A stretch of DNA of 64,000 nt from Hyphomonadaceae bacterium (GTDB taxonomy: Bacteria > Pseudomonadota > Alphaproteobacteria > Caulobacterales > Hyphomonadaceae). How positions within the stretch are numbered: the stretch's first letter is position 1; each line of letters opens with the position of its first letter. Where the stretch lies: NCBI GenBank assembly GCA_022844345.1, contig JALHLU010000014.1:1-64000 (forward strand). The letters are read 5' to 3'. Positions 1 to 64,000 of the stretch are shown one piece after another. The translations under genes and the position numbers were made by a program. The notes below the pieces were generated by a model. The model did not search any database. It was not told the origin of the DNA and worked only from the letters and a program-made list of their open reading frames with translations.

Positions 1-932
1 GCGCCGTTGGCGGTGGCGCGGGTGGCTGCGACCGTGGCGCCCGCGGCCGATCGTGCGGCAACGAAAGCGCCGGCGCCTGCCGCGCCCACACCCAGCGTCG
101 TGCCCGCAGCGGCGCCGGCTGATAGCTGAGGCGCTCCCGACACGAGCCCGGCCGCGATGCGCGGGCAGAAGATCGCAAGACCCATCAGGGTGAGGGCCCC
201 GAGCACGACCGCAAACGCCTGCTCGATCGTCATGTCGTCCGGATCGAGCGCCGTCCGAAGCGTCTCGAACATGGTCGAGCCAATGCCGATGACGATCGCA
301 ATCACCAGCACCTTGATGCCGGACGAGATCACATTGCCGAGCACCCGCTCGGCCAGGAAGGTCGTCTGCCGCCAGAAGGCGAAAGGCACCAGCACGAAGC
401 CGGCAAGCGTCGTCAGCTTGAACTCGACGATCAGCACGAAGAGCTGGATCGAGAGGACAAAGAATGACGCGATGACGATGATGCCGCCGAGGCAGAGCAG
501 TATGACTTCAGCCAGGTTGCCGAAGAATTCGAACGGGCCCGGCGCGATGGTCCCGATATGGTCGAAGATCGGCTGCGACGCGGACAGGCCTTCAGCGGCG
601 ACAAGGCCGGGTTTCAGGAGATCGGCGGGGGTGAAGCTGGCCGCCGAGGCGTTGAGTCCTAGGCTCGCGAAGCTGTCGAACACGATGGTCGACAGCATGG
701 CGAAGTTGCCGAAGATGAAGGCGAACGCTCCGACATAGAGCGTCTTCTTGACGAGGCTCTGGATGATGTCGGTGTTCTGGCCCCAGGCCCAGAACAGGGC
801 GGCGATCGTGACATCGATGACGATCAGGATCGCCGCCAGCGAGGTCACATCGCCCGAGATCAGGCCGAACCCTGAGTCGATGTAAGTGATGAAGGTGCTC
901 AGAAAGCCATCGATGGCCGAGAAGTCGTTCAT
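1..932 (-). CDS. trbL: TrbL/VirB6-like conjugation membrane protein (partial)
   Basis: Polytopic inner-membrane component of the Trb type IV secretion system, the TrbL/VirB6 role at the base of the mating channel. The reading frame starts with ATG at 932 (MNDFSAIDGF) and stays open to the left edge, giving about 310 residues; the C-terminus lies outside the window. Several long hydrophobic stretches are visible, for example LAAILIVIDVTIAALFWAW, the LCLGGIIVIASFFVLSIQLF region and the VLVIAIVIGIGS region, followed by an Ala/Gly-rich tail start (SAGAAAGTTLGVGAAGAGA), as is typical for TrbL. It follows trbJ by 43 bp with no trbK-like gene between them. It is the last visible gene of the leftward operon; trbF, trbG and trbI would be expected further left. 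Confidence 0.88.
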   Translation of the reverse strand, partial: MNDFSAIDGFLSTFITYIDSGFGLISGDVTSLAAILIVIDVTIAALFWAWGQNTDIIQSLVKKTLYVGAFAFIFGNFAMLSTIVFDSFASLGLNASAASFTPADLLKPGLVAAEGLSASQPIFDHIGTIAPGPFEFFGNLAEVILLCLGGIIVIASFFVLSIQLFVLIVEFKLTTLAGFVLVPFAFWRQTTFLAERVLGNVISSGIKVLVIAIVIGIGSTMFETLRTALDPDDMTIEQAFAVVLGALTLMGLAIFCPRIAAGLVSGAPQLSAGAAAGTTLGVGAAGAGAFVAARSAAGATVAATRATANG

Positions 933-975
933 GGGTGTCCCCCCGTCGTCGCTCTGCGTCAGGTGTTCTGGCTGG

Positions 976-1716
976 TCAGTTCCACGGCGGCCGCTCGGGA
1001 TGCGCCGACCTTGCGCCCGAGAAGAAGTGCGCATGCTGGGCGCGCGCCTGCGCCAATGCCTCCATCTCGCGGGCGCGCTCCAGCGCTTCGGCGCGCGATT
1101 GCGCGACCAGCAAGGCCTGCAAGCGCATCGCCTGCTGGGCCTGGAAGGCGAGAATTTCGTTGGTCGCTTGTTGCGCCGACAGGGACCCGGTTGCGCTCGC
1201 GCTGGCGTCTGCAAGCGCACTGAGGATCTGGCTGTCTTCGGCGAGCTGCTCGGTGACGCGCGCCTGCAGGATGAGCGAGGTCTGAAGCGCTGCGCGGGCG
1301 TTGTCGAGTTGCCGGGCGGCCTGGACGGCACGGGTTGCGACGTCGGTTCCGCGATAGTTGCCGGTGTAGAGGCCTTCCAGCGCTGCGCGGGTGTCGTTGA
1401 CCTGCAGCGCGAGCCCGCGGGCCTCGTTGATCAGCGCATCCAGCTCACCCAACTTGCCGATGATGTCCGGCGCGAATGTCCGGCCGAGCGTGGTGAGGTT
1501 CCTGGCGTCGTTCTCGAGCTGGCGGATCTGGTTGGTGATCTGCGTCACCTGGTTGCGCACCTGTTCGAGGGCGCGCGCAGCGTTGAGCGCATTCTGCACG
1601 AGGTTGGTGGGGTCGATCACCGTCATCTGCGCTTGCGCAGGCGCGGCGATGAAAGGCGCGATCACGGAAGACGCCAGCAGCGCCCGGATGATTGCTTTGA
1701 GGTTCAGCGCAGGCAT
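976..1716 (-). CDS. trbJ: TrbJ, T4SS periplasmic (VirB5-like) protein
   Basis: A 246-residue exported component of the conjugative apparatus, VirB5-like in role (minor pilus component or adhesin). The N-terminus MPALNLKAIIRALLASSVIA followed by PFIAAPAQAQ is a clear Sec signal peptide with an AQA-Q cleavage site. The mature part begins MTVIDPTNLVQNALNAARAL and is rich in Gln and Ala with heptad-like coiled-coil segments (LEQVRNQVTQITNQIRQLE), as expected for TrbJ. Its ATG overlaps the trbE stop by one base (TGATG arrangement on the minus strand), so translational coupling is likely. The C-terminus is close to trbL. The order trbE-trbJ-trbL matches Trb operons, with trbK absent. Confidence 0.92.
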   Translation of the reverse strand: MPALNLKAIIRALLASSVIAPFIAAPAQAQMTVIDPTNLVQNALNAARALEQVRNQVTQITNQIRQLENDARNLTTLGRTFAPDIIGKLGELDALINEARGLALQVNDTRAALEGLYTGNYRGTDVATRAVQAARQLDNARAALQTSLILQARVTEQLAEDSQILSALADASASATGSLSAQQATNEILAFQAQQAMRLQALLVAQSRAEALERAREMEALAQARAQHAHFFSGARSAHPERPPWN

Positions 1717-4229
1717 CAGACAGTCTCCAGGGGTTTTGAAAGGGCGGTTGCAGGCGGATCGGCTGGGTCGAGCGCGTCCAGCACCCAGCCGAGCTGGCGC
1801 GCGATCAGGAACCGCCGCCAGAAGGGCTGAGCCGATGGCTGGCGCTCGATTGATGTCATCAGGGCGCGGATGGCGGGGTCGGCAGCGGCGCAGAAGGCCA
1901 ACGCAATCGGTCCCAGCGCCAGCTCGAACAGGCGGCGTCCGCGTGGGCTGGCATAGTAGTAATGCCGCTTGCGCTGCGCCGTTGCGATCAGGTCAATCTC
2001 GGTCTCGTTGAGGCCGAAGCGCTCATAGGCTTGCCGCTGCTGAGGCTCGAAGGCGCGCTCATTGGGGAGATAGATGCGCGTGGGACAGGACTCGATCAGT
2101 GCGGGTGCGATGGCGCTCTCCGCGATGTCGGCCAGTGACTGCGTTGCGAATACGACAGCGACATTCTTCTTCCGGAGTGTCTTCAGCCATTCGCGGATAC
2201 GGGCGGCGAAGATCGGCGAGTCGAGGAACAGCCAGGCCTCGTCGAGGATCAGCAGTGTCGGGCTGCCATCGAACCGTTCCTCAAGCCGGTCGAACAGGTG
2301 GAGCAGGGCGGGCGCAGCAGCCTTCGGCCGCGCCATGATCTCTTCCATCTCGAACAGGACAATGTCGGACAGGTTCAGCCGGTCCTCGGCGCCGTCGAAC
2401 ACCCCGCCCATCGCACCCTCCTGGGTGTAGGGCAGGAGGGCGGCCTGCACCGCGGCGTTCTGGACCAGCAGCCGAAGGCCGGTGAGGTGACGCTGTTCAG
2501 GCGGCGCCGAGCGAAGGCTGCCGAGCGCGGACCAGACAGGCTCCTTGACCTCTGGCGTATCGGGCAGGCCCTCCTGCGCGAGGATGGTCATCACCCAGTT
2601 GAGTGCATCGGCCCGGCCGTTGGGCGTGTCGATGCGGGCAAGCGGCTGGAAGGCTGCAATGCCATCGCCGCCCAGGTCGATCGCCGTGCCGCCCATGCCG
2701 AGCAGGGCGGCGCGCGCCGATCCGCCCTTGTCGAAGACGAAGATCTTGGAGCCGGCAAAGCGCCGCCATTGCAGCGCGAGAAAGGCGAGCAGGACGGATT
2801 TGCCCGCGCCGGTCGGTCCGACCACCATGGTGTGGCCGACATCTCCGACATGGAGGTCGAGCCGGAACGGCGTCGATCCGTCGGTCTGCGCGACGGCGAG
2901 CGCCGGCGCGTTGAGGTGACGGTTGCGGGCGTCCCCGGCCCACGCTGTCGAGAGCGGTGCGATGTGCGAGAAGTTGAGCGTCGAGACCATGGGGTGGCGG
3001 ACGTTTGCGTAAGGGTGCCCCGCAAGGCTCGACAGCCAGGCTTCGACAGCGTTGAGCGTCTCGGCGACGGTGACGAAGCCGCGGGATGCAATGATCCGCT
3101 CCGCCGTGCGCAGCTTCTCATCGGCGTCTTCCGCTGTTGTTCCCATGACAACCAGCGTCGAGGTCAGGAAGCCGAAGCCGATCAGTTCGGAGCCCAGCTC
3201 CTGCAAGGCCTCGTCGACCTCTTCGGATTTCGCGATGGCGTCAGGATTGGCGAAGGTCGCAGCTTCCTTGGTCAGCATCTCCTTGACCAGCGCGCCCATC
3301 GACTTGTGCTTGGAAAACCATAGCCTGCGCCATTTGACGAGTTCGCGCTCGGACTCCTCGCGATCGAGGCTCAGGTAGCGGGTCATCCAGCGGTAGGTCA
3401 TCGCGGCGGCGTTGAGGTCATCCAGCACGCCGGGATGGGTGAAGGGCGGGAAGCCCTTGATCGTGAGCACGCGGAGATGTTTCGCGCCCAGCATCGGCGC
3501 GACACCGCCGACGAGCGGGGCGTCGCACAGCCAGCCATCGAGAAAGGCTGCGCCGCGAGGCGCCCGTACCTGGGTCGCGCGCGGCGAGACCTGACGCTTG
3601 AGGTGAGAGAGCGTTTCGTCATCGCTGAGACGCTGGAACTCCGCGACGATGGCTTCGAACATGCCGAAGGCCTGGGCGACGCTGCGCTGGAAGCTCTCCA
3701 GCGCCTCGCGCGCCACCCGGCGGTCGAGCGCCTCCTTCGCGTCCGGGCGGGCGCGCTTTATGTCCTTGCCATGAGATGGCGATCGCGCTGGTTTCTTCCC
3801 GTCGATCTCGAAGAAGAAGGCGGAGGCCTTGCGGCTCGAGTCCGGTTCCGGCGCCCACTGCAGCGTGAGGTGATGAATGGTCTCGAACTGCGTGTCCGTC
3901 TGTTCGAACTCCGCGGCGCGTTCCGAATCGATCAGTCGCGACAGGTCATCCTCGAACGCACCCGCGGGATAGTCGGTGATCTCGCGGCGGTCAGCCTCGA
4001 CATAGATGGCCCAGCCGCGGCCAAGGCGGCGGAACACATTATTGGTGCGCGCCGCGAAGGAGACCAACTCCTCCGGCGTCGAAGACCTGACGTCCGGTCC
4101 GCGAAACCGCGCCGTCGCCTGGAAGGAGCCGTCCTTGTTGAGGATGACGCCCGGCGCCACCAGCATCGCCCAGGGGAGGTAATCCTCAAGGCGGTTAGGC
4201 GTGTGAGCATAAGGCGCGAGAGAGAACAT
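1716..4229 (-). CDS. trbE: TrbE, VirB4-family T4SS ATPase
   Basis: The 837-residue VirB4-class ATPase of the mating-pair-formation system, located at the cytoplasmic face of the inner membrane. The N-terminal half (MFSLAPYAHTPNRLEDYLPW onward) is the TrbE/VirB4 N-terminal domain. The Walker A motif GPTGAGKS lies at about residue 471 and the Walker B motif LLILDEAW at about residue 660, with a downstream ATQS motif (VVFATQSLADI). The length is within the usual 810-850 range, so the gene looks intact. It sits 60 bp after trbD and overlaps trbJ by one base. Several long ORFs antisense to it are shadows of its GC-rich codons. Confidence 0.95.
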   Translation of the reverse strand: MFSLAPYAHTPNRLEDYLPWAMLVAPGVILNKDGSFQATARFRGPDVRSSTPEELVSFAARTNNVFRRLGRGWAIYVEADRREITDYPAGAFEDDLSRLIDSERAAEFEQTDTQFETIHHLTLQWAPEPDSSRKASAFFFEIDGKKPARSPSHGKDIKRARPDAKEALDRRVAREALESFQRSVAQAFGMFEAIVAEFQRLSDDETLSHLKRQVSPRATQVRAPRGAAFLDGWLCDAPLVGGVAPMLGAKHLRVLTIKGFPPFTHPGVLDDLNAAAMTYRWMTRYLSLDREESERELVKWRRLWFSKHKSMGALVKEMLTKEAATFANPDAIAKSEEVDEALQELGSELIGFGFLTSTLVVMGTTAEDADEKLRTAERIIASRGFVTVAETLNAVEAWLSSLAGHPYANVRHPMVSTLNFSHIAPLSTAWAGDARNRHLNAPALAVAQTDGSTPFRLDLHVGDVGHTMVVGPTGAGKSVLLAFLALQWRRFAGSKIFVFDKGGSARAALLGMGGTAIDLGGDGIAAFQPLARIDTPNGRADALNWVMTILAQEGLPDTPEVKEPVWSALGSLRSAPPEQRHLTGLRLLVQNAAVQAALLPYTQEGAMGGVFDGAEDRLNLSDIVLFEMEEIMARPKAAAPALLHLFDRLEERFDGSPTLLILDEAWLFLDSPIFAARIREWLKTLRKKNVAVVFATQSLADIAESAIAPALIESCPTRIYLPNERAFEPQQRQAYERFGLNETEIDLIATAQRKRHYYYASPRGRRLFELALGPIALAFCAAADPAIRALMTSIERQPSAQPFWRRFLIARQLGWVLDALDPADPPATALSKPLETV

Positions 4230-4289
4230 GGGTCTTGTCCGTTGCGTGCGGGCGAATGAGTGGGTCAGGTCGCTGAGGGGTTGGCCGGT

Positions 4290-4556
4290 CTAGCTTTCGA
4301 GGCGATTGGGGATGCGCATGGCGCGCTTCAGCACCTCGACGGCGTCGGGGTCACGGCGGGCGAGGAAGACGCCGAGCAGGTGCCCCGCGATGCCGAGGAT
4401 GATTCCCGGAATGAGCGCACCGGCGAAGGCGACGATCGCCGCCAGCGTGCCATTGAGGATGGCGTAGGATCGCGGCGCGCCGCCCATGAGGAGGGGAGCG
4501 GTGAGCGCGTGCCGGACCGGCGCCAGGAATCCCGGAACATCGCGGGGGTCTCGCAT
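4290..4556 (-). CDS. trbD: TrbD, small T4SS membrane protein
   Basis: An 88-residue VirB3-like protein that works with the VirB4-like ATPase. The start chosen is ATG at 4556 (MRDPRDVPGFLAPVRHALT), giving the classic TrbD beginning; a longer frame to 4682 only overlaps trbC out of frame. Two hydrophobic segments occupy the middle (LNGTLAAIVAFAGALIPGII and the LGIAGHLLGVFLA region), followed by the RRDPDAVEVLKRAMR tail that is typical of TrbD. It begins 10 bp after trbC and lies 60 bp before trbE. Confidence 0.9.
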   Translation of the reverse strand: MRDPRDVPGFLAPVRHALTAPLLMGGAPRSYAILNGTLAAIVAFAGALIPGIILGIAGHLLGVFLARRDPDAVEVLKRAMRIPNRLES

Positions 4557-4566
4557 GGTCTGCCTC

Positions 4567-4923
4567 CTACGGAATGACCGCGCCGCCGCCGCCGACCAGC
4601 GGCAGGAAGAAGCTGGCCGCCGCGAAGGCGATCGCGAGCCCGAACAGGATCTGCAGCAGCTTCTTGAAGCCCTGGCCGACATCGCCGAACGCCAGCGTCA
4701 GACCGGTCGCCACAATGATCAGGATCGCGACGATCCGCGCGACCGGACCGGTGATCGAATCCATGACCGCGGTGAGCGGTCCTTCCCACGGCATCCCGCC
4801 GCCGCCGGTCGCGGCGTGTGCGGCCCCTGTCATCACGAGGGTGATCAGGCCCATCGTCGTCGTCTGGGCCGTCATCCGGCCTGCCGCGCGCATCAGCGCA
4901 CGCGTCATCGTCTGCGGTTTCAT
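4567..4923 (-). CDS. trbC: TrbC, conjugative pilin precursor
   Basis: A 118-residue major pilin precursor (VirB2/TrbC family). It has a long basic signal sequence ending around GAAHA, a short Gly-rich stretch (ATGGGGMPWEGPL) and two hydrophobic helices (VARIVAILIIVATGLTLAF and LLQILFGLAIAFAAASFFLP), the standard pilin layout. In RP4 the TrbC pilin is cyclised by the TraF peptidase; the TraF homologue of this element is at 9667-10164, which fits. Its ATG overlaps the trbB stop by four bases (4920-4923). Confidence 0.92.
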   Translation of the reverse strand: MKPQTMTRALMRAAGRMTAQTTTMGLITLVMTGAAHAATGGGGMPWEGPLTAVMDSITGPVARIVAILIIVATGLTLAFGDVGQGFKKLLQILFGLAIAFAAASFFLPLVGGGGAVIP

Positions 4924-5909
4924 GTGGTTCTCCTGGCTGTTGGATCATGCGCGTGTCCCCCTCGCGCGGCGGGGTCCTGCGACGCCAGGGACATGCCCTT
5001 CGGCGCATAGATTTCGGGAATACGCCGGCCGGCGGGTCCGCCGCGCTCGACGAAGACAACAAGGTCGATGGCTTCCGCGATAAGCGCACGCGGCGGCGTC
5101 TCGCAGACTTCCATGGTGAGCTGTTCGAGGCGCGCCAGCGCAGCCGGCGCCGAATTGGCATGAAGGGTTGCGACGCCGCCGGGGTGGCCAGTGTTCCAGG
5201 CCTTGAGGAGATCGAGCGCCTCGGGGCCGCGCACCTCGCCCACGATGATGCGGTCGGGCCTCAGTCGGAGAGTCGAGCGGACCAGATCCGAGAGTGAGAC
5301 CGAGCCATGCTGGGTGCGGAGCGCGACCACATCGTCGGCTGCGCATTGCAGTTCGCGGGTGTCCTCGAGGATGACGACACGCTCGCCGAGCCGGGCGATC
5401 TCGTGGAGGAGGGCGTTGGCGAGCGTCGTCTTGCCCGAGCCCGTTCCGCCCGCGACGATGATGTTGGCGCGTGTCCGTACGGCACGGCGGAGTTCCTCGC
5501 CTTGCTGGGGCGAGGCGATGCCGAGAGCGACATACTCGTCCAGCGTGAAGACGCGGCTGGCCGGCTTGCGGATCGCAAAACACGGCCCGCGTGCAACCGG
5601 CGGCAGTACGCCCTCGAACCGCTCGCCGCGTGGCGGCAGTTCCGCGGAGACGATCGGCCTGTCACGGTTGGCTTCGGCGCCGGTGAGGGTGGCGACGAGC
5701 CGGATGACCCGTTCGGTTTCGGCCGCTTCCAGCCGATGCGGCGTGGGCACGCGTCCTTTGCCGACCTGTTCAAGCCAGAGCCTTCCATCCGGATTGGCAA
5801 TGACTTCGATCGTGTCAGGCGCTTCAAGCATCGCGGCGATGGATGGGCCCAGCGCTGTCGACAGCATGGCAAGGCCGCGCGTGGGGTCGGTCGTGTTCGG
5901 GGAGGTCAT
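4920..5909 (-). CDS. trbB: TrbB, VirB11-family secretion ATPase
   Basis: A 329-residue hexameric VirB11-type traffic ATPase. Visible motifs are Walker A (IIVAGGTGSGKTTLANALL, about residues 150-168), the Asp box VILEDTRELQCAA, the Walker B-like region RIIVGEVRGPEALDLLKAW and the His box NTGHPGGVATLHANSA, in the order seen in TrbB. The start at 5909 overlaps the end of the CopG-family gene by four bases (ATGA), and the stop overlaps trbC. The length is typical and the gene looks intact. Confidence 0.95.
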   Translation of the reverse strand: MTSPNTTDPTRGLAMLSTALGPSIAAMLEAPDTIEVIANPDGRLWLEQVGKGRVPTPHRLEAAETERVIRLVATLTGAEANRDRPIVSAELPPRGERFEGVLPPVARGPCFAIRKPASRVFTLDEYVALGIASPQQGEELRRAVRTRANIIVAGGTGSGKTTLANALLHEIARLGERVVILEDTRELQCAADDVVALRTQHGSVSLSDLVRSTLRLRPDRIIVGEVRGPEALDLLKAWNTGHPGGVATLHANSAPAALARLEQLTMEVCETPPRALIAEAIDLVVFVERGGPAGRRIPEIYAPKGMSLASQDPAARGGHAHDPTARRTT

Positions 5910-6352
5910 TCTGCGGCCTCCCGCACGGCATGACGTTCGTCTCTGGGCGCCATGAGCTGCCCAAGGGTTTCGCGGCAGACGCTGCGACCCGCCGCCAGCC
6001 GGGCGATGACGATCGACAGGATGTTGCGCAACCGGTCGCTTCCGCGTGCTTCAAGCCTGGGGAGATCGGCTTCCGGTATCTCGGGCGCGACGCTGAGGGA
6101 GAAGCGCGCGGCCTGCGCGGTCAGTTCGAAATGCGTGTCCTGCACTTGACTGATCTGGCGGAGCTGGCGTCCGAACTGGTCCATGCGTGCCATCAGGGCT
6201 GCGTGTTCGACGTCGCGCCCGGCATTGCCGAGCCGGCGCATGATCGCGTCCTCGATGATGTCGGACATGCTGCGATCATCGATCGCGGCCACGCGTTTCA
6301 GCGTCTCGGCAATGTCGGGCGTCACGTAGACGGTGATCTTGGTGCGGGCCAT
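5906..6352 (-). CDS. CopG-family ribbon-helix-helix protein
   Basis: A 148-residue protein with an N-terminal ribbon-helix-helix fold: MARTKITVYVTPDIAETLKR is the DNA-contacting strand and first helix, followed by SMSDIIEDAIMRRL as the second helix. The C-terminal 100 residues are helical and unassigned. CopG-type proteins are a standing member between traG and trbB in alphaproteobacterial Trb-type ICEs. They are presumed to regulate the tra operon or to act as relaxosome/coupling accessories; which role applies here cannot be read from the sequence. The start overlaps nothing upstream (traG ends 5 bp away), and the end overlaps trbB by four bases. Confidence 0.85.
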   Translation of the reverse strand: MARTKITVYVTPDIAETLKRVAAIDDRSMSDIIEDAIMRRLGNAGRDVEHAALMARMDQFGRQLRQISQVQDTHFELTAQAARFSLSVAPEIPEADLPRLEARGSDRLRNILSIVIARLAAGRSVCRETLGQLMAPRDERHAVREAAE

Positions 6353-6357
6353 GACGA

Positions 6358-8343
6358 TCAGCGCTCCGTTCCGGTGAACAGGTCTTCGTCGAGACCGAAC
6401 TGCAGGCGGACAGGATCGGGCGCATCGATTGCGTGCGTATCGTCGCGATCATCTGGTGTGGGTGGGGCTTGTCCGACGGCTGTATCGGCCGGCGGGACGG
6501 GAGCGCCGAACTCGAAAGCCTTCTGCTGGGACGAGGCGCCAGCGCGGCGCGTGGTTGGACGCGCGGCCGACTTGGCGGGTTTCGGCGCGGGCGCGGGCGC
6601 CGGCAGGGTCACGGGCAGGGCGATGCCATCCCAAACGGTCTGAACGCCCGGGCCGCGCACCGGCGGGAAGGTCACGGAGGGCCGGACACGCGATGCGAAT
6701 GACGGATTGTCGAAATAGCGAACCTTGCGCGCGCGGATGGGCGGCGATCCGCCCGTAAGGATCAGGGAGTCGGTTGCGGGCAGCTGCATGACTTCGCCCG
6801 GCGTCAGCAGAGAACGCGGGACTTCCTGCCGCGAGACCATGGTGTGACCAAGCCACGGCGCCATGCGCGAGCCGGCATAGTTCATCTGCGAGCGCGACTC
6901 GGTGGTGACGCCCAGCATGTCAGAGATGCGCTTGGCCGTGCGTTCGTCATTGCAGGCGAAAGCGACGCGTACGTGCGCATTGTCGAGGATCGACGAATGC
7001 TCGCCATAAGCCTGCGAGATCTGGTTCAGGGACTGGGCGACGAGGCAGGCCTTGATGCGGTAGCCGCGGATGTAGGCGAGGGCATGCTCGAAGAAGTCTA
7101 GCTTTCCAAGTTGCGGGAACTCGTCGAGCATCAGGAGTACGCGCCGACCGGCGCCGTTTTGCCGGGCCGCGACCTCTGTCAGGCGCTTCAGGATCTGGTT
7201 GAGCACCAGGCGCAGCAGCGCCTTCAGCCGCGAAATCTCTTCCGGAGGAATGACGAGGTAGAGCGAGACGGGACGCGCGCCGGTGATGATTTCCTCGATC
7301 GAGAAGTCGGAAACTTCCGTCGCGCGGGCAAGTACGGGGTCGCGATAAAGGACGAGATAGCCAAGCGCTGTGGAGACGACCCCGGAGCGCTCCGCTTCCG
7401 CCATGTCGAGAAGCTGCCTGGCGCCCGCAGCAACGACAGGGTGGGGCAGGCCGTTCTTTATGGACCGCCCAAGCATCTCTTCGAGCAGGTTCGAGACAGG
7501 CCGCTGCGGGTCGGCAAGCAGTTCCGCGACGCGGGCGAGGGTCTTCTGTCGTTCGGCGTAGAGTGTCCACAGCATGACAGCGACGAGCAGTTCGAAGGCG
7601 CGGAGCTGCCAGTGGCTGCGTTCGCGCAACGCGCCTTCGGGATCGACCAGCATGTCGGCGAGGATCTGGGCGTCGCGAACTTCGGCATCGCCCCGCCGGA
7701 TCTGGGTCAGCGGATTGTAGCGATGGGCGCCAGTCTCGGTGGGCGCAAAGCGATAGACGGGTCCGAACGACGCGCGCAGGCCGGATGTGACCGTCCAGTT
7801 CTCGCCCTTGAGGTCGAGTGCAATATAGGAATGACGCCAGACGAGGCCCGTCGGTAGTGAGACGCCAACGCTCTTGCCTGTGTTGGTCGGCGCCACGACA
7901 AGAACGTGCTCGTCACCATCATGGCGAAGGATGTGCTTGTTCCAGGCGCCAAGGATGACGCCGTCGCCGCTCGTCAGATGGAGTCTTTTGACGTCGGCTG
8001 CATTGGCCCAGCGCGCAGTGCCATAGGTGTTGGAGTTCCTGGCCTCGCGGGATCGCCAGAGCGAAAAGGCGAATGCCATTGCAACTGCGAGGGCGACGCC
8101 AGAGAGAAAGATCAGCCCTGCGGTCTCGAAGATCTCGCGTGCGTAGGCATCGAAATAATACCACCACAGCAGGAACTTCCACGGCGCGTAGAGGCGCATG
8201 CCCCAGACCAATGCGTCCGGAGGCCCGAGCTGTGGCTGATAGCCGAGCGCACCCGCAGTCCACTGCGTCGCCACGGCGGCGCTGGCGACGAAGGCGCACA
8301 GCACGGCCAGGATCTGGCCCCAGTAGACTCGGCCGGCGCTCAT
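6358..8343 (-). CDS. traG: TraG/VirD4-type conjugal coupling protein
   Basis: A 661-residue type IV coupling protein that links the relaxosome to the Trb channel and energises DNA transfer. The start chosen is ATG at 8343 (MSAGRVYWGQILAVLCAFVA) because this opens directly into the first membrane helix; an in-frame extension to 8475 lacks family character. A second membrane segment lies at about residues 75-95 (IFETAGLIFLSGVALAVAMA). Walker A is VVAPTNTGKSVGVSLP (about residue 150) and Walker B is LLMLDEFPQLGKL (about residue 402), with the conserved GTARWA segment before Walker A. It is the first gene of the leftward transfer operon, and its promoter must lie in 8344-8638. Confidence 0.94.
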   Translation of the reverse strand: MSAGRVYWGQILAVLCAFVASAAVATQWTAGALGYQPQLGPPDALVWGMRLYAPWKFLLWWYYFDAYAREIFETAGLIFLSGVALAVAMAFAFSLWRSREARNSNTYGTARWANAADVKRLHLTSGDGVILGAWNKHILRHDGDEHVLVVAPTNTGKSVGVSLPTGLVWRHSYIALDLKGENWTVTSGLRASFGPVYRFAPTETGAHRYNPLTQIRRGDAEVRDAQILADMLVDPEGALRERSHWQLRAFELLVAVMLWTLYAERQKTLARVAELLADPQRPVSNLLEEMLGRSIKNGLPHPVVAAGARQLLDMAEAERSGVVSTALGYLVLYRDPVLARATEVSDFSIEEIITGARPVSLYLVIPPEEISRLKALLRLVLNQILKRLTEVAARQNGAGRRVLLMLDEFPQLGKLDFFEHALAYIRGYRIKACLVAQSLNQISQAYGEHSSILDNAHVRVAFACNDERTAKRISDMLGVTTESRSQMNYAGSRMAPWLGHTMVSRQEVPRSLLTPGEVMQLPATDSLILTGGSPPIRARKVRYFDNPSFASRVRPSVTFPPVRGPGVQTVWDGIALPVTLPAPAPAPKPAKSAARPTTRRAGASSQQKAFEFGAPVPPADTAVGQAPPTPDDRDDTHAIDAPDPVRLQFGLDEDLFTGTER

Positions 8344-8638
8344 TGATCGGCCGCCTGCGGTTCGATCATGAGCCGGCCGGTGAACACTGCGTGTGTCGTG
8401 CGAGGGCGGGAAGGTCTCCTGACGACTGCTCGCCGGCAGCGCGCATCGCTTACGTAAGCGGCGCCCGCAGCGCACCGAAAAGCGAAGCTGGTCCGGGCCT
8501 TGCTTGGATAATGTCTTAACGGGGGGACGGGTCGGCTCATCACACCACTCAGCGAGTTGATGAGCATGGGCTTAGGCGCAAACGACGCCGGTTCGCTTCA
8601 CCGTTTTTTGGCTATGGGGTCGCTGAAAAGGAGCGAAC
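8344..8638. promoter_or_regulatory. Divergent traG/lysR promoter region with two operator-like repeats
   Basis: This 295-bp non-coding gap separates the leftward tra operon from the rightward lysR-traF pair. It contains a perfect 14-bp palindrome CGCTTACGTAAGCG at 8447-8460. It also contains an inverted repeat with 8-bp arms GCTCATCA (8535-8542) and TGATGAGC (8558-8565) separated by 15 bp, the geometry expected of a LysR-type binding site. The lysR ribosome-binding site AAAGGAG is at about 8627-8633, just before the GTG start. LysR control of the tra operon from here is inference. Confidence 0.5.
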
Positions 8639-9664
8639 GTGGGCGGGGCGAAACTAGACTGGGATCGGCTTAAGGTCTTTCAGACTGTGGCTGACACAGG
8701 CAGCATCAATGCCGCTGCGAAGGCGTTAAGCCGGAGCTATACTAAAGTGTCGAACGATCTTGCTGAACTTGAGCGCGCGCTGGGCCACCAGCTGTTCGAC
8801 CGATCAAACCGTGGCCTCGAATTGACAGTCGTTGGCGAGGACATCCTGCGAACAGCACGCAGCATGGCCGATTCTGTCCAGACCATTATTGAGCGCGCAA
8901 ACGACAGCGCCCCGGATCAGCTCGTGATCTGCGCGCGCGAGGGCATCGCCACCTACTGGCTGGCCCGGCGCCTGCCTGAGCTCTTGCTGATCGAGCCAGA
9001 CGTCAGATTGTTCATCAAGGTTCTGCCGACGACGCCCAACCTTTCCGAAGGCGATGGCGACATCGCGATCCAGTTCGAAAAGCCGACAGCCGCCAACATC
9101 GTCTCGCGTCAGCTTGGATGGCTGCATTACATTCTGTACGCCGCGCCGAGCTATCTCGCGCGGCACGGCGAACCTCGTCAGATGGCGGATCTGCAGGCGC
9201 ACAAGTGCCTGAGGCTGTCGGGAGAAGTGTACCAGCCGGAAGGCTCGCGACAGGACGCGGCGGCCTGGGGCGCAATCCTTCCCCACACGATGGAAACGGA
9301 TGCTGGCACTGTCCTCATGGAAGCATGCGCGGCCGGGGCTGGCATTGCGGTTCTGCCCAGCTACGTCTCCCAGTTCGAGGATCGGCTGACGCCGCTGACG
9401 CACATCAAGCCGCTAGCAACGGTACGCTTCTGGCTGACCTACACTGAGCGGGCGCGGAACATGGAGGCCAGTCAACCGGTGCTGCACTGGATCAGGTCGT
9501 GCTTCGACCCGGTCCGCAATCCGTGTTTCCGGGAAATCTACGTGCCGCCGGAGCGACCGGCTCACACAGCTGGAGCAGCAGAGGTGCAGCTCCCGACGCA
9601 GGGGAATGACAACGTTGCCGTCACACGCCGCGTCAGCGCGCGCCGCACCGCGTCGCTGACCTGA
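8639..9664 (+). CDS. LysR-type transcriptional regulator
   Basis: A 341-residue LysR-family regulator. The N-terminal winged HTH is plain (LKVFQTVADTGSINAAAKAL, then KVSNDLAELERALGHQLFDR), followed by the family linker GLELTVVGEDIL. The effector-binding region occupies the rest, ending in an extra 50-residue tail with no recognised domain. The start is GTG at 8639, supported by an AAAGGAG box 5-6 bp upstream. It is divergent from traG and ends 2 bp before traF. The arrangement suggests control of conjugation; the inducer is unknown. Confidence 0.9.
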   Translation: MGGAKLDWDRLKVFQTVADTGSINAAAKALSRSYTKVSNDLAELERALGHQLFDRSNRGLELTVVGEDILRTARSMADSVQTIIERANDSAPDQLVICAREGIATYWLARRLPELLLIEPDVRLFIKVLPTTPNLSEGDGDIAIQFEKPTAANIVSRQLGWLHYILYAAPSYLARHGEPRQMADLQAHKCLRLSGEVYQPEGSRQDAAAWGAILPHTMETDAGTVLMEACAAGAGIAVLPSYVSQFEDRLTPLTHIKPLATVRFWLTYTERARNMEASQPVLHWIRSCFDPVRNPCFREIYVPPERPAHTAGAAEVQLPTQGNDNVAVTRRVSARRTASLT

Positions 9665-9666
9665 GT

Positions 9667-10164
9667 ATGCGCGGACGGTTCGTGATCTGGGGTGTCGCAG
9701 CGGCCGCTATCGCGATGCTCTGCTTCACGGGAAACGCGAGTTCGGCACGCCTCGTCTGGAACACGACAGCGAGTGCTCCAACCGGACTATACAGCATAGA
9801 GCAGGGGACATGGCGCGTAGGCGATCGCGTTGCGGTTCGTCCCTCGGTATCGCTTGCGGGAGACCTTGACCGACGCGGCGTACTTCCGCTCGGCAAGCTG
9901 CTCATCAAAAGCGTTGCTGCCGGTCGAGGCGATACGGTGTGTCGTGATGGCGAGCGTGTCACGGTGAACGGGTCAGTGGCGGCAATGGCGAAGATCGCGT
10001 CACGCACCGGAGAGGCGCTGCCGTCGTGGGGCGGCTGCCGGCGGTTAGGCGCATCAGAGGTTCTGCTTCTGGGCGACACCCCGGACTCCTACGATGGGCG
10101 GTATTTCGGCGTGACCTTTGCGGACGACATCACTGGTCGTGTCGCGATGCTAGTGGGCTTCTAG
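9667..10164 (+). CDS. traF: TraF-like S26 family signal peptidase
   Basis: A 165-residue S26-type serine peptidase of the conjugation system. RP4 TraF matures and cyclises the TrbC pilin. The N-terminal hydrophobic anchor (FVIWGVAAAAIAMLCFTG) is followed by the catalytic-serine motif SAPTGLY, the catalytic-lysine region GKLLIKSVAA and the conserved C-terminal box LLLGDTPDSYDGRYFGV. The start ATG lies 2 bp after the lysR stop, so the pair is probably co-transcribed. In related alphaproteobacterial ICEs traF usually lies beside the relaxase gene; here the relaxase is at 46.5 kb. Confidence 0.9.
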   Translation: MRGRFVIWGVAAAAIAMLCFTGNASSARLVWNTTASAPTGLYSIEQGTWRVGDRVAVRPSVSLAGDLDRRGVLPLGKLLIKSVAAGRGDTVCRDGERVTVNGSVAAMAKIASRTGEALPSWGGCRRLGASEVLLLGDTPDSYDGRYFGVTFADDITGRVAMLVGF

Positions 10165-10518
10165 TTGTTGCGGTCAGGCGGCCCGAACGCGTCACGATCC
10201 CGTACTGTTTCGATCTTGGATTTGTGTTGACGGTAAATCCAGTCCACGTTTTGAAGGAGGCCGGTGTCAAGCAACTAAGGCGCAAGCAGGCGAAGCTGCA
10301 CATCAATTGTTGTTCGGATTGATCGAGGAGCCTTCCCAATTGCGTCCTTCGTCCGATCGCTCTCGTTGTGGACACGTATTTTGTAGTCGACCGCTCAAAA
10401 TGTAGCCGACCCGACCCTCAAATTCCGAAAGTAATGCCACGGAGGGCTTGGGAGAAGCCATGTCAGCTGGTTCTGTGAGGCGGAATGGCGAATCACTAGA
10501 GTTCTAGGCGGGGCGGAA
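10165..10518. other. Non-coding junction between transfer module and defence-type island
   Basis: This 354-bp gap contains no convincing gene. Two imperfect copies of TGTAGYCGAC lie at 10382-10391 and 10401-10410, reminiscent of repeated ends of some insertion sequences, but no transposase is attached. A 15-codon open frame from ATG 10460 is too short to call. The promoter of the following helicase operon should lie here. The segment marks where accessory DNA was joined to the ICE backbone. Confidence 0.4.
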
Positions 10519-13500
10519 ATGCGTACAGAAGTCGAGCACATGCGCGAGGCGCTCGCCTCTTATATTGAGGCGACCTACCACCTGTCTCATCCCCACGCCG
10601 TTAAGCTACGCCGCGCTCTCCTTGAAAATGGAGGTATCGCGCAAGTTCCATTTATTGAAAGTACACCGGCCTATGTTGGAGCGCGCAGCTTCGGCTCCCT
10701 GAAATTGCCCGCGGCCGTTCGTGACTTCCTGGAGCATCTTGCATCGAGGGAGGGCGGCTCCCTCCTCTTCAACCCTCCCTATTCGCATCAAGCGGACGCG
10801 CTTGAAGCGGCGATGAAGGCTGACGCTGGCGGCTCTGGAATTGTTGTGACGACTGGCACCGGCTCGGGGAAGACAGAGACCTTTCTGCTGCCGGTTCTAA
10901 GTCGACTTGCCGATGAGGCGCACGCGCGCCCTGATCACTTTGCGCACCGCGCAGTGCGGGCGCTGCTACTCTATCCCATGAACGCGCTGGTCAACGATCA
11001 ACTGGGCCGGCTCAGAATGCTGTTTGGTGCCTCGTCCGTGCGCGAATGGTTTACAGCGTCTGGCGGGCGCGCCGCCAAATTTGGGCGATACACGGGCCGG
11101 ACGCTCTACCCCGGAATGCGAGATGGTAAGCGCGACCAGACGCGTCTAAAGACGCTCGAATACTATCTGAAGATCGAAGACAGCGCCCGCGATGGCGATA
11201 GGCATGACGCAGCGCTTCTCCAAACGCTGCAGCGCAAGGGGCGCTGGCCCGCCAAGCCAGACAGCGTAATCGGCGGCTTCGATGGCCTGCGAGATTGGTA
11301 CGGCAAGCCCGGCCAACATTGGATAGACCAGGATGGTGATCCAGCGCGCGCCAATGAGCGCCCTCAAGATCCCGAACTGCTAACGCGTCACGAGATCCAG
11401 GCTGCCTCACCTGACCTCCTCGTCACCAACTACTCAATGCTCGAATACATGCTGCTGCGTCCGATCGAACGCAGTATTTTTGCGGATACGCGCGACTATT
11501 TCAAAGCGCACCCGGACGAGAAGTTCTTCCTAATTCTGGACGAAGCGCACCTCTATCGCGGCGCCAACGGGACGGAAGTCGCGTATCTAATCCGTCGGTT
11601 GCTCGACCGGCTTGAATTACCATCATCACGCGTTGTGTTCATCGCAACGAGCGCCTCCTTCTCCGACGCGGAAGCCGCAAAAGGATTCGTTGGCGGGCTG
11701 GTAGGCATCGGCGCAGAACGAATCACGACGCTGACGGGCGAGAAGCGCGCATTCGAACCTGCAGGTGTTGGACCCACTGATTTGGCAAACGCCCTCGCAG
11801 CCGTGCCGCTTGCTTGCCTTCTGTCTGCCTCCCTAGAAGAGCGCTCGTCTGTTGTTGCCCCTTTGGCCCGGATTGCTACCAACGCCAAGGGCGCTCTCGT
11901 AACAGTCGAACGAACCGACAGCCACACCGGGACGATCATCGTTACCCTGCAAGGGTTGGACGCCAGCGGCGATCGTATCGAGGAAGACGTTCTGGTCCCC
12001 GCAGGTGGGAAGGCGATCACAACCCAATCCTTCTTGATCGTCGACGGGATGCGAACGTCTGGAGGGGCCGTCGAAGTTGCACGACACTACAATCTTGGTG
12101 CCGCCAATACTCTTGGCGCCGACTACAAGGCGGATGACCTGCCCGCCGCCCTCAGCGAACTCCTCGGCAGTCTTCCAGTAGTGGGCCGTCTGAAGAACAT
12201 TACGACCGGGGCGCAATGCGCGTCTGATCCGATTGCCTCGAAAGGCGCGGCGTGGTCTTTCGCTGACCTACCGTCAGTACTCTTCCCGTCGGCGCCGCCT
12301 CACATTGCTGTGGCCGCCGTGGACGCGCTTCTTGAACTCGCTTCAATGGCGCGGCCCACACCGGACGATCCTCCCATTCTGCCCGCGCGTGTGCACATGC
12401 TCTTCCGCGGGCTTCCTGGCCTATGGGCATGTGTCAATCCGAACTGCAGCGAAATCGAACCTGGCGCACGAGGAGGTCCCACGGGCGCTCTTTACGCTGA
12501 GCCTCGCCAGAACTGCGCATGCGGTTCGCAGATCTACGAGCTTCATAGCTGTCGTTCATGCGGCCTTGCCGTCGCACGCGCCAATGTCGGATCGCCAGCT
12601 GGCGTCGAGCATCTCTGGCAGGACAACGGAGCAGCCTACGCCGGCGAAACCAGTCTTGTGTCGGCGATCCACGTCTGTCTCGAAGATCCCGACCCGCAAG
12701 CCGCAGGCGCGGTCCGGCCGGTCTATCTCGATCTGAAGTCGGGCAGGATCGACGGACAGGGCGCATCAGTGCGTGAGGTTTGGCTGCCTGCGTTGCTTGG
12801 ATCGCAACTGTTCGACAACTGTCCGAAGTGCGGCGCATCCTGCGCATCCAATTCTTCCAACGGCATCTCCGATCTGCAGACCAAAGGGGACCAGCCGTTC
12901 CAGGAACTCGTCACCGTCCAGGTGCTTGAGCAGCCGCCGCGTCCCGAAAGCAAAACGGCCCTGAAAGGACGCAAGGCTCTGGTGTTCTCGGACGGCCGTC
13001 AGACGGCATCACGCCTCGCCGGCAACATGAAGACGTTTTCGTTTCGCGACAGTCTTCGGCCGTTACTGCTCACCGGGATGGCCGAATTGGCGTCGCCCGT
13101 CTTTAAGCCCTCGCTAGACGATGCGCCGCTTGCCGTGGCCCTTGGGGCCGCGAGCCGCCACGTGCGCTTGCGGCCAGCTGGCGATTCCGAAGGGCAAATG
13201 GATCGGGCAGGAAGATCCGCACTTGAGCTTATCGGCAACGGAGATGCGGAGAATGATGATTTCCGAACACTTTCGAACCAGACGTCGCAGTTCACGCCCC
13301 TATCGGTGTTTCAGGCAATCTACGCCGTCCTCCAGGACGGCCATACCGGCTTGTTTCCGCTCGCGCTGGGAACGCTCCATGCCAAGCTGACCAAGGCCGA
13401 GCAGGGCAAGCTGCAGAAAGAACTGACGCCGCCCCCTCTGCCCGGCGTGGACGCCGATCAGGCGCGCGCAGCGCTCCTCGACTTATGGTTATGGCAGGCG

Positions 13501-16500
13501 GTGGACAAGCGCGCGATCAAGCTCCTGCACACACCAGTCAATATTGAGACTGGCCGAGGTTCGACCGGCATACGCGAATGGAATGGGCGCTTCTCGAAAG
13601 AAGTCTCTAAGCTCCTGACCGCGCAAGGCCTTGGAAAATGGCTGAAGGACGACTGGGCGACAAAGTGCGAGCCCGCGCTTCGCCACGTCTTCGGCCAGGG
13701 CGCGACAGGGACGTTCTTCGTTCAAGGCGCGAAGGTATCCCTTGATACCAGCCATGCTGTGGCTTGGCTGCGCTGCGGTCGGTGCACAAGCGTTTCTCCA
13801 CGCAACGTCTTGATCGGTGACTTCTGCGGGTACTGCGGCGGTGTGTCCAAACAGATTGATCCTCGAACCGACGGCGTGTTCCGGAGCCGCAAGGCATTCT
13901 TCCGGCGGCTGTGGGAACGGCTGAACGATCCTCACAATCCATACGCACCTCACCAACTGATCGCGGAGGAGCATTCGGCCGCGCTGAACGATTCCGGCAT
14001 GGCCAACGCCATGTCGCGCAACGAAGCATACGAATTGCGTTTCCAGGACATTCCGGTCGAACAGGACGGTCAGATCGGTTCGCCGATCGACATCCTTAGT
14101 TGCACAACGACAATGGAAGTCGGCATCGATATCGGTGGCCTGACGGCTGTCGCTCTACGAAATGTTCCTCCCGGCCGCGCGAACTATCAGCAGAGGGCAG
14201 GACGGGCAGGGCGTCGCGGCGCCGGCCTGTCGACAGTCTTCATGTTTTGCGGTGCTGACAGCCACGACCAGAGCTTCTTCCGCGATCCCGGTCCGATCGT
14301 TGCCGGGCCAGCGCCGGATCCCATCCTCAATCTCGACAATCCAGTGATCGCGCGCCGTCAGGTATTTGCTTACCTGATCGGCCGCTTTCAACAGGACCGA
14401 ATCAACACGGTTGGCGGCAGTTCAGACGTTTTCTCTTCGCTCGGCAACGTGGCGGATTTCGTGTCTGGCGCTGCTGACGTCTTTTCTCTCGCTGGTCTCA
14501 AGCAATGGATCACAGACAACGACGGGGCGCTGATTGCGGACATCAACCGGCTCTTTGTTGCGTCATGCCCGTCGCTCGATGCTGGTGCGCTTCTGGACGA
14601 ACTGCCCCTGATCCTCGAGAGCCGTCTGGCGTCAAATGCAGACGCGCCCGTGACGCCAGTCCCAGTTCCGGCCGCCGAAAGCTCCGCTGCAAACGACGGA
14701 GATGTTGAGGACGAGATCCAGGAGGATGAGGCAGATGAGGACCGGGCTATCGTCGGCGGCGGCAAGCTTCTCGATCGGCTGTTCGATGAGGGTTTGCTCC
14801 CCAAGTACGCGTTCCCGACCGATGTCGCCACGTTCAGTGTTTTCGAGGAGGATGCGGATGCTTGGAGACCTCAGCGTCGATACTCGCCGCAACAGGGACT
14901 CAACGCGGCGCTAAGCCAGTATGCGCCTGGTCATGAGGTTTGGGTGGATGGCCAGCGCTACCTGTCACTCGGCCTCTACGCGGAGTTTGAAGACGACCGC
15001 TTCGATGCCTATCGGGATAAGAAGCTCTACTATCAATGCCGCATCTGCAACTATGCCGACCTCAAGGCGTGGGAGGACGGCTATCCGGATCAGACGCGAG
15101 ATTGTCCGGCCTGCAACAGACGCGGAAGCCTCGGGCCTGCACGCCGCTGGGTGCGGCCGCCAGGATTCGCTCATCCGCCCGGGATAACGGCTCTGCCGCC
15201 GGACTTCGATCCAGGAACGCGCTCGCGTCCAACGCGGGCGACACTCGACTCGCTGCAGTTTCCTGAAAGCTCCCGCATCGGCGGGGCGACGTGGCCGACC
15301 GGTACTGGATGGGAGGGCTGGAGCGACAGCAAAACGCTCGTGGTGACCAACCGCGGCTCGCTAAGCCCGACAAGCTACGGTTTTAACTACTGCACATCTT
15401 GCGGAAGAACCGAGCCCGCGGAATTCGACCCAGCGATGCGTCAACTTGGCGGCGGCCAGCCGCATGATCGTCCGCGCCCGAAAAAGCCCAGGGAGCCGGA
15501 CAAGTGCACGGGCCGGGTTGCGAAGATTGTTCTAGGCAACGAATTCAGCACGGACGTCGCGGTTTTCCGCCTAGCCTACCCGACGACGTGGAGACTCAGC
15601 CCCGATCAGCCGTCAACCACGATTGCTGCGCGGTCTGCTGTCGAGGCGTTGCGGCGAGCGGCTTGCATGCTCGAAGACCTCGAACCGAACGACATTGATG
15701 GTGATTTCCGCTTTGCTCCGGGAAGCGGGGCAAAGCAGTTCGTCGATCTCTATCTCTATGACCAGGCCGCCGGCGGCGCAGGCTTTGTCAGAGCTGCAGC
15801 GCGAGATCCGAAAAAGCTCGTCGATGCTGCGCTCGGACTGCTGGACGGGTGCGATTGCGACGACAGTTGCTATCAATGCCTTCGATCGCACAAGAATCGG
15901 TACGATCACGCCCTGTTTGATCGCCGGATCGGCGCGGACCTTTTGCGCGCCGCTTTCAAGGGCGCGTCGCTGGTGATCGACGCTGAGCGAGAGGACTATG
16001 CGCTCGACCGCTTGAAGAGAGACCTGGAGGAGAGCGGCGCTGCGGTCACGCCCTTGAATGGAGGCCTTCTCGACTCGAAGGGGCGAGTGATCTGCCTGTC
16101 GCATCCCTTCATCGACACAGAGCCCTGCTCCGATCGTGCGAAAAAGTTGTCTGATGGAAAGCCGCGTGTCGTTGTCGACATTCTGTTGGTCTTGCGAGCA
16201 TTGCCCATTGCCTCCAACGTCGCCCTGTCACTGCCCGGGGCTGCTCCGAACGGCAGCCTCGACCCCGATCCCGCCGGGACGCCTCTCCTGACCGCTGCGC
16301 AAGCTGAGAGTGGAGACATCGCGGCGCTTTCTAAGGCGCCGTGCTTTGCAGTGCCGGATGCCGAAGATGGCGATTTTCTGTTCCGGCTCGACGCGAACAC
16401 GTTGAGCGGCAAGAAAGCCGACGGGAGCGGCGAAGTCTTCAAAGGAGCGATGTGCCTCTTCCGTCCTTTTGCAGCACCACCAACAAAGACGGACGCGTAC

Positions 16501-16698
16501 CTGATCCGCCGAACCGATGGCCACGCATTTGGCGCTACGGGCGCGGCCTGGACCGTCGGACTGCTTCAGCAGCCCGCCACTGGAGGCATGAGGGTTCGAT
16601 ACCGCGCGGCATCGCAGCATATGGAGTGCGCCAGCGAACTCATTCAACCCGCAGAGGCTGTCTCGCCGATCGCTGTCTTCGTTCGTGCGGTGGACTGA
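10519..16698 (+). CDS. DruE-like giant SF2 helicase with C-terminal DUF1998
   Basis: A 2059-residue protein with the architecture of Druantia DruE: a split SF2 helicase core, several zinc-binding inserts and a C-terminal DUF1998 region. Walker A is TGTGSGKTETF (about residue 113), DEAH is at 341-344 (LILDEAHLYRG), motif III is FIATSAS (about 375), a helicase-C entry is ALVFSDGRQTASR (about 820), motif V is TTTMEVGIDIGGL and motif VI is QRAGRAGRRG at about 1225-1234. Cys clusters occur near 640-690 (CxxC pairs), about 1505-1535 (CRICN, CPACN) and about 1620 (CTSCG). The DUF1998 signature CDCDDSCYQCLRSHKNRYDH starts near 1778. The protein is probably a nucleic-acid translocase in antiviral defence. 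It heads a three-gene operon and its stop overlaps the next ATG (TGATG). DISARM DrmA/DrmB are the alternative comparison, but those are separate proteins. Confidence 0.78.
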   Translation: MRTEVEHMREALASYIEATYHLSHPHAVKLRRALLENGGIAQVPFIESTPAYVGARSFGSLKLPAAVRDFLEHLASREGGSLLFNPPYSHQADALEAAMKADAGGSGIVVTTGTGSGKTETFLLPVLSRLADEAHARPDHFAHRAVRALLLYPMNALVNDQLGRLRMLFGASSVREWFTASGGRAAKFGRYTGRTLYPGMRDGKRDQTRLKTLEYYLKIEDSARDGDRHDAALLQTLQRKGRWPAKPDSVIGGFDGLRDWYGKPGQHWIDQDGDPARANERPQDPELLTRHEIQAASPDLLVTNYSMLEYMLLRPIERSIFADTRDYFKAHPDEKFFLILDEAHLYRGANGTEVAYLIRRLLDRLELPSSRVVFIATSASFSDAEAAKGFVGGLVGIGAERITTLTGEKRAFEPAGVGPTDLANALAAVPLACLLSASLEERSSVVAPLARIATNAKGALVTVERTDSHTGTIIVTLQGLDASGDRIEEDVLVPAGGKAITTQSFLIVDGMRTSGGAVEVARHYNLGAANTLGADYKADDLPAALSELLGSLPVVGRLKNITTGAQCASDPIASKGAAWSFADLPSVLFPSAPPHIAVAAVDALLELASMARPTPDDPPILPARVHMLFRGLPGLWACVNPNCSEIEPGARGGPTGALYAEPRQNCACGSQIYELHSCRSCGLAVARANVGSPAGVEHLWQDNGAAYAGETSLVSAIHVCLEDPDPQAAGAVRPVYLDLKSGRIDGQGASVREVWLPALLGSQLFDNCPKCGASCASNSSNGISDLQTKGDQPFQELVTVQVLEQPPRPESKTALKGRKALVFSDGRQTASRLAGNMKTFSFRDSLRPLLLTGMAELASPVFKPSLDDAPLAVALGAASRHVRLRPAGDSEGQMDRAGRSALELIGNGDAENDDFRTLSNQTSQFTPLSVFQAIYAVLQDGHTGLFPLALGTLHAKLTKAEQGKLQKELTPPPLPGVDADQARAALLDLWLWQAVDKRAIKLLHTPVNIETGRGSTGIREWNGRFSKEVSKLLTAQGLGKWLKDDWATKCEPALRHVFGQGATGTFFVQGAKVSLDTSHAVAWLRCGRCTSVSPRNVLIGDFCGYCGGVSKQIDPRTDGVFRSRKAFFRRLWERLNDPHNPYAPHQLIAEEHSAALNDSGMANAMSRNEAYELRFQDIPVEQDGQIGSPIDILSCTTTMEVGIDIGGLTAVALRNVPPGRANYQQRAGRAGRRGAGLSTVFMFCGADSHDQSFFRDPGPIVAGPAPDPILNLDNPVIARRQVFAYLIGRFQQDRINTVGGSSDVFSSLGNVADFVSGAADVFSLAGLKQWITDNDGALIADINRLFVASCPSLDAGALLDELPLILESRLASNADAPVTPVPVPAAESSAANDGDVEDEIQEDEADEDRAIVGGGKLLDRLFDEGLLPKYAFPTDVATFSVFEEDADAWRPQRRYSPQQGLNAALSQYAPGHEVWVDGQRYLSLGLYAEFEDDRFDAYRDKKLYYQCRICNYADLKAWEDGYPDQTRDCPACNRRGSLGPARRWVRPPGFAHPPGITALPPDFDPGTRSRPTRATLDSLQFPESSRIGGATWPTGTGWEGWSDSKTLVVTNRGSLSPTSYGFNYCTSCGRTEPAEFDPAMRQLGGGQPHDRPRPKKPREPDKCTGRVAKIVLGNEFSTDVAVFRLAYPTTWRLSPDQPSTTIAARSAVEALRRAACMLEDLEPNDIDGDFRFAPGSGAKQFVDLYLYDQAAGGAGFVRAAARDPKKLVDAALGLLDGCDCDDSCYQCLRSHKNRYDHALFDRRIGADLLRAAFKGASLVIDAEREDYALDRLKRDLEESGAAVTPLNGGLLDSKGRVICLSHPFIDTEPCSDRAKKLSDGKPRVVVDILLVLRALPIASNVALSLPGAAPNGSLDPDPAGTPLLTAAQAESGDIAALSKAPCFAVPDAEDGDFLFRLDANTLSGKKADGSGEVFKGAMCLFRPFAAPPTKTDAYLIRRTDGHAFGATGAAWTVGLLQQPATGGMRVRYRAASQHMECASELIQPAEAVSPIAVFVRAVD

Positions 16699-18419
16699 TG
16701 GCTCTGTTCATTCCGCCAATCGACCCCGACACGATGGAGCATCAGTCCGAAGCTGATTTCGCAAAGGCTTTGCTGAATCACTTACCGGGCGGCTACATCG
16801 TCATGCATTCTCTGCCTTGGCTTTTCCCCGCGCGTGACGACATCGATGCACCGGCGCGTGAGGGCGAGGCGGATTTTTTGATACTGCATCGCCAGTTTGG
16901 ATTGATGATCGTGGAGGTGAAGGGCGGGGAAATCACCCTCAAAGGCCGCACGTGGTATCGCCATGTCAAAGCCGGACTGAAGGAGATCAAGGACCCAGTC
17001 AAACAAGCGCGCCGATCCCTGTGGGCGTTGAAGAAGCGAATCACCCACATCTGCGGCGAGCGCATCGCTGATGCTACGGTGATATCGATGGCCCTCGGCT
17101 TCCCTCACTGCGTGTTCAAGGACACTCCGCCCGCAGATCTGCCGGCCGACGCCATTCTCACGATGGACGACCTATCGTCCATCGAAGCCGGTTTGGCGCG
17201 GGCCTTTCGAGCGGGCGGGGGCGGAAAGCGCGAACTGTCGGCGGAGGATTTTGAGGCGGTGCGCCGCGCGTTGGCGCCAGAGTTCCGTATCTATGAGCCG
17301 CTCCGTGTTAGCGTTGAGAACAACACCGAGACACTGACAAAGCTCACACGACAACAACTCCAGGTCTTGCGTGGCTTCGATTCAAATCCGCGGGCGGTCA
17401 TTGAAGGAGTGGCCGGGTCTGGTAAGACCTTGTTGGCGATGCAGCGAGCGCGTTCGTTTGCGGCGAAGCATCGCGCGGTGCTGTTCACCTGCTTCAACGC
17501 CGAACTTGCCAAGTGGTTGAGGGAAGAGTTGGCGAGTGATCTTGTCGAGAACGGTGGAAAGCTCGCCGTCTGGAATTTTCACCGCTTGGCCTCCGATCTC
17601 TGCAAACAGGCCGGTGTGGAGTTCGTGGTAAATCAGCAAAATCCGTCGAAGTGGTGGGACGAGATTGCGCCAGACCTTCTCGCCGGAGCCGCGATGGATC
17701 TCTTCCCGGACGGTCAGCCCTTCGACGCAGTTGTTATAGACGAGGCGCAGGATTTCAGCCCGAGTTGGTGGGACGCGCTCGACTATGTCTGGGATAGCAC
17801 CGGACCCATCTGGGCATTCTTGGACAAAGCGCAGAGCCTTCGCCGTGAACCGATCGATCCGCCCGTGCGCGGTGCTTTCAAGTTCTCACTTGGCGTCAAT
17901 TGCCGCAATACAAGGCGGATCGTCGCCTGCGCCAACTCTGCAACCGACAACACCAGTGAGCCTTTTGAATTGGCGCCGCTGGGGAGGCCGCCGAAGGTAA
18001 TCACGCCGCCCAACCCTGCCGCCATCAGCGGCCTGGTGCAGCAAGAAATCCGTTCGCTGCTGAGAGATCATCGTCTGCAGCCTCAGCAGATCGCCATCAT
18101 TGGGCCGTCGGCGAAGATGAAAGGACCTTTGGCAAACGTCTCGGCAGTCGATGACACGTCCTTGGTAGAGGATGCTGCGATATGGCGACAGGGAAAGGGA
18201 ATTCTCTGCAGTACGGCGCGCAGCTTCAAGGGACTGGAAGCAGATGTCGTCATTCTATGCGACTATTCTGGGCTGGGGCCGCTATTCACGCAGAGCGATC
18301 TCTATGTAGCTCTCACGCGCGCCAGGTCGCATCTGGTCATAGTGGTGCATGATCGAGCCAGCCGGGAAAAACTGGACGCTGCAATTTCGGCGGCAATAGC
18401 GGAAGGTAGCGACGCCTGA
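16698..18419 (+). CDS. NERD nuclease-domain / UvrD-type SF1 helicase fusion
   Basis: A 573-residue protein beginning with ATG at 16698, overlapping the helicase stop by one base. The N-terminal part fits a NERD (nuclease-related) domain: GEADFLIL at about residue 56 and VEVKGGE at about residue 72 supply the D...ExK pattern of PD-(D/E)XK-like nucleases. The rest is a UvrD/PcrA-type SF1 helicase with Walker A EGVAGSGKTLL (about 236), Walker B VVIDEAQDFSP (about 345), a C-terminal TARSFKGLEADVVIL and motif VI LYVALTRARSHLVIV (about 535). DNA degradation coupled to unwinding is a reasonable inference. A longer in-frame start at 16341 lies inside the preceding gene and is rejected. The stop overlaps the next start (TGATG). 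Confidence 0.85.
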   Translation: MALFIPPIDPDTMEHQSEADFAKALLNHLPGGYIVMHSLPWLFPARDDIDAPAREGEADFLILHRQFGLMIVEVKGGEITLKGRTWYRHVKAGLKEIKDPVKQARRSLWALKKRITHICGERIADATVISMALGFPHCVFKDTPPADLPADAILTMDDLSSIEAGLARAFRAGGGGKRELSAEDFEAVRRALAPEFRIYEPLRVSVENNTETLTKLTRQQLQVLRGFDSNPRAVIEGVAGSGKTLLAMQRARSFAAKHRAVLFTCFNAELAKWLREELASDLVENGGKLAVWNFHRLASDLCKQAGVEFVVNQQNPSKWWDEIAPDLLAGAAMDLFPDGQPFDAVVIDEAQDFSPSWWDALDYVWDSTGPIWAFLDKAQSLRREPIDPPVRGAFKFSLGVNCRNTRRIVACANSATDNTSEPFELAPLGRPPKVITPPNPAAISGLVQQEIRSLLRDHRLQPQQIAIIGPSAKMKGPLANVSAVDDTSLVEDAAIWRQGKGILCSTARSFKGLEADVVILCDYSGLGPLFTQSDLYVALTRARSHLVIVVHDRASREKLDAAISAAIAEGSDA

Positions 18420-19381
18420 TGCCTTCTTCGACCTGGTCAGACGAAATCAAGCTTGTGCTCGACGCGGAAGGGCGTCCGGAGATCTATTGTGTCGCCGAGC
18501 ATATCCGCGGCGCAGTCATTGAGGCGGGATTTTCCAGTCGAAGCCGCATCACCAGTGGCTTGAAAGAAGCTTACAGGCCCTTCGGCATCGCCGAGAAAAC
18601 TCTGGCGGACGTGGTCGATGAGGCGTTGCGGCTGCTGGTGCTGAGCGGCGACATGGACGAATTCTCCACCGCCGGCGGCCGCGGTTATGTTTCCACCCCG
18701 CCGCGCGCCGTGACATTGGCCGGACGCTTCGTCGCCCTGCTCGGCGGAGTCCAAACTGAAGGAAGACCAGCGCTTGTGCGGCAAGCCGCCGAAGGGGTTT
18801 CGGAGGACGCTGCAGCTTCTATCGACTTGATCGAAGAACTTGGTCGTCCTCAGTGGCGTTCACTCCTGGTCGAATTGGGAGGCGCCGATGCTCCAGGTGA
18901 GACGCCAGCTATCCTTTATAATTTCGTCGTGGCAATGGCTTCGGGCGGTGAGCGCTACTCGTTGGACGAGCCGCAGAGCGTCGCAGTGCTCAGTGGTCGC
19001 GGGGCTTTTTTCGGCGCGCCAGACATTCCTCCAACCGGTCGCTGGAGCAAGGTGGCAAGCGATGGCTGTTATCCTGCGGCGATCAAGTCTGGCTACGTCA
19101 TCAAGCACGTTGTCTTGAACGTTTCCGGCAACCGGACAACGCTCTGGCAACCGCCGACCCACGATGCATGGCGCTGGATCGTCGTCGGCGCTACACTGGC
19201 CACAGGCGACCCTGTTCTCCGCTATGATGCTGGCGCGGCCAAGCTAGATTTCCTTGTCCCACCCCCGCGGCAAGCGGAGCGTGCGGCGCTTCTCTCCGGA
19301 TTGCGGGTGGGTCCGTGGTCTTGGGTCGTCGATCCTACCGCATTCGGCGTGATCGCTGACCTCATCGGTCAACGTCGCTGA
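18419..19381 (+). CDS. Unrecognised 320-residue protein, third gene of the DruE-like operon
   Basis: I do not recognise this family. The protein starts MPSSTWSDEIKLVLDAEGRP and contains an N-terminal region that could be a winged helix (IRGAVIEAGFSSRSRITSGL through ADVVDEALRLLVLSGDMDEF), suggesting a DNA-binding or adaptor role. The C-terminal half is beta-rich with many Trp residues (HDAWRWIVVG, VGPWSWVVDP). There is no signal peptide, membrane segment or catalytic motif I can name. Translational coupling to the NERD-helicase gene by a TGATG overlap implies a shared complex. Its 3' end overlaps the convergent SNF2 gene by 20 bp. Confidence 0.7.
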   Translation: MPSSTWSDEIKLVLDAEGRPEIYCVAEHIRGAVIEAGFSSRSRITSGLKEAYRPFGIAEKTLADVVDEALRLLVLSGDMDEFSTAGGRGYVSTPPRAVTLAGRFVALLGGVQTEGRPALVRQAAEGVSEDAAASIDLIEELGRPQWRSLLVELGGADAPGETPAILYNFVVAMASGGERYSLDEPQSVAVLSGRGAFFGAPDIPPTGRWSKVASDGCYPAAIKSGYVIKHVVLNVSGNRTTLWQPPTHDAWRWIVVGATLATGDPVLRYDAGAAKLDFLVPPPRQAERAALLSGLRVGPWSWVVDPTAFGVIADLIGQRR

Positions 19382-22220
19382 CAGGGCGGGGAACGACCCA
19401 AAATATTCGATTCTTTTCCAGATAGCTTCCCGAAGCGACCGCCGCCTCTAGGCCTTTGAGACGATTCTCGCGACCAACCCACACCGCTTGCGCCAATCTC
19501 AGTGCGAGGTCAGAGCCACGTTTGAGTGCTCGATTGAACTCGAACTTCGTGTCCAGTCTGTCCGCCGCTTTGATCTCAGCCTGCACGGCGGCAATCAGAT
19601 TCTCAGCCTCAGCCTCAGATCCGAAGAGCCGACCGGTCAGCGCAGAGCGAACGGCAACGACCGCCCGCGACAGGCACTCGCTTCCTAGTTTTTTCAACTG
19701 CGCTTCCCCCGCCTCAGTTGCGGAGGCATGGCGCGCGTCTGACAAATCTGTGCGCAATTTTCCGATCTGGCGAGCGTACTTCCGATCGTAAAGCGGGTCA
19801 AAAAGGGCAGGGGCAGCCTCGCTCGCAATTCGCGGCGCCCCCTCATTTTCTTCAACGACCGCGACAAGCACTTCTGGGGGGGCGAGATCTTTGAGCCAAC
19901 GACGATCGGCTTCGAACTGCGATAGGGCGAGGCGGATCATGCTGTTGCGAGCGTCGCGCTCGGGCTTGGAAAGTTCAGCGCTCTCCGCACCGAAAAGGGA
20001 ATCCATGTCGAACGTCATGCGGGACGAGGGGTCGAGTTCAGCCGTGAGGACCAAGAGACGGCGACCTGCCCAGCGAAGGGCTGGGTGGCCGGTTGGATAT
20101 CCGACAACGAACTCTGCACGACTGTCGGGCTTGGGTGCCAGGCGCTCAAAGTCGCGGATCAGGTCATCATGAAGCGAACAGCCGTGATCAAAAAAATGCA
20201 AGCGGCGGGGCGTATCATCGTCTTGCTTGATGTGAGTCGTGGGAGGGCATTCGATGGCCGCCCGGCGAGTGATGTAAGCCTGCCGGTGATAGGAGCTCTT
20301 GGGATCAAGATCGGCGAGCAAAGTATCGCCCGGACGTGGCCGCGACCTGTACCACACCGTCTTGAACCGCTGGTCCTCCATCTGGCCATTTCGCACGTCG
20401 AGATAGTCCTCGCAGGCCAGCCTCATGAAGAGTTCCGATGCGCGCTCCCGCATAAAAAACCAGTCCCACGGATAGTTTTCAACTTCGGCCATCGGGGAGG
20501 CGTATGCGCGCGTGCGAAGTCGCGTCTCCAAGCGAGCGGCTATCGAGGTGCGAGCGGCAGGTGGAAGGCGAGTCTCGTTCAGCCAGGCATCGGATACCTC
20601 GCCTAACTCGCGCGCCTCCCGAGCGGCGTCATTCCAACCAACGCCGGTGTGTCCTTCTGCGGCTTCCGCGATCGCAGCGGTAATTCCCGCCCACTCATCC
20701 TCGTCGAACACCTCGCTTTTGAGGAACACGCCTGTGCCCTCGAGGACACTGAGGATCTGGTTCTCAATGGATCCTTCGGTGACAATCGGAGTAATCGTAA
20801 TCCGGCGGTTCGATGGCCGACCTTTTGTGCCCAGACGATCTATTCGTCCAATCCACTGCTGGATGTCGAGCGGCGACCACGGCAGAGCAAAAAAAATGAT
20901 CTCATCTGCGAACTGCAGGTTGTGGCCTTCTCGAGCGGCGTCGGCCGCGACCAAGACCTTGGCTTCGCCGCTGATGAAATCATCGAGCGCCTCGTTGAGC
21001 ATCGCGACTTGGACCTCGAGATCTGCTGCGGCGCCAACCGTGCGGCGCTTCTTGGCGACTTGAACATCTGCGAGTTTTTCAAGCGCGTCGCGGACGTAGT
21101 CGGTTGTCGGATTGTCGTCCGCAACCACAACGATCCGCGTGTCCGGATTTCGCGCTTGAACGCTACGAACATGATCAATGAGGGCATCCAGCTTGGCGTC
21201 GCCAGGTTCATCGCGGAGGCATCTGTCGATGGACTGCCACGCCGCCTGCACCTCAGCGGGACTGCGGCGAAGCGTGCTGATCCTTTCCGTGAGCGATGCC
21301 CGACTACGTCCAGCAACCTGCAATAGCAGATCGTGGCGAAGCTCGACATTGTTGCGAAACGCCGCATCGAGATAGGATCGCGTTGCGCTGGGCCGCGCGA
21401 TGTCTCCGTCGGTGGGCGCCAGACGTATAGGCTGATAGACCCGCTTTGGAAGCGCGTCGGGATAATCAGCGCGTACTGTGCGGATGAGGCGGCGATACAG
21501 GCCATAGCTCTCCGCCATCGCTCGCCGCCGGACTACGTCAGTCTGTCGGACTTCATGGCGCTCAATCGCCCGCGTTTCGCGCTCTGCGAGCACCTCGAGA
21601 ATGTCGCGTCCCTCTGCATGGGCGATTCGATCAGCTTCTGGTTCGAGCAACGACATCAACTCGCCTCTGCTTGAGGAGAGGTGAAGGGCAGGGGTTGCGG
21701 TCAGGACAAGTATATTCGGGATGACTCGAGCCGCCGCGATCAGATCTCGTCGGACTTGAACCTGCAGCCGAGTGAATTCGTCGACGATTAGAAGATCGAG
21801 CTTCTCAGCTGCGATCTTGCCAGCGAGCAGCCTGCTGGCGCGAACCATTCGAAGGACGAGATTGCCCGTCGCATCACCTGGTTCGCCGGCCTCGATGGGC
21901 ACAACGTGGCCCCGCGTGATGAGTTCTTCGGCCCATTGCGAGGCAAGATCGTCAGGGACCACGAGGGCGCAATTGAAGGTCCGTGGGCTCTGAGCGGCAA
22001 GTGCTCGCATCACCATAATGGCCTGAATAGTCTTTCCCAGCCCAACTTCGTCTGCAAGCAGCCACCGGCAAGCAACTCCGGTCACCATCCGATGCACGCT
22101 GTCGAGTTGATGAGGATAGGCGAATGCCCCGACGCCCAATGCGCCCAGCAAGGCTTGGTCACGATCGATGCGGCGGGATTGCGCGTGGATACCGAGAAGC
22201 AGACGATGAAACTCGCTCAT
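19362..22220 (-). CDS. SNF2-family (HepA/DrmD-like) helicase
   Basis: A 952-residue SNF2-type SF2 ATPase. The Walker A region is LLADEVGLGKT (DEVGLGKT 57-64). The Walker B is DEFT (147-150, LLIVDEFTRLQ) instead of the usual DEAH/DESH. Motif III is LVLTATPA (about 172-178), and the helicase-C motifs V and VI are AADAAREGHNLQFADEII and QQWIGRIDRLGTKGR (about 445-460). The layout resembles the SNF2 proteins of DISARM (DrmD) and other phage-defence loci, but I cannot assign it to one of them. It is the second gene of a leftward pair, its ATG overlapping the upstream stop by four bases. It is convergent with the 320-residue gene. Confidence 0.87.
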   Translation of the reverse strand: MSEFHRLLLGIHAQSRRIDRDQALLGALGVGAFAYPHQLDSVHRMVTGVACRWLLADEVGLGKTIQAIMVMRALAAQSPRTFNCALVVPDDLASQWAEELITRGHVVPIEAGEPGDATGNLVLRMVRASRLLAGKIAAEKLDLLIVDEFTRLQVQVRRDLIAAARVIPNILVLTATPALHLSSSRGELMSLLEPEADRIAHAEGRDILEVLAERETRAIERHEVRQTDVVRRRAMAESYGLYRRLIRTVRADYPDALPKRVYQPIRLAPTDGDIARPSATRSYLDAAFRNNVELRHDLLLQVAGRSRASLTERISTLRRSPAEVQAAWQSIDRCLRDEPGDAKLDALIDHVRSVQARNPDTRIVVVADDNPTTDYVRDALEKLADVQVAKKRRTVGAAADLEVQVAMLNEALDDFISGEAKVLVAADAAREGHNLQFADEIIFFALPWSPLDIQQWIGRIDRLGTKGRPSNRRITITPIVTEGSIENQILSVLEGTGVFLKSEVFDEDEWAGITAAIAEAAEGHTGVGWNDAAREARELGEVSDAWLNETRLPPAARTSIAARLETRLRTRAYASPMAEVENYPWDWFFMRERASELFMRLACEDYLDVRNGQMEDQRFKTVWYRSRPRPGDTLLADLDPKSSYHRQAYITRRAAIECPPTTHIKQDDDTPRRLHFFDHGCSLHDDLIRDFERLAPKPDSRAEFVVGYPTGHPALRWAGRRLLVLTAELDPSSRMTFDMDSLFGAESAELSKPERDARNSMIRLALSQFEADRRWLKDLAPPEVLVAVVEENEGAPRIASEAAPALFDPLYDRKYARQIGKLRTDLSDARHASATEAGEAQLKKLGSECLSRAVVAVRSALTGRLFGSEAEAENLIAAVQAEIKAADRLDTKFEFNRALKRGSDLALRLAQAVWVGRENRLKGLEAAVASGSYLEKNRIFWVVPRPVSDVDR

Positions 22221-25114
22221 TGGACTGCACCGGCAGTTGCAGCAGCCAGGCGGAGAGCGGCGTAACGCGTTGCTCGTGAGACAAACGGGTCAACCGCCAG
22301 CACTCGGACAACGCCGTCGACATCGTCGCAGGTGGAGGGCGAGAGCCAAAGTTGTATCGCCGCTGCCGCCGCTTCGGGGCTGAGTTGTCCCCGTGGAAGC
22401 GCGAACGCTCGCGTCCACGCAGCAACATCCTCGGCAAGTTCGGCGAGGCTGAGACCCACATAAGATCTCCGCGCCAGACTTTGTCCGCCAGCAGTCGGCG
22501 CAAGTAGCCTCACCAGCGACTGCCGCTGGATTAATTGAAGTGCGCGCTCAGCCGCTGCCTCCCAATCCGCTGATGGGCTTCCGAAATCAAAGTCGTCTTC
22601 GACGTCCAGCAGGGCGCCGCCAGCGTGCAGTTCGGCGATGACTTCGGAAAAAGCAGTGTTCAAGGCGTCGTCCATGGCACCGTCAGCCGGCAGTGCATTC
22701 GCCAGTGGCCAGGCCGGGTCGTTGGCAATGGCATGTCGGCGGAAGGCACTGGCAAAGTGACTCTCTTCAACGGACTCTATCGAGGGGTGCAGCGTGACGA
22801 GGCCGCGCTCGATCGCGAGTCGCCAGATCGCGTCATGAGCGTCCGTGGGGTCGGAGGCGCTCGACTGTTCGGCGAGCGACCACGACATGCCGCAGAGATC
22901 GACGACCAGCGGCCCTTCGAACTGACGCAGCACGCGCGCTTTTGCGGCAATTGAAGGTAGCGACATGCAAAGCGCTCGGGCCCAGGCGACACGTGCGCGC
23001 GCGATGTCGCCAACCCCCCGGCCCGCATCGAATATGCGCCGCGTTCCTACGTCATCCCCGAAATGCGCATCGAGATCGCCGAGGTCCAACGTGTCAGACG
23101 TGAACACTTGCGCCGGGTCCACAATCCGACCGTCGGTGGTTTCCAGTCCATACGCGATCGCGCCACGTCGTGGTTCGCAGATGGCTGGAGCAGGATCGAA
23201 GCGGTGAGGACGGCGTGCGGTTGCCGCCACCAAGACCGTATCCAAGTTGACGCCGTCGAGTTCGGGAGTGTCACCAATCCACTGGACGGTGGCCGCAGGC
23301 CGCGCGAGCGGGATGTTCAAGGCAATCGTGCGTCCGATGACAATGCGCAGCAAGCCTTTGCCGGATCCGATCAGCCTCGCGCGGACTGAATCTTCGTACA
23401 GATTGGCAAGTAGCGGTGATGACCCAGGGACCGTCATCGGCAAGTTCGGCAGGCGATCATGACCGCGGGCGAGCAAGCGTCCACCAACCTCCAATTCCGT
23501 AGACATAGAGACATCGCGAAGCGGCAACGTGCCTTCGACACGAAGCTGTAGCCGCCGTTCAATCAACGCTTCGAAAGCCGTGTTCCGTTCGAACATCGTA
23601 ACCGCAATCGGGGCTTCGCTTCCGACAAAGTCTTTCGCCTCCGCACGCACCGGAGGCGAACCCCCAGAGGCAAGGCGCCCACCGGGGGCAAGGCGTTGCG
23701 GAACTGCCGCGCTCGCGGGTTCATCGCCGTCCCGGTAAATCAGGAAGGAGCGCCCTGGCCGCACGATGGGACGAGGCGCACTGATCGCGTCGATCGGATG
23801 ACGAGCAAGTTTCATGCGGCTCTGCGAAGCAAGAAGGCCTTCCCGGGACAGAATCGCGCGATCCCCGGCATTGGCGAGGTTGGCTTCGAAGACCGAATAG
23901 CCACAGCACGGCGCGACTTTGCGGAGTCCTGTCAGATTGGCGCCGCCCGGCCGGATGGCGATCCAGGCGTGCCCAGCAGTCTGTTCGAAGACATCTTCGA
24001 GCCGTTGCTCCGCCTGATTGCGGCTGTCGTCCACGTCGAAGAGCAGGGTCGTGTTCCAACTCACCGAACGCGCCGCAAGAGCCGTTGCGATTTGGCTCCC
24101 GCCGCCAAATACTTCCGCCGCGCTGGGATACGCCGGAGCGTCTTCTGCGGGAACTGCGGGCATCGACAGGATAAAGGGGCCGGGACTCAGGGCCGTGTCC
24201 GGATGGAGGAAGGCACCGGCGCCCCACAAGCTAGGTCGCCAGCCCGCGGACCGGGCCAGTATACGAGCCTCGTCAAGTAGAGCAGGCGGCAAAGCTGGCC
24301 AGGTCACCAGCATTCGCAGGCCTAGTGCATCCCGAGCGAGCGAAAGGCGTCCGGGCGTTTGCTCTCCAGGCCCTGCGGCCTTCGCACTTCGCGCGCGGAT
24401 GCGCCCAGCGCGCATGGAAAAGAACGACTCTGAGTTCTCTGAGATCGCGCGCTTCAGACGAGCGAAGCTCTTCTCCGGCAACAAGGTCTGGCGGTTTTCA
24501 GTCACGAGCGCTGCTAAAACCCGGGTTGACGGAGCTTCAAATCTCAACCAGTCAGCCAGACGCGCGCCTTCGGCCGCGCTGGCCCATGCCCTCAAACTCG
24601 GAAAGTTGATGGTTCGCCCAACGCCGGGAAGCGCCATAATGGGCGCCCGGGCGATCAAACGCGTGACCGGTCCGATGAGATCAACCGGCAGCAGCGCGTT
24701 CGCAATCGGCCATGAGATGATCGAAAAGTGACTGCTAAACGCGCTCTCAGAAGGATGTATAACCTGGTGGCGCTTGGCCATCTCGCCGAACACATCTCCA
24801 AGGCGGACGCGTTGCGCCATCGTAATGGGGAAACCAAACGCGTCGGCGAGTTTGTCCCAGAACACTGTGCCGACTCCCTCGAACCGAAATCCGATCTCAG
24901 ACGCAACGGCGCAGGTGAGGAGCGGCACTCTCAACAGGAGTTTGTCGAGATCGACTTCGGGGACCGGAGCGGTGAGTCGATCGAATGGACCTTGCCAAAG
25001 ATCGACCGAGTCCACGGCTTCGATAAGAGCGATGGCCCCGACTTCGCGGTTAAGCGCTACGATGGACGAGCGGAGTTGACGCTCCAACTCATCCAAATCC
25101 CCCCAACTCGCCAT
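22217..25114 (-). CDS. Unrecognised 965-residue protein paired with the SNF2 helicase
   Basis: A large soluble protein of unknown family. The start chosen is ATG at 25114 (MASWGDLDELERQLRSSIVA) because the in-frame extension to 25309 is Arg-rich and looks like untranslated promoter DNA. I see no P-loop, nuclease or methylase motif. The middle carries repeated segments rich in Pro, Gly and Ala. The C-terminal 250 residues contain helical, Trp-containing stretches (GPLVVDLCGMSWSLAEQS, DAHDAIWRLAIERGL). It is tightly coupled to the SNF2 gene (four-base overlap), so the two products probably act together. Whether it matches Druantia DruH or another defence subunit needs a profile search. Confidence 0.65.
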   Translation of the reverse strand: MASWGDLDELERQLRSSIVALNREVGAIALIEAVDSVDLWQGPFDRLTAPVPEVDLDKLLLRVPLLTCAVASEIGFRFEGVGTVFWDKLADAFGFPITMAQRVRLGDVFGEMAKRHQVIHPSESAFSSHFSIISWPIANALLPVDLIGPVTRLIARAPIMALPGVGRTINFPSLRAWASAAEGARLADWLRFEAPSTRVLAALVTENRQTLLPEKSFARLKRAISENSESFFSMRAGRIRARSAKAAGPGEQTPGRLSLARDALGLRMLVTWPALPPALLDEARILARSAGWRPSLWGAGAFLHPDTALSPGPFILSMPAVPAEDAPAYPSAAEVFGGGSQIATALAARSVSWNTTLLFDVDDSRNQAEQRLEDVFEQTAGHAWIAIRPGGANLTGLRKVAPCCGYSVFEANLANAGDRAILSREGLLASQSRMKLARHPIDAISAPRPIVRPGRSFLIYRDGDEPASAAVPQRLAPGGRLASGGSPPVRAEAKDFVGSEAPIAVTMFERNTAFEALIERRLQLRVEGTLPLRDVSMSTELEVGGRLLARGHDRLPNLPMTVPGSSPLLANLYEDSVRARLIGSGKGLLRIVIGRTIALNIPLARPAATVQWIGDTPELDGVNLDTVLVAATARRPHRFDPAPAICEPRRGAIAYGLETTDGRIVDPAQVFTSDTLDLGDLDAHFGDDVGTRRIFDAGRGVGDIARARVAWARALCMSLPSIAAKARVLRQFEGPLVVDLCGMSWSLAEQSSASDPTDAHDAIWRLAIERGLVTLHPSIESVEESHFASAFRRHAIANDPAWPLANALPADGAMDDALNTAFSEVIAELHAGGALLDVEDDFDFGSPSADWEAAAERALQLIQRQSLVRLLAPTAGGQSLARRSYVGLSLAELAEDVAAWTRAFALPRGQLSPEAAAAAIQLWLSPSTCDDVDGVVRVLAVDPFVSRATRYAALRLAAATAGAVQ

Positions 25115-25165
25115 CGAAGCCGCCCGTGCCTCGTTTTCGCCGTTCCGCAAATCGTACGGTTCGTG

Positions 25166-25186
25166 TCGATTCGTAGAACGATTCGA
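25166..25186. promoter_or_regulatory. Operator-like inverted repeat in the divergent promoter gap
   Basis: Arms TCGATTCGT (25166-25174) and ACGATTCGA (25178-25186) are complementary at eight of nine positions around a 3-bp centre. The repeat lies in the 262-bp gap between the leftward 965-residue/SNF2 pair and the rightward ATPase gene, where a shared regulator would bind. Confidence 0.35.
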
Positions 25187-25376
25187 CCGTGCAAAAAATC
25201 GTTTATTTTCTGAGGCCCGGCCTTGGGCAATCGTTGGACACCAAGCGAATTTGCGTCGAACTGCTGACCATTCGAGCAAAAAACGCTGATCTCGGGGTGC
25301 GCCGCGCACATCGAAGCCAAATCCTGGACTAGTGGGGTGTCACCAGCGGCCAAGCGCCGTGATCAAGGAGAATGAC

Positions 25377-27311
25377 ATGACGACCGAACCCGAGACTAGC
25401 GATCGCCTGCTCACCGAAGTAGAACGGCAGCAGAAGTACCTAGCGAAGCTCCCGAAGAATTTCAATTTCCCACTGTTTAACGCAGCACAGGCGCTCGAGT
25501 CCCAGCGTCGCAGCGGTTACCGGAACACGGCAGCAGCGGCGCGAGAGATCGTAGACAACGCGATCGAGGCCGGGGCCACCCGCGTTGACATATGCTTCGA
25601 GCGCCCGCTCACGAAGGGTAACAAGACCGCCGAGGCCATCACGTCGATCGCATTCATCGACAACGGGTCGGGCATGATCCCGAAGATGGCTCAGTACGCC
25701 CTTTCCTGGGGCGCGGGCACCCACTTCGACGATCCTTCCTTCATCGGCAAGTTCGGCTTCGGTTTGCCGAATGCATCGATCAATCAGACTCGACTGGTCG
25801 AGGTCTATACAAAGGTGCTTGGCTCGAAGACCGTCACGAAGGCGTGGCTGGATGCGCGGGACGTGAAAGATCACGGGCTTCAGCAAATTCCCGACCCCGT
25901 CGATGCCAAGCTTCCCGATTTCGTGCAGAAATATCTCGACAAGGCTGGCCTGCCATTCGATCACGGCACGGTGGTTGTCTGGGTCAATCCCGATCGCATC
26001 TCGTATCGCAAGGCGTCGGTGATGCGCGAGCACCTAGTCGATGACTTCGGCGTCACGTATCGCTATCTGCTGGACAAGGTCGAACTCCATGTCGAGAGCG
26101 CCAAGATCGAGCCGGTTGATCCGCTTTTCCTGACGCCGTCTGCTCGCTACTTCAAGTCGGCCGAAGCCGGCGGCGCCAAGCAGATCCGTGACTGGAATAT
26201 CGCGGTGAAGTATGTGCGCGACCCAGACAGCGGGATGATGGAGTTGGAAAAGGTCGAAGATGTCAGCGAGTTGGATTCCAAGGATCCCAACATCGTGGCG
26301 GCCGGGGCGATCTATGTACGAGTGAGTCGTTTTCCCTACGGCTTCGCGGAGTGGGCCGGCAAGGGCAAAAAAGCCGAGACGGACGCACACAAGCGCTTCG
26401 AAATCCGCAAAACGCGCCGCGGGATGTCGTTTGTCCGCGCCGGTCGGGAAATCGAAACGGTCGATGTGTTTCCAAAATCGACCAAGGAAATCGCCAAGGG
26501 TTTGGGCGAGTGGCCATTGCTCCAGTCCTACGCCTATCACTGGGGCATTGAAGTGCAGTTCGACCCCCGGTTGGACGAGATCTTTGGCATCACCAACGAT
26601 AAGCAAACGGTCAGGCCGATCGAGAGCCTATGGAGGTTGCTTGCCGACGTGGAAGTCGATGACCAACTCGGCAAGGAGCAGTCTTGGCAAAGCAGTACGC
26701 GTCGCGAACAGAACCTGAAACGCAAAGCGGAAAAGGCGGCGCGCGCGCAGGAGCCGACCCCCGCCGAGACGGCCGCGGCCGCCGCTGACAGCATTGGCGG
26801 GCGCAAGCCGAAGGTCGCCGATCACCACAAGGGACAAGCGCGTACCGATCTGGAGACTGCAGCCGGCAAGCGTGCCGGTATCGATCAGACGTCGATCGAC
26901 CAGGCCCGCAAGGCTCTTGAAGAGGAAGCCAGGAAACGTCCCTACGTCATCGACTTCTTCGACGATGCTCACGGCCCGTTTTACAAGCCCGATTGGGAAA
27001 GCGGCGTCCAGGTGGCTGTGCTGATAAACAGGCAGCATCCGTTCTTCCAAGTCCTCTACGGGCCGCTTCTGGACTTGCCCAACGGAGCGCAGACACAGCA
27101 AGCTCTGGATGTCATGCTGATTGCTCTCGCTCGTGCCGAACTGCAGACCGACGATGAGACGGCATCGCTCTGGTATCAGGCGCAACGCGAACGTGCCTGG
27201 AGCCCGTTTATGGCTGACGCGCTCAAGGTTCTGCATCAGAAGATGATGCCGACCGACGAGGAAGCCGCTGAAGCGCGCAATCGCGGCGAGGAACTGCAGG
27301 CAGCGGAATAG
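25377..27311 (+). CDS. GHL-family (gyrase/Hsp90/MutL/MORC-like) ATPase, paralogue 1
   Basis: A 644-residue protein with a Bergerat-fold ATPase at its N-terminus. The N box has E57 and N61 (AREIVDNAIEAG), the G1 box is DNGSG (95-99) and the G2 box is GKFGFGLPNAS (124 onward). A KQ motif (FGITNDKQTV, about residue 410) fits the switch lysine of the transducer domain of GHL ATPases. A Lys/Ala-rich linker follows and then a C-terminal domain around PYVIDFFDDAHGPFYKP and INRQHPFFQVLYGPL. The start ATG 25377 follows an AAGGAG box, and an upstream in-frame ATG at 25332 has none. It shares the rare string EPVDPLFLTP with the second ATPase at 28164, so the two are paralogues and may form a heteromeric clamp. 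Confidence 0.85.
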   Translation: MTTEPETSDRLLTEVERQQKYLAKLPKNFNFPLFNAAQALESQRRSGYRNTAAAAREIVDNAIEAGATRVDICFERPLTKGNKTAEAITSIAFIDNGSGMIPKMAQYALSWGAGTHFDDPSFIGKFGFGLPNASINQTRLVEVYTKVLGSKTVTKAWLDARDVKDHGLQQIPDPVDAKLPDFVQKYLDKAGLPFDHGTVVVWVNPDRISYRKASVMREHLVDDFGVTYRYLLDKVELHVESAKIEPVDPLFLTPSARYFKSAEAGGAKQIRDWNIAVKYVRDPDSGMMELEKVEDVSELDSKDPNIVAAGAIYVRVSRFPYGFAEWAGKGKKAETDAHKRFEIRKTRRGMSFVRAGREIETVDVFPKSTKEIAKGLGEWPLLQSYAYHWGIEVQFDPRLDEIFGITNDKQTVRPIESLWRLLADVEVDDQLGKEQSWQSSTRREQNLKRKAEKAARAQEPTPAETAAAAADSIGGRKPKVADHHKGQARTDLETAAGKRAGIDQTSIDQARKALEEEARKRPYVIDFFDDAHGPFYKPDWESGVQVAVLINRQHPFFQVLYGPLLDLPNGAQTQQALDVMLIALARAELQTDDETASLWYQAQRERAWSPFMADALKVLHQKMMPTDEEAAEARNRGEELQAAE

Positions 27312-27316
27312 TCAGG

Positions 27317-27345
27317 AGGCGGAGCGCTCACGCGCTCCGCCTTTT
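27317..27345 (+). terminator. Rho-independent terminator after GHL ATPase 1
   Basis: A perfect 10-bp stem, AGGCGGAGCG (27317-27326) with CGCTCCGCCT (27333-27342), a 6-nt loop and then a run of T. It lies 5 bp after the ATPase stop codon and separates this gene from the following three-gene unit. Confidence 0.85.
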
Positions 27346-27361
27346 CTCTGTGGCAGGGCGC

Positions 27362-27387
27362 ACTTAACCCTGTTATCTTGGTTAAGT
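27362..27387. promoter_or_regulatory. Inverted repeat upstream of the sigma-like gene (operator candidate)
   Basis: Perfect 8-bp arms ACTTAACC (27362-27369) and GGTTAAGT (27380-27387) are separated by 10 bp. The repeat lies between the terminator and the GTG start at 27499, so it probably sits at the promoter of the sigma-like/ATPase 2/DruA-like unit. Confidence 0.5.
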
Positions 27388-27498
27388 AGAGTACAGCTCG
27401 ACGACCAGTGTAGGCGCGGCCATGAGCCGCCATGTCCCCGGACGCTGCAACGGCCTTCAGCTGAGTTTTGAAGGCACAAGCAGCGAAAGGAGGGCACC

Positions 27499-28161
27499 GT
27501 GAAGAACGGCACCCCAGTCATTGACCTTAACCAACTCCTCGAAGCAGCGCTCAACGGGCGCCCTTACAACCAACTGCGCCTGGGCAAGCAGGCGCAGCGC
27601 TATGCGGCTAGCATCTCTTGGCGGATGGCGCCCGACCTCCCCGAAGACCTGCACGGCGAGGTCTTCTCAGAGGCGTTTACACTTCTTCTGGAGGCTGGTT
27701 CGGCGGCGCTCGCCAACAAGAACTGCAAGGACCTCTTTGCCGGGTGTGTGCGCAACGCCGTCCGCCGTGTCCAAGCCTCGAACGCGTCGCCCGGGCAGCG
27801 CACGCGGAAGCCCGCGCGGAAGGCTCCGCCGCCGAAAGGACGCGTTGCGGCCGAACATGTCGAACGCGTTCTCGACCCCAAGGCGGTCGAGCGTCTTTCG
27901 ACTGGGGAAGGCAATAGACGCCTTCTCGATTTCGACAACCTGCCAGATCCGGTGGGCGAGGCGCGCCTGCGCCGCGTCGAGCATCGCATCGACATTCAGA
28001 AACTATTCGTCATTGCGCCCGCGGTCGTCGAGCGCTCGTATCGAGCAATCCACCTCGAAGGAATTTCGATGGAGGCGGCCGCGCAGCAGGCCGGCATCAA
28101 GCGGTTCACGCTGAGGCGTCAATTCCTCGCCTTTTCCGAGATCGCGCGGGCCGCCGCGTAA
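27499..28161 (+). CDS. Sigma-70-like protein encoded between two GHL ATPases
   Basis: A 220-residue protein whose ends resemble sigma-70 regions 2 and 4. The N-terminal helix pair (LGKQAQRYAASISWRMAP, then DLHGEVFSEAFTLLLEAG) looks like region 2. The C-terminal segment SYRAIHLEGISMEAAAQQAG followed by IKRFTLRRQF is a region-4-like helix-turn-helix. The middle is basic and Pro/Lys/Arg-rich. The start is GTG at 27499 behind a very strong AAAGGAGGG site; no ATG is equally placed. It may be a true alternative sigma factor driving this locus or a DNA-binding subunit reusing the fold. It ends 2 bp before the ATPase 2 start, so they are one operon. Confidence 0.55.
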   Translation: MKNGTPVIDLNQLLEAALNGRPYNQLRLGKQAQRYAASISWRMAPDLPEDLHGEVFSEAFTLLLEAGSAALANKNCKDLFAGCVRNAVRRVQASNASPGQRTRKPARKAPPPKGRVAAEHVERVLDPKAVERLSTGEGNRRLLDFDNLPDPVGEARLRRVEHRIDIQKLFVIAPAVVERSYRAIHLEGISMEAAAQQAGIKRFTLRRQFLAFSEIARAAA

Positions 28162-28163
28162 CC

Positions 28164-29876
28164 ATGTCCGACCGTTCACATTCGATGCGGGGCGCGGGCT
28201 TCGGCCCCGTCCTTGCAGCGCAGAGAGCATACGCCCAGCAAGCCGAAGGCCGCTCCAAATTCGGGCTTGTAGTTCCGGAAGCCTTCATTCGCGGCATCCG
28301 TGATCTCGGCTATCGCGGCAACGGGGATGCGATCGCCGAACTGATCGACAACGCGATCCAGGCTTATGCGGATCGCGTGGACGTCGTCTTCGGCTACGCC
28401 GGATCGTCATCCGGAAAAAAACCAGTGCAACTTGCGGTCATCGACAACGGCCACGGAATGGAACCGTCGATGATCCGCATGGCGGTCATGTGGGGCGGCA
28501 CTCACCGAGAAGGCGACCGCAAGGGTTTAGGCCGGTACGGTTACGGCCTGCCGTGCTCATCGGTCAGCCTAGGACGCCGGTTTACCGTCTACTCGCAGGT
28601 GGCCGGCTCCGGCCTGCATGCCGTTTCACTGGATCTCGACGATCTTGCCGCGGGCGCCTACACCGACACAGTCGGCGACATCGTCGTTCCGAAACCCGTG
28701 CAGGCCTCCCTGCCGCCCTTCGTGCAACAGCAACTCGCAAGGGCGTATCCTTCGGGATGGCATTGCGGCACAGTCGTCGTGATCGACAAACTCGACCGGC
28801 TCGAATGGTCCACGGCGCACGGCCTTCGCGAGAACCTCTCGCGCCAGTTCGGCGCGACCTATCACAAACTTCGAAACGAAACCGCCCTGTACGTGGACGA
28901 TCGCTTCGTCGAGCCAGTCGACCCGCTTTTCCTGACGCCTCACTTTCACCTGCACGCGCTCGATGATGACCGGGCCAACGCATTTGATCCGATCCGAATC
29001 GAGGCGCGGAATCCCGAAAACCGATCATACATGGGCGCCATCAACCTCCGGTACTCATGGCTGCCGCCAAGCTTCGGGTCGATCGACAAGGGCCGCGACG
29101 CGGTCGGTCTCAACGCCAACGAACGCTTCGCGATTCTGAAGGAGTATCACGGTCTCGTCTTCAGCCGGAACGGCCGCCTGATCGATGTCCAGACGCGCAC
29201 CCCGTGGACGACGTTCATAAACAACGACCGCTACATCAAGGTCGAGATCGAGTTCTCGGCGGCTCTGGATGAGGCCTTCGGCGTCACGACATCCAAGCAG
29301 CAGGTCACTGTCTCGCCCTTCATATGGGACCTGCTGCGACGTCACGGTCTTCCAAAGGCAATCGAGCAATTGCGCAACAAAGTGCGCGAGGCCAAGGCTA
29401 TCCGGCGGATGGTGGCGCTGTGGCCGGGAGAGGGGGAGCAGCGCGTCTCGGAGCGTGCCATGGGCGTCGCCTCAACCGGGGTGCCGCGGGAGGCCAGTCA
29501 ATCGGCGTCGAGAACGCGGCCCGCCCTGTCGCCCTATCAGGTCAGAATTGAGCACGCGGCAAAGGGGCCATTTTTCCGCATCGAGGAAGCAGGGGATGTC
29601 CGCATTCTCCACCTCAACTCAGCCCATCGATTTTATGACCAGATCTATGATGCTCCCGCGTCCAACGCAGAGTTCCGGGCGGCGTTGGAAGTCCTCTTGT
29701 TCTCCCTGGGGGACGTGATCCTCGATTGCGATGGCGAAAGTGATGGCTTTGGCCAAGCCCACGTCATTTCATGGTCAGCACGGCTGGAGGCAGCCTTGAG
29801 CATGCTCGCTTCCCATCTAAGCCAGGATAGCGGTCAGGGCGAGGAAGACGACGGTGGGGAGCCGGAAGGGGGCTAG
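28164..29876 (+). CDS. GHL-family ATPase, paralogue 2
   Basis: A 570-residue Bergerat-fold ATPase. The N box is E59/N63 (AIAELIDNAIQAYAD), the G1 box is DNGHG (94-98), and GLGRYGYGLP at 121-130 is the glycine-rich lid. It shares with the ATPase at 25377 the EPVDPLFLTP string (about residue 252), a WGG/AGTH motif after G1, a switch-lysine segment FGVTTSKQQV and a C-terminal GPFF ... LNSAHRFYDQIY region, so a gene duplication is clear. The combination recalls MORC-, MutL- and TopoVI B-like clamps that close on DNA. It lacks a visible nuclease domain. The 5' end is 2 bp from the sigma-like gene; 72 bp with a strong hairpin separate it from the DruA-like gene. Confidence 0.85.
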   Translation: MSDRSHSMRGAGFGPVLAAQRAYAQQAEGRSKFGLVVPEAFIRGIRDLGYRGNGDAIAELIDNAIQAYADRVDVVFGYAGSSSGKKPVQLAVIDNGHGMEPSMIRMAVMWGGTHREGDRKGLGRYGYGLPCSSVSLGRRFTVYSQVAGSGLHAVSLDLDDLAAGAYTDTVGDIVVPKPVQASLPPFVQQQLARAYPSGWHCGTVVVIDKLDRLEWSTAHGLRENLSRQFGATYHKLRNETALYVDDRFVEPVDPLFLTPHFHLHALDDDRANAFDPIRIEARNPENRSYMGAINLRYSWLPPSFGSIDKGRDAVGLNANERFAILKEYHGLVFSRNGRLIDVQTRTPWTTFINNDRYIKVEIEFSAALDEAFGVTTSKQQVTVSPFIWDLLRRHGLPKAIEQLRNKVREAKAIRRMVALWPGEGEQRVSERAMGVASTGVPREASQSASRTRPALSPYQVRIEHAAKGPFFRIEEAGDVRILHLNSAHRFYDQIYDAPASNAEFRAALEVLLFSLGDVILDCDGESDGFGQAHVISWSARLEAALSMLASHLSQDSGQGEEDDGGEPEGG

Positions 29877-29910
29877 CGTGTGGCTTGGGTTTTTGCGATA
29901 GCGTCCGCGT

Positions 29911-29930
29911 CGGGCCGCTTCGGCGGCCCG
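29911..29930. other. Perfect 8-bp UUCG-type hairpin before the DruA-like gene
   Basis: CGGGCCGC, loop TTCG, GCGGCCCG. No T tract follows, so it is more likely an mRNA stabiliser or partial attenuator in the 72-bp gap than a full terminator. Confidence 0.6.
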
Positions 29931-29948
29931 TACGATTCCGGAGGCTAA

Positions 29949-31982
29949 GTGTCTGTCGACGAAACCCTTTTTGGACCAGGCCGACAGCGCGCCTTTTCGC
30001 CTTATCTGGCGCCGGTCGAACGCCGGCGGCTCAATAAGGCCCTCCACCTCGGCGGCGGGTTCCCTCCGAGCTTTGCCGTTGAATTGCGGGCTCTCGCGCG
30101 CCGGTACGTGGACGATGGCGATAGCAACAAGCTGCGAGCTGTCTGTCTGCTCGTTGCTGACCTGTTTGAGCAGGGTTGGCGCGTCGCAGTCGAGGCTGGC
30201 CAGATCACTGTCGAGCCACCTGGGATCGCTCGCGAGGGACAACAGAGTATCGACGACGTCAAAGCTCGCGTGCGCCAAGGTCTTCAGACTACACGGCTGA
30301 AACAACTCAAGGAACCATCGGTCCGGCACTTCCTTGAGAGAATGGAACGTCGAACCAAACGGCCTCAGGGAAAATTCTGCGTCCTCGACCTCATCGACAA
30401 TGGCGCCGACTTAGCGAAGGCATTCAAGCGCGTACGGGTGAAAAATCCTGATCTCCGCGCCGAGCGCCTCGCCAATATCGTCGATCCGGTAATCGAGATT
30501 TGCGAGGCCGGGGCAAAGTGCCCCGACACTGGTCTCAACCTGATCGACGTGTGGCGCTATTTCCGTCACACATGGGCGCACGAGTATCGTCCAGTACCTG
30601 GCCGGCAGATGATGGTCCTGATCCGCAATGCGGCCCGGCCTCGCCGGCCCGTGATGGGCATCGCCATGCTCGCGAGCCCGGTTATGCGGCTAGGCGCGCG
30701 CGACCATTGGATAGGATGGACTCGCGAGGCCGCCGAAGCCCAAATCCAGCAAGGCGTGTGGCCAGCGAAGGACTTCATCGCTGCTCTCAAGAAGCGGCTC
30801 AACCAATCCATCAGGGCCATCCGCTGGGACGATTTGTGCTCAGAGGACGAGGTCCGAAACCCGACAGAGCGCGTTTCGTTGAGATTGGAACAGAAGTCGT
30901 CAGGCGCAGCCTTCGCTCGCGAGTCCCAACTCAAGGCTTACTACCAGAAGCACCGGAAAGCCGATGGCGATGGAAAGGTGCGCCCGCATCGCGGGAAGCT
31001 GACTGGTGCTTCATCGACGACCGATTGGCGGAAGGCGTCCAAAGACCTGTTGTTCGTGCGCAAGCGCGCGGAAACCATGGCGCAGTTGCTTTTCGCGAAG
31101 CGGATTCTTCAGGCCGCTCCCCGCAGAAGGCCGCCTACGGAAACGCTGCAGCAACTGTTCGCTTCGCCGGATGGGCAGCGGGCCATTGATATTATCTTGG
31201 CTGAGTTTCGAAAGGCGGGCCTGTCGAGCGAAGTTGCCGATGTTAGTGTTTGCGGTGCTGTCCATCCTTACAACGAGATCCTCGGCGGCAAACTCGTGGC
31301 GCTCATGTTGACTACACTTGAGATGAGAGAAGCTTACGCGAAGCGCTATGGCGGCCAGATCAGTTTCATTGCCTCTCAGATGGCGGGAAGGGCCGTCAGA
31401 AAGCCAGCGCGATTGCGCGTTCTGACGACAACCAGCCTCTACGGCGTCGGATCGAGCCAGTACAACCGCCTAGAGCTACGAGCAAAAGAGTATCCCTCCC
31501 TTCCTCATGACGTGCGGTGGGGCAATATCGGCAAGAGCCTCACCGGCGGGTTCGGCACCTTGCACTTGGGGAATGAGACTGCCGAGGCTCTGCGCACGAT
31601 GGCGCTGACGCGCCACGACGCTCGACGCGTCAACAATCGCTTTGGAGAAGGGACCAGTCCAAGGCTCCGGCAGATTCGCGAAGGGCTAGACGCGCTGGGC
31701 CTAAAAAGTAGTTCGTTTCTCCATCACGCGACACCGCGAATATTCTACGGTTGCGAATTGGAACCGAATTCCCGCTACGCTCTCCTTGGGTTGCCAGCGC
31801 CTCCGTCCAGGCCAATCAGTCGGGAAGAGATCGCGGACGGCTGGCGTCGCCGGTGGTTGAGCAATCGCGTGCTCCGTCCTGAGACGTTGGAAGCCCTTGC
31901 CGCCTTGGGCGAGCAGAGCATACGCGCAAGTCTGCATGTAGACGCGTCGGGACAATTCCTGCTCCCGATCACCTCCGACTAG
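29949..31982 (+). CDS. DruA-like (DUF4338) protein
   Basis: A 677-residue protein with hallmarks of the DUF4338 family renamed after Druantia protein DruA: VWRYFRHTWAHEYRPVPGRQ, then MGIAMLASPVMRLGARDHW running into IGWT (about residues 235-257), HPYNEILGGKLVALMLTT (about 438-455) and the AYAKRYGGQISFIAS segment. A long insert separates the two halves, making it larger than the usual 350-500-residue DruA. The GTG start at 29949 follows GGAGG by 6 bp. Its biochemical role is not known for the family. Occurrence with a DruE-like helicase 13 kb away supports a Druantia-type defence locus. It is the last gene of the island on this strand. Confidence 0.75.
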   Translation: MSVDETLFGPGRQRAFSPYLAPVERRRLNKALHLGGGFPPSFAVELRALARRYVDDGDSNKLRAVCLLVADLFEQGWRVAVEAGQITVEPPGIAREGQQSIDDVKARVRQGLQTTRLKQLKEPSVRHFLERMERRTKRPQGKFCVLDLIDNGADLAKAFKRVRVKNPDLRAERLANIVDPVIEICEAGAKCPDTGLNLIDVWRYFRHTWAHEYRPVPGRQMMVLIRNAARPRRPVMGIAMLASPVMRLGARDHWIGWTREAAEAQIQQGVWPAKDFIAALKKRLNQSIRAIRWDDLCSEDEVRNPTERVSLRLEQKSSGAAFARESQLKAYYQKHRKADGDGKVRPHRGKLTGASSTTDWRKASKDLLFVRKRAETMAQLLFAKRILQAAPRRRPPTETLQQLFASPDGQRAIDIILAEFRKAGLSSEVADVSVCGAVHPYNEILGGKLVALMLTTLEMREAYAKRYGGQISFIASQMAGRAVRKPARLRVLTTTSLYGVGSSQYNRLELRAKEYPSLPHDVRWGNIGKSLTGGFGTLHLGNETAEALRTMALTRHDARRVNNRFGEGTSPRLRQIREGLDALGLKSSSFLHHATPRIFYGCELEPNSRYALLGLPAPPSRPISREEIADGWRRRWLSNRVLRPETLEALAALGEQSIRASLHVDASGQFLLPITSD

Positions 31983-32061
31983 CCCAAAATAGCTCTCCAA
32001 TCGTTGTCGCCTGACTTGCTTTCGGATGCGTCGGATAGCCGAAGGACGCCTCCGGCTCGTC

Positions 32062-32122
32062 CGGGTATGCAATGGCGCGAGCGCCATCCTTTGCTACGCT
32101 CCGGCCTTACGGTGCATACCCG
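32062..32122. promoter_or_regulatory. Nested inverted repeats in the leader of the DUF736 gene
   Basis: Outer arms CGGGTATGCA (32062-32071) and TGCATACCCG (32113-32122) enclose an inner hairpin ATGGCGC / GCGCCAT (32072-32087). They end 66 bp before the DUF736 start. The same style of long-range repeat occurs ahead of other ICE backbone genes. Confidence 0.5.
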
Positions 32123-32188
32123 ATCGCCTTCGTCACGACGCCTCATTCCGAAACCGCGACAGGCGCGGACGGTTTGATGGAGTTGGCT

Positions 32189-32491
32189 ATGAATAAGATC
32201 GGAACTTTCAGAAAAGCTGGTTTGGAATACGTCGGCGAAGTAATCACGCTGAGCGTGCAAAATAGGGATGTACGGATACTCCCGGTCGAAACCGTCGATG
32301 TAGATGGGCCAACGCACACGATCCTCGTTGGCTCGGCAAACCTTGGACGCGCTTGGCGTCAGGGCGAGGCTTGCGCGGCGGAGTGGCTGATCGTGCACCT
32401 CGATGACCCAAGCTTTGTAGAAGAAATAGAAGCTGAACTCAGGCCCGCGGGAGAAGATCGGTACGAACTGTATTGGGCCCGTAGAAAATAG
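32189..32491 (+). CDS. DUF736 family protein
   Basis: A 100-residue ICE/plasmid backbone protein of unknown function. The family pattern is clear: MNKIGTFRKAGLEYVGEVIT at the start, RILPVETVDVDGPTHTILVG in the middle (with the GRAWRQGEA segment) and LIVHLDDPSFVEEIEAELRP near the end, finishing YELYWARRK. The start ATG 32189 is chosen because homologues begin at this motif; an upstream in-frame ATG at 32072 falls within the structured leader. It marks the return from the defence-type island to ICE backbone. Confidence 0.85.
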   Translation: MNKIGTFRKAGLEYVGEVITLSVQNRDVRILPVETVDVDGPTHTILVGSANLGRAWRQGEACAAEWLIVHLDDPSFVEEIEAELRPAGEDRYELYWARRK

Positions 32492-32500
32492 AGAAACGAC

Positions 32501-32536
32501 CGATGATGCCTACCGATCACTTGGTAGGCATCATCG
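32501..32536. terminator. Perfect 14-bp hairpin after the DUF736 gene
   Basis: Arms CGATGATGCCTACC (32501-32514) and GGTAGGCATCATCG (32523-32536) with an 8-nt loop, starting 9 bp after the DUF736 stop. There is no T tract, so it is a terminator-like or mRNA-end structure, or an operator. Its position makes the in-frame ATG at 32503 of the next gene an unlikely start. Confidence 0.55.
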
Positions 32537-32601
32537 CCGCTCAGGGTTGGCATTCGCAGATTTTGCATCATCCTCGCGCGAATCGAGATCCGGGTTGTTC
32601 A

Positions 32602-33669
32602 ATGCAGTGGCTCTTCTTGTCTTCAGGCGCTCGGCCTGGCTATGTCGAGAACGTCGTCAAAAGCCTTGCGTTGTTTCCCGGAGAGCACCTTCAAGTTCGC
32701 TACCGCGACAAGTATGTAAGCCCAAAATTTCAAGCCGCCGCCGCCGCTGGCACCGTCAAGAATTCAACTGTGTACTTTGCCTTCCTTGGTGCCCCTTCCA
32801 ACGCAGGTTCTGCGTCGATTGTGATTGTTCGGGAGTTCATTGTCGATGCATGCGAGCGAAGAGGCTCGTCATATGTCATGCGTCTGCGGGCGTACTGCTA
32901 TCCCAAGGACGCAGATAATATCTCGCCAAGCGAGCGCCTGCTGCCGTATGCGTTTGAACAGCCGGGAGACTGGCTAGAAAAGCGTGGCGGCTTCCTTGTG
33001 TCTGAACTCACCCACCCCCTCGGCGATGCTCACCTCGTGGCGCACGGATTCCGAAAGGGAACGCATCTCACTGCATTTGAAAGCGTCGTCGACAAACTAG
33101 CCGCCTATCCCGAATTCGGTAGTTCGAAGCGCAAGTTGTTCGTTTCCACACTGGACATTCTGAACGACGATGACGTCTCGATGCTGGAGCCGCACCGGTT
33201 GAAACTCGTTCCGGGGAAATCCTACCGCTTGCTCGTGTATCACTACTACAATGACGGCGCGCCGACGGAGAATTGGAAGCCGTTCTCCGTGAGATTGGAA
33301 GCTCAGGATGCACAAATCGTGCATCGCTCCGCGCAGACTGTGACTGCCGAATCTGAGTATGATGAAAAGGAGTTCAGGTTCCAGATCCCGCCGTCGTTCG
33401 AAGCCGAGTTCCTGGGTCTCAATCTCGTTGTCTCGGACGCAGACGTTGATGGAGAGCAGATCACTGGCCTGCATCTCAACCTCGGCGTGCAGCGGCAATC
33501 GCTTGGTAAGTGGGTAAGAATACTCATCATGACGGGTGGCTTGGTCGCGGCGCAAACTTCTGTCCTGGCCGCGACTGACAAACTCAACTGGCAAACGGCA
33601 GTTATTGTTCTCATCGGATCTTTCGTCGCCGCCGTCGCTGCGCTCTTCAATTACAGGAAGACGATCTAA
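32602..33669 (+). CDS. Unknown protein with C-terminal two-helix membrane anchor
   Basis: About 355 residues from ATG 32602 (MQWLFLSSGARPGYVENVVK); the frame is open from 32503, but that codon lies in a strong hairpin. The family is not recognised. The N-terminal 320 residues are soluble and beta-rich. The end has two hydrophobic helices, VRILIMTGGLVAAQTSVLAA and TAVIVLIGSFVAAVAALF, closed by a short basic tail NYRKTI. A soluble sensor joined to a two-helix anchor is common in membrane-acting defence effectors, so an abortive-infection role is possible but unproven. It lies between DUF736 and parB and looks AT-richer than either, which suggests later acquisition. Confidence 0.6.
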   Translation: MQWLFLSSGARPGYVENVVKSLALFPGEHLQVRYRDKYVSPKFQAAAAAGTVKNSTVYFAFLGAPSNAGSASIVIVREFIVDACERRGSSYVMRLRAYCYPKDADNISPSERLLPYAFEQPGDWLEKRGGFLVSELTHPLGDAHLVAHGFRKGTHLTAFESVVDKLAAYPEFGSSKRKLFVSTLDILNDDDVSMLEPHRLKLVPGKSYRLLVYHYYNDGAPTENWKPFSVRLEAQDAQIVHRSAQTVTAESEYDEKEFRFQIPPSFEAEFLGLNLVVSDADVDGEQITGLHLNLGVQRQSLGKWVRILIMTGGLVAAQTSVLAATDKLNWQTAVIVLIGSFVAAVAALFNYRKTI

Positions 33670-33788
33670 TCCCACGATTGACGCTGGGCACACGTCAACT
33701 CGGCATGGTCGCGGAAGACTGGCTTTCGTGGCAGCGCTCACAAAGGCCGGAAGCCGCTGCGCGCCCCACAGAGCCGAGCCGACCGCTG

Positions 33789-33832
33789 TTGGTGGTCAAG
33801 GGACGCTTACGCTCATTGCCCTTGACCACCAA
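33789..33832. promoter_or_regulatory. Long perfect inverted repeat upstream of parB
   Basis: Arms TTGGTGGTCAAGGG (33789-33802) and CCCTTGACCACCAA (33819-33832), 14 bp and perfect, with a 16-nt loop, 85 bp before the parB start. It is a candidate parB operator, centromere-like site or structured leader. Confidence 0.6.
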
Positions 33833-33917
33833 CTTGTCCGCGGTCGGCGGTGATCTGGGGTCGCGCAAGCGGCCCCGGCTTCGCATTCTGCCGCCGGGAA
33901 GCTCTCTGGAGCATCCA

Positions 33918-35852
33918 ATGTCTGTTCAATCGTCATCAATTCAACTGATCCCCCTCAGCAAGCTTGTCGCTTCGCCACGGAACGTTCGCAGGAAAGACCG
34001 CAAGGCGGACATCGACGCCCTGGCGTCGTCGATCGCGTCGCGCGGTCTGCTCCAGAATCTCTGCGTCGTCCCTTCTTCCGAAGACACGTTCGAAGTCGAT
34101 GCCGGAGGGCGCAGACTCGCTGCGCTCAAGAAGCTTGCGCGCGACAAGGTCATCGCCAGGGACTTCCTCGTGCCGTGCAACGTTGTGGCATTGGAAGAGG
34201 GGCGGGAAGTCTCCCTCATGGAGAACATCCATCGCAACGAAATGGACGCGATCGACGAAGTCGATGCGTTCGCAGCGCTGGTAGCTGAAGGCAAATCTCC
34301 CGACGAGGTTGCCCATCGTTTCGGTGTGACCCGCCGGCACGTCGATCAGCGGCTCGCTCTGTCCGGGCTGGCGCCGAAGATCAAAGCAGCCTGGAAGAAA
34401 GGCGATGTCACGCTCGATGTGGCGCGCGCCTTCTGCCTGGTGGAGGATCACGGTCAGCAAGAGGCCGTGTACCGCAGCATGGGAAAGCCGATCACGCACG
34501 CGGGCTCCGTTCGCGCCCGGCTAATGGATGGCCGGGTTCGTACTTCAGACCGTCTCGCCGTATTCGTTGGCCTCGATGCCTACGAGGCGGCCGGCGGGAA
34601 ACTCGTGCGCGACCTTTTCGACGCTGACGCCGTCTTCATCGACAACCCGGCGCTTCTTACCAAGCTTGCTGAAGACAAGCTTGGAGATTCGCGTGCGTCT
34701 TGGCTGCAGGACGCGTGGAGCTGGGTTGAAGTCCATTTGGGCGAAGGCCGGGGAACAGGTCTGTCCTCAACCCGGTTTCATCCTGAATGGCGTGATCCGA
34801 CGCTCGAAGAACAAGCGGAGCTTGATAGGATTTCTGGTGAGATCGAGAAGCTCGATGCCGAACTCGATGCGTCGTCCATCGACGACGATCCACGCTGGTC
34901 GACACGTGATGATCTCGAGGCAACCTACGAGCTCGTTCGTCAGGCCGGTCGTTGCTGGAGTCGCGATGTGAAGCAACTCGCCGGGGTAGTTCTGTCGGTT
35001 GATCGCGACGGCTCGATCTCGGCAAGCGAGGGACTTGTTCGCAACGAAGACGAGAATCGCGCCAAAGCCTTCCTGAAGCAGCGCAGGGCAGGAGATGATG
35101 ATGCCGAAAGCATTGCTAGCTCGGAGGACGTGGCGCCGACGCGCGTCAGCGCTTTGCCGAAAGCAGTGAACAGGGACCTCACATTGGCGCGAACGCGAGC
35201 GGTGAGATTGGCTCTGTCAGGCGACCCAGATATCGCGCTGGCCGTATGCGTGGCGAGCATGGCGCTTCGCGCAGTTCACCATTCCGAGATGATCGGCGTC
35301 TCCATCAATGCGCAGCTCAGGCAAATCGATGACTTGCCGGCGCTGCAGAATGCGTGGGCGGAGATGGAAGGGCGTCTCCCAGCGGATGAAATCGAGTTGC
35401 TCGACTGGGCGCTCGGTCTTTCCAGAGAGAGGCTGCTGGCTGTTCTTGCCGTCCTCGTCGCCGTTTCGGTTGACCTGGCTCACGAGGACACCTCCCCGGC
35501 GGACCTCAGGAAGCAGGTCATCGCGGATCGGCTTGCCCAGCACCTGGACATCGACATGCGGGCCTTCTGGACTGCTGGAATCGACTTCTGGGTCCAGTTG
35601 CCAAAATCGACCCTGCTTGCGTCGGTGTCAGATGCCCCCGGGATGGCAGAGCGCAGCAGCAGGGCGCGCGAGGATGCGCTCAAGGCGCATGCAAAGCTCC
35701 GCAAGGACGAGCTTGCGGCCAACGTCGCCACGCTCTTCGAAGGAAGTGGATACCTGCCGGAAATTCTCGTCACTCCGGTGGCGGCAGGATCGCTCGCACT
35801 GACGGAGAGAGGTCTTTCCATGATTGAGCAGCCGGCGGTGGCCGCAGAATAA
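33918..35852 (+). CDS. parB: ParB/RepB/Spo0J family partition protein
   Basis: A 644-residue ParB-type protein of the large kind found on alphaproteobacterial ICEs. The start ATG 33918 gives MSVQSSSIQLIPLSKLVASP directly at the ParB N-terminal domain; the frame upstream to 33678 is leader. The ParB nuclease-like domain carries the VDAGGRRLAALKKLA box and LMENIHRNEMDAIDEVDAFA. It is followed by the HTH SPDEVAHRFGVTRRHVDQRL (about residues 130-150). The C-terminal two thirds are helical and lineage-specific. No parA is adjacent, unlike chromosomal parAB. It probably helps stabilise the excised ICE or regulates backbone genes. Confidence 0.87.
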   Translation: MSVQSSSIQLIPLSKLVASPRNVRRKDRKADIDALASSIASRGLLQNLCVVPSSEDTFEVDAGGRRLAALKKLARDKVIARDFLVPCNVVALEEGREVSLMENIHRNEMDAIDEVDAFAALVAEGKSPDEVAHRFGVTRRHVDQRLALSGLAPKIKAAWKKGDVTLDVARAFCLVEDHGQQEAVYRSMGKPITHAGSVRARLMDGRVRTSDRLAVFVGLDAYEAAGGKLVRDLFDADAVFIDNPALLTKLAEDKLGDSRASWLQDAWSWVEVHLGEGRGTGLSSTRFHPEWRDPTLEEQAELDRISGEIEKLDAELDASSIDDDPRWSTRDDLEATYELVRQAGRCWSRDVKQLAGVVLSVDRDGSISASEGLVRNEDENRAKAFLKQRRAGDDDAESIASSEDVAPTRVSALPKAVNRDLTLARTRAVRLALSGDPDIALAVCVASMALRAVHHSEMIGVSINAQLRQIDDLPALQNAWAEMEGRLPADEIELLDWALGLSRERLLAVLAVLVAVSVDLAHEDTSPADLRKQVIADRLAQHLDIDMRAFWTAGIDFWVQLPKSTLLASVSDAPGMAERSSRAREDALKAHAKLRKDELAANVATLFEGSGYLPEILVTPVAAGSLALTERGLSMIEQPAVAAE

Positions 35853-35865
35853 TGCTGCGCATCGG

Positions 35866-35893
35866 CCTCACGCGGGTTCAGGCTCGCGTGAGG
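35866..35893 (+). terminator. Hairpin after parB
   Basis: Perfect 9-bp stem CCTCACGCG (35866-35874) and CGCGTGAGG (35885-35893) with a 10-nt loop, 14 bp after the parB stop; no T run. Confidence 0.6.
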
Positions 35894-36164
35894 TCAACCG
35901 CCGCTGCGAGCCGATAGGTGGAGGGTGCTCAACGTGTGCGCAGCCATTCATAAAGTGCATAGGTCAGCACTTCTTCGGGCGGCGCTTTCGCGTTGCCATC
36001 TCCGAACTTCAATACGGACGGCGCGGCCGAAACCGCCCTCTACACCGAGCGTCTTCACGAAACGGCTGCGTCCGACAAGCGCGCAGGGAAGTTGCATCGG
36101 CGACCGCGCTTCGCGCGCCGGGCTTTAGGCTTCGCCCCGAGCCAAGAGGTTTCGGCCCTCCGGG
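35894..36164. other. Non-coding gap between parB and the DUF2971 gene, possible gene remnant
   Basis: About 270 bp without a complete gene. A short open stretch reading FNTDGAAETALYTERLHETA on the plus strand (about 36000-36065) looks protein-like but has no start or family match and runs into low-complexity frames. It may be the remains of a backbone gene cut by the DUF2971 insertion. No other feature seen. Confidence 0.3.
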
Positions 36165-37043
36165 TCACAATCCCTGTCGCAGTGGAGCGTCAGACAGCAG
36201 CGGTCGGATCCGCGCCTTCTCGAGCGCGGCTTCCAGCGCCGGGACGTCCGCGTCCGGTGACAACAGAATTGCCTCAATCGTTCCGTCGCTCATGGCGTCT
36301 TTGAAGTCGAAAGCCAGCTGCAAGCTGGGCGGGAAGGTCAGGATCGAGCTATCCGCAAGACGGAATTGACCCATGCCGAATGCCGAGAGAGCAACGCGGA
36401 ACTCATCCTCGCTCGCGTACGCCCGGTCTTTCATAAACGTGTACCGGACCGGGTTCGGGAAGACGTCGAGGTTCTCGCGTGCAAAAGACCGATCCACGTA
36501 CTCAACCATCGCCGAATTGACCGAGAAAAGTTGAGTGCATCGCTGGCCATTGACCATGAGCGCAGACGTCTCGCCTGCGACCGTCTGATTGATCCGGGCG
36601 CGAAGTTTCTCGGCGTCGAATACGAAAGCGATCTTTCCACGTGATCCGCCAGTCCCGTAGTTTTCCCAGATGTAGTCCGAATTGCTTGCGGCGAAACATG
36701 AGGCATAAGTCCTGCCGCGCGCACGGTCGTAGTAGTGCGCAATCGAGAAGTCGGGACTCTTCTCGAATGTCGTTGCAGCATTGATTCCGCGGTCCTGCGG
36801 AAGTTGCGCCCCGTCCTCTGCGTCTGCTCCAGGAAAATCGCGATATCCGTCGACCCGGTTGAAGTGGAGATAGCCGCCTTGGATCGAGTTTATCGCATGC
36901 TCGAGTTTCATGACCTTGTAGATTTTCAGCCCTGGACGGGGTGCGATCAGCAGTGGCGCATGTCCCTCGGCGTGCCCACGGTTCAGCTCTGCCGGCCATG
37001 CGTCTGCGCTTGTCTCACCCTGCTCAGGGGTCGTCGAGTCCAT
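36165..37043 (-). CDS. DUF2971-like protein
   Basis: A 292-residue cytosolic protein resembling DUF2971. The N-terminal part has KLEHAINSIQGGYLHFNRVD with a following FPGAD, in place of the usual FNDPFE. Then come ASCFAASNSDYIWENYGTGG with GKIAFVF, the family's CF...W..Y...G..i.f pattern, and FMKDRAYASEDEFRVALS (K...E.E.R). Members occur widely in mobile elements and near restriction systems, and their function is unknown. It is opposite in strand to all neighbouring backbone genes, which suggests an accessory insertion. No signal peptide or membrane segment is seen. Confidence 0.65.
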   Translation of the reverse strand: MDSTTPEQGETSADAWPAELNRGHAEGHAPLLIAPRPGLKIYKVMKLEHAINSIQGGYLHFNRVDGYRDFPGADAEDGAQLPQDRGINAATTFEKSPDFSIAHYYDRARGRTYASCFAASNSDYIWENYGTGGSRGKIAFVFDAEKLRARINQTVAGETSALMVNGQRCTQLFSVNSAMVEYVDRSFARENLDVFPNPVRYTFMKDRAYASEDEFRVALSAFGMGQFRLADSSILTFPPSLQLAFDFKDAMSDGTIEAILLSPDADVPALEAALEKARIRPLLSDAPLRQGL

Positions 37044-37346
37044 CGCCGTGCGCCACTCCTCGTCTTGCGTTCATTCTAGCACAGTCATTGCCCGCGTTTG
37101 TCTAGAGGAGCCCCAGGCTGATCTTCCTGGTTCCGGGCGGAGCCCCCGGGGGACACGTTTGCTTGTGACGCCCATCACGCGTCCGGCGCATGCCCGCTCA
37201 AGGGGCCGAGGCTTCGCGCTACGCGCTGCAGGCCGCACCAACCCCTTGCGCGGTCACCGCTGCGCTTGCTTTCCGTCCGCTTGCCTGGGGCGTCGCAAAC
37301 GCGACCCCGGCGGGGCTGATCCCGCGGGATCACAAGGAAGAGCATC
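37044..37346. promoter_or_regulatory. Divergent promoter region of the DUF2971 and ssb genes
   Basis: This 303-bp gap has an inverted repeat CAAGGGG (37199-37205) / CCCCTTG (37242-37248) enclosing a GCGC-rich inner hairpin region, a further CCCCGG/CCGGGG-rich stretch, and an AAGGAAGAG ribosome-binding site just before the ssb ATG. No gene is visible. Confidence 0.45.
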
Positions 37347-37763
37347 ATGGATCGCGCATCATTCGAACTCATCGGCAATGTCGGCAAACTCGAGATCAAG
37401 CCGATCAAGGGCGACAAGAAACTCGCCATCATCTCGCTCGCCACATCCGAACGCTGGAAAGCCGAAGGCGGCGACTGGAACGAGAAGACCTACTGGCACC
37501 GCGTCGTGGTGTTCGCGCCCGCGAAGGTCGCATTGATCGAGAAGGCCGTGCAGATGGGCACGCGTCTCAGACTCGTCGGTCAGGTGCGTCCGAGCTCCTG
37601 GGAAGATGAACGCGGCCAGAAACGCTACTCGATCGAGTTCGTCGTCACCGGTTTCGGCGAGGTCGAGATTCTCGCGCGCGGGAAGCCGAAGGCAGAGGCT
37701 GCGTCCGAGGAAGCGCCTGCGGGCGAAGAGGCCCCCAAGGCCAAGCGCAGGAAGGCCGCGTGA
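37347..37763 (+). CDS. ssb: Single-stranded DNA-binding protein
   Basis: A 138-residue ICE-encoded SSB. One OB-fold domain is visible from MDRASFELIGNVGKLEIKPI through LAIISLATSERWK, KTYWHRVVVFA, GTRLRLVGQVRPSSWED and YSIEFVVTGFGEVEIL. The tail is short, Lys/Glu/Ala-rich and lacks the DDDIPF acidic tip of chromosomal SSB, as is common for element-borne SSBs. It protects transferred single strands in the recipient or during ICE processing. The start is preceded by AAGGAAGAG. It is the first gene of the ssb-DUF6876-ardC run, each member followed by a strong hairpin. Confidence 0.88.
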   Translation: MDRASFELIGNVGKLEIKPIKGDKKLAIISLATSERWKAEGGDWNEKTYWHRVVVFAPAKVALIEKAVQMGTRLRLVGQVRPSSWEDERGQKRYSIEFVVTGFGEVEILARGKPKAEAASEEAPAGEEAPKAKRRKAA

Positions 37764-37769
37764 TGCGCC

Positions 37770-37795
37770 GGACCGGCCGCGCGAGCGGCCGGTCC
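37770..37795 (+). terminator. 11-bp tetraloop hairpin after ssb
   Basis: GGACCGGCCGC (37770-37780), loop GCGA, GCGGCCGGTCC (37785-37795), 6 bp after the ssb stop. It is perfect but lacks a T run, so it is probably a 3'-end stabiliser or processing hairpin in a polycistronic message. Confidence 0.65.
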
Positions 37796-37832
37796 CCATC
37801 TCGTCAATCATTTCATTTCGCAGGAAACACTC

Positions 37833-38207
37833 ATGTCATCCGCTGCATCGACTGCGCTCAAGGCGCAGGACCTCGACCAGTTCACGGGAAGCGAGACCTT
37901 CTATCGTCATCCGTTGTCCGCTGGATGCGTCTACACCGAAGGCGTCCAGTATCTGGCCGAAGCCGGATCAGCCTACTGGCTGCTCGACGCAATCCTCTGT
38001 CCTCAGCCGCACGATCCCGTGCTCCGCGCTGCAGAGTTCCAGGTTTGGACGCTGACCGTCGGTCAGGATCGTTCGGCGACATTAGTCTGCACCGACGGTG
38101 ATGACGGGCGGCTCTACGTCCACCCGGTTCCGTGGACGGACTTCCCGCTCGACACCGTGACACTCTGGTTCGCCAACCGGACCCTCTACCTGCCAAGCGA
38201 GCACTGA
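37833..38207 (+). CDS. DUF6876 family protein
   Basis: A 124-residue small backbone protein of ICEs and plasmids; function unknown. The family pattern is visible: LDQFTGSETFYRHPLSAGCV near the start, VQYLAEAGSAYWLLDAILCP in the first half, then the FQVWTL strand, LVCTDGDDGRLY and the final LWFANRTLYLPSEH. It is a soluble alpha/beta protein with no signal peptide. It lies between ssb and ardC in the same direction, an order often seen in Trb-type alphaproteobacterial elements. Confidence 0.8.
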   Translation: MSSAASTALKAQDLDQFTGSETFYRHPLSAGCVYTEGVQYLAEAGSAYWLLDAILCPQPHDPVLRAAEFQVWTLTVGQDRSATLVCTDGDDGRLYVHPVPWTDFPLDTVTLWFANRTLYLPSEH

Positions 38208-38227
38208 AGCCTGACCGCAAGTCAGCG

Positions 38228-38248
38228 GCCGGCGGCATCGCCGCCGGC
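38228..38248 (+). terminator. 9-bp hairpin between the DUF6876 gene and ardC
   Basis: GCCGGCGGC (38228-38236), loop ATC, GCCGCCGGC (38240-38248), 20 bp after the DUF6876 stop, followed only by TT. Confidence 0.6.
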
Positions 38249-38289
38249 TTGTCGCTCTTCCATCATTTCAAACTCTCAAGGAGGTCGTC

Positions 38290-39222
38290 ATGACCGCCAA
38301 CGCGAACGTGCAATCTCTCCACGACACCGTGACCGCCCGCATCATCTCGGAACTCGAAGCTGGACGCTTCCCATGGGTGCAACCCTGGGCCTCGTCGGGC
38401 GGGACGCCCCTCGGGCTCCCGCAGAATGCTTCAACAGGCCGGACCTATTCCGGCGTCAACATCCTGCTGCTCTGGTTCGCCGCCATCGAGCAGGGCAGGC
38501 CCTCGCAACGCTGGCTCACTTATCGGCAGGCGCTCGCTCTTGGTGGATGTGTGCGCAAGGGCGAGAAGGGGACGATGGTCGTCTACGCCGACACCTTCGT
38601 CCCCAAGGCCGAGCAGGAGAAGGCGAGCGCATCTGGGGAGGATGCCCGCCGCGTCGGCTTCCTCAAGCGGTTCACCGTCTTTCACGTCGATCAATGCGAT
38701 GGGCTTGCCGTGGACCCCGATGCCGCGCCGCTTCCGGGACGGACCGAGGTCCTGCCGCACGTCGAAGCTGTCATCGCGGCGACGAAGGCTGACATCAGGA
38801 TCGGTGGCGAGATGGCGTTCTATTCGCCCTCGCACGACTTCATCCAGGTCCCGCCGCAGGAAGCCTATTTCGAGCCCGTAAATTGGTATCGGACGAAGCT
38901 GCACGAACTGGGTCACTGGACGGGGCATGTCTCGCGTCTCGACCGCAACTTCTCGGGCCGCCATGGCGGCGAGGCTTATGCGCGGGAGGAACTCGTCGCC
39001 GAGCTTTGCTCTGCGTTCCTGTGCGCCGAACTGGGCGTCGCGCCGACCGTCCGGCATGCGGACTATCTCGGCTCCTGGCTGCAGGTCCTGAAGGGGGACA
39101 ACCGGGCAATCTTTCAGGCCGCTTCGATGGCGTCCAAGGCGGCTGACTTCGTCATGGGCCGCCGTAAAGCTGGCCGTGTTCAGAACGGTGCCGCTGAAAT
39201 CCGGCTGGAATCAGCGGCTTGA
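38290..39222 (+). CDS. ardC: ArdC-like antirestriction protein (zincin-like metallopeptidase domain)
   Basis: A 310-residue protein of the ArdC family, which protects incoming conjugative DNA from type I restriction. The N-terminal ssDNA-binding ArcN/DUF1738 region is clear (SLHDTVTARIISELEAGRFP, then WVQPWAS and the GRTYSGVNILLLW box). The C-terminal zincin-like domain has HELGHWTGHVSRLDR (HExxH at about residue 205) and the downstream YAREELVAELCSAFLCAELG helix that supplies a Glu ligand. Length and motifs are intact. An AAGGAGGT-type site precedes the start. It works with the ssb product during establishment in a recipient. Confidence 0.92.
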   Translation: MTANANVQSLHDTVTARIISELEAGRFPWVQPWASSGGTPLGLPQNASTGRTYSGVNILLLWFAAIEQGRPSQRWLTYRQALALGGCVRKGEKGTMVVYADTFVPKAEQEKASASGEDARRVGFLKRFTVFHVDQCDGLAVDPDAAPLPGRTEVLPHVEAVIAATKADIRIGGEMAFYSPSHDFIQVPPQEAYFEPVNWYRTKLHELGHWTGHVSRLDRNFSGRHGGEAYAREELVAELCSAFLCAELGVAPTVRHADYLGSWLQVLKGDNRAIFQAASMASKAADFVMGRRKAGRVQNGAAEIRLESAA

Positions 39223-39268
39223 GAGAAAGCCGCCAATCGCAACGGACTTTTCGTATTTCACGTGGAAA

Positions 39269-39300
39269 AGTGTCAGAAGATAGTCTATATATCTGACACT
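39269..39300. promoter_or_regulatory. Operator-like inverted repeat upstream of the AbiE genes
   Basis: Arms AGTGTCAGA (39269-39277) and TCTGACACT (39292-39300), perfect 9 bp with a 14-bp AT-rich spacer, ending 13 bp before the AbiEi start. AbiEi proteins autorepress by binding inverted repeats in their promoter, so this is the likely site. Confidence 0.6.
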
Positions 39301-39313
39301 ATGGAGACGTCAG

Positions 39314-39922
39314 ATGACGGTGTCGAAGGCCATTCTCGAGTTTCTGAAGCCGCGCAAGCGGGGCGAGCCCGTTTGCGCCAAGCAGCTGCTCCACCTCGGC
39401 AATCGCGCCGCCGTGGACCAGGCGCTGGCGCGCCTTGTCCGGCGGAAGAAGCTCGTGCGCGTGTCACGGGGCTTCTACGCCGTTCCCGTGGAAAGCCGGT
39501 TCGGTCTCCTGCCGCCCAATGCAGGGGAGGCGATGGAAGCCATCGCGCGTCAGAAGGGCGAGCAGATCGCCCCTGCAGGCGCCGCTGTCGCCAACGCCTT
39601 CGGCCTGACGACGCAGGTGCCTTTGCGCCGGACCTACGTGACAAGCGGACGGACTCGCACGCTTAAGGTGTCAGGCGAGACAATCGAGTTGCGCCATGCT
39701 CCGCCATTGGCCGAAAATGCGCGCCATGAGAGACTGCTGCGGGCGATCGAATGGTTGGGACCGGATGGTGTTGAACAAGCCAGAGCCATGCTTCTCACGC
39801 TCACGCCAGCCGAGCGGCGGACCCTCGCGCGACGCGCGGCGGGCATGCCGACCTGGATGGCGGCGGCGGTAAGCGAAGCAGCCTATGCCGGACAGCATCT
39901 TCAGTCTCAGCGCGCGGGATAG
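39314..39922 (+). CDS. AbiEi/DUF6088-type antitoxin
   Basis: A 202-residue antitoxin of a type IV AbiE toxin-antitoxin system. The N-terminal winged helix is ILEFLKPRKRGEPVCAKQLL through AVDQALARLVRRKKLVRVSR, followed by GFYAVP, the DUF6088/AbiEi_4 pattern. The C-terminal domain (APAGAAVANAFGLTTQVPLR onward) is the antitoxin part. Family members repress their own promoter and counteract the toxin without direct contact. A GGAG box 8 bp upstream supports ATG 39314. Its last 38 bp overlap the toxin gene, giving translational coupling. Confidence 0.85.
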   Translation: MTVSKAILEFLKPRKRGEPVCAKQLLHLGNRAAVDQALARLVRRKKLVRVSRGFYAVPVESRFGLLPPNAGEAMEAIARQKGEQIAPAGAAVANAFGLTTQVPLRRTYVTSGRTRTLKVSGETIELRHAPPLAENARHERLLRAIEWLGPDGVEQARAMLLTLTPAERRTLARRAAGMPTWMAAAVSEAAYAGQHLQSQRAG

Positions 39923-40907
39923 GGCGGACTTCTTCCAGGCCGCGGTCGCACGTGTCGGCCGGAACGCCATCCTGCTGGAGAAAGACGTCTGGGTCGTGTG
40001 GGCGCTGCGGGCTCTCTTCGAGGACCCCATCGGCGCCCACCTCGTTTTCAAGGGCGGCACATCTCTGTCCAAGGCTCACCGGCTGATCGAGCGGTTCTCT
40101 GAGGACGTCGATCTGACATACGACATCCGGGAGCTGGCTGCGGACCTCTTGCCACGCGGAGAGGGGGGCGAGGTGCTCGACATCCCGGAGACGCGCAGCC
40201 AGATCCGGCGGGTCAGCGAAGCCATCCGCAATGAGTTGCTGCCTGCCTGGGTCAGCGGGACGGTCGCACCCATCATTCGGGCGCGACTTGCGCGGGATGG
40301 CGCCCAGGCGGCGGTCGAGATCGATGGCTGCAATCTCAGCATACGGTACGCCCAGCAGGACCACGGGCAGGTCAAATCCGCCGTGCTCCTGGAATTCGGC
40401 GCTCGCGCCACGGGAGAGCCTGCAGACTTCCACGACATCGCCTGTGACAGCGCGGCGGCTGGCCTGAACATCGATCTTCCGAAGGCGCGGCCCAGGGTCA
40501 TGAAGGCCGAGCGGACGTTCTGGGAGAAGGCGACGGCGGTGCATGTCTTCTGCCGCAGTGGCGACCCCGTCGGTGATCACAAGGCGCGCCACTGGTATGA
40601 TCTGGAGCGGCTGGACGCCAACGGTGTCGCCGCGCGCGCGATTGCGGACGCAGGCCTCGCTGCACAGGTTGCCACGCACAAGGCCGCCTTCTTCCGCGAG
40701 CGCGACCAGGCAGGCGTGTGGATCGACTATCACGCCGCCGTTGCGGGCGGGCTGCAGCTCGTGCCGGTGGGGCCGCATCTCTCAGAGCTTGAGGCGGACT
40801 ACGCGGCCATGCAGGCCGATGGGCTGCTGCCGGAGGGAGCGCTCACCTTCGCCAGGCTCATGGCGCGCTGCGGCGAGATCGAGCGGGCGGCCAACGCGGC
40901 GGGGTGA
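39885..40907 (+). CDS. AbiEii-type nucleotidyltransferase toxin
   Basis: A 340-residue toxin of the AbiEii/AbiGii family, a nucleotidyltransferase shown in other members to block translation by modifying tRNA. The active-site motif is FKGGTSLSKAHRLIERFSED with following VDLTY (GTSLSK and DVD, about residues 55-80). Further family elements are VLLEFGARATGEP, MKAERTFWEKATAVHVF and KARHWYDLERL. The gene overlaps the antitoxin by 38 bp. The pair can stabilise the ICE and confer abortive infection. Confidence 0.88.
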   Translation: MPDSIFSLSARDRADFFQAAVARVGRNAILLEKDVWVVWALRALFEDPIGAHLVFKGGTSLSKAHRLIERFSEDVDLTYDIRELAADLLPRGEGGEVLDIPETRSQIRRVSEAIRNELLPAWVSGTVAPIIRARLARDGAQAAVEIDGCNLSIRYAQQDHGQVKSAVLLEFGARATGEPADFHDIACDSAAAGLNIDLPKARPRVMKAERTFWEKATAVHVFCRSGDPVGDHKARHWYDLERLDANGVAARAIADAGLAAQVATHKAAFFRERDQAGVWIDYHAAVAGGLQLVPVGPHLSELEADYAAMQADGLLPEGALTFARLMARCGEIERAANAAG

Positions 40908-40931
40908 GCGGAGCGCCGGAGGCGGGAGGAT

Positions 40932-41166
40932 AGCAAGCGCTCGGTCGTTCCACGTGAGGTCGCCAGGCAGCCGGGGTCAGAAACGAGAACAGGGAGTCGG
41001 AGAGCGTCTGGCGGTCACGCTCGGTCCCGCCGCCCAAGCGCGGCTCCTTCGGGCGCGACCCTGCGGGCGCTCCGCGCCGCCAGACACTCGACGGCGCTTC
41101 CCGCCATGCAGCACCGGAAAGATCCGGTGCGCAGGCTCCTTGCAGCCTTCTCTCTGGCTGGCCGCC
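40932..41166. repeat. 235-bp direct repeat, copy 1
   Basis: Nearly identical to 44031-44265 at a constant offset of 3099 bp with no gaps and only a handful of substitutions. The unit contains a long-range inverted repeat GTCTGGCGG (41006-41014) / CCGCCAGAC (41077-41085) and a small hairpin CACCGGA-AAGA-TCCGGTG near its end. It lies just after the AbiE toxin gene. The two copies flank the sensor-kinase module. The gap to the kinase gene (41167-41276) holds no gene, only an inverted-repeat end at 41170-41192. Confidence 0.9.
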
Positions 41167-41169
41167 GGG

Positions 41170-41192
41170 AACTAACTTCAGAAAGGGACCAC
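41170..41192. repeat. Left end of an imperfect inverted repeat flanking the sensor-kinase module
   Basis: The outer nine bases AACTAACTT and inner seven bases GGACCAC match, in inverted orientation, GTGGTCC...AAGTTAGTT at 43558-43580; 17 of 23 positions agree. It begins 3 bp after direct repeat copy 1. Confidence 0.5.
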
Positions 41193-41276
41193 TTTCACGG
41201 GGTCACCTCATTCCAAAACCTGCGCGAAGGAGTAGCTGCGGTTGTCTAGGTAAATTCACTAGCGGTGAAAAGGAGC

Positions 41277-43004
41277 TCACACTCGAGCTGCGTTTCCCGT
41301 TCCAACCAAGCGATGAATCGTTTCGAACAGAATCTCAGCTTCAATCGGCTTGGCGATGCAATCTGTCATACCGCTGGCCCGGTAGCGCTCGTGCTCAATC
41401 TGGTCGGTATTGGCGGTAACCGTGACAATCGGTACGGAGCGGTTCGGCCCCTCCATCGTGCGTATGAGTTGGGTCGCCGTCGGACCGTCGATCCCTGGCA
41501 TCTGGACATCCATCAGGACTAGGTCAAAGGGCTCCTCCTGCAGCCGCTTGATAGCCAAGTCTCCATCGCTCACCTGCTGCACACTGTGGCCAGCAAGTTC
41601 GAGCAGCATTTTGAGCAGCTGCTGGCTCACCGGGTGATCATCGACGGTCAGCACGCGTAGGGATCGAAGAGTGGCGGCAGGCTCCGGGAGCGCACGCACA
41701 CTGGTTGCTGATGATCTTGGCGCGGTCGTTGGCGGTGCAGGGACAATGAACCAGAACTGACTGCCCACGCCGAGTTCGCTGATAGCGCCTATCTGCCCCC
41801 CCATAGCATCGATCAATTGTTTGCAGATCGCGAGCCCAAGACCTGTTCCACCATACAGACGCCCGGTCGCTGCGTCGGCCTGGCTGAAGGGTTTGAACAA
41901 GCGCAACCGCTGCTCTTCGGTTACGCCAATCCCGGTGTCCATCACAAAAATGCTGAGGCGTCCGTCGGCAGCATCGCCTTTGTGATCGACGCAGACCTTG
42001 ATAGTTCCGCTATCGGTGAACTTGATCGCGTTGCTGATGAGATTTGACAGGACTTGCCGCAAGCGAGACGGATCACTTTCGATCCAATGCGGTGTTGTCG
42101 GGGTGGATGACCACTCCAGCTTCAAACCCTTCTTTTCTGCGGTTGGGGTGAAGAGCTGAACTGTCGTCGAGACTAGGTAGGGAACTGATACTGGCAGGCG
42201 TTCGAACTTGTTCTCCCCAGCCTCGAGCTTCGAAAAGGTGAGCACGTCGTCAAGTATGGTCACGAGGTCGCGTGCTGACTGGAGGGCAGCTTGCACGCGT
42301 ATACGTTGACTGAATTCAAGGTCATGGCGGGTAAGCAAATCAAGCATGCCGATGACGCCGTTCATCGGCGTTCGGATCTCGTGACTCATCACGGCAAGGA
42401 AATGCGACTTGGCGTGCGTGGCGGTTTCGGCCTCATTCAGGGCCGCACGCAGGCGACTATCTCGTTCGATCGATGCTAGCAGTGCCGTGAGCATGTAAGC
42501 CGACAGAAAGACAAACCCTAACGTCACTTCGATCGCCGTTGAACTCGCATAGCGTTGGTCCTGAAACATCTGGAATGGCATTGCCGCAAAGACGGCCAGA
42601 AATGGTGTGCCTGCGGCGATCAGCGACCGTACATACGAAATGCAATTGCATGAAACGTGGTAGAGCGAGCCCAGCACAACGGCTAAGCCAATGACGATTC
42701 CAGCGACACCGCCACTCGTCCAGAAAAGCCACGCCATTGCTGCCCAGACGATTGATCCGAAGCTGAGGTTTGCCAGAAATGCGGCCTCGAAGCGGCCCGC
42801 CATTGAGCCGCCCATTCTGATCCCCTGTGCGGCCCACAGTTCGAAGGACTCGTTGACACCGATCAGGACCAACCAGATCAACGCAAGCCTAGCGTCCATA
42901 TAAAGCCAAAGTACAACCGCGACGCCCGCGGCGGTGATCAAACGCGGCCACAAATCTCCACCAAGTCGATTTACAAGCTCAACCAAACGAGCATGACGTT
43001 CCAT
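41277..43004 (-). CDS. Membrane-bound hybrid sensor histidine kinase/response regulator
   Basis: A 575-residue protein with about six N-terminal membrane helices (residues 20-180, for example ALIWLVLIGV and GIVIGLAVVLGSLYHV). A HisKA domain with the phospho-acceptor H208 in FLAVMSHEIRTPMNGVIGML follows, then a HATPase_c domain (VLSNLISNAIKFTDSG N box, FVMDTGIGV, YGGTGLGLAICKQLIDAMGG) and a C-terminal receiver (LRVLTVDDHPVSQQLL; phospho-acceptor in LVLMDVQMPG near residue 500). There is no output domain and no cognate regulator beside it. The gene is AT-richer in appearance than the ICE backbone, is on the opposite strand and lies between repeats, so it is probably a later insertion. Confidence 0.9.
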   Translation of the reverse strand: MERHARLVELVNRLGGDLWPRLITAAGVAVVLWLYMDARLALIWLVLIGVNESFELWAAQGIRMGGSMAGRFEAAFLANLSFGSIVWAAMAWLFWTSGGVAGIVIGLAVVLGSLYHVSCNCISYVRSLIAAGTPFLAVFAAMPFQMFQDQRYASSTAIEVTLGFVFLSAYMLTALLASIERDSRLRAALNEAETATHAKSHFLAVMSHEIRTPMNGVIGMLDLLTRHDLEFSQRIRVQAALQSARDLVTILDDVLTFSKLEAGENKFERLPVSVPYLVSTTVQLFTPTAEKKGLKLEWSSTPTTPHWIESDPSRLRQVLSNLISNAIKFTDSGTIKVCVDHKGDAADGRLSIFVMDTGIGVTEEQRLRLFKPFSQADAATGRLYGGTGLGLAICKQLIDAMGGQIGAISELGVGSQFWFIVPAPPTTAPRSSATSVRALPEPAATLRSLRVLTVDDHPVSQQLLKMLLELAGHSVQQVSDGDLAIKRLQEEPFDLVLMDVQMPGIDGPTATQLIRTMEGPNRSVPIVTVTANTDQIEHERYRASGMTDCIAKPIEAEILFETIHRLVGTGNAARV

Positions 43005-43069
43005 CCGTGGTCCTTTGGCGCTGCTCTGCTAATCAGGTCTTAGGCGAGGATCATCATGTGCCGCCGAAA

Positions 43070-43396
43070 CTATCGACCTAGCAACGCTTTGAACAAGGCG
43101 ATCCTATTGCGGAGTATGGTGAGGCGATCGGTCATGACGGCCTCCAACGCCAAGCGAGTTTCGAGCGACATTGATTGCCCTTCCTCGCGATATCGAAAAA
43201 GGTCTCGACCTTGCGCGTTCATCAGCGCAACAAATTCGGCAAACTCCTGGCTGCCGAGAACAACCTTTTCCGGGGCAAGTCGGGCTCGCAAGCCTTCATG
43301 GGCGTTCGGTGGAAGGACTGCGAGTTGTTGGATTGCTTCCTTATGACTGCGAACCACTTCGATCGCCCAGTCCAGATCGAGATCGCCGAAGTCCAT
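43070..43396 (-). CDS. Small unknown protein upstream of the sensor kinase
   Basis: A 108-residue mostly helical protein (MDFGDLDLDWAIEVVRSHKE onward), not recognised. The start ATG 43396 has a GAGG box 7 bp upstream; an in-frame ATG 18 bp earlier is less well placed. It precedes the kinase gene by 65 bp in the same direction and is probably co-transcribed. The sequence includes a LAPEKVVLGSQEFAEFVALM helix and an Arg/Leu-rich C-terminal helix pair. It may be an accessory or phosphotransfer partner of the kinase; the conserved His of an Hpt domain is not obvious. Confidence 0.6.
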   Translation of the reverse strand: MDFGDLDLDWAIEVVRSHKEAIQQLAVLPPNAHEGLRARLAPEKVVLGSQEFAEFVALMNAQGRDLFRYREEGQSMSLETRLALEAVMTDRLTILRNRIALFKALLGR

Positions 43397-43557
43397 TTGC
43401 TTGCCTCGACGCATTGATCCACGCGCTGCTATCGGCCTGCTCGGCCGGTTTCTGCCAGAGATGAAAACGTCGCATGGCTGTCGATCAAGGTCGGGAAACG
43501 CTGCGGCGCCTCACCCTATCACGTACTTTTCATCGAGGCGCTGATCAGCCGCATGGG

Positions 43558-43580
43558 GTGGTCCAAATTCAAAGTTAGTT
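43558..43580. repeat. Right end of the inverted repeat flanking the sensor-kinase module
   Basis: Partner of 41170-41192: GTGGTCC at 43558-43564 and AAGTTAGTT at 43572-43580. Together they bracket the kinase and its small upstream gene. Confidence 0.5.
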
Positions 43581-43789
43581 GAGCGGCACTTCCTTTTTCA
43601 GCTCGAGCATGGTCGGCGGACGACTTGGCGCGCGCCCAGACACAGCCGACGTGCGCTCTCAAGTGCAGGGGAAGTGACCCAGCCCCTGATCCGGGCCGTC
43701 GATTGCGTCCGTCCGTTCGCCCTTTTGCATCGCATAAGCGCGTGCCGTGCCGCGGCCTCAACGCTGTCGGTACTTCCGACGTCAGCGCC

Positions 43790-43926
43790 CAGCGCCGAAA
43801 GATGCCGACAGAGAGACGATGACGGCGGCAGCAGGCGCGCATCGACAGAGTTGTCGGACGACAAGCTTCGACGTGCCTGATCCACTCATCACGCCGTGCA
43901 GGGTCGCTGAGTTCTGTTGATGCCAT
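43790..43926 (-). pseudogene. Remnant resembling IS66 accessory protein TnpA
   Basis: From ATG 43926 the frame reads MASTELSDPARRDEWIRHVE with following ACRPTTLSMRACCRRHRLSV and FRRW. This matches the start of IS66-type TnpA proteins (an RR.EW...v......s..a.CrrHgls...f..W pattern). The similarity stops after about 45 residues although the frame continues, and no tnpB or tnpC follows, so it is a fragment. The rest of 43415-44030 contains no recognisable gene. Confidence 0.35.
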
Positions 43927-44030
43927 CGCGCGACTCTGCTGCGGGAGGCATACCGCGTCCTGATAGTCGCGAAGGTGGTGATCGACGTGCAGAGACCAGA
44001 CGATTGCCGAGGGTGCTGTGGATTGCGAGA

Positions 44031-44265
44031 AGCAAGCGCTCGGTCGCTCCACGTGAGGTCGCCAGACAGCCGGGGCCAGGAACGAGAACAGGGAGTCGGA
44101 GAGCGTCTGGCGGTCACGCTCGGTCCCGCCGCCCAAGCGCGGCTCCTTCGGGCGCGACCCTGCGGGCGCTCCGCGCCGCCAGACACTCGACGGCGCTTCC
44201 CGCCATGCAGCACCGGAAAGATCCGGTGCGCAGGCTCCTTGCAGCCTTCATTCTGGTTGGCCGCC
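44031..44265. repeat. 235-bp direct repeat, copy 2
   Basis: Same unit as 40932-41166, with inverted arms GTCTGGCGG at 44105-44113 and CCGCCAGAC at 44176-44184. After this copy the sequence runs directly into ICE backbone DNA ahead of a 53-codon gene, so this copy or copy 1 is the ancestral one and the other arose with insertion of the kinase module. Confidence 0.9.
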
Positions 44266-44356
44266 CTGACGGTCGGCGTGGACGTGACTGTCCATGCAGA
44301 CCGTTTCCGAGTTCGTGCGGAACGGGAATTGGTTGCTCAGGTCATTGCAGTGTGCC

Positions 44357-44490
44357 GGGCGTGATGGACCGCCTCAAGGGACGACGGGGCCCCACCATTT
44401 TCTTGGCGGAAGAGCCAAGAAAATCGTCACCCCCATCGCCGCTGCGCGGTCGCGCCTGGGCGCGATCCCTTGACCCGATCCATCACGCCC
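44357..44490. repeat. 25-nt imperfect inverted repeat with inner hairpin (oriT or leader candidate)
   Basis: The left arm 44357-44381 (GGGCGTGATGGA...CAAGGGA) and right arm 44466-44490 (TCCCTTG...TCCATCACGCCC) pair at 21 of 25 positions. Between them lies a perfect 10-bp hairpin TTTTCTTGGC (44398-44407) / GCCAAGAAAA (44414-44423). The structure ends 37 bp before a small gene and about 2 kb before the relaxase gene, from which it is separated by the IS110 insertion. No coding sequence overlaps it. Confidence 0.6.
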
Positions 44491-44527
44491 GCCCGCCGGC
44501 ATCGTCCTTCAAACACAGGAGACGACG

Positions 44528-44689
44528 ATGTTCACGAAGACCTTCACGATCGAGCGCCACATCGAGGAACTGCGTGCCGAATTGCGCGGGACTATGGATG
44601 TCGAGGAGGCGCGCACTATCAAGGCCGAGCTGGACGCCATGCTTCTAGCCGCCGGTGACCTCAACCGCGAGAGCGAGATGATGGCCTGA
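44528..44689 (+). CDS. Small 53-residue ICE backbone protein
   Basis: ATG 44528 with a CAGGAGACGACG leader (AGGAG 6 bp upstream) opens a 53-residue frame, MFTKTFTIERHIEELRAELR through MDVEEARTIKAELDAMLLAA, ending MMA. It is acidic, fully helical and free of membrane segments. The strong ribosome-binding site and codon pattern support it as real; the function is unknown. It lies just upstream of the IS110 element and downstream of the large inverted repeat. Confidence 0.6.
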   Translation: MFTKTFTIERHIEELRAELRGTMDVEEARTIKAELDAMLLAAGDLNRESEMMA

Positions 44690-44961
44690 CGAGAGCGCAG
44701 CGAGAGCGGCGCTTGTCGCTCTCGTTGCTGTCGTTCCCCAGCTGGCTGGATGGTCTCGCATGCAGTGGCGTGCGGCAAAGTGAGAGCACGCGGCGGATTG
44801 CGGTGGAGGGGTGGGTAGATTGCGGGGTGCGGTGGATGGGGAGAGTGCGGTGGAATGCCGATACCCGGGTGGGCACGAGGGCAGTGGCGGGAGCGACCAA
44901 GGCTCTGCGAGGATAGGTAGTCCGTGGCCATCGGGGCTGCGGCCTGTCCCGGAGAGCTGTC
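44690..44961 (+). mobile_element. IS110-family element, 5' non-coding part (bridge RNA candidate region)
   Basis: The 272 bp between the 53-codon gene and the transposase have no gene. IS110-group elements encode a structured bridge RNA in the non-coding end upstream of the transposase, so this is where it should lie. CGAGAGCG / CGCTCTCG repeats near 44690-44740 could form a stem, and a G-rich, purine-biased stretch follows (about 44800-44900). IS110 elements lack inverted repeats, so the left boundary cannot be fixed here. Confidence 0.45.
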
Positions 44962-46002
44962 ATGGAGAAGCACTACGTCGGCCTGGATGTTTCCACGAAG
45001 AAGACCTCAGTCTGTGTCCTGTCTGAGGACGGCGAGATTTTGCTTGAGACGGACGTCGCCACCGACCCGCTTGAGATTTGCGCGGCCATTAGGCCTTGGC
45101 GCAGGTCGCTGACCAAGGTTGGCCACGAGACGGGATCGCTCTCGCCCTGGTTGCACAAGGAGCTGCAGCGGGCAGGGTTACCCATCGTCTGCCTCGAGGC
45201 GCTGCACACGCGCGCGTCGCTGGCGGCACAGCGCAACAAGACAGACCGCAACGACGCACTCGGCATCGCCCAGCTTCTACGGTCGGGCTGGTGCAAGACG
45301 GTCCACGTGAAGAGCGATGAGGCGCACCGGCTGAGGCTGCTGCTGGCGCACCGCCGGGCACTCAAGCGGAAGGCTGTCGACATCGAGAACGCCCTGCGCC
45401 AGACGCTGAAGGCGTTCGGGATCCGGCTACATGGTGTCGGGCGTGGCCAGTTCCGGGAGGCTATCGAAGAGGCGGCCGGCGACGATCCGCTGCTGATGGG
45501 CCTTACCGAAGCGATGCTCAGGGCTCGCGATGCGCTGCTGGCTGAGTTCAACGCCATGCACAAGCTGGTCGAGCGTCTGGCCGTCCATGATCCTGTTTGT
45601 CGGCGTTTCATGACGGTGCCTGGCGTTGGACCAGTCACAGCTGTCGCATTCAAGGCCTCCGTCGATGATCCCACCCGTTTCCGGCGATCACGCACATTGG
45701 GAGCCCATTTCGGCCTCACGCCACAACGCTACCAGTCTGGCGCAATTGATATTCAGGGATCGATATCGAAGCGAGGGGACGGCGAAGTCCGCGTCCTGCT
45801 GTTTGAGGCGGCGCGATCCATGATGAAACGCTCCAAGCTCAACTCAGCGTTGAAATCCTGGGGCCTCAGATTGGCGAAGAAGCGTGGAATGAAGCGAGCC
45901 GCGATCGCAGTCGCCCGGAAGCTTGCCGCCATCCTGCACCGGATGTGGCTGGACGGTTCGGAGTTCCGCTTCACGCGCCAAGCTGAGTTGCAGTCCGCGT
46001 AA
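44962..46002 (+). CDS. IS110-family DEDD transposase (recombinase)
   Basis: A 346-residue transposase that appears intact. The N-terminal RuvC-like DEDD domain begins YVGLDVSTKKTSVCVLSEDG, with the middle acidic residues in GHETGSLSPWLHKEL and the last pair in KTDRNDALGIAQLL. The C-terminal Transposase_20 domain carries PGVGPVTAVAFKASVDDPTR, FGLTPQRYQSGAIDIQGSIS (with the catalytic-Ser segment following) and KRGDGEVRVLLFEAA. The start ATG 44962 is preceded by CCGGAGAGCTGTC. The element sits between the large inverted repeat and the relaxase gene. Confidence 0.93.
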   Translation: MEKHYVGLDVSTKKTSVCVLSEDGEILLETDVATDPLEICAAIRPWRRSLTKVGHETGSLSPWLHKELQRAGLPIVCLEALHTRASLAAQRNKTDRNDALGIAQLLRSGWCKTVHVKSDEAHRLRLLLAHRRALKRKAVDIENALRQTLKAFGIRLHGVGRGQFREAIEEAAGDDPLLMGLTEAMLRARDALLAEFNAMHKLVERLAVHDPVCRRFMTVPGVGPVTAVAFKASVDDPTRFRRSRTLGAHFGLTPQRYQSGAIDIQGSISKRGDGEVRVLLFEAARSMMKRSKLNSALKSWGLRLAKKRGMKRAAIAVARKLAAILHRMWLDGSEFRFTRQAELQSA

Positions 46003-46491
46003 CTCAGCTCTCGTTTTCACCCATCGAGCTTCGTCCCGGCATGTCCGGCAGACGAGCGACCAGGAGCAAAAGACCGGCGGTGAGTTCGCTATCTTGCATG
46101 TCGTCTCGATCCTCAACCGATCGACAGCACGACGCTGGAATGCCTGAGGCCTGAGCCCCGCCGACCCGATATCGGCATGCGCCGCGGACGCTGTTTGCGT
46201 CATCCGAGCGCGAACTACTGCATGGCCCTGGATGCTCGTATCGCCGACCCGACGACGATGATCGATTGCAGCTTGAAGGATGACCAGATGAGCGCATGAT
46301 GCTCGGGCAGAGTCAGATCCACCCACTACTGCAAGATAAAGCACGTACCGTGCTGCGGGCCTTACAGCCCTGTCTGCACATAGATCTTTGCACCGTGGAT
46401 TAGCGCCACGCTTGCAGTGCATGCGTCGCGTTTCGTTGCGAGGGTGCAAGCGGTGGAAATCGCCACGTCGCCAATGATGATGTTCGTCATC
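46003..46491. other. Non-coding region between IS110 transposase and relaxase
   Basis: About 490 bp with no convincing gene. It must contain the right end of the IS110 element and the original upstream region of the relaxase gene, possibly including oriT. Small hairpins such as GCACGTACCGTGC near 46340 and stretches of GATGATGATC-like repeats are present. The reading frame of the relaxase extends back to 46417 without a good ribosome-binding site. Confidence 0.35.
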
Positions 46492-48483
46492 ATGGCGACA
46501 CACGAGAACGAGTTCGAACCGAGGCTTGGCAAGCCGCCCGCTGACCGGGCGCCGAAGCTCAAGGGCGTGCGGTCCGCGGTGCGGCAGATGACGCGTCAGC
46601 CTCGCTCCTCCGGTCCAAAACCCCGGCAGCCAAGCGTGCGGGCGCACTTCGCCAAAGGGTCGGCTGGTCGAACACGGCAGCCAGCTGTCGCCGCCCGGCG
46701 TGTGGTCGTGAAGATGCGATACGCTGCCAATGGCGGCGGGCGGGCGGCGCCCCTGCGGGCGCACGTCGCCTACCTCTCTCGCGAAGGGGCGCAGCGCAGA
46801 CGCTCGCCCGAGGTCGCCGCCGATTCGAAGCCTAAAGATCCCACGCGGTCAGTCGACTATCTGACGCGCGAGGAAGCCGGCGGATCAATCCACTTCGCAT
46901 TCTACGATCGGGCGAGTGATACGGTGGATGCGAAAGCGATTACCGCGGGCTGGTCCGAAGACCCGCGGCACTTCCGGATGATCGTCAGCGCCGAAGACGG
47001 CGCAGCGCTTGGCGATCTCCGGCCCTTCATCCGGGAGGTCATGGCAGGGTTGGAAGCCAAGCTCGGGACCCGGCTCGAATGGCTGGCTGTCGATCATCAC
47101 GACACCGACAATCCACACACCCACGTCCTGATCCGGGGACGGCGGCCGGACGGCCAGGAGTTGTTCATTCCATCCCGGCTGATCTCCTCGAGTATCCGGG
47201 AGCAGGCGCAGGACATCGTCACGCGGGTCCTGGGACCGAGGCTCGGCGTTGACCTGGTTCATGAGCGGTTCGCCGACATCGGCCGGATGGCGGTGACGCC
47301 CCTCGATCGCGAACTGGCGGCGGCCGCTCGCGCCGGAGCCATTATGCCGACGAGACCGGATCTGATCGCGCGGCTGGAGCGGCTGGAGGGATGGGGTTTG
47401 GCCGAAAGGGGGACGGATGGCTGGCGTCTCGACGGCGGCCTGGCGACCCGGCTCCGGGCCATGGCCGCGCATGAGGACGTGGTGCGAGCCGTTGCGTCAG
47501 TGCAGCCGGGCAGGGAGCCGCGCCTTGTCCTCGAAGCCGATCGCAACATTCCTGTCATCGGGGAACTCGTCCATCTCGGCCCAGTCGATGAAATCGGCGA
47601 CCAGTTCCTGGCCGTCGTCGAAACCGGCAGCGGGGAACTCCGCTACGCGCGGTTCGAACGTCCACAGGATCTCGCTGTCCTCGGCGGCGCTGAACCGGGA
47701 GCAATAGTCAGCTTTGAGCCAAATGTTGCGACGGTCCGTGCCTCGGATCAGGCTGTCGCTCGGATCGCAGCGAGCAGCGGTGGTATCTACTCGACGCGAA
47801 TCCACGGTGAGCTGGAGCCGAACGTCGACCACCGGCTCGTTGCCGCCAACGTTCGCAGGCTCGAGGTCATGCGGCGCATGGGGCTGGTTCAGCGGTCGGG
47901 GAATGGCGAGTTCATCGTGGGCCAGGATCACCTCGCGAACGCGATGGCGTTCGAGGAGCGTCTGGTTGGCAGGGCGCCGTTCTCAGTCCAGGTCGCGAGC
48001 TACTGGTCGCTGGGTGAACAGGTCGAAGCGAGAGCCCCGACACATCTGGATCGCGTCCTGATCGGTGACGTGGAGGGCCCTTCGGGTGAGGCCAGGATCG
48101 CGCGCGAGTTCGAGCTGGCGCTCCAGCAACGGCGTCTCTTCCTGATTGAGCAGGGATGGATGGCGCCACATGAGGCAGCGCCATCTAGGCAAGCGATGCA
48201 GCGGTTGGCGCAGCTTGAACTGACGAACCGGGCGAGGGTCCTTTCGGGTGATCTGGGAATGCCGGTGCTGACCTACGACGCCCATCGCGTGTCAGGCGTC
48301 TATGCTCGCAGGATCGATTTGGCGCAGGGGCGCATGGCGCTGATCGTCGGGGAGCGACAGGCCAATCTGGTGCCCTGGCGACCGGCGCTTGAGAGGTTTG
48401 CTGGCAGGGAAGTTGAGGGTGTGATGCGCGGACAGGGCCTGTCGTGGACCCTGGCGCGAGGGATCGGACTGGGGATTGGATGA
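46492..48483 (+). CDS. DUF3363 / VirD2-like conjugative relaxase
   Basis: About 663 residues from ATG 46492 (MATHENEFEPRLGKPPADRA); in-frame ATGs at 46474 and 46417 are possible alternatives. The N-terminal relaxase domain carries RYAANGGGRAAPLRAHVAYL, the HFRMIVSAEDG segment and the three-His motif LAVDHHDTDNPHTHVLIRG; the C-terminal 400 residues are the DUF3363 region. The enzyme nicks oriT and pilots the strand to TraG. Its usual neighbour traF lies 36 kb away, and an IS110 element lies directly upstream, which may affect expression. The frame itself is intact. Confidence 0.87.
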   Translation: MATHENEFEPRLGKPPADRAPKLKGVRSAVRQMTRQPRSSGPKPRQPSVRAHFAKGSAGRTRQPAVAARRVVVKMRYAANGGGRAAPLRAHVAYLSREGAQRRRSPEVAADSKPKDPTRSVDYLTREEAGGSIHFAFYDRASDTVDAKAITAGWSEDPRHFRMIVSAEDGAALGDLRPFIREVMAGLEAKLGTRLEWLAVDHHDTDNPHTHVLIRGRRPDGQELFIPSRLISSSIREQAQDIVTRVLGPRLGVDLVHERFADIGRMAVTPLDRELAAAARAGAIMPTRPDLIARLERLEGWGLAERGTDGWRLDGGLATRLRAMAAHEDVVRAVASVQPGREPRLVLEADRNIPVIGELVHLGPVDEIGDQFLAVVETGSGELRYARFERPQDLAVLGGAEPGAIVSFEPNVATVRASDQAVARIAASSGGIYSTRIHGELEPNVDHRLVAANVRRLEVMRRMGLVQRSGNGEFIVGQDHLANAMAFEERLVGRAPFSVQVASYWSLGEQVEARAPTHLDRVLIGDVEGPSGEARIAREFELALQQRRLFLIEQGWMAPHEAAPSRQAMQRLAQLELTNRARVLSGDLGMPVLTYDAHRVSGVYARRIDLAQGRMALIVGERQANLVPWRPALERFAGREVEGVMRGQGLSWTLARGIGLGIG

Positions 48484-48651
48484 CCGATGTTGGCGCCTTC
48501 TGGCCGTTCGGCACGCGGCTGCCTTAGCTTGCTCGGCCGTCGCTGAAACCTTCGGCGCACTCGTCGTCGACCTCTGCGGAATCTGTTCAAACCGCTTTAA
48601 TTCCAGCATCATAAATAGGGGTAAGCCGGGGGGTGCGATTGGAGTAACGCA

Positions 48652-50562
48652 ATGATCGACGGAGATAGCGACCGCTCCACCGCGACGCTACGCTTGATTG
48701 AAGTACTCGCGGGTGTCGGACATTGGCGGTACGATCTCGCAACGGAGCAGGTATTCTGGTCGGACGAAGTCTACCGGATACATGGTCTCGAACCGCGCTC
48801 CATCGCTCCGGACTTCCCGACCGTCATTGCCGCCTATCATGTAGATGACCAAGCGGTGCTGGTCGGGCTTGTGTCGAAAGCCATAGCTACCGGACAGGGT
48901 TACGCTTTCAAACTGCGTCTTACGCGCCCCTCTGATGGCGATCAGCGGATCGTTCGCGCAGTGGCTGAGGCTACGTGTGATGCTGAGGGGCGCACCGTGG
49001 AACTCTTCGGCGTCTTTCAGGACATAACCGCCGACGAAACCGCTCGCATGCAGATTGCCGAAAGCGAAGCAAAGTACCGGTTGCTGGCCGAGAACGCACG
49101 CGACATCATTTTGCGCGCCGGGCCGCAGGGGATCATATCCTACGTTTCGCCCTCGTGCCGGCTGCTTGGGTTCGAACCGGAGCAGGTGATTGGCCGCTCC
49201 ACTTTCGATTTCGTCGCCCGTGAAGATCATGAACGTTTACGTGTCACGCTCAAGCAATTGTTCAGCGGTGAAGAGCCCGACCCAGCGCTGGATCGCGAGT
49301 TCAAAGTGCTGGGCGCGGATGGCCGCGAGTTCTGGCTGGAGGGTCGGCCCAGCGTTCTGCGCGACGAAAGCGGATCGCCAGTGGAGTTTGTCTCCGCGTT
49401 TCGTGACGTCACGGAGCGCAAGGGACTTATTGAACGCCTCGGAGCGGAAGTCAGCCGCGCGGACACGGCATTGCAGCAGAAGCAGGAACTGGTCACAAAC
49501 CTCTCGCACGACTTCAAGGCGCCGCTTGGCTCCATACTGGCATACGCCTCGCGATTGAAGGCGGAGGGGCTAACCGACATCGCAGCAATCGGCAGCAAAA
49601 TCGCTTTTCAGACGGAGGAGTTGCTAGCGATGGTCGGCGATCTTCTGGACCGCGCTGCTTTAGACGCTGGCAAGTTGTACGTTCGGGAAGAGACTTTCAG
49701 CCTTAGCTCCCTTGTGACTTCCGTCATCGACGCCCTCGCGCCTGCCATCGGTGACAAGACGTTGACGCTCGAGATGGTTATGCACCCTGACGCACCACGC
49801 ATGGTAACCGGCGACAAGGGGCGCACACGTCGTGTCCTCATGAATCTCGCCGGAAATGCGATCAAGTTTGCGGACGTAGGAGAGGTGACAATCGAAGTGG
49901 GGCCGTGTGAGCAAACGGGCCAGATCCGCTTCAGCGTGACAGACGATGGTCCTGGTCTCTCTGAAGCCATGATACCGCTGTTGTTCGAGCGGTTCATGCC
50001 GCCAGCCGCGACGTTGCTACCTGATCGTCAGGGGCACGGCCTCGGCCTCGCCATCTGCAAGGAGATCATTGGCGAGCTCGGTGGTCACATGGGCTGGTCG
50101 CCGAATATCGAGGGGCGGGGGAGCAAGTTCTGGTTTGAAATTCCGCTGCCCGAGTCCTTCATCATGTTGTCGGATACCAGCGCAGCACTTCCGGCCAAGT
50201 CGATTCTTGTGATTGACGACAATCCTGCGTTCCGGGCCCTTCTCGGAGAGATGCTGCGCGCCATGGGTCACGATGTCATTGTTTACGGTTCCGGCGCGAG
50301 CGGACTCGCGGCCGCGCATGACAAACACTTTGACGTTGCTTTCGTCGATCTCATGTTGCTGGATGCAGGTGGCGAGGATGTCGTTCTCGCGTTGCGTGCT
50401 GCTGAGCCCGGTCCAGCAATCGTGCTCATGTCCGCAGCCGACTGGAACATGGGCGCTTGCCCCGTTGAAAAACGCCCGGATGCCTTCCTGGCCAAGCCGT
50501 TTGATGCCGGCGAACTTGTTGCGGTGCTGACGGCCGTCTCTTCCCACGGCCCGCTAGACTAA
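48652..50562 (+). CDS. Soluble PAS-PAS hybrid sensor histidine kinase
   Basis: A 636-residue cytoplasmic hybrid kinase with no membrane segment. PAS domains lie at about residues 20-130 (GHWRYDLATEQVFWSDEVYR) and 140-260 (ISYVSPSCRLLGFEPEQVIG). The HisKA motif is NLSHDFKAPLGS with H286. The ATPase domain has VLMNLAGNAIKFA, VTDDGPGLS and GHGLGLAICKEIIGELGG. The C-terminal receiver (SILVIDDNPAFRALLGEM) has phospho-acceptor D566 in VAFVDLMLLD. It has no output domain, is not paired with a regulator gene and lies between the relaxase and the HTH gene at the ICE end. The start has a short purine-rich stretch upstream. Confidence 0.9.
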   Translation: MIDGDSDRSTATLRLIEVLAGVGHWRYDLATEQVFWSDEVYRIHGLEPRSIAPDFPTVIAAYHVDDQAVLVGLVSKAIATGQGYAFKLRLTRPSDGDQRIVRAVAEATCDAEGRTVELFGVFQDITADETARMQIAESEAKYRLLAENARDIILRAGPQGIISYVSPSCRLLGFEPEQVIGRSTFDFVAREDHERLRVTLKQLFSGEEPDPALDREFKVLGADGREFWLEGRPSVLRDESGSPVEFVSAFRDVTERKGLIERLGAEVSRADTALQQKQELVTNLSHDFKAPLGSILAYASRLKAEGLTDIAAIGSKIAFQTEELLAMVGDLLDRAALDAGKLYVREETFSLSSLVTSVIDALAPAIGDKTLTLEMVMHPDAPRMVTGDKGRTRRVLMNLAGNAIKFADVGEVTIEVGPCEQTGQIRFSVTDDGPGLSEAMIPLLFERFMPPAATLLPDRQGHGLGLAICKEIIGELGGHMGWSPNIEGRGSKFWFEIPLPESFIMLSDTSAALPAKSILVIDDNPAFRALLGEMLRAMGHDVIVYGSGASGLAAAHDKHFDVAFVDLMLLDAGGEDVVLALRAAEPGPAIVLMSAADWNMGACPVEKRPDAFLAKPFDAGELVAVLTAVSSHGPLD

Positions 50563-50814
50563 CAGAGGACGGAGGCTCGATTGGGGCATGGGCGATCGCC
50601 ACGCGTCTTAGTTTCACGCGGCCAAAGCAGTAGCCGCACAGCACTTAGTGGGAATACTGGGATACGACTCTGGCAGTTCATTCTTCCGGGCGAGCAGTGT
50701 GTTCTCGCCCGGCTAGAATTCTACACCGTGAATCCACCGCAAACACGCGCGTTGGTTTCAAGCGGTTGAGTTCGGGCCACGGCCGCGCCCAATGTCGATG
50801 GCGTGGAGTGCGTG

Positions 50815-51291
50815 ATGAAGGGCAAACGAGCGAAGAGCGCTGATCAGCCGAAGGGTTCGGCACAGCTCGATTTGTTTTCCCGGCCATTCCCGCCGCCGGT
50901 CGAAACGCGATCTCCGCTTCTGGTCGAGCAGGTGCGCGCTCCAGTCGTCGCGCAGGAGAGAGAGCAACCGGCCAAGAACACGGTCGATCCGCTCCTCGAC
51001 TACATTCTTGGCACGTCGCGTGGTCGAGGTCGGCCGCAGAAAATCCTGAATGCCGTTGTCGCGTCGGTGGCCGAACCACGGCGCCTACTCGATGTTCGCG
51101 AAGCGGCTTTGCGCCTTGGACTGTCGAAGTCGACTCTCGACAAGATGAGATGCCTGGGTCGCGGTCCACGCTTCATCCGAGCGACCGACCGCGCCATTCG
51201 TTACGACCCGGCTGACCTCGAAGCCTTCGCTTCGGATCGCCGCCGGCAGTCCACTTCGCAGGATGCGGCATCCGCCGCGATGGGCGCGTAA
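50815..51291 (+). CDS. AlpA/excisionase-like helix-turn-helix protein
   Basis: About 158 residues from ATG 50815 (MKGKRAKSADQPKGSAQLDL), with GGAG 6 bp upstream; a GTG at 50803 in frame is an alternative. The C-terminal half is a MerR-like HTH_17 domain of AlpA/Xis type: LLDVREAALRLGLSKSTLDK followed by GPRFIRATDRAIRYDPADLE. The N-terminal half is polar and disordered. It is the last gene before the tRNA. In ICEs such proteins act as recombination directionality factors or activators of excision, so a role in ICE excision is likely. No integrase gene accompanies it here. Confidence 0.8.
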   Translation: MKGKRAKSADQPKGSAQLDLFSRPFPPPVETRSPLLVEQVRAPVVAQEREQPAKNTVDPLLDYILGTSRGRGRPQKILNAVVASVAEPRRLLDVREAALRLGLSKSTLDKMRCLGRGPRFIRATDRAIRYDPADLEAFASDRRRQSTSQDAASAAMGA

Positions 51292-51445
51292 GACCCTTCA
51301 CTCGATTTTCGGAAACGCCCTGTCACGCCGTCCAACACAGCGCGTCGCTCGTCTTTGCTGTGAGTGATTTTGGCTCGCGGTGCTTCCGATGTGCTTCCGG
51401 GTGCATATCGCGGCGTGTAAGCGTTGAGCTAAGTGTTTGAAAAGA

Positions 51446-51521
51446 TGGTGCTGCCTAGGTGACTTGAACACCTGACCCCCGCATTACGAATGCGGTGCTC
51501 TACCAGCTGAGCTAAGGCAGC
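51446..51521 (-). tRNA. tRNA-Thr (anticodon CGU), likely ICE attachment site
   Basis: A complete cloverleaf on the minus strand from 51521 to 51446 including an encoded CCA. The acceptor stem GCTGCCT/AGGCAGC, D stem GCTC/GAGC, anticodon stem CCGCA/TGCGG with loop TTCGTAA, and T stem AGGTG/CACCT with loop TTCAAGT all pair. The anticodon CGT reads ACG, threonine. Its 3' end faces the mobile element, the usual geometry for ICE integration into a tRNA gene. The matching attachment repeat must lie beyond the left edge. The 154 bp between the HTH gene and the tRNA contain two GTGCTTCCG direct repeats near 51380-51400. Confidence 0.95.
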
Positions 51522-51578
51522 GTCCGGCTTTGGGGCCAGAGGGGCGCGCTATAACCCGGACGGGGTCCCGAAAGCAAG

Positions 51579-51607
51579 TCGGCCGCCGCCCGGAAGGCAG
51601 CGGCCGA
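51579..51607 (-). terminator. Hairpin downstream of the methyltransferase-like gene
   Basis: Arms TCGGCCGC (51579-51586) and GCGGCCGA (51600-51607); read on the minus strand the stem is followed by a T-rich ACTTGCTTT. It lies 22 bp after the stop at 51630. Confidence 0.5.
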
Positions 51608-51629
51608 TTGTTAACGTTCAAACAGGCGT

Positions 51630-52466
51630 TCAGGCTGGTTTGCGGAACCTGAGGGTCTGGCGGTCGCTTTCGCCAATGGCCTGGTACTTGGCCGGGTCGA
51701 AACCTTCCGGCGCGGCGCCGCCGCCGCGCGGGGCGACCATCGAGTTCGGCGGCAGGGTCCACACGCCGAACGGGTGGTCCTTGGTATCCTTGGGGTTGGC
51801 GTTGATCTCGGACTCGGCCTCAAACACAAGCCCGGCCTTGGCCGCAGCCGCCACGATGGTCGCTTTGGCGACATAGCCGTCTGTCGCGGCGCGGCCGCTG
51901 ACGACCGTCTCGGGGCGCGGATCGGCGCGGTGTTCCACCACGCCCAGCACGCCGCCCGGTTTCAGCACGGCGGCAAAGTCGCCGAACGACTTGTCGAGAA
52001 CGCCGGGCTGCCACATCCAGTTGTGCACGTTCCGGAAGGTCAGGACCATGTCGGCCGAGCCCGGCGCGCCCAGCGGGCCGGACGTTGGGCCAAACGGCAC
52101 ATAGGTCTGCACGCCCCACTTCGTCTGGTCCGCAATTGCAGCAATCTGATTGCCGGTCCCGATATACTTGCCGCCGCCGGCGGTGAGGTAAGGCGCTAGG
52201 ATCTCGGCATAATAGCCGCTGCCCGGCGCGATCTCGACGACCGTCATGTCCGGCTTCACGCCGAAGAAGGCGAGCGTTTCGGCGGGGTGGCGATGGACGT
52301 CACGAACCTTGTGTGAGTCAGCGCGCGACGGGTTGGCGATCGAGGCGGCAAGGCCCGTATCTGCCTTTGCGACAGGCGCAGACGCTTCGGTTTCCATTGT
52401 CGCGGGGGTGGTGCAGGCCAGAAGAGCGCCGGTGCAGATCGCGGCGAGCAGGATGGTGCGTTTCAA
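51630..52466 (-). CDS. Exported class I methyltransferase-like lipoprotein
   Basis: A 278-residue protein starting at TTG 52466, which has a strong GGGAGGA site 5 bp upstream and opens directly into a lipoprotein signal (LAAICTGALLACTTP, lipobox LLAC). The upstream in-frame ATG at 52565 would bury the signal peptide. The mature part carries a SAM-binding-like motif VVEIAPGSGYYAEILAPYLT and the typical segments of the periplasmic methyltransferase-like family (VLTFRNVHNWMWQPGV, LKPGGVLGVVEHRADPR). The substrate is unknown, and SAM in the periplasm is not expected, so the enzyme activity is uncertain. Its C-terminus is near the tRNA. Confidence 0.8.
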   Translation of the reverse strand: MKRTILLAAICTGALLACTTPATMETEASAPVAKADTGLAASIANPSRADSHKVRDVHRHPAETLAFFGVKPDMTVVEIAPGSGYYAEILAPYLTAGGGKYIGTGNQIAAIADQTKWGVQTYVPFGPTSGPLGAPGSADMVLTFRNVHNWMWQPGVLDKSFGDFAAVLKPGGVLGVVEHRADPRPETVVSGRAATDGYVAKATIVAAAAKAGLVFEAESEINANPKDTKDHPFGVWTLPPNSMVAPRGGGAAPEGFDPAKYQAIGESDRQTLRFRKPA

Positions 52467-52600
52467 GTTGTCCTCCCAGACAGCTGAGCTTGCATCGGAG
52501 CTAGAGGGCGTGGGCCGGTTGGGCAAGTCGCATGCGAACAATTCCACGCTAGCGGTATGACGCAAAGGTAACGCTAAATCCTGCCCTGCCCGCAGGGGTT

Positions 52601-53917
52601 TCAGCCCGAACTGTCGCTGATCGCCGCCGCCCCCAGAAGCCGCGCGTTCAGATCGCCGAGGGTCGAATCAAGCCGCGCCCGTTCAAGCGCACGCTTGCGC
52701 CAGATCGTGTAGGCCTCGCGCGCCTCGCCCGATAGCGAGGAAACCGCTGCTACAGCGCTCTCGACGTCGCCGATATCGAACTGATGCCGAGCCGTCCGGA
52801 TCGTTTCCGCGTTCCGCGCGACCAGGGCGCTCGGTGCGAACTCGATCACTCCGGCAAAGCTGTCGCGCAGCCAGTTCCAGCCATCGTCGCTTTCCCGCTC
52901 GGCCAGTTTCCGGGCGCGATTGGCTGCTGCGTCGAAGTCGGCCCGCAGCTGGTCCATGGTCGCCACGCCAGCCTGGGCGGCGGCCTGGATGGCCGCGAGG
53001 CCAGCGTCGCTGGGCAGGAAGGCCGCCAACGCCGCATGCTCCTTTGGAAAGGGCCGGTCGCCTCGCGCCGCCGACTCAAGCGCCGCCAGCGCCCGGATCG
53101 AGCGAGAGCGGTCAGCCGCCGCCACGGCGGGGGCCTGTGCGGACGGGACAGCGGGCAGGGCGGCGCCCGCTGGCGTCCGCGACCGGGGTGCTGCGCCCGC
53201 GCGCATTGCCGCCACGTCGCCCGCGATCGAGCGCAACCCGTCCTCCAGCGCAACCAGCGAAGCCAGCCTCTGGTCGAAGGCCGAGACCAGCGTCGTGTTC
53301 GCGCGATCGAGCGAGGCGACCTGATCGGACAGGTCGGCGATGGCGCGCTGTACCTCGCGCGTCGTTTCGGGCGCGTAGCGATCCTCGGCGACGATGCCTT
53401 CCAGCCTGTTGATGCGCGCCAGCAGGATGCCCAGCGGCGAGGAAGCCGGCATGGCGCCATCGGGCGTCTCGCCGCCGCCGGCGCCGCTTATTGCGGAAAG
53501 CTGGGCCGAAAGCGCGGCGATGTCGGTTCGCAACTGCGTGGCGCCGCCATCAAGCCTGTCGAGACGGTCGCCCTGCGCGCTGACGCTGGACCGTAAGCTG
53601 AGAACGTCGCTCGCGCCCCGGTCGGCGCGGGCGCGCAAGTCGGCAATGTCGCGGCGCAGGAGGTCGATCTCGCGCGCAAGAGTTCCCGTGGGCGCGCCCG
53701 AGCCGGCATTGCTCGCGGCGATCGAAACGATCGCGCCAAGGCTTGCGGCCAGAAGGCTTGCGGCGATCAGGTGGCCGAAGGTCACGGTTCTGCTGCGCAT
53801 CGGCTTTGGCGTGCCGCGCGGTGGGCGTATGTCCGATCCTTCAAGCGGTTCGAACTCGGCCTCGATGGGCTCGGGTTCGCCGTTGATCTTGGATGTGCCA
53901 ACCTTGGCCGTCGTCAT
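52601..53917 (-). CDS. Mitofilin/HemX-like inner-membrane protein
   Basis: A 438-residue protein of the alphaproteobacterial mitofilin-related group that usually follows hemD. The N-terminal tail is cytosolic and Pro/Glu-rich. One membrane helix (HLIAASLLAASLGAIVSIAA) lies near residues 50-70, then a long periplasmic coiled-coil region (IDLLRRDIADLRARADRGAS and similar) and a C-terminal helical domain with SIRALAALESAARGDRPFPK and GEAREAYTIWRKRALERARL. Members are thought to shape or organise the cell envelope; a role in heme synthesis is suggested only by position. It is 70 bp after hemD. Confidence 0.8.
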   Translation of the reverse strand: MTTAKVGTSKINGEPEPIEAEFEPLEGSDIRPPRGTPKPMRSRTVTFGHLIAASLLAASLGAIVSIAASNAGSGAPTGTLAREIDLLRRDIADLRARADRGASDVLSLRSSVSAQGDRLDRLDGGATQLRTDIAALSAQLSAISGAGGGETPDGAMPASSPLGILLARINRLEGIVAEDRYAPETTREVQRAIADLSDQVASLDRANTTLVSAFDQRLASLVALEDGLRSIAGDVAAMRAGAAPRSRTPAGAALPAVPSAQAPAVAAADRSRSIRALAALESAARGDRPFPKEHAALAAFLPSDAGLAAIQAAAQAGVATMDQLRADFDAAANRARKLAERESDDGWNWLRDSFAGVIEFAPSALVARNAETIRTARHQFDIGDVESAVAAVSSLSGEAREAYTIWRKRALERARLDSTLGDLNARLLGAAAISDSSG

Positions 53918-53987
53918 CGAGCACCATCCTCATGGCGTTCGCACGCACGCTCCCCAAGGCGACCATAGACGGATGGGCTGCTGTTTC

Positions 53988-54701
53988 TCAACCTGAAACA
54001 AGGTTGGCGAGGGCGGAAAACAGCGACTCTTCGTTCGGCGCCTCCGCGATTGCGACACGCCGGGCGAGTCCTGTGAGTGGCGCTGCAGCCGCCGGTGAGA
54101 TGGCTGCGACGTCGACGGCGGCCGGGTTGGCTGCGGCGCTGATCATTCCCGCAAGGATTTCACCTCCGCGCGGGGAGTGGACCAACGCGGCCGCAAAGAC
54201 GCGCTCTCCCGCCAGCTGCCGGGCGAGGGCCGGGCCAGGCGCCGGGACAGGTTCTGCGCGAAACAGCGCCACGAACTGGGCGGCGATGCCATCGGACACC
54301 AGCCGCCCGGCGAGGTCGCCGCGAGAATCTTCGTTTCCCGCGTGCAACAGCCGCGCGCCTGCGGGCAGTTTCGCAAGAATCATGTCGCCCAGCGCCCTGA
54401 CATCACCATCCGCCGACGTGACATCTACAAAGCCAGCCTCTCGCGCAGCCTGAGCGGTGCGCGCGCCAACGCAGAAGACCGGCGTGTGGCGGCGCGGCGC
54501 CAACACCGCGAAGCGGCGCACGCCATTCGCGCTGGTGAAGGCGAGGGCGTCGAAATCAGGCAGGACAACCTCGATCGGGACGATGGCGAACAGGGGCTCC
54601 AAAACCGCGTCGTAGCCTGCCGCGTGAAGCCGGGCCGCAGTCTCCGAGGCGCCCGGCTCACTGCGGGTCACCAGGATGCGCGGCCGCGGAGGCTGGCTCA
54701 C
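53988..54701 (-). CDS. hemD: Uroporphyrinogen-III synthase
   Basis: A 237-residue HemD that closes the linear tetrapyrrole hydroxymethylbilane to uroporphyrinogen III. It begins PRILVTRSEPGASETAARLH, as the family does, and continues FDALAFTSANGVRRFAVLAP, PVFCVGARTAQAAREAGF and ARLLHAGNEDSRGDLAGRLV, the loosely conserved HemD landmarks. Its start overlaps the hemC stop by four bases, so the two consecutive pathway enzymes are made together. Confidence 0.9.
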   Translation of the reverse strand: MSQPPRPRILVTRSEPGASETAARLHAAGYDAVLEPLFAIVPIEVVLPDFDALAFTSANGVRRFAVLAPRRHTPVFCVGARTAQAAREAGFVDVTSADGDVRALGDMILAKLPAGARLLHAGNEDSRGDLAGRLVSDGIAAQFVALFRAEPVPAPGPALARQLAGERVFAAALVHSPRGGEILAGMISAAANPAAVDVAAISPAAAAPLTGLARRVAIAEAPNEESLFSALANLVSG

Positions 54702-55693
54702 GCCCCGTCCTCGCGCACATCATCCTCGTCTGCGCTGCCGGGCTCGTAGTCCGGCGGCAGCACGCCATCGAGATCGTATGAGCGCTCGATGGCGACATCC
54801 TCGGCCAGCGCATCGCCAAGCACCTCGGCGTCGAACACGGTTGGCCGTCCCTCGATCACGCCTTCGGCGCGCCAGCGCTTCGCGCCATCATCGGAAAGAA
54901 CTTCGCCCACCATCTCGGCGCCGTCAGACGTCAACCGGAAGTGCGCCGCAATCGGCGTGCGGCATGAGCCGTCCAGCTTGCGAAGGAAAGCACGCTCGGC
55001 AATCGCCGCCAGCCGCGCTTCTTCATTGTCGATCTTCGCCATCAGTTCCTTGAGCCAGTCCGGCGCATCCTTGCGCAGAGTCGCGCCGATGATGCCCTGT
55101 CCGCCCGCCGGCAGCATGTCTTCGATCGGTAGCACGGCCGCCGCCTTGTCGATCATGCCCAGCCGCTTCAGGCCGGCCGCTGCAAGGATGGTCGCCTGCG
55201 CCTCGCCTTCGGAAAGCTTGCGCAGGCGTGTCTGCACATTGCCACGAAACATCACGACGCTGAGGTCCGGCCGCGCCGCCTTCAGCTGCGCCTGACGGCG
55301 CAGGCTGGATGAGCCGACGACAGCGCCCTGTGGCAGCGCTGCGATGCTGGCGAACGGCCCCATCAGGCAGTCGCGCGGATCCTCGCGCTCAAGAAAGGCG
55401 GCGAGATAGAGATGCTCGGGCAGGGAGACCGTCACATCCTTCAGCGAATGGACGGCGACGTCGATCTCGCCCAGCTCCTGCGCCCGGTCGAGCTCCTTGG
55501 TGAACAAGCCCTTGCCGCCGGCGTCCTGCAGCGGTTTGTCCAGGATCTTGTCGCCCGTCGTGGTGAAGGGGTGCAGGCTGGTGGCCACCGATCCGCCCGA
55601 CGCCTTGGCGATAAGCTCCGCGAACAGGTTCGCCTGCGCCAGCGCCAGCGGCGAGCCGCGTGTTCCGATCCTGACTGTAAGTGTCGATGTCAT
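54698..55693 (-). CDS. hemC: Hydroxymethylbilane synthase (porphobilinogen deaminase)
   Basis: A 331-residue HemC that polymerises four porphobilinogens. The start ATG 55693 gives [20 protein letters not shown], the classic N-terminus; the frame upstream to 55861 is not needed. Landmarks are the [20 protein letters not shown] segment, [22 protein letters not shown], and the dipyrromethane cofactor cysteine in [12 protein letters not shown]. It is divergent from tsaD with a 58-bp shared promoter gap and overlaps hemD at its end. Confidence 0.97.
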
Positions 55694-55751
55694 GAGCCTT
55701 GGCTTATCCTTCGCTGGGGGCGTACAAGCGCCCCCGAAATCATGCAAGGCA

Positions 55752-56840
55752 ATGATGCAAGGCGCGCTCACCATCCTCGGGATCGAAACCAGCTGCGACG
55801 AAACTGCGGCGGCCGTCCTGCGCCTTGAGGATGGCCGCGCGACCGTGCTGGGCGAGCGCATCGCCAGCCAGACGGAGGAGCACGCCCTCTATGGCGGCGT
55901 GGTGCCCGAGATCGCTGCCCGCGCCCATGTGGAGCGGCTGGATTCGCTTATCGCACTGGCCATGCAGGATGCCGGCATCGGCTGGGGCGGCCTGTCGGGC
56001 GTTGCGGCGACGGCTGGCCCCGGACTGATCGGGGGCGTTATGGCCGGGTTGTCGGCGGCCAAAGCGATTGCGCTCGCGCGCGGCATTCCACTGATTGCGG
56101 TCAACCATCTCGAAGGCCACGCCCTCAGCCCGCGCCTCGCCGAGGAAGTGAGCTTCCCGTACCTGCTGCTGCTGGTCTCCGGTGGCCATTGCCAGTTCGT
56201 CGCCGTCGAAGGCCTCGGCCACTATCGCCGCCTCGGCTCGACTATCGACGATGCGGCCGGCGAAGCGTTCGACAAGACCGCCAAGATGCTCGGGCTCGCC
56301 GGGCAGGGCGGCCCCGCTGTCGAGCGCGAGGCGTTGACGGGGCATCCGAAAGCAGTCGACCTGCCGCGCCCGCTTCTCGACCGTCCGGGGCTCGACATGA
56401 GCTTCTCGGGCCTCAAGACCGCCGTACGCCGCGCCATCGAGGAAAAGCCGCTGACGCCGCAACGCCGCGCCGACATCTGCGCGTCATTCCAGGAGGCCGT
56501 CGCTGATATTCTCACCATGAAATCGTCGCGCGCGATGGCGCAGGTGAAAGACCAGTTCGACCGCCACACCTTCGTGGTCGCCGGCGGTGTTGCGGCCAAC
56601 AAGACATTGCGCGCCCGCCTCGAAGCCGAAGCGCGTCATCACGGCTTCCACTTCTTCGCCCCGCCCATGCGCTGGTGCACCGACAATGCTGCGATGATCG
56701 CGCTTGCCGGCGCCGAGCGTCTCCATCGCGGCATCTCCGATCCGCTCGATACACCCGCCCGCGCACGCTGGCCGCTGGATGAATCATCCGCATCCGCCGC
56801 GCCGATCTATGGCGGCGGCAAGAAAGGCGCGAAGGCCTGA
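55752..56840 (+). CDS. tsaD: tRNA N6-threonylcarbamoyladenosine transferase TsaD
   Basis: A 362-residue TsaD/Gcp that transfers the threonylcarbamoyl group to A37 of ANN-decoding tRNAs. The start is ATG 55752 or the adjacent ATG 55755, leading into [20 protein letters not shown]. Metal-binding His residues are in [12 protein letters not shown], the ASKHA phosphate motifs include [16 protein letters not shown], and [11 protein letters not shown] and [12 protein letters not shown] follow the family order. An in-frame start at 55497 lies inside hemC and is rejected. Confidence 0.96.
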
Positions 56841-56841
56841 A

Positions 56842-57534
56842 CTAGTCCTGGGATGTGGGAGAGGGCGCCACGACTGGCGCATCGCCGGACTGGCGTTGAT
56901 CGGCAGGCAAGATCACCGGCTCCGGGATGGGTGTCCACGCTGGCGCTGGCTGATCGCCGACGCGCAAGACCTTGCGCACCGAGTAAGCCCCGCCAATCTG
57001 CCCTTCCGAGTAACCGGCTGCTTCATCCAGCGGGTATTCCTGCGCCAGCAACAGCTTGATGCGCTCGTCGATCGCCTCGCCATGACAGGTCAGGCATGTG
57101 TCCACCATCCGCACCGGCTGCATCCAGCGGAAGACCGTTTCCTCGTCCTCCTGCACGATCTCGCCTATCTCGAACGTGTCGGGGTCGAGACCTGAATCCA
57201 TCAGGAACGCGAACGTCTCCAGCTGCCTTCGCTCCCAGTCATCCGGCGCGTTGGCCGGATTGCGCACGCCCAGCGATGTTCGGCTGAAGTCGGCTTCCAG
57301 CTGGTTGCTGATCTCGCGCGCCCACTCCGGCGCATGGTCGGCATAGGACATGTAGACCGCGACGGGATCTTCATCGCGCTCAAGCCGCGTCGTGATCTCG
57401 CGGCGCGATTGCTGCTCGAACGCAAGCGCCGCCTGCCGCGCAAGCTGGATGTCGGCGGCGGCCGGCTGCTCCGCCTTCGGCGCGCACGCAGCCAAAAGGA
57501 CGGCGGCAACCGCGAAGGCTGCCGCCGTCTTCAA
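56842..57534 (-). CDS. DUF3365 heme-binding lipoprotein
   Basis: A 230-residue lipoprotein (MKTAAAFAVAAVLLAACAPK; lipobox LAAC) of the DUF3365/Tll0287-like family, a PAS-like fold that binds c-type heme. The heme motif CLTCH is in VRMVDTCLTCHGEAIDERIK, and the following AAGYSEGQIGGAYSVRKVL is typical. A redox-sensing or electron-transfer role in the periplasm is likely. It directly follows the inhibitor lipoprotein gene (no gap), so the two form an operon, and it converges on tsaD with a 1-bp gap. Confidence 0.85.
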   Translation of the reverse strand: MKTAAAFAVAAVLLAACAPKAEQPAAADIQLARQAALAFEQQSRREITTRLERDEDPVAVYMSYADHAPEWAREISNQLEADFSRTSLGVRNPANAPDDWERRQLETFAFLMDSGLDPDTFEIGEIVQEDEETVFRWMQPVRMVDTCLTCHGEAIDERIKLLLAQEYPLDEAAGYSEGQIGGAYSVRKVLRVGDQPAPAWTPIPEPVILPADQRQSGDAPVVAPSPTSQD

Positions 57535-58287
57535 TCAACTGGCCTTGAGCGTGAACTTGAACGTGTCGGCGTCCGGCTCGGCTTCGGGCTCCCACGGGCG
57601 GCGCTGGGCCAGCGTGATCTCGCCTTCGCCCGCCGCAATGGCCTCGATCACCATGACTTCCCAATGGCTGCCGCCGGCGAAGCCCGGCAATCTCTGTGCT
57701 GTGGATGTCGGACCGCCAGGTCCTTCGGTCGCTTTCACCCAGGCCGGCGGCTTGGATGCGCCCCAGATGTAGCCGGCCGTCGGCACGCCGACGAAGGCGA
57801 TCGACACCTTCTCGCCGACCTTCACCTCGAACGTCTTGCCCGCATCCGCCGATGTCAGCGTGTGCACCACGCCATCGGCAGTCGGCGCGGGAATCTCGGT
57901 GGAGACGAACGCGCAGGTCTTCTTCACGTCGCCGGATTCGTAGGTCACGGTGTTTTCCATGCTGTAGACGACGCTGGTGTCGCCCTCACTGAAGCGCATC
58001 TCGGGCCGGGTGTCGTCTGCAGGAGTAACAGGGGGCAGCATCTTGCCTGGGCCGCCGTCGAGGCGAACATTGACCGCGCCCGCGTCACTGGCATTGAACA
58101 CCAGATCCACCTTGCCGCCGCCTTCGCAGGTGAAGCTTACCGCGTGGTCGAAAGCCGGGTCCGTCTGGGCGGGCTTTGCCTCCTCCGGCCTGGGCTCCTC
58201 CGGCTTCGCAGGCTCCGCAGGAGAAGGGGTGCAGGCAGCGGCGAGGAGGTTCAGCCCGGCGAGGAGGGCGATCCCGGAAATTCTCAT
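57535..58287 (-). CDS. Two-domain lipoprotein: MliC-like plus chagasin-like (I42) inhibitor
   Basis: About 250 residues from ATG 58287; the signal MRISGIALLAGLNLLAAACT ends in a lipobox (LAAAC), while an upstream in-frame ATG at 58344 would spoil it. After a Pro/Glu linker, residues about 45-130 resemble MliC lysozyme inhibitors (FTCEGGGKVDLVFNASD, MRFSEGDTSVVY, paired Cys). Residues about 140-245 resemble chagasin/I42 cysteine-protease inhibitors, with a VPTAGYIW loop (normally NPTTGY) and a QRRPWE loop (RPW). Binding of foreign lysozyme and proteases is inferred from both folds. It is co-transcribed with the DUF3365 gene. Confidence 0.65.
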   Translation of the reverse strand: MRISGIALLAGLNLLAAACTPSPAEPAKPEEPRPEEAKPAQTDPAFDHAVSFTCEGGGKVDLVFNASDAGAVNVRLDGGPGKMLPPVTPADDTRPEMRFSEGDTSVVYSMENTVTYESGDVKKTCAFVSTEIPAPTADGVVHTLTSADAGKTFEVKVGEKVSIAFVGVPTAGYIWGASKPPAWVKATEGPGGPTSTAQRLPGFAGGSHWEVMVIEAIAAGEGEITLAQRRPWEPEAEPDADTFKFTLKAS

Positions 58288-58435
58288 GGCAGTCCCCTGA
58301 ATTCGTTTCGCGCGCACAGTCGGCCGGGGCAGGCACGCTGGCAATACCCCGGAACCATACCTTGCGGCCTATCCGGCTGGCGATGCGCTGGCGCCGAATC
58401 CCTCTACACAGGACCCGATTCTCCGGGGATGCCGC

Positions 58436-58855
58436 ATGGCTGACTTCTACTCGATAATGCAAGCCACGGCGGCCCTCACGGCCGGCGGAGCGGCCGCATC
58501 CGGCTGGACGGCGGCTGTCATCGTGGCCAACACCGCCTTCGACGGGCTCGACCATGGCCGGGCCGATCGCATGCTGCGCAAGGTGATTTCGGCCACGGCC
58601 GGCTTCCAGGCCCTACTGCTGGGCATCGCGACGGGCGCCGCCCTGATCTCCGGGGCCCGGGCGTCCGCGATCATCTGTGGCGTCTGCGCCATCGGCTTCC
58701 TGTCGAACATCTGGACGCTCGCCCCGCGCAAGGAAAAGTCGATCCCCGGCGTCCGCAAGAAAACCTCGACCCAGCGCGTGGTGGCCGTCGCGCTGACCCT
58801 GATCATGACGCTGTCGACGCTGGCAGGAGCTGTTCTGGCGGTTTTCGGGGTCTAG
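58436..58855 (+). CDS. Small polytopic membrane protein of unknown function
   Basis: A 139-residue protein with four hydrophobic segments (TAALTAGGAAASGWTAAVIV, FQALLLGIATGAALISGA, SAIICGVCAIGFLSNIW and VVAVALTLIMTLSTLAGAVL). A Lys/Arg-rich loop lies before the last one (RKEKSIPGVRKKTSTQR). No family recognised. It stands alone, divergent from the lipoprotein operon. The 173-bp stretch after it has no gene. Confidence 0.65.
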   Translation: MADFYSIMQATAALTAGGAAASGWTAAVIVANTAFDGLDHGRADRMLRKVISATAGFQALLLGIATGAALISGARASAIICGVCAIGFLSNIWTLAPRKEKSIPGVRKKTSTQRVVAVALTLIMTLSTLAGAVLAVFGV

Positions 58856-59028
58856 GGAAGGTCGGGTCGTGTAAAGCCGAAGTCTCGTGGCGACGCGCCA
58901 AGTATTCGCCTGGCTTTGCAAGCAATCACGTCGCAGTGTTACTTGCCACTCCACGGCGGGGCATCCGGGGGCTGGTCTTCTTTCGTTCCACGTGAAACGA
59001 AGCCCGGGCGACGCTCGGGAGGCCCCAT

Positions 59029-59436
59029 ATGGAAACCGCGATCCAGTCCTTCGTGAAGGGCTTCCCCGAATTCATGCTCCATGGCGGGGTGACGCTCGCC
59101 CTGCTGATCGCCGGGTGCGTGGTTCATGTGCTGCTGACGCCCATGAAAGAGCTGAAACTGATCCGGGAAGGAAACATTTCTGCCGGGATCAGTCTCTCGG
59201 CAGTGATCGTCGGCCTGGCCGTTCCGATGGCCGCCTGCCTCGTAACGGCGCTCTCGGTCTACGACATCCTGATCTGGGGCGTTGTCGCCATCCTCCTGCA
59301 ATTGCTGGCTTTTCGGGCCGCCGACCTGATCCTGCGCGACCTCCCGCGCAGGATCGAGCGCGATGAAATAGGCGCGGCTCTGGTGCTGGCCGGGGTCAAG
59401 ATTGCTGCTGCGATGGTAATGGCGTCGGCCTTGTGA
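59029..59436 (+). CDS. DUF350 family membrane protein
   Basis: A 135-residue protein with four membrane helices in two repeated pairs, the DUF350 layout. MLHGGVTLALLIAGCVVHVL is followed by TPMKELKLIREGNISAGISL, the family's loop with the NxSAGIsl signature, then SAVIVGLAVPMAACLVTALS, LIWGVVAILLQLLAFRAADL and a final Ala-rich helix. Function unknown; members occur beside proteases and glutathionylspermidine-synthase-like genes. The next gene, a protease, starts 42 bp downstream and may share the transcript. Confidence 0.8.
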   Translation: METAIQSFVKGFPEFMLHGGVTLALLIAGCVVHVLLTPMKELKLIREGNISAGISLSAVIVGLAVPMAACLVTALSVYDILIWGVVAILLQLLAFRAADLILRDLPRRIERDEIGAALVLAGVKIAAAMVMASAL

Positions 59437-59478
59437 GTCGGCCCGGACGGTCGAATATATGACGTTGCGGAGCCGTGG

Positions 59479-60375
59479 ATGAGAATTCCCGATTGGGTGG
59501 TCTATGCGATCGTATTGATCGCGATCGTTGGAACCCTGTTCTCCAGCGGGACAGGCGGCCGCGAGCGGCCGTTTTCAGTGCCGCGACCGGAAATCACCGA
59601 ACCCTATTTCCCCGAACCGCTCGAGCCTGAAGACGACATCTTCGCCGAGCCAAGGCCGATGCCCGAGCCTGGCCCGCTTCTGCCGGACTCGCATCCATTC
59701 GACGAACGCGTCGTGGTGCAGGTCGACGATCCCGAAGACGGCATCGGCACGGCATTCTCCATCAATCAATCCGGCCTGTGGCTGACGGCGCGCCACGTCG
59801 TGGACGGCTGTTCGCGCGTTGGCCTGGCGGTCGGCAACGGGCGAATGGTCCGCGTGGACGAGGTACGCACGTCTCCAGATACAGATCTTGCGCTCCTGGT
59901 AACCGACCGCGCGCCGGTGGCCCTGCAACTGGGCCTCGACCGCACCCTGCGCATCGGCGAGACCGCCTTCCATGTCGGTTTCCCGCAAGGCGAATCCGGA
60001 GAGGCCGTGTCCACGCTCGAATCGCGCTCCAATCTCATCACGCGCGGCCGCTACGAGATGGAAGAACCGGTGCTGGCCTGGTCAGAGCGTGACCGCTCTC
60101 AAGGCGTCGAAGGCTCGCTATCTGGCATGAGCGGGGGGCCGGTGTTCGATGTCGATGGCGCCGTGATCGGCGTCACGATTGCCGAAAGCCCGCGCCGTGG
60201 CCGCATCTATTCAGCCGCGCCCGATTCCATTCGCCGCTTTCTGGACTCACAGGGCGAAGTCTCCTACGGCGGCGATGCGCGCCCGATCAGCGCATCGTCC
60301 TACGAGGCCGAGGCTGATCGACTGCGGGATGCACGCGCAGTTGTGAAGGTGCTTTGCCGCGTGAGTGAGCTGTGA
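59479..60375 (+). CDS. Membrane-anchored trypsin-like serine protease
   Basis: A 298-residue S1/HtrA-like protease with an N-terminal signal anchor (WVVYAIVLIAIVGTLFSSG), a Pro/Glu-rich linker and a chymotrypsin-fold domain. The triad is visible: His in LWLTARHVVDGC, Asp in SPDTDLALLV and Ser in GSLSGMSGGPVFDVDG. No PDZ domain follows. The protein is probably periplasmic. Its stop overlaps the pyrF start by four bases, linking the two transcripts. Confidence 0.85.
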   Translation: MRIPDWVVYAIVLIAIVGTLFSSGTGGRERPFSVPRPEITEPYFPEPLEPEDDIFAEPRPMPEPGPLLPDSHPFDERVVVQVDDPEDGIGTAFSINQSGLWLTARHVVDGCSRVGLAVGNGRMVRVDEVRTSPDTDLALLVTDRAPVALQLGLDRTLRIGETAFHVGFPQGESGEAVSTLESRSNLITRGRYEMEEPVLAWSERDRSQGVEGSLSGMSGGPVFDVDGAVIGVTIAESPRRGRIYSAAPDSIRRFLDSQGEVSYGGDARPISASSYEAEADRLRDARAVVKVLCRVSEL

Positions 60376-61256
60376 ACGCAAGTTTTGCCGACAGACTGAT
60401 CGGCCGAGTGCGGGAGCTTGGGCCGCTGTGCGTCGGCATTGATCCGCACCCCGCGCTGATCCCGCCGCTTTTTGGTCCACCGGGACCTCAGGCCGCGGCC
60501 AGTTGGGGCCTTGCCCTGCTGGAGCGCGCCGCAGGCAAGGCCGCCGTGGTGAAACCGCAGGCTGGCTTGTTCGAGCGCTGGGGGTCGAAGGGCCTTGCCG
60601 CGCTGGAACGCGTGTGCAGCGCCGCCGCAGCACAGGACATGATGGTAATCCTCGACGCCAAGCGCGGCGATATTGGCACCACGGCGGAAGGTTATGCCGA
60701 AGGCTATCTTGGCGCCGGTTCCTCGTGTCCGTGCGACGCGATCACGGTCAATCCGTACATGGGGGTCGATACCATCGAGCCGTTCGTGGCCGTTGCGGAG
60801 CGCGAAGGGAAGGGAGTCGTCGTGCTGGCGCGCACATCGAACCCCGGCTCGAAGGATTTCCAGGCGAAGCTGGTCGATGGCCTGCCGCTCTATCTTCATG
60901 TTGCGCGTTCACTGCTTCCAATGATCGCGCGTCTGCGAGGGAAGAGCGGGTGGTCCGGTCTTATGCTCGTCGCCGGCGCCACGGGACCCGAAGATGCAGC
61001 GGCCCTGCGCGAGGCGGCGGGCGATGCGCTCTTTCTCGTGCCCGGCTATGGCGCGCAGGGGGCAGGCGCTGCCGAAGCGGTCGCCGGTTTCGTGAATCGG
61101 GGAGGCGCACGTGAGGGCGGGGTTGTGAACGCGTCCCGGTCGGTTGCCTCGCCGCAGGGCGCGCTTGCCGCCAACTCCGCCGCCGAATGGAGCAAGCTGG
61201 TCGATGCGGCCATCGCGGCTGCGCAGAATGAACTTCTCACTGCGACAAGGGCCTGA
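60372..61256 (+). CDS. pyrF: Orotidine-5'-phosphate decarboxylase, type 2
   Basis: A 294-residue PyrF of the longer type 2 form that makes UMP. Landmarks are LCVGIDPHPALIPP, the VVKPQAGLFERWG segment, the catalytic ILDAKRGDIGTTAEGYAEGY (DxKxxD), DAITVNPYMGVDTIEPF and FLVPGYGAQGAGAAEAV. The start is GTG 60372 overlapping the protease stop; no ATG is better placed. Confidence 0.94.
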   Translation: MNASFADRLIGRVRELGPLCVGIDPHPALIPPLFGPPGPQAAASWGLALLERAAGKAAVVKPQAGLFERWGSKGLAALERVCSAAAAQDMMVILDAKRGDIGTTAEGYAEGYLGAGSSCPCDAITVNPYMGVDTIEPFVAVAEREGKGVVVLARTSNPGSKDFQAKLVDGLPLYLHVARSLLPMIARLRGKSGWSGLMLVAGATGPEDAAALREAAGDALFLVPGYGAQGAGAAEAVAGFVNRGGAREGGVVNASRSVASPQGALAANSAAEWSKLVDAAIAAAQNELLTATRA

Positions 61257-61348
61257 GACGGGACGCAGACGTTCCGTTGCGTAAATCGCCGTCCGCCAAT
61301 CCTTTACCTGTTTGTGCCTATACTACGGATCGATGTCAGGGGATGTGC

Positions 61349-62887
61349 ATGTTGTCCGCGGAGGCGAGCAAGACTGCGTTGATCAAGCATCTCCGCAAGA
61401 CGGTGATTGTCACCGCCATCATTCTCTTCGTTGTCCTGCCCTGCGACTACGTGCTGGCTGGCATTCTGTTCAAGGCGCCTGACCAAGAATACTCGGCCGC
61501 CCTGACGGTCGCGATCACGCTTCTCGTTGCGCCGCCTTTCTCCTTTTTCCTGATCCGCCAGGGCGCGCGTCTTGAAGCGACGCAGGCCTCGCTTGCTGCA
61601 GAGCGAGCGCGGCGCCTGGCCGAGGTCGAGGCTGCACGCGATGCGGCCGAGGCGGCGACGCGGACCAAGAGCGAATTCCTCGCCAATATGAGTCACGAGA
61701 TCAGGACGCCGCTCAACGGCGTTCTCGGCATGGCGCAGGCGCTCAACGCGCGCGATCTCGATCCTGAAGCCCGCGCCATGGTGTCGACCATCCGCGAGTC
61801 CGGCGCCACTCTGATGGCGATCCTCAACGATGTGCTCGACCTGTCCAAGATCGAGGCGGGGAAGCTTGAGATATCTCCGATCGACGCAAGCCCGATGCAG
61901 ACGCTCCGGCAGGTGCACGCGCTGTTCATGCCGGCGGCCAATGAGAAACACGTCCGGTTCGACATCGTCAGCGACGTGCCGGCCGGGTTGCGCCTCAGCT
62001 ACGATCCGGTTCGTGTCCGCCAGTGTGTGTCCAACCTTGTTTCCAACGCTGTGAAGTTCACCCGCGAGGGCGGGATTGATGTCTCCCTGTCGATGGCGCC
62101 AGCAGAAGCGGGCCGCACGCGCGTCTTCATCACGGTCGCCGATACCGGCATCGGGATGGATGAGGACGCCAGCGTGCGCCTTTTCCAGGCATTCAGCCAG
62201 GCCGATGGCTCGACCACGCGCGAGTTCGGCGGCACCGGTCTTGGTCTAGCCATCTCGCGCCGCCTTGCGCGTATGATGGGCGGCGACATTGAGGTTCACT
62301 CGAAACCCGGCGAAGGCTCCGTTTTCACGCTCTCCTTCCTGGCGGGCCCCGCCTTGGGGCAGGCTGGCGAGCAGCCGGCTGAAAACTCGCCGGCCTCTTC
62401 CGGCGTAACTCACCTGCGTGGCGCGCGCGTCCTCCTCACTGACGACAACGCAGTCAACCGCCAGGTCGTGCGCATGTTCATCCAGCCGCAGGGAGCTATC
62501 ATCACGGAAGCCTGCAATGGTCTCGAAGCGCTGCAGGCACTCGCACGCGAAGCGTTCGATCTTGTTCTGCTCGATGTTCATATGCCGGTCATGGACGGCG
62601 TCGAAGCGATCCGCCGCATCCGGTCCTCGCAAGGCGACTGGCGCGCCATTCCGGTCATCGCACTCACCGCGGACGCGATGACCGGCGACCGCGAGCGCCT
62701 GATCGGCCTTGGCATGACGGGTTATGTCTCCAAGCCGATTGACCAGTCTGAATTGCTGTCGACGATCAGCCGCACGCTTGGCGGCGGCTCGCCTGCGTTG
62801 AACGCCCCCACTGCTCCCGCCGCGCCTGCCGATGCGGGCATCAACCTGGACGATATCCTGGCCGACCTCGACCGTCTCGCCGGATAG
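61349..62887 (+). CDS. Membrane-bound hybrid sensor histidine kinase/response regulator
   Basis: A 512-residue chromosomal hybrid kinase. The start ATG 61349 is chosen because it follows AGGGG by about 7 bp; in-frame starts at 61277 and 61343 are weaker. Two membrane helices (VIVTAIILFVVLPCDYVLAG, TVAITLLVAPPFSFFLI) lead to a helical linker and HisKA with H116 (EFLANMSHEIRTPLNGVLGM). HATPase_c follows (CVSNLVSNAVKFTREGG, VADTGIGMD, FGGTGLGLAISRRLARMMGG) and then a receiver with phospho-acceptor D409 (VLLDVHMPVMDGVEAIRRI). The C-terminal tail NLDDILADLDRL is short and acidic. No dedicated output domain. Confidence 0.93.
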   Translation: MLSAEASKTALIKHLRKTVIVTAIILFVVLPCDYVLAGILFKAPDQEYSAALTVAITLLVAPPFSFFLIRQGARLEATQASLAAERARRLAEVEAARDAAEAATRTKSEFLANMSHEIRTPLNGVLGMAQALNARDLDPEARAMVSTIRESGATLMAILNDVLDLSKIEAGKLEISPIDASPMQTLRQVHALFMPAANEKHVRFDIVSDVPAGLRLSYDPVRVRQCVSNLVSNAVKFTREGGIDVSLSMAPAEAGRTRVFITVADTGIGMDEDASVRLFQAFSQADGSTTREFGGTGLGLAISRRLARMMGGDIEVHSKPGEGSVFTLSFLAGPALGQAGEQPAENSPASSGVTHLRGARVLLTDDNAVNRQVVRMFIQPQGAIITEACNGLEALQALAREAFDLVLLDVHMPVMDGVEAIRRIRSSQGDWRAIPVIALTADAMTGDRERLIGLGMTGYVSKPIDQSELLSTISRTLGGGSPALNAPTAPAAPADAGINLDDILADLDRLAG

Positions 62888-63056
62888 CACGCAAAAGACT
62901 GCCGCTTGCCCCAGGCAGGCTGTCCCAGCGTCCAGAATGTAGACGAGCACGCACCGCGCCATCGCACCTGCAGCATTGGCGAACGCCCTTTGCAAAATCT
63001 CTATCGCCGTGCTGAATCTCCGGCATGTCCGGTCACGGGACGCGGGAGGATGCAAG

Positions 63057-64000
63057 TTGATCAGATTTCCATCGAGCAGGCTGTCTGGCGCTCTCATGAG
63101 CAGTCTTGCGCTGTTGGCGCTGGCTGCGTGCGGCGAGGCGAAACTGCCGGCGATCACGGCTGCCGAAGTGAATGGCCAGGCGATCATAGACGCCGACAAG
63201 CGGCCTGAAATCTGGATCAGCCACGGCCGCACCTATTCCGAGCAGCGCTATTCGCCGCTGAAGCAGATCAACGCCGATACCGTGAAGGATGTCGGCATCG
63301 CCTGGACGGCGACGCTCGACACCAATCGCGGCATGGAAGCGACCCCCATCGTTGTCGATGGCGTGATGTACCTCACCTCGGCCTGGTCGGTCGTCTATGC
63401 CTACGACGCGAAGACGGGCGAGCGGCTCTGGAAGTTCGATCCCAAGGTCGACAAGGCGCGTGGCGTGTCAGCCTGCTGCGACGTGGTCAACCGCGGTGTC
63501 GCGATCTGGGAAGGCATGGTCTATGTCGGCACGATCGACGGCCGCCTGATCGCGCTCGACGCATCGCGCACTGAAGGCGTCACGGAGGTTGCCGGCGAGA
63601 AGGTCAAGACGCCGGTCTGGGACGAGATCACCGTCGACCAGTCGCGACCCTATACGATCACCGGCGCGCCGCGCGTCATCAAGGGCAAGGTCATCATCGG
63701 CAATGGCGGCGCCGAGTTCGGCGTGCGCGGCTACATTTCCGCCTACGACGCCAAGACAGGCAAAATGGCCTGGCGCTTCTTCACCACGCCCAATCCGGCG
63801 AAGCTGGCCGACAACGCCGCCTCCGACAAGATCTTCGCCGAGAAGGCCAACGCGAGCTGGGGCGACACCGGTGAATGGACCGAGACCGGCGGCGGCGGCA
63901 CGGCGTGGGACGCCATGGCGTATGATCCCGAGCTCGACATCCTCTATGTCGGCATCGGCAACGGCACGCCGTGGAACCGCGAGCGCCGCGATCCGTCGGG
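63057..64000 (+). CDS. PQQ-dependent (quinoprotein) alcohol dehydrogenase, 5' part
   Basis: The frame runs off the right edge after 314 residues. The start is TTG 63057, 6 bp after GGAGGA, giving [20 protein letters not shown] then LAACGEA, a lipoprotein or Sec signal; ATG 63096 inside the signal is the alternative. The mature protein begins with the family's [20 protein letters not shown] and continues [20 protein letters not shown], the PQQ-contact vicinal-cysteine motif [17 protein letters not shown] and [15 protein letters not shown], as in type I/II PQQ dehydrogenases. It would oxidise an alcohol in the periplasm. Whether a C-terminal cytochrome c domain follows cannot be seen. Confidence 0.9.

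What the first reader, a model, noticed from the sequence alone, without database searches (positions are those of the whole stretch)
10519..31982. Extended Druantia-related locus combining DruE-like and DruA-like proteins with paired GHL ATPases and extra helicases
Seen: a 2059-residue SF2 helicase with DUF1998, a 677-residue protein with DUF4338 hallmarks, a NERD-UvrD helicase, an SNF2 helicase, two GHL ATPases, a sigma-like protein and two large unknowns, arranged as three contiguous transcription units and bounded by ICE genes on both sides. Known: Druantia type I is DruABCDE, type II has DruM/F/G with DruE, and type III has DruH with DruE. None of these as I know them includes paired GHL ATPases, a sigma-like factor or NERD and SNF2 helicases. 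The whole may be a new Druantia-like type, or two or three defence systems packed side by side.
Basis: partly seen in the sequence, partly recalled or inferred. Interest (0 to 1): 0.9.

Follow-up and report, generated by a model that had tools for sequence, protein, structure and literature searches.

The report
Modular Druantia locus with MORC-like ATPases
A mobile element in a bacterium carries a nine-gene locus, probably an anti-phage system, in which two parts that evolve separately, a MORC-like ATPase plus DruA cassette and a fixed five-gene DruE helicase-nuclease block, have been joined, which shows how such defence systems may be built by swapping modules.

Summary
In detail: all nine genes are present. 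DruE scores 1430 bits and DruA 942 bits against PADLOC models. The 320-aa unknown is a divergent DruD. The 1030-aa unknown (P5) has no PADLOC model but is homologous, by iterated profile, to a ~950-aa protein that stands where DruB and DruC would be in four-gene DruA-P5'-DruD-DruE loci.

The locus joins two modules:
- A rigid block, P5>SNF2> <DruD <NERD-UvrD <DruE, with one gene order and a monophyletic DruE.
- A cassette of MORC-like GHL ATPase plus long DruA. GHL lies directly upstream in 69 of 87 long-DruA loci and in 0 of 10 short-DruA loci.

Trees show cassettes exchanging DruE partners. Twelve genomes have a cassette with no DruE or P5 detected. One genome has the block with short DruA and no GHL.

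The first GHL and the sigma-like gene form an add-on: 14 of 14 loci with that GHL clade have the sigma-like gene, against none of 58 others except one fragment.

DruB and DruC were not found, so canonical type I membership fails. Defence function and mechanism are inferred, not shown.

The parts
10519..16698 (+). DruE: YprA-like SF2 helicase with DUF1998/MZB (2059 aa)
   Evidence: PADLOC DruE1 1430 bits, Pfam DEAD/Helicase_C/MZB; block DruEs form one clade of 16 in 49 rows, SH-aLRT 100
16698..18419 (+). NERD nuclease-UvrD helicase (573 aa)
   Evidence: Pfam NERD 43 bits, UvrD families; PADLOC RTasNERD-Hel 152 bits; Walker A and a possible ExK-type motif in the NERD part
18419..19381 (+). P3: divergent DruD (320 aa)
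   Evidence: direct PADLOC DruD1 E=1e-4; 13 of 16 members of its iterated family hit DruD1, best 3.6e-120
19362..22220 (-). SNF2/RapA-like SF2 helicase (952 aa)
   Evidence: PADLOC DpdE 130, BrxHI 126, DrmD 92 bits; the six plasmid records with P5 are the six best SNF2 records
22217..25309 (-). P5: uncharacterised protein, true start probably near 25114 (helical N part, beta-sandwich-like middle, helical C part)
   Evidence: no PADLOC match in 22 family members; linked by iterated profile and clustering to the ~950-aa protein between short DruA and DruD; AF2 pLDDT 72.6, pTM 0.45, residues 1-66 below pLDDT 50
25332..27311 (+). GHL1: MORC/MutL-like GHKL ATPase (659 aa)
   Evidence: HATPase_c_3 50.7 bits; intact motifs; member of the 14-row GHL1 clade
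27314..27345 (+). terminator-like hairpin after GHL1
   Evidence: -26.5 kcal/mol, z -4.57; tail read from the sequence; not listed by the simple scan
27499..28161 (+). SIG: protein with weak sigma-70-like HTH similarity (220 aa)
   Evidence: NF009191 E=0.0036 over residues 140-201; homologues in 14 of 14 loci with GHL1-clade ATPase; in the 58 other loci none at E<=1e-6, one 81-codon fragment at 2.7e-4 (L023) and one hit at 0.003 (L044)
28164..29876 (+). GHL2: MORC/MutL-like GHKL ATPase next to DruA (570 aa)
   Evidence: HATPase_c_3 59.4 bits; closest solved relative by sequence MORC2, E=3.5e-6
29949..31982 (+). Long DruA (DUF4338, 677 aa) with mainly helical insertion about 266-426
   Evidence: PADLOC DruA1 942 bits, Pfam DruA; AF2 pLDDT 88.4; insertion missing in 10 of 10 short DruAs, median 153 residues in 94 long ones
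32503..33669 (+).
   Evidence: family in 13 of 104 stretches, near GHL-DruA (11) or DruA-SspGH (2); 10 of 13 have two hydrophobic segments, two have one, L050 none; two strong hits in 398 genomes scanned without DruA anchor, both beside GHL1-SIG-GHL2-DruA

Best explanation
The locus is a modular, Druantia type I-like anti-phage system carried by a conjugative element, made by joining two evolutionary modules.

Module 1 is a cassette of GHL ATPase(s) plus long DruA, with a GHL1+SIG add-on and the nearby F12 gene. Module 2 is a rigid five-gene block, P5-SNF2 convergent with DruE-NERD/UvrD-DruD.

Most likely mechanism (inferred; no step tested here):
- MORC/MutL-like GHL ATPases, in this locus a GHL1-GHL2 pair, close as an ATP-driven clamp on invading or replicating phage DNA.
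- They signal through the helical insertion that long DruA has and short DruA lacks.
- DruA with P5 and DruD licenses DruE and SNF2 to translocate on DNA with single-stranded character.
- The NERD-UvrD protein supplies the cutting activity, because the C-terminal nuclease of type I/II DruE is predicted inactive (PMC12458937).
- SIG is a regulator or DNA-binding adaptor for the GHL pair. F12 may be a membrane effector.

Shown here: the gene content, the two modules, their linkage, the exchange of partners, and the association of GHL with the long form of DruA.
For: Profiles for the genes. DruD and P5 homology.

Block order P5>SNF2> <DruD <NERD <DruE, without exception in the 15 loci whose DruE was seen; in L038 and L040 P5 lies beyond the stored stretch, and in several others one end is cut. 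Block DruE is one clade, 16 of 49 rows, SH-aLRT 100.

Long DruA: GHL directly upstream on the same strand in 69 of 87 loci with at least 1.5 kb upstream; median gap 6 nt over 73 GHL-DruA pairs. Short DruA: 0 of 10, one of them (L107) with only 0.9 kb upstream. The 266-426 insertion is missing in all 10 short DruAs.

GHL1 clade and SIG: 14 of 14 loci, against 58 others with one fragment and one weak hit.

Module exchange: context needs 22 changes on the DruA tree (73 rows, 6 labels, minimum 5) but 10 on the DruE tree (38 rows, 10 labels, minimum 9); the label sets differ. Sister cassettes L034/L035 and L085/L103 have different DruE modules.

Intact GHL motifs. MORC2 as best PDB relative. MutL/MORC-helicase-nuclease precedent (PMC2292703 passages). 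DruE of Druantia III engages ssDNA-containing intermediates (PMC13192584 abstract).
Against: No experiment links any of these proteins to phage defence. Twelve genomes carry the GHL-DruA cassette with neither DruE nor P5 detected, so the modules may not need each other. One genome (L060/G414) has the two about 14 kb apart. The DruA fold search found no significant solved structure, so the GNAT-like reading rests on PMC10853773 and non-significant hits. P5 has no interpretable fold match. Heterodimerisation of GHL1 and GHL2 is untested. The sigma assignment is weak. The link of P5 to the ~950-aa protein rests on iterated profiles; direct phmmer hits of P5 are limited to 15 loci, those of the block or DISARM-like kind.
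Confidence: 0.55

Rival explanations
1. Two separate defence systems side by side: a stand-alone GHL-(SIG)-GHL-DruA-F12 system and a DruE block, each complete by itself.
For: 12 genomes have the cassette but no DruE or P5 detected; trees show exchange of partners; cassette and block about 14 kb apart in L060; 8 of the 13 F12 genes lie near cassettes with no DruE in the stretch.
Against: 13 of 15 block loci whose DruE was seen have the cassette directly beside them. The block without GHL (G707) keeps a short DruA next to DruE. DruA, DruD and DruE are parts of the known type I system.
Confidence: 0.3
2. A canonical Druantia type I (DruABCDE) with accessory genes.
For: DruA1, DruD1 and DruE1 profiles match; a GHL-long DruA cassette also adjoins sets that resemble DruB/C/D/E by gene family and size in L067 and L069, and in part L080 (these proteins were not profiled).
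Against: No DruB or DruC among the matches shown for the ten proteins scanned (lists for DruE and SNF2 were cut at 25 of 26 and 25 of 34), while the same library finds both in P. putida L110 (762 and 902 bits); P5 shows no detectable homology to that DruB or DruC.
Confidence: 0.07
3. A DISARM derivative that has taken a DruE helicase.
For: P5, SNF2 and NERD-UvrD also occur with a DrmA helicase (682 bits) and a DUF1998 protein in Rhizobium L016, with a helicase of the same family and a P3-like domain in Azospirillum L015, and by layout in G491.
Against: The window helicase is DruE (1430 bits) with DUF1998 in the same chain; no DrmB, DrmC or methyltransferase among the matches shown for the scanned window proteins; no DruA or GHL was found in the stretches of those loci.
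Confidence: 0.05
4. Not defence: DNA-processing genes serving the conjugative element itself (transfer or maintenance).
For: Lies between TraG and ParB/ArdC of a conjugative element.
Against: Related loci lie in other settings, such as a repABC plasmid, long chromosomal contigs and viral contigs, in several phyla; their transfer genes were not surveyed. DruA, DruD and DruE homologues are published defence genes.
Confidence: 0.03

Closest known systems
Druantia type I (DruABCDE)
   Same: DruA, DruD and DruE families; DUF1998 helicase core
   Different: no DruB or DruC found; P5 instead; long DruA; GHL ATPases, SIG, NERD-UvrD and SNF2 added; gene order differs
Four-gene DruA(short)-P5'-DruD-DruE loci (L105, L106, Nitrosococcus L111, G489)
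   Same: P5/DruD/DruE homologues
   Different: short DruA without the 266-426 insertion; no GHL or SIG and no SNF2 of this kind seen
DISARM-like loci of Rhizobium and Azospirillum (DrmA + DUF1998 protein)
   Same: P5, SNF2, NERD-UvrD and, in Azospirillum, a P3-like domain
   Different: DrmA/DUF1998 split helicase instead of DruE; no DruA or GHL in the stretch
SspFGH/DndFGH-like systems with a DUF4338 domain (PMC10853773; L013, L014, L052, L054-L056, L086-L088, L094, L095, L097, L101, L102)
   Same: long DruA domain, separate or fused
   Different: partners are SspG- and SspH-like proteins (profiled for L056 and L102, others by clustering); GHL and these together only in L096
MORC/paraMORC ATPases in restriction-modification operons (PMC2292703)
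   Same: GHKL ATPase next to SF2 helicases and nucleases
   Different: no methyltransferase among the scanned proteins; direct neighbour is DruA
ARMADA (PMC12458937)
   Same: YprA-like helicase plus BrxHII/RapA-like helicase; UvrD-family helicase in type II
   Different: ARMADA includes a PglX-like methyltransferase, not found among the scanned window proteins; the window helicase scores as DruE1

Membership tests
Druantia type I | DruA (DUF4338) | tested here: met
   PADLOC DruA1 942 bits; Pfam PF14236 110.6 bits
Druantia type I | DruB | tested here: not met
   not among the matches shown for ten window proteins (two lists cut at 25); positive control L110 762 bits
Druantia type I | DruC | tested here: not met
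   not among the matches shown for ten window proteins (two lists cut at 25); positive control L110 902 bits
Druantia type I | DruD | tested here: met
   weak direct hit E=1e-4; 13 of 16 members of the iterated family match DruD1
Druantia type I | DruE with DUF1998 | tested here: met
   DruE1 1430 bits; MZB 44.8 bits
Druantia type II / III / IV | DruM/F/G, DruH or DruF/L beside DruE | tested here: not met
   not among the matches shown for ten window proteins (two lists cut at 25)
ARMADA | PglX-like methyltransferase with a BrxHII-like helicase | tested here: not met
   helicase present (BrxHI 126 bits) but no methyltransferase family among the ten proteins
DISARM | DrmA, DrmB, DrmC | tested here: not met
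   DrmA only at helicase-motif level (53 bits against 1430 for DruE1); no DrmB or DrmC among the matches shown
MORC/paraMORC GHKL ATPases | intact GHKL motifs and similarity to MORC | tested here: met
   E..DNA and DNGxG motifs in both; GHL2 best PDB match MORC2 E=3.5e-6; GHL1 was not searched there and the S5 domain was not tested
MZA system | MzaB ATPase with its partner genes | tested here: not met
   MzaB scores 45 and 64 bits against a cut-off of 850; no other Mza match shown
any anti-phage system | protection against phage | not testable with these tools
   needs experiment

The most novel reading that the evidence does not exclude
A MORC-like GHL ATPase coupled to long DruA, optionally with a GHL1+SIG add-on and a protein with C-terminal hydrophobic segments (F12), is a defence module in its own right. 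It plugs into at least three, probably four, different DruE modules and also stands alone, so that Druantia type I, the P5-type loci and related arrays are assembled from interchangeable sensor-like and effector-like halves.
Probability: 0.4. Interest if true: 0.78.

Novelty: new variant of a known kind. Interest (0 to 1): 0.62.

Why it matters
It gives Druantia type I-like systems an unrecognised component, MORC/MutL-like ATPases, and ties it to one structural form of DruA, those with the roughly 150-residue helical insertion. It names a conserved protein, P5, that no PADLOC 2.0.0 model matched although it recurs across DruA/DruD/DruE loci and DISARM-like loci. Trees indicate that the DruA side and the DruE side evolve as exchangeable halves. 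This makes a simple question testable: which half senses and which half destroys. The natural block with short DruA and no GHL (G707) is a ready comparator.

Tried and rejected
P5 as DruB or DruC: rejected. No PADLOC match in 22 family members, and hhalign against one DruB and one DruC gave probability under 1% (single-sequence templates, so limited power).

P5 function from structure: no E<=0.001 match in the PDB; pTM 0.45. DruA function from structure: no E<=0.001 PDB match. Acetyltransferase hits were among the non-significant ones. BFVD gave two giant-virus proteins at E about 1e-7, both uncharacterised.

SIG outside these loci: no plasmid match at E<=0.001, not even the Leisingera and Roseivivax homologues, so that search was too weak to tell. 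In 398 genomes of the order there was one clear match besides the window (53 bits, G536, beside GHL-DruA) and three of about 20 bits. Too few to judge.

SIG and GHL1, result against a clean rule: at a relaxed threshold L023, a single-GHL locus, keeps an 81-codon SIG fragment (E=2.7e-4) and L044 a weak hit (E=0.003). L023's closest GHL relative, L028, has the full set, so loss as well as gain is likely.

F12: no Pfam, PADLOC or PHROGs match. The weak hit in G593 (23.9 bits) was not followed up; the region was fetched but not analysed. Hydrophobic segments come from a simple hydropathy window, not a membrane-protein predictor.

att site from the tRNA-Thr at 51446: no second exact copy of its 3' end of 14 nt or more in the window.

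Limits of the survey. The genome scan kept the best 80 of 267 relatives. From these and the plasmid, viral and genome loci, 92 long-DruA loci were used and five with under 1.5 kb upstream were dropped. Of the five 'neither' loci, L100 does have GHL genes by gene calls, L104 is cut, and L083 lies near a contig end. Related loci are not independent (L010/L038, L047/L098, L091/L092), so Fisher values describe the sample only. In the DruA tree, 73 rows with a classified context were kept and the others left out. Trees are quick IQ-TREE searches with SH-aLRT only. Some DruE-less genomes are drafts or MAGs.

Literature. No paper in the library held Druantia together with GHKL, HATPase, MutL or MORC. 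DUF4338 is in 3 papers. The library lacks most subscription papers. Doron 2018 was not read; type definitions come from passages.

Full report
1. What is there. The interval holds nine long genes, identified by profile searches against PADLOC, Pfam and NCBIfam, except P5, which matches none. On the plus strand: DruE (10519-16698, DruE1 1430 bits, DUF1998/MZB), a NERD-UvrD protein (start at 16698) and a 320-aa protein. These three are coupled by TGATG stop-start overlaps. On the minus strand: P5 (22217-25309) followed by an SNF2 helicase (19362-22220), overlapping as ATGA. On the plus strand again: GHL1 (25332-27311), a weakly sigma-like protein SIG (27499-28161), GHL2 (28164-29876) and DruA (29949-31982, DruA1 942 bits). 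Both GHL proteins keep the E..DNA and DNGxG motifs, and the closest solved relative of GHL2 by sequence is MORC2 (E=3.5e-6). A strong hairpin with a T-rich tail follows GHL1, although the simple scan did not list it, so the right arm is probably two transcripts.

2. Surroundings. The locus sits between T4SS/TraG genes (1716-8475) and ParB (33678-35852), ArdC (38290-39222) and a DUF3363 protein with a sub-threshold relaxase match (46417-48483). It is cargo of a conjugative element; I identified no integrase. ParB- and ArdC-like genes of the same families also lie on the Leisingera plasmid, upstream of the locus there.

3. The unknowns. The 320-aa protein is a divergent DruD: its iterated family includes 13 of 16 members that match PADLOC DruD1, best 3.6e-120. 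P5 matches no PADLOC model, nor do 21 family members. By iterated profile and clustering it is homologous to a ~950-aa protein between short DruA and DruD in four-gene loci such as Nitrosococcus. It is not detectably related to the DruB or DruC of Pseudomonas putida. Its model has a helical N part, a beta-sandwich-like middle and a helical C part, without a significant fold match.

4. The block. SNF2, P5, DruD, NERD-UvrD and DruE form a fixed convergent array, P5>SNF2> <DruD <NERD <DruE. No exception was seen in the 15 loci whose DruE was seen: window, L010, L011, L022, L023, L028, L035, L038, L040, L060, L073, L081, L085, L089 and G707. In L038 and L040 P5 lies beyond the stored stretch, and in several others one end is cut. 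L019, L071, L075 and L076 show parts of the block cut by contig ends. Block DruEs are one clade (16 of 49 rows, SH-aLRT 100). In plasmids, the six records with P5 are also the six best SNF2 records. Two of these (Paracoccus, Leisingera) carry DruE. Of the other four, two were examined (Rhizobium L016, Azospirillum L015); they carry a split DISARM-like helicase of one family, shown as DrmA (682 bits) for L016. The accessory set is therefore shared between Druantia-like and DISARM-like loci.

5. The cassette. Long DruA has a GHL gene directly upstream on the same strand in 69 of 87 loci with at least 1.5 kb upstream; the median gap over 73 pairs is 6 nt. Fourteen have SspG/SspH-like neighbours, one of them together with GHL, and five have neither by this rule, though one of the five, L100, has GHL genes by gene calls. 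Short DruA has no GHL in 10 of 10 loci, one of which (L107) has only 0.9 kb upstream. All 10 short DruAs lack the mainly helical insertion at residues 266-426 of the window protein; 94 long forms have a median of 153 residues there, the lowest being the cut L104 with 61. The N-terminal parts differ too. The natural control is G707: the same five-gene block with short DruA and no GHL.

6. GHL1 and SIG. In a tree of 90 GHL proteins, the first ATPase of most paired loci forms one clade of 14 rows (SH-aLRT 100), while the second ATPases are scattered among single ones. In four paired loci (L057, L064, L099, L100) the first ATPase lies elsewhere and there is no SIG. SIG homologues occur in all 14 loci of the clade. 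In the 58 other loci there is none at E<=1e-6, one 81-codon fragment (L023) and one weak hit (L044). In L053, where the GHL1-clade gene lies after DruA, a SIG-like gene follows it. GHL1+SIG behaves as a unit that has been gained or lost several times.

7. Exchange of modules. On the DruA tree (73 rows, six context labels), partner context needs 22 changes (minimum 5, shuffled mean 45.4). On the DruE tree (38 rows, ten labels) it needs 10 (minimum 9, shuffled mean 23.5). The label sets differ, so the contrast is a guide, not a formal test. Sister DruAs L034/L035 and L085/L103 have different DruE modules. The cassette also adjoins P5'-DruD-DruE in several loci, a DruE set with another helicase (F10) in eleven, and sets resembling DruB/C/D/E in L067, L069 and in part L080 (by gene family and size only). 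Of 42 genomes searched for DruE, 15 had none at E<=1e-30; 12 of these carry a GHL-DruA cassette, and in all 12 P5 was not found either.

8. An unanchored check. Searching 398 genomes of the order with P5 found five: the window; short DruA-P5'-DruD-DruE (G489, G676); block with short DruA (G707); a locus of the DISARM-like layout (G491; its helicase was not profiled). Searching 398 genomes with F12 gave two strong matches, the window and G536, both beside GHL1-SIG-GHL2-DruA, and one weak one, not analysed. G536 is the genome of L046 (identical DruA region), so it is not an extra case.

9. F12. Its family is found in 13 of 104 stretches: eight near cassettes with no DruE in the stretch, three near cassettes with DruE, two near DruA-SspGH loci. 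Ten of the 13 have two hydrophobic segments, two have one and the short L050 has none. It is a candidate effector.

10. Mechanism (inference). MORC and paraMORC ATPases occur in restriction operons with SF2 helicases and nucleases and were proposed to loop DNA (PMC2292703 passages). DUF4338 was described as GNAT-like and fused to DndF (PMC10853773 passages); my fold search neither proves nor excludes this. DruE of Druantia III engages ssDNA-containing replication intermediates (PMC13192584, abstract only), while the C-terminal nuclease of type I/II DruE is predicted inactive (PMC12458937 section 8). I therefore propose that the GHL pair and long DruA recognise or mark the target, and that the DruE block unwinds and cuts it, with NERD as nuclease.

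11. Known or new. DruA, DruD and DruE are known families, and long DruA is already a PADLOC model. In what I read (PMC12458937 sections 3, 5, 7, 8, 26 and passages; PMC8565338, PMC11090510, PMC13316683, PMC12137116 and PMC8011034 passages) and in the searches, I saw no description of GHL ATPases with Druantia genes, of P5, or of this block. PMC12458937 mentions unappreciated diversity among Druantia I and II; its supplementary tables were not available here and may include such loci. The locus is best called a new variant of Druantia type I-like systems; DruB and DruC were not found, so it is not type I as defined.

Searches were added; the SIG rule gained its two weak exceptions, the insertion was counted in all DruA rows, and several 'all' and 'none' were narrowed.

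Noticed in passing
32503-33669 (+): Fast-evolving gene with two C-terminal hydrophobic segments that recurs near GHL-DruA and DruA-SspGH loci; candidate membrane effector.
   Followed up: partly
27314-27345 (+): Strong hairpin with T-rich tail directly after GHL1, splitting the right-hand unit into two probable transcripts.
   Followed up: partly
29911-29930 (+): GC-rich hairpin with a TTCG loop in the GHL2-DruA gap, without a T tract.
   Followed up: no
L015, L016, G491 region (L139-L140): P5, SNF2 and NERD-UvrD with a DISARM-like helicase (DrmA shown for L016; same family in L015; G491 by layout) and no DruA in the stretch: a DISARM-like array not seen in the papers read.
   Followed up: partly
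L013, L014, L052, L054-L056, L086-L088, L094, L095, L097, L101, L102: Long DruA beside or fused to SspF/G/H-like proteins in haloarchaea, Bacteroidota, Bacillota and others; in L013, L088 and L094 also with a DruE on the opposite strand.
   Followed up: partly
L023 7994-8236 (+): 81-codon fragment similar to SIG just upstream of a single GHL gene, in a locus whose close relative L028 has the full GHL1-SIG-GHL2 set; looks like a remnant.
   Followed up: no
DruA model, BFVD search: Two giant-virus proteins (Faunusvirus A0A3G4ZXG3, Yasminevirus A0A5K0UAJ3) match the DruA fold at E about 1e-7.
   Followed up: no
39885-40907 (+): AbiEii-type nucleotidyltransferase gene near ArdC on the same element.
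   Followed up: no
51446-51521 (-): tRNA-Thr (CGT) near the right side of the element; no second exact copy of its 3' end in the window.
   Followed up: partly
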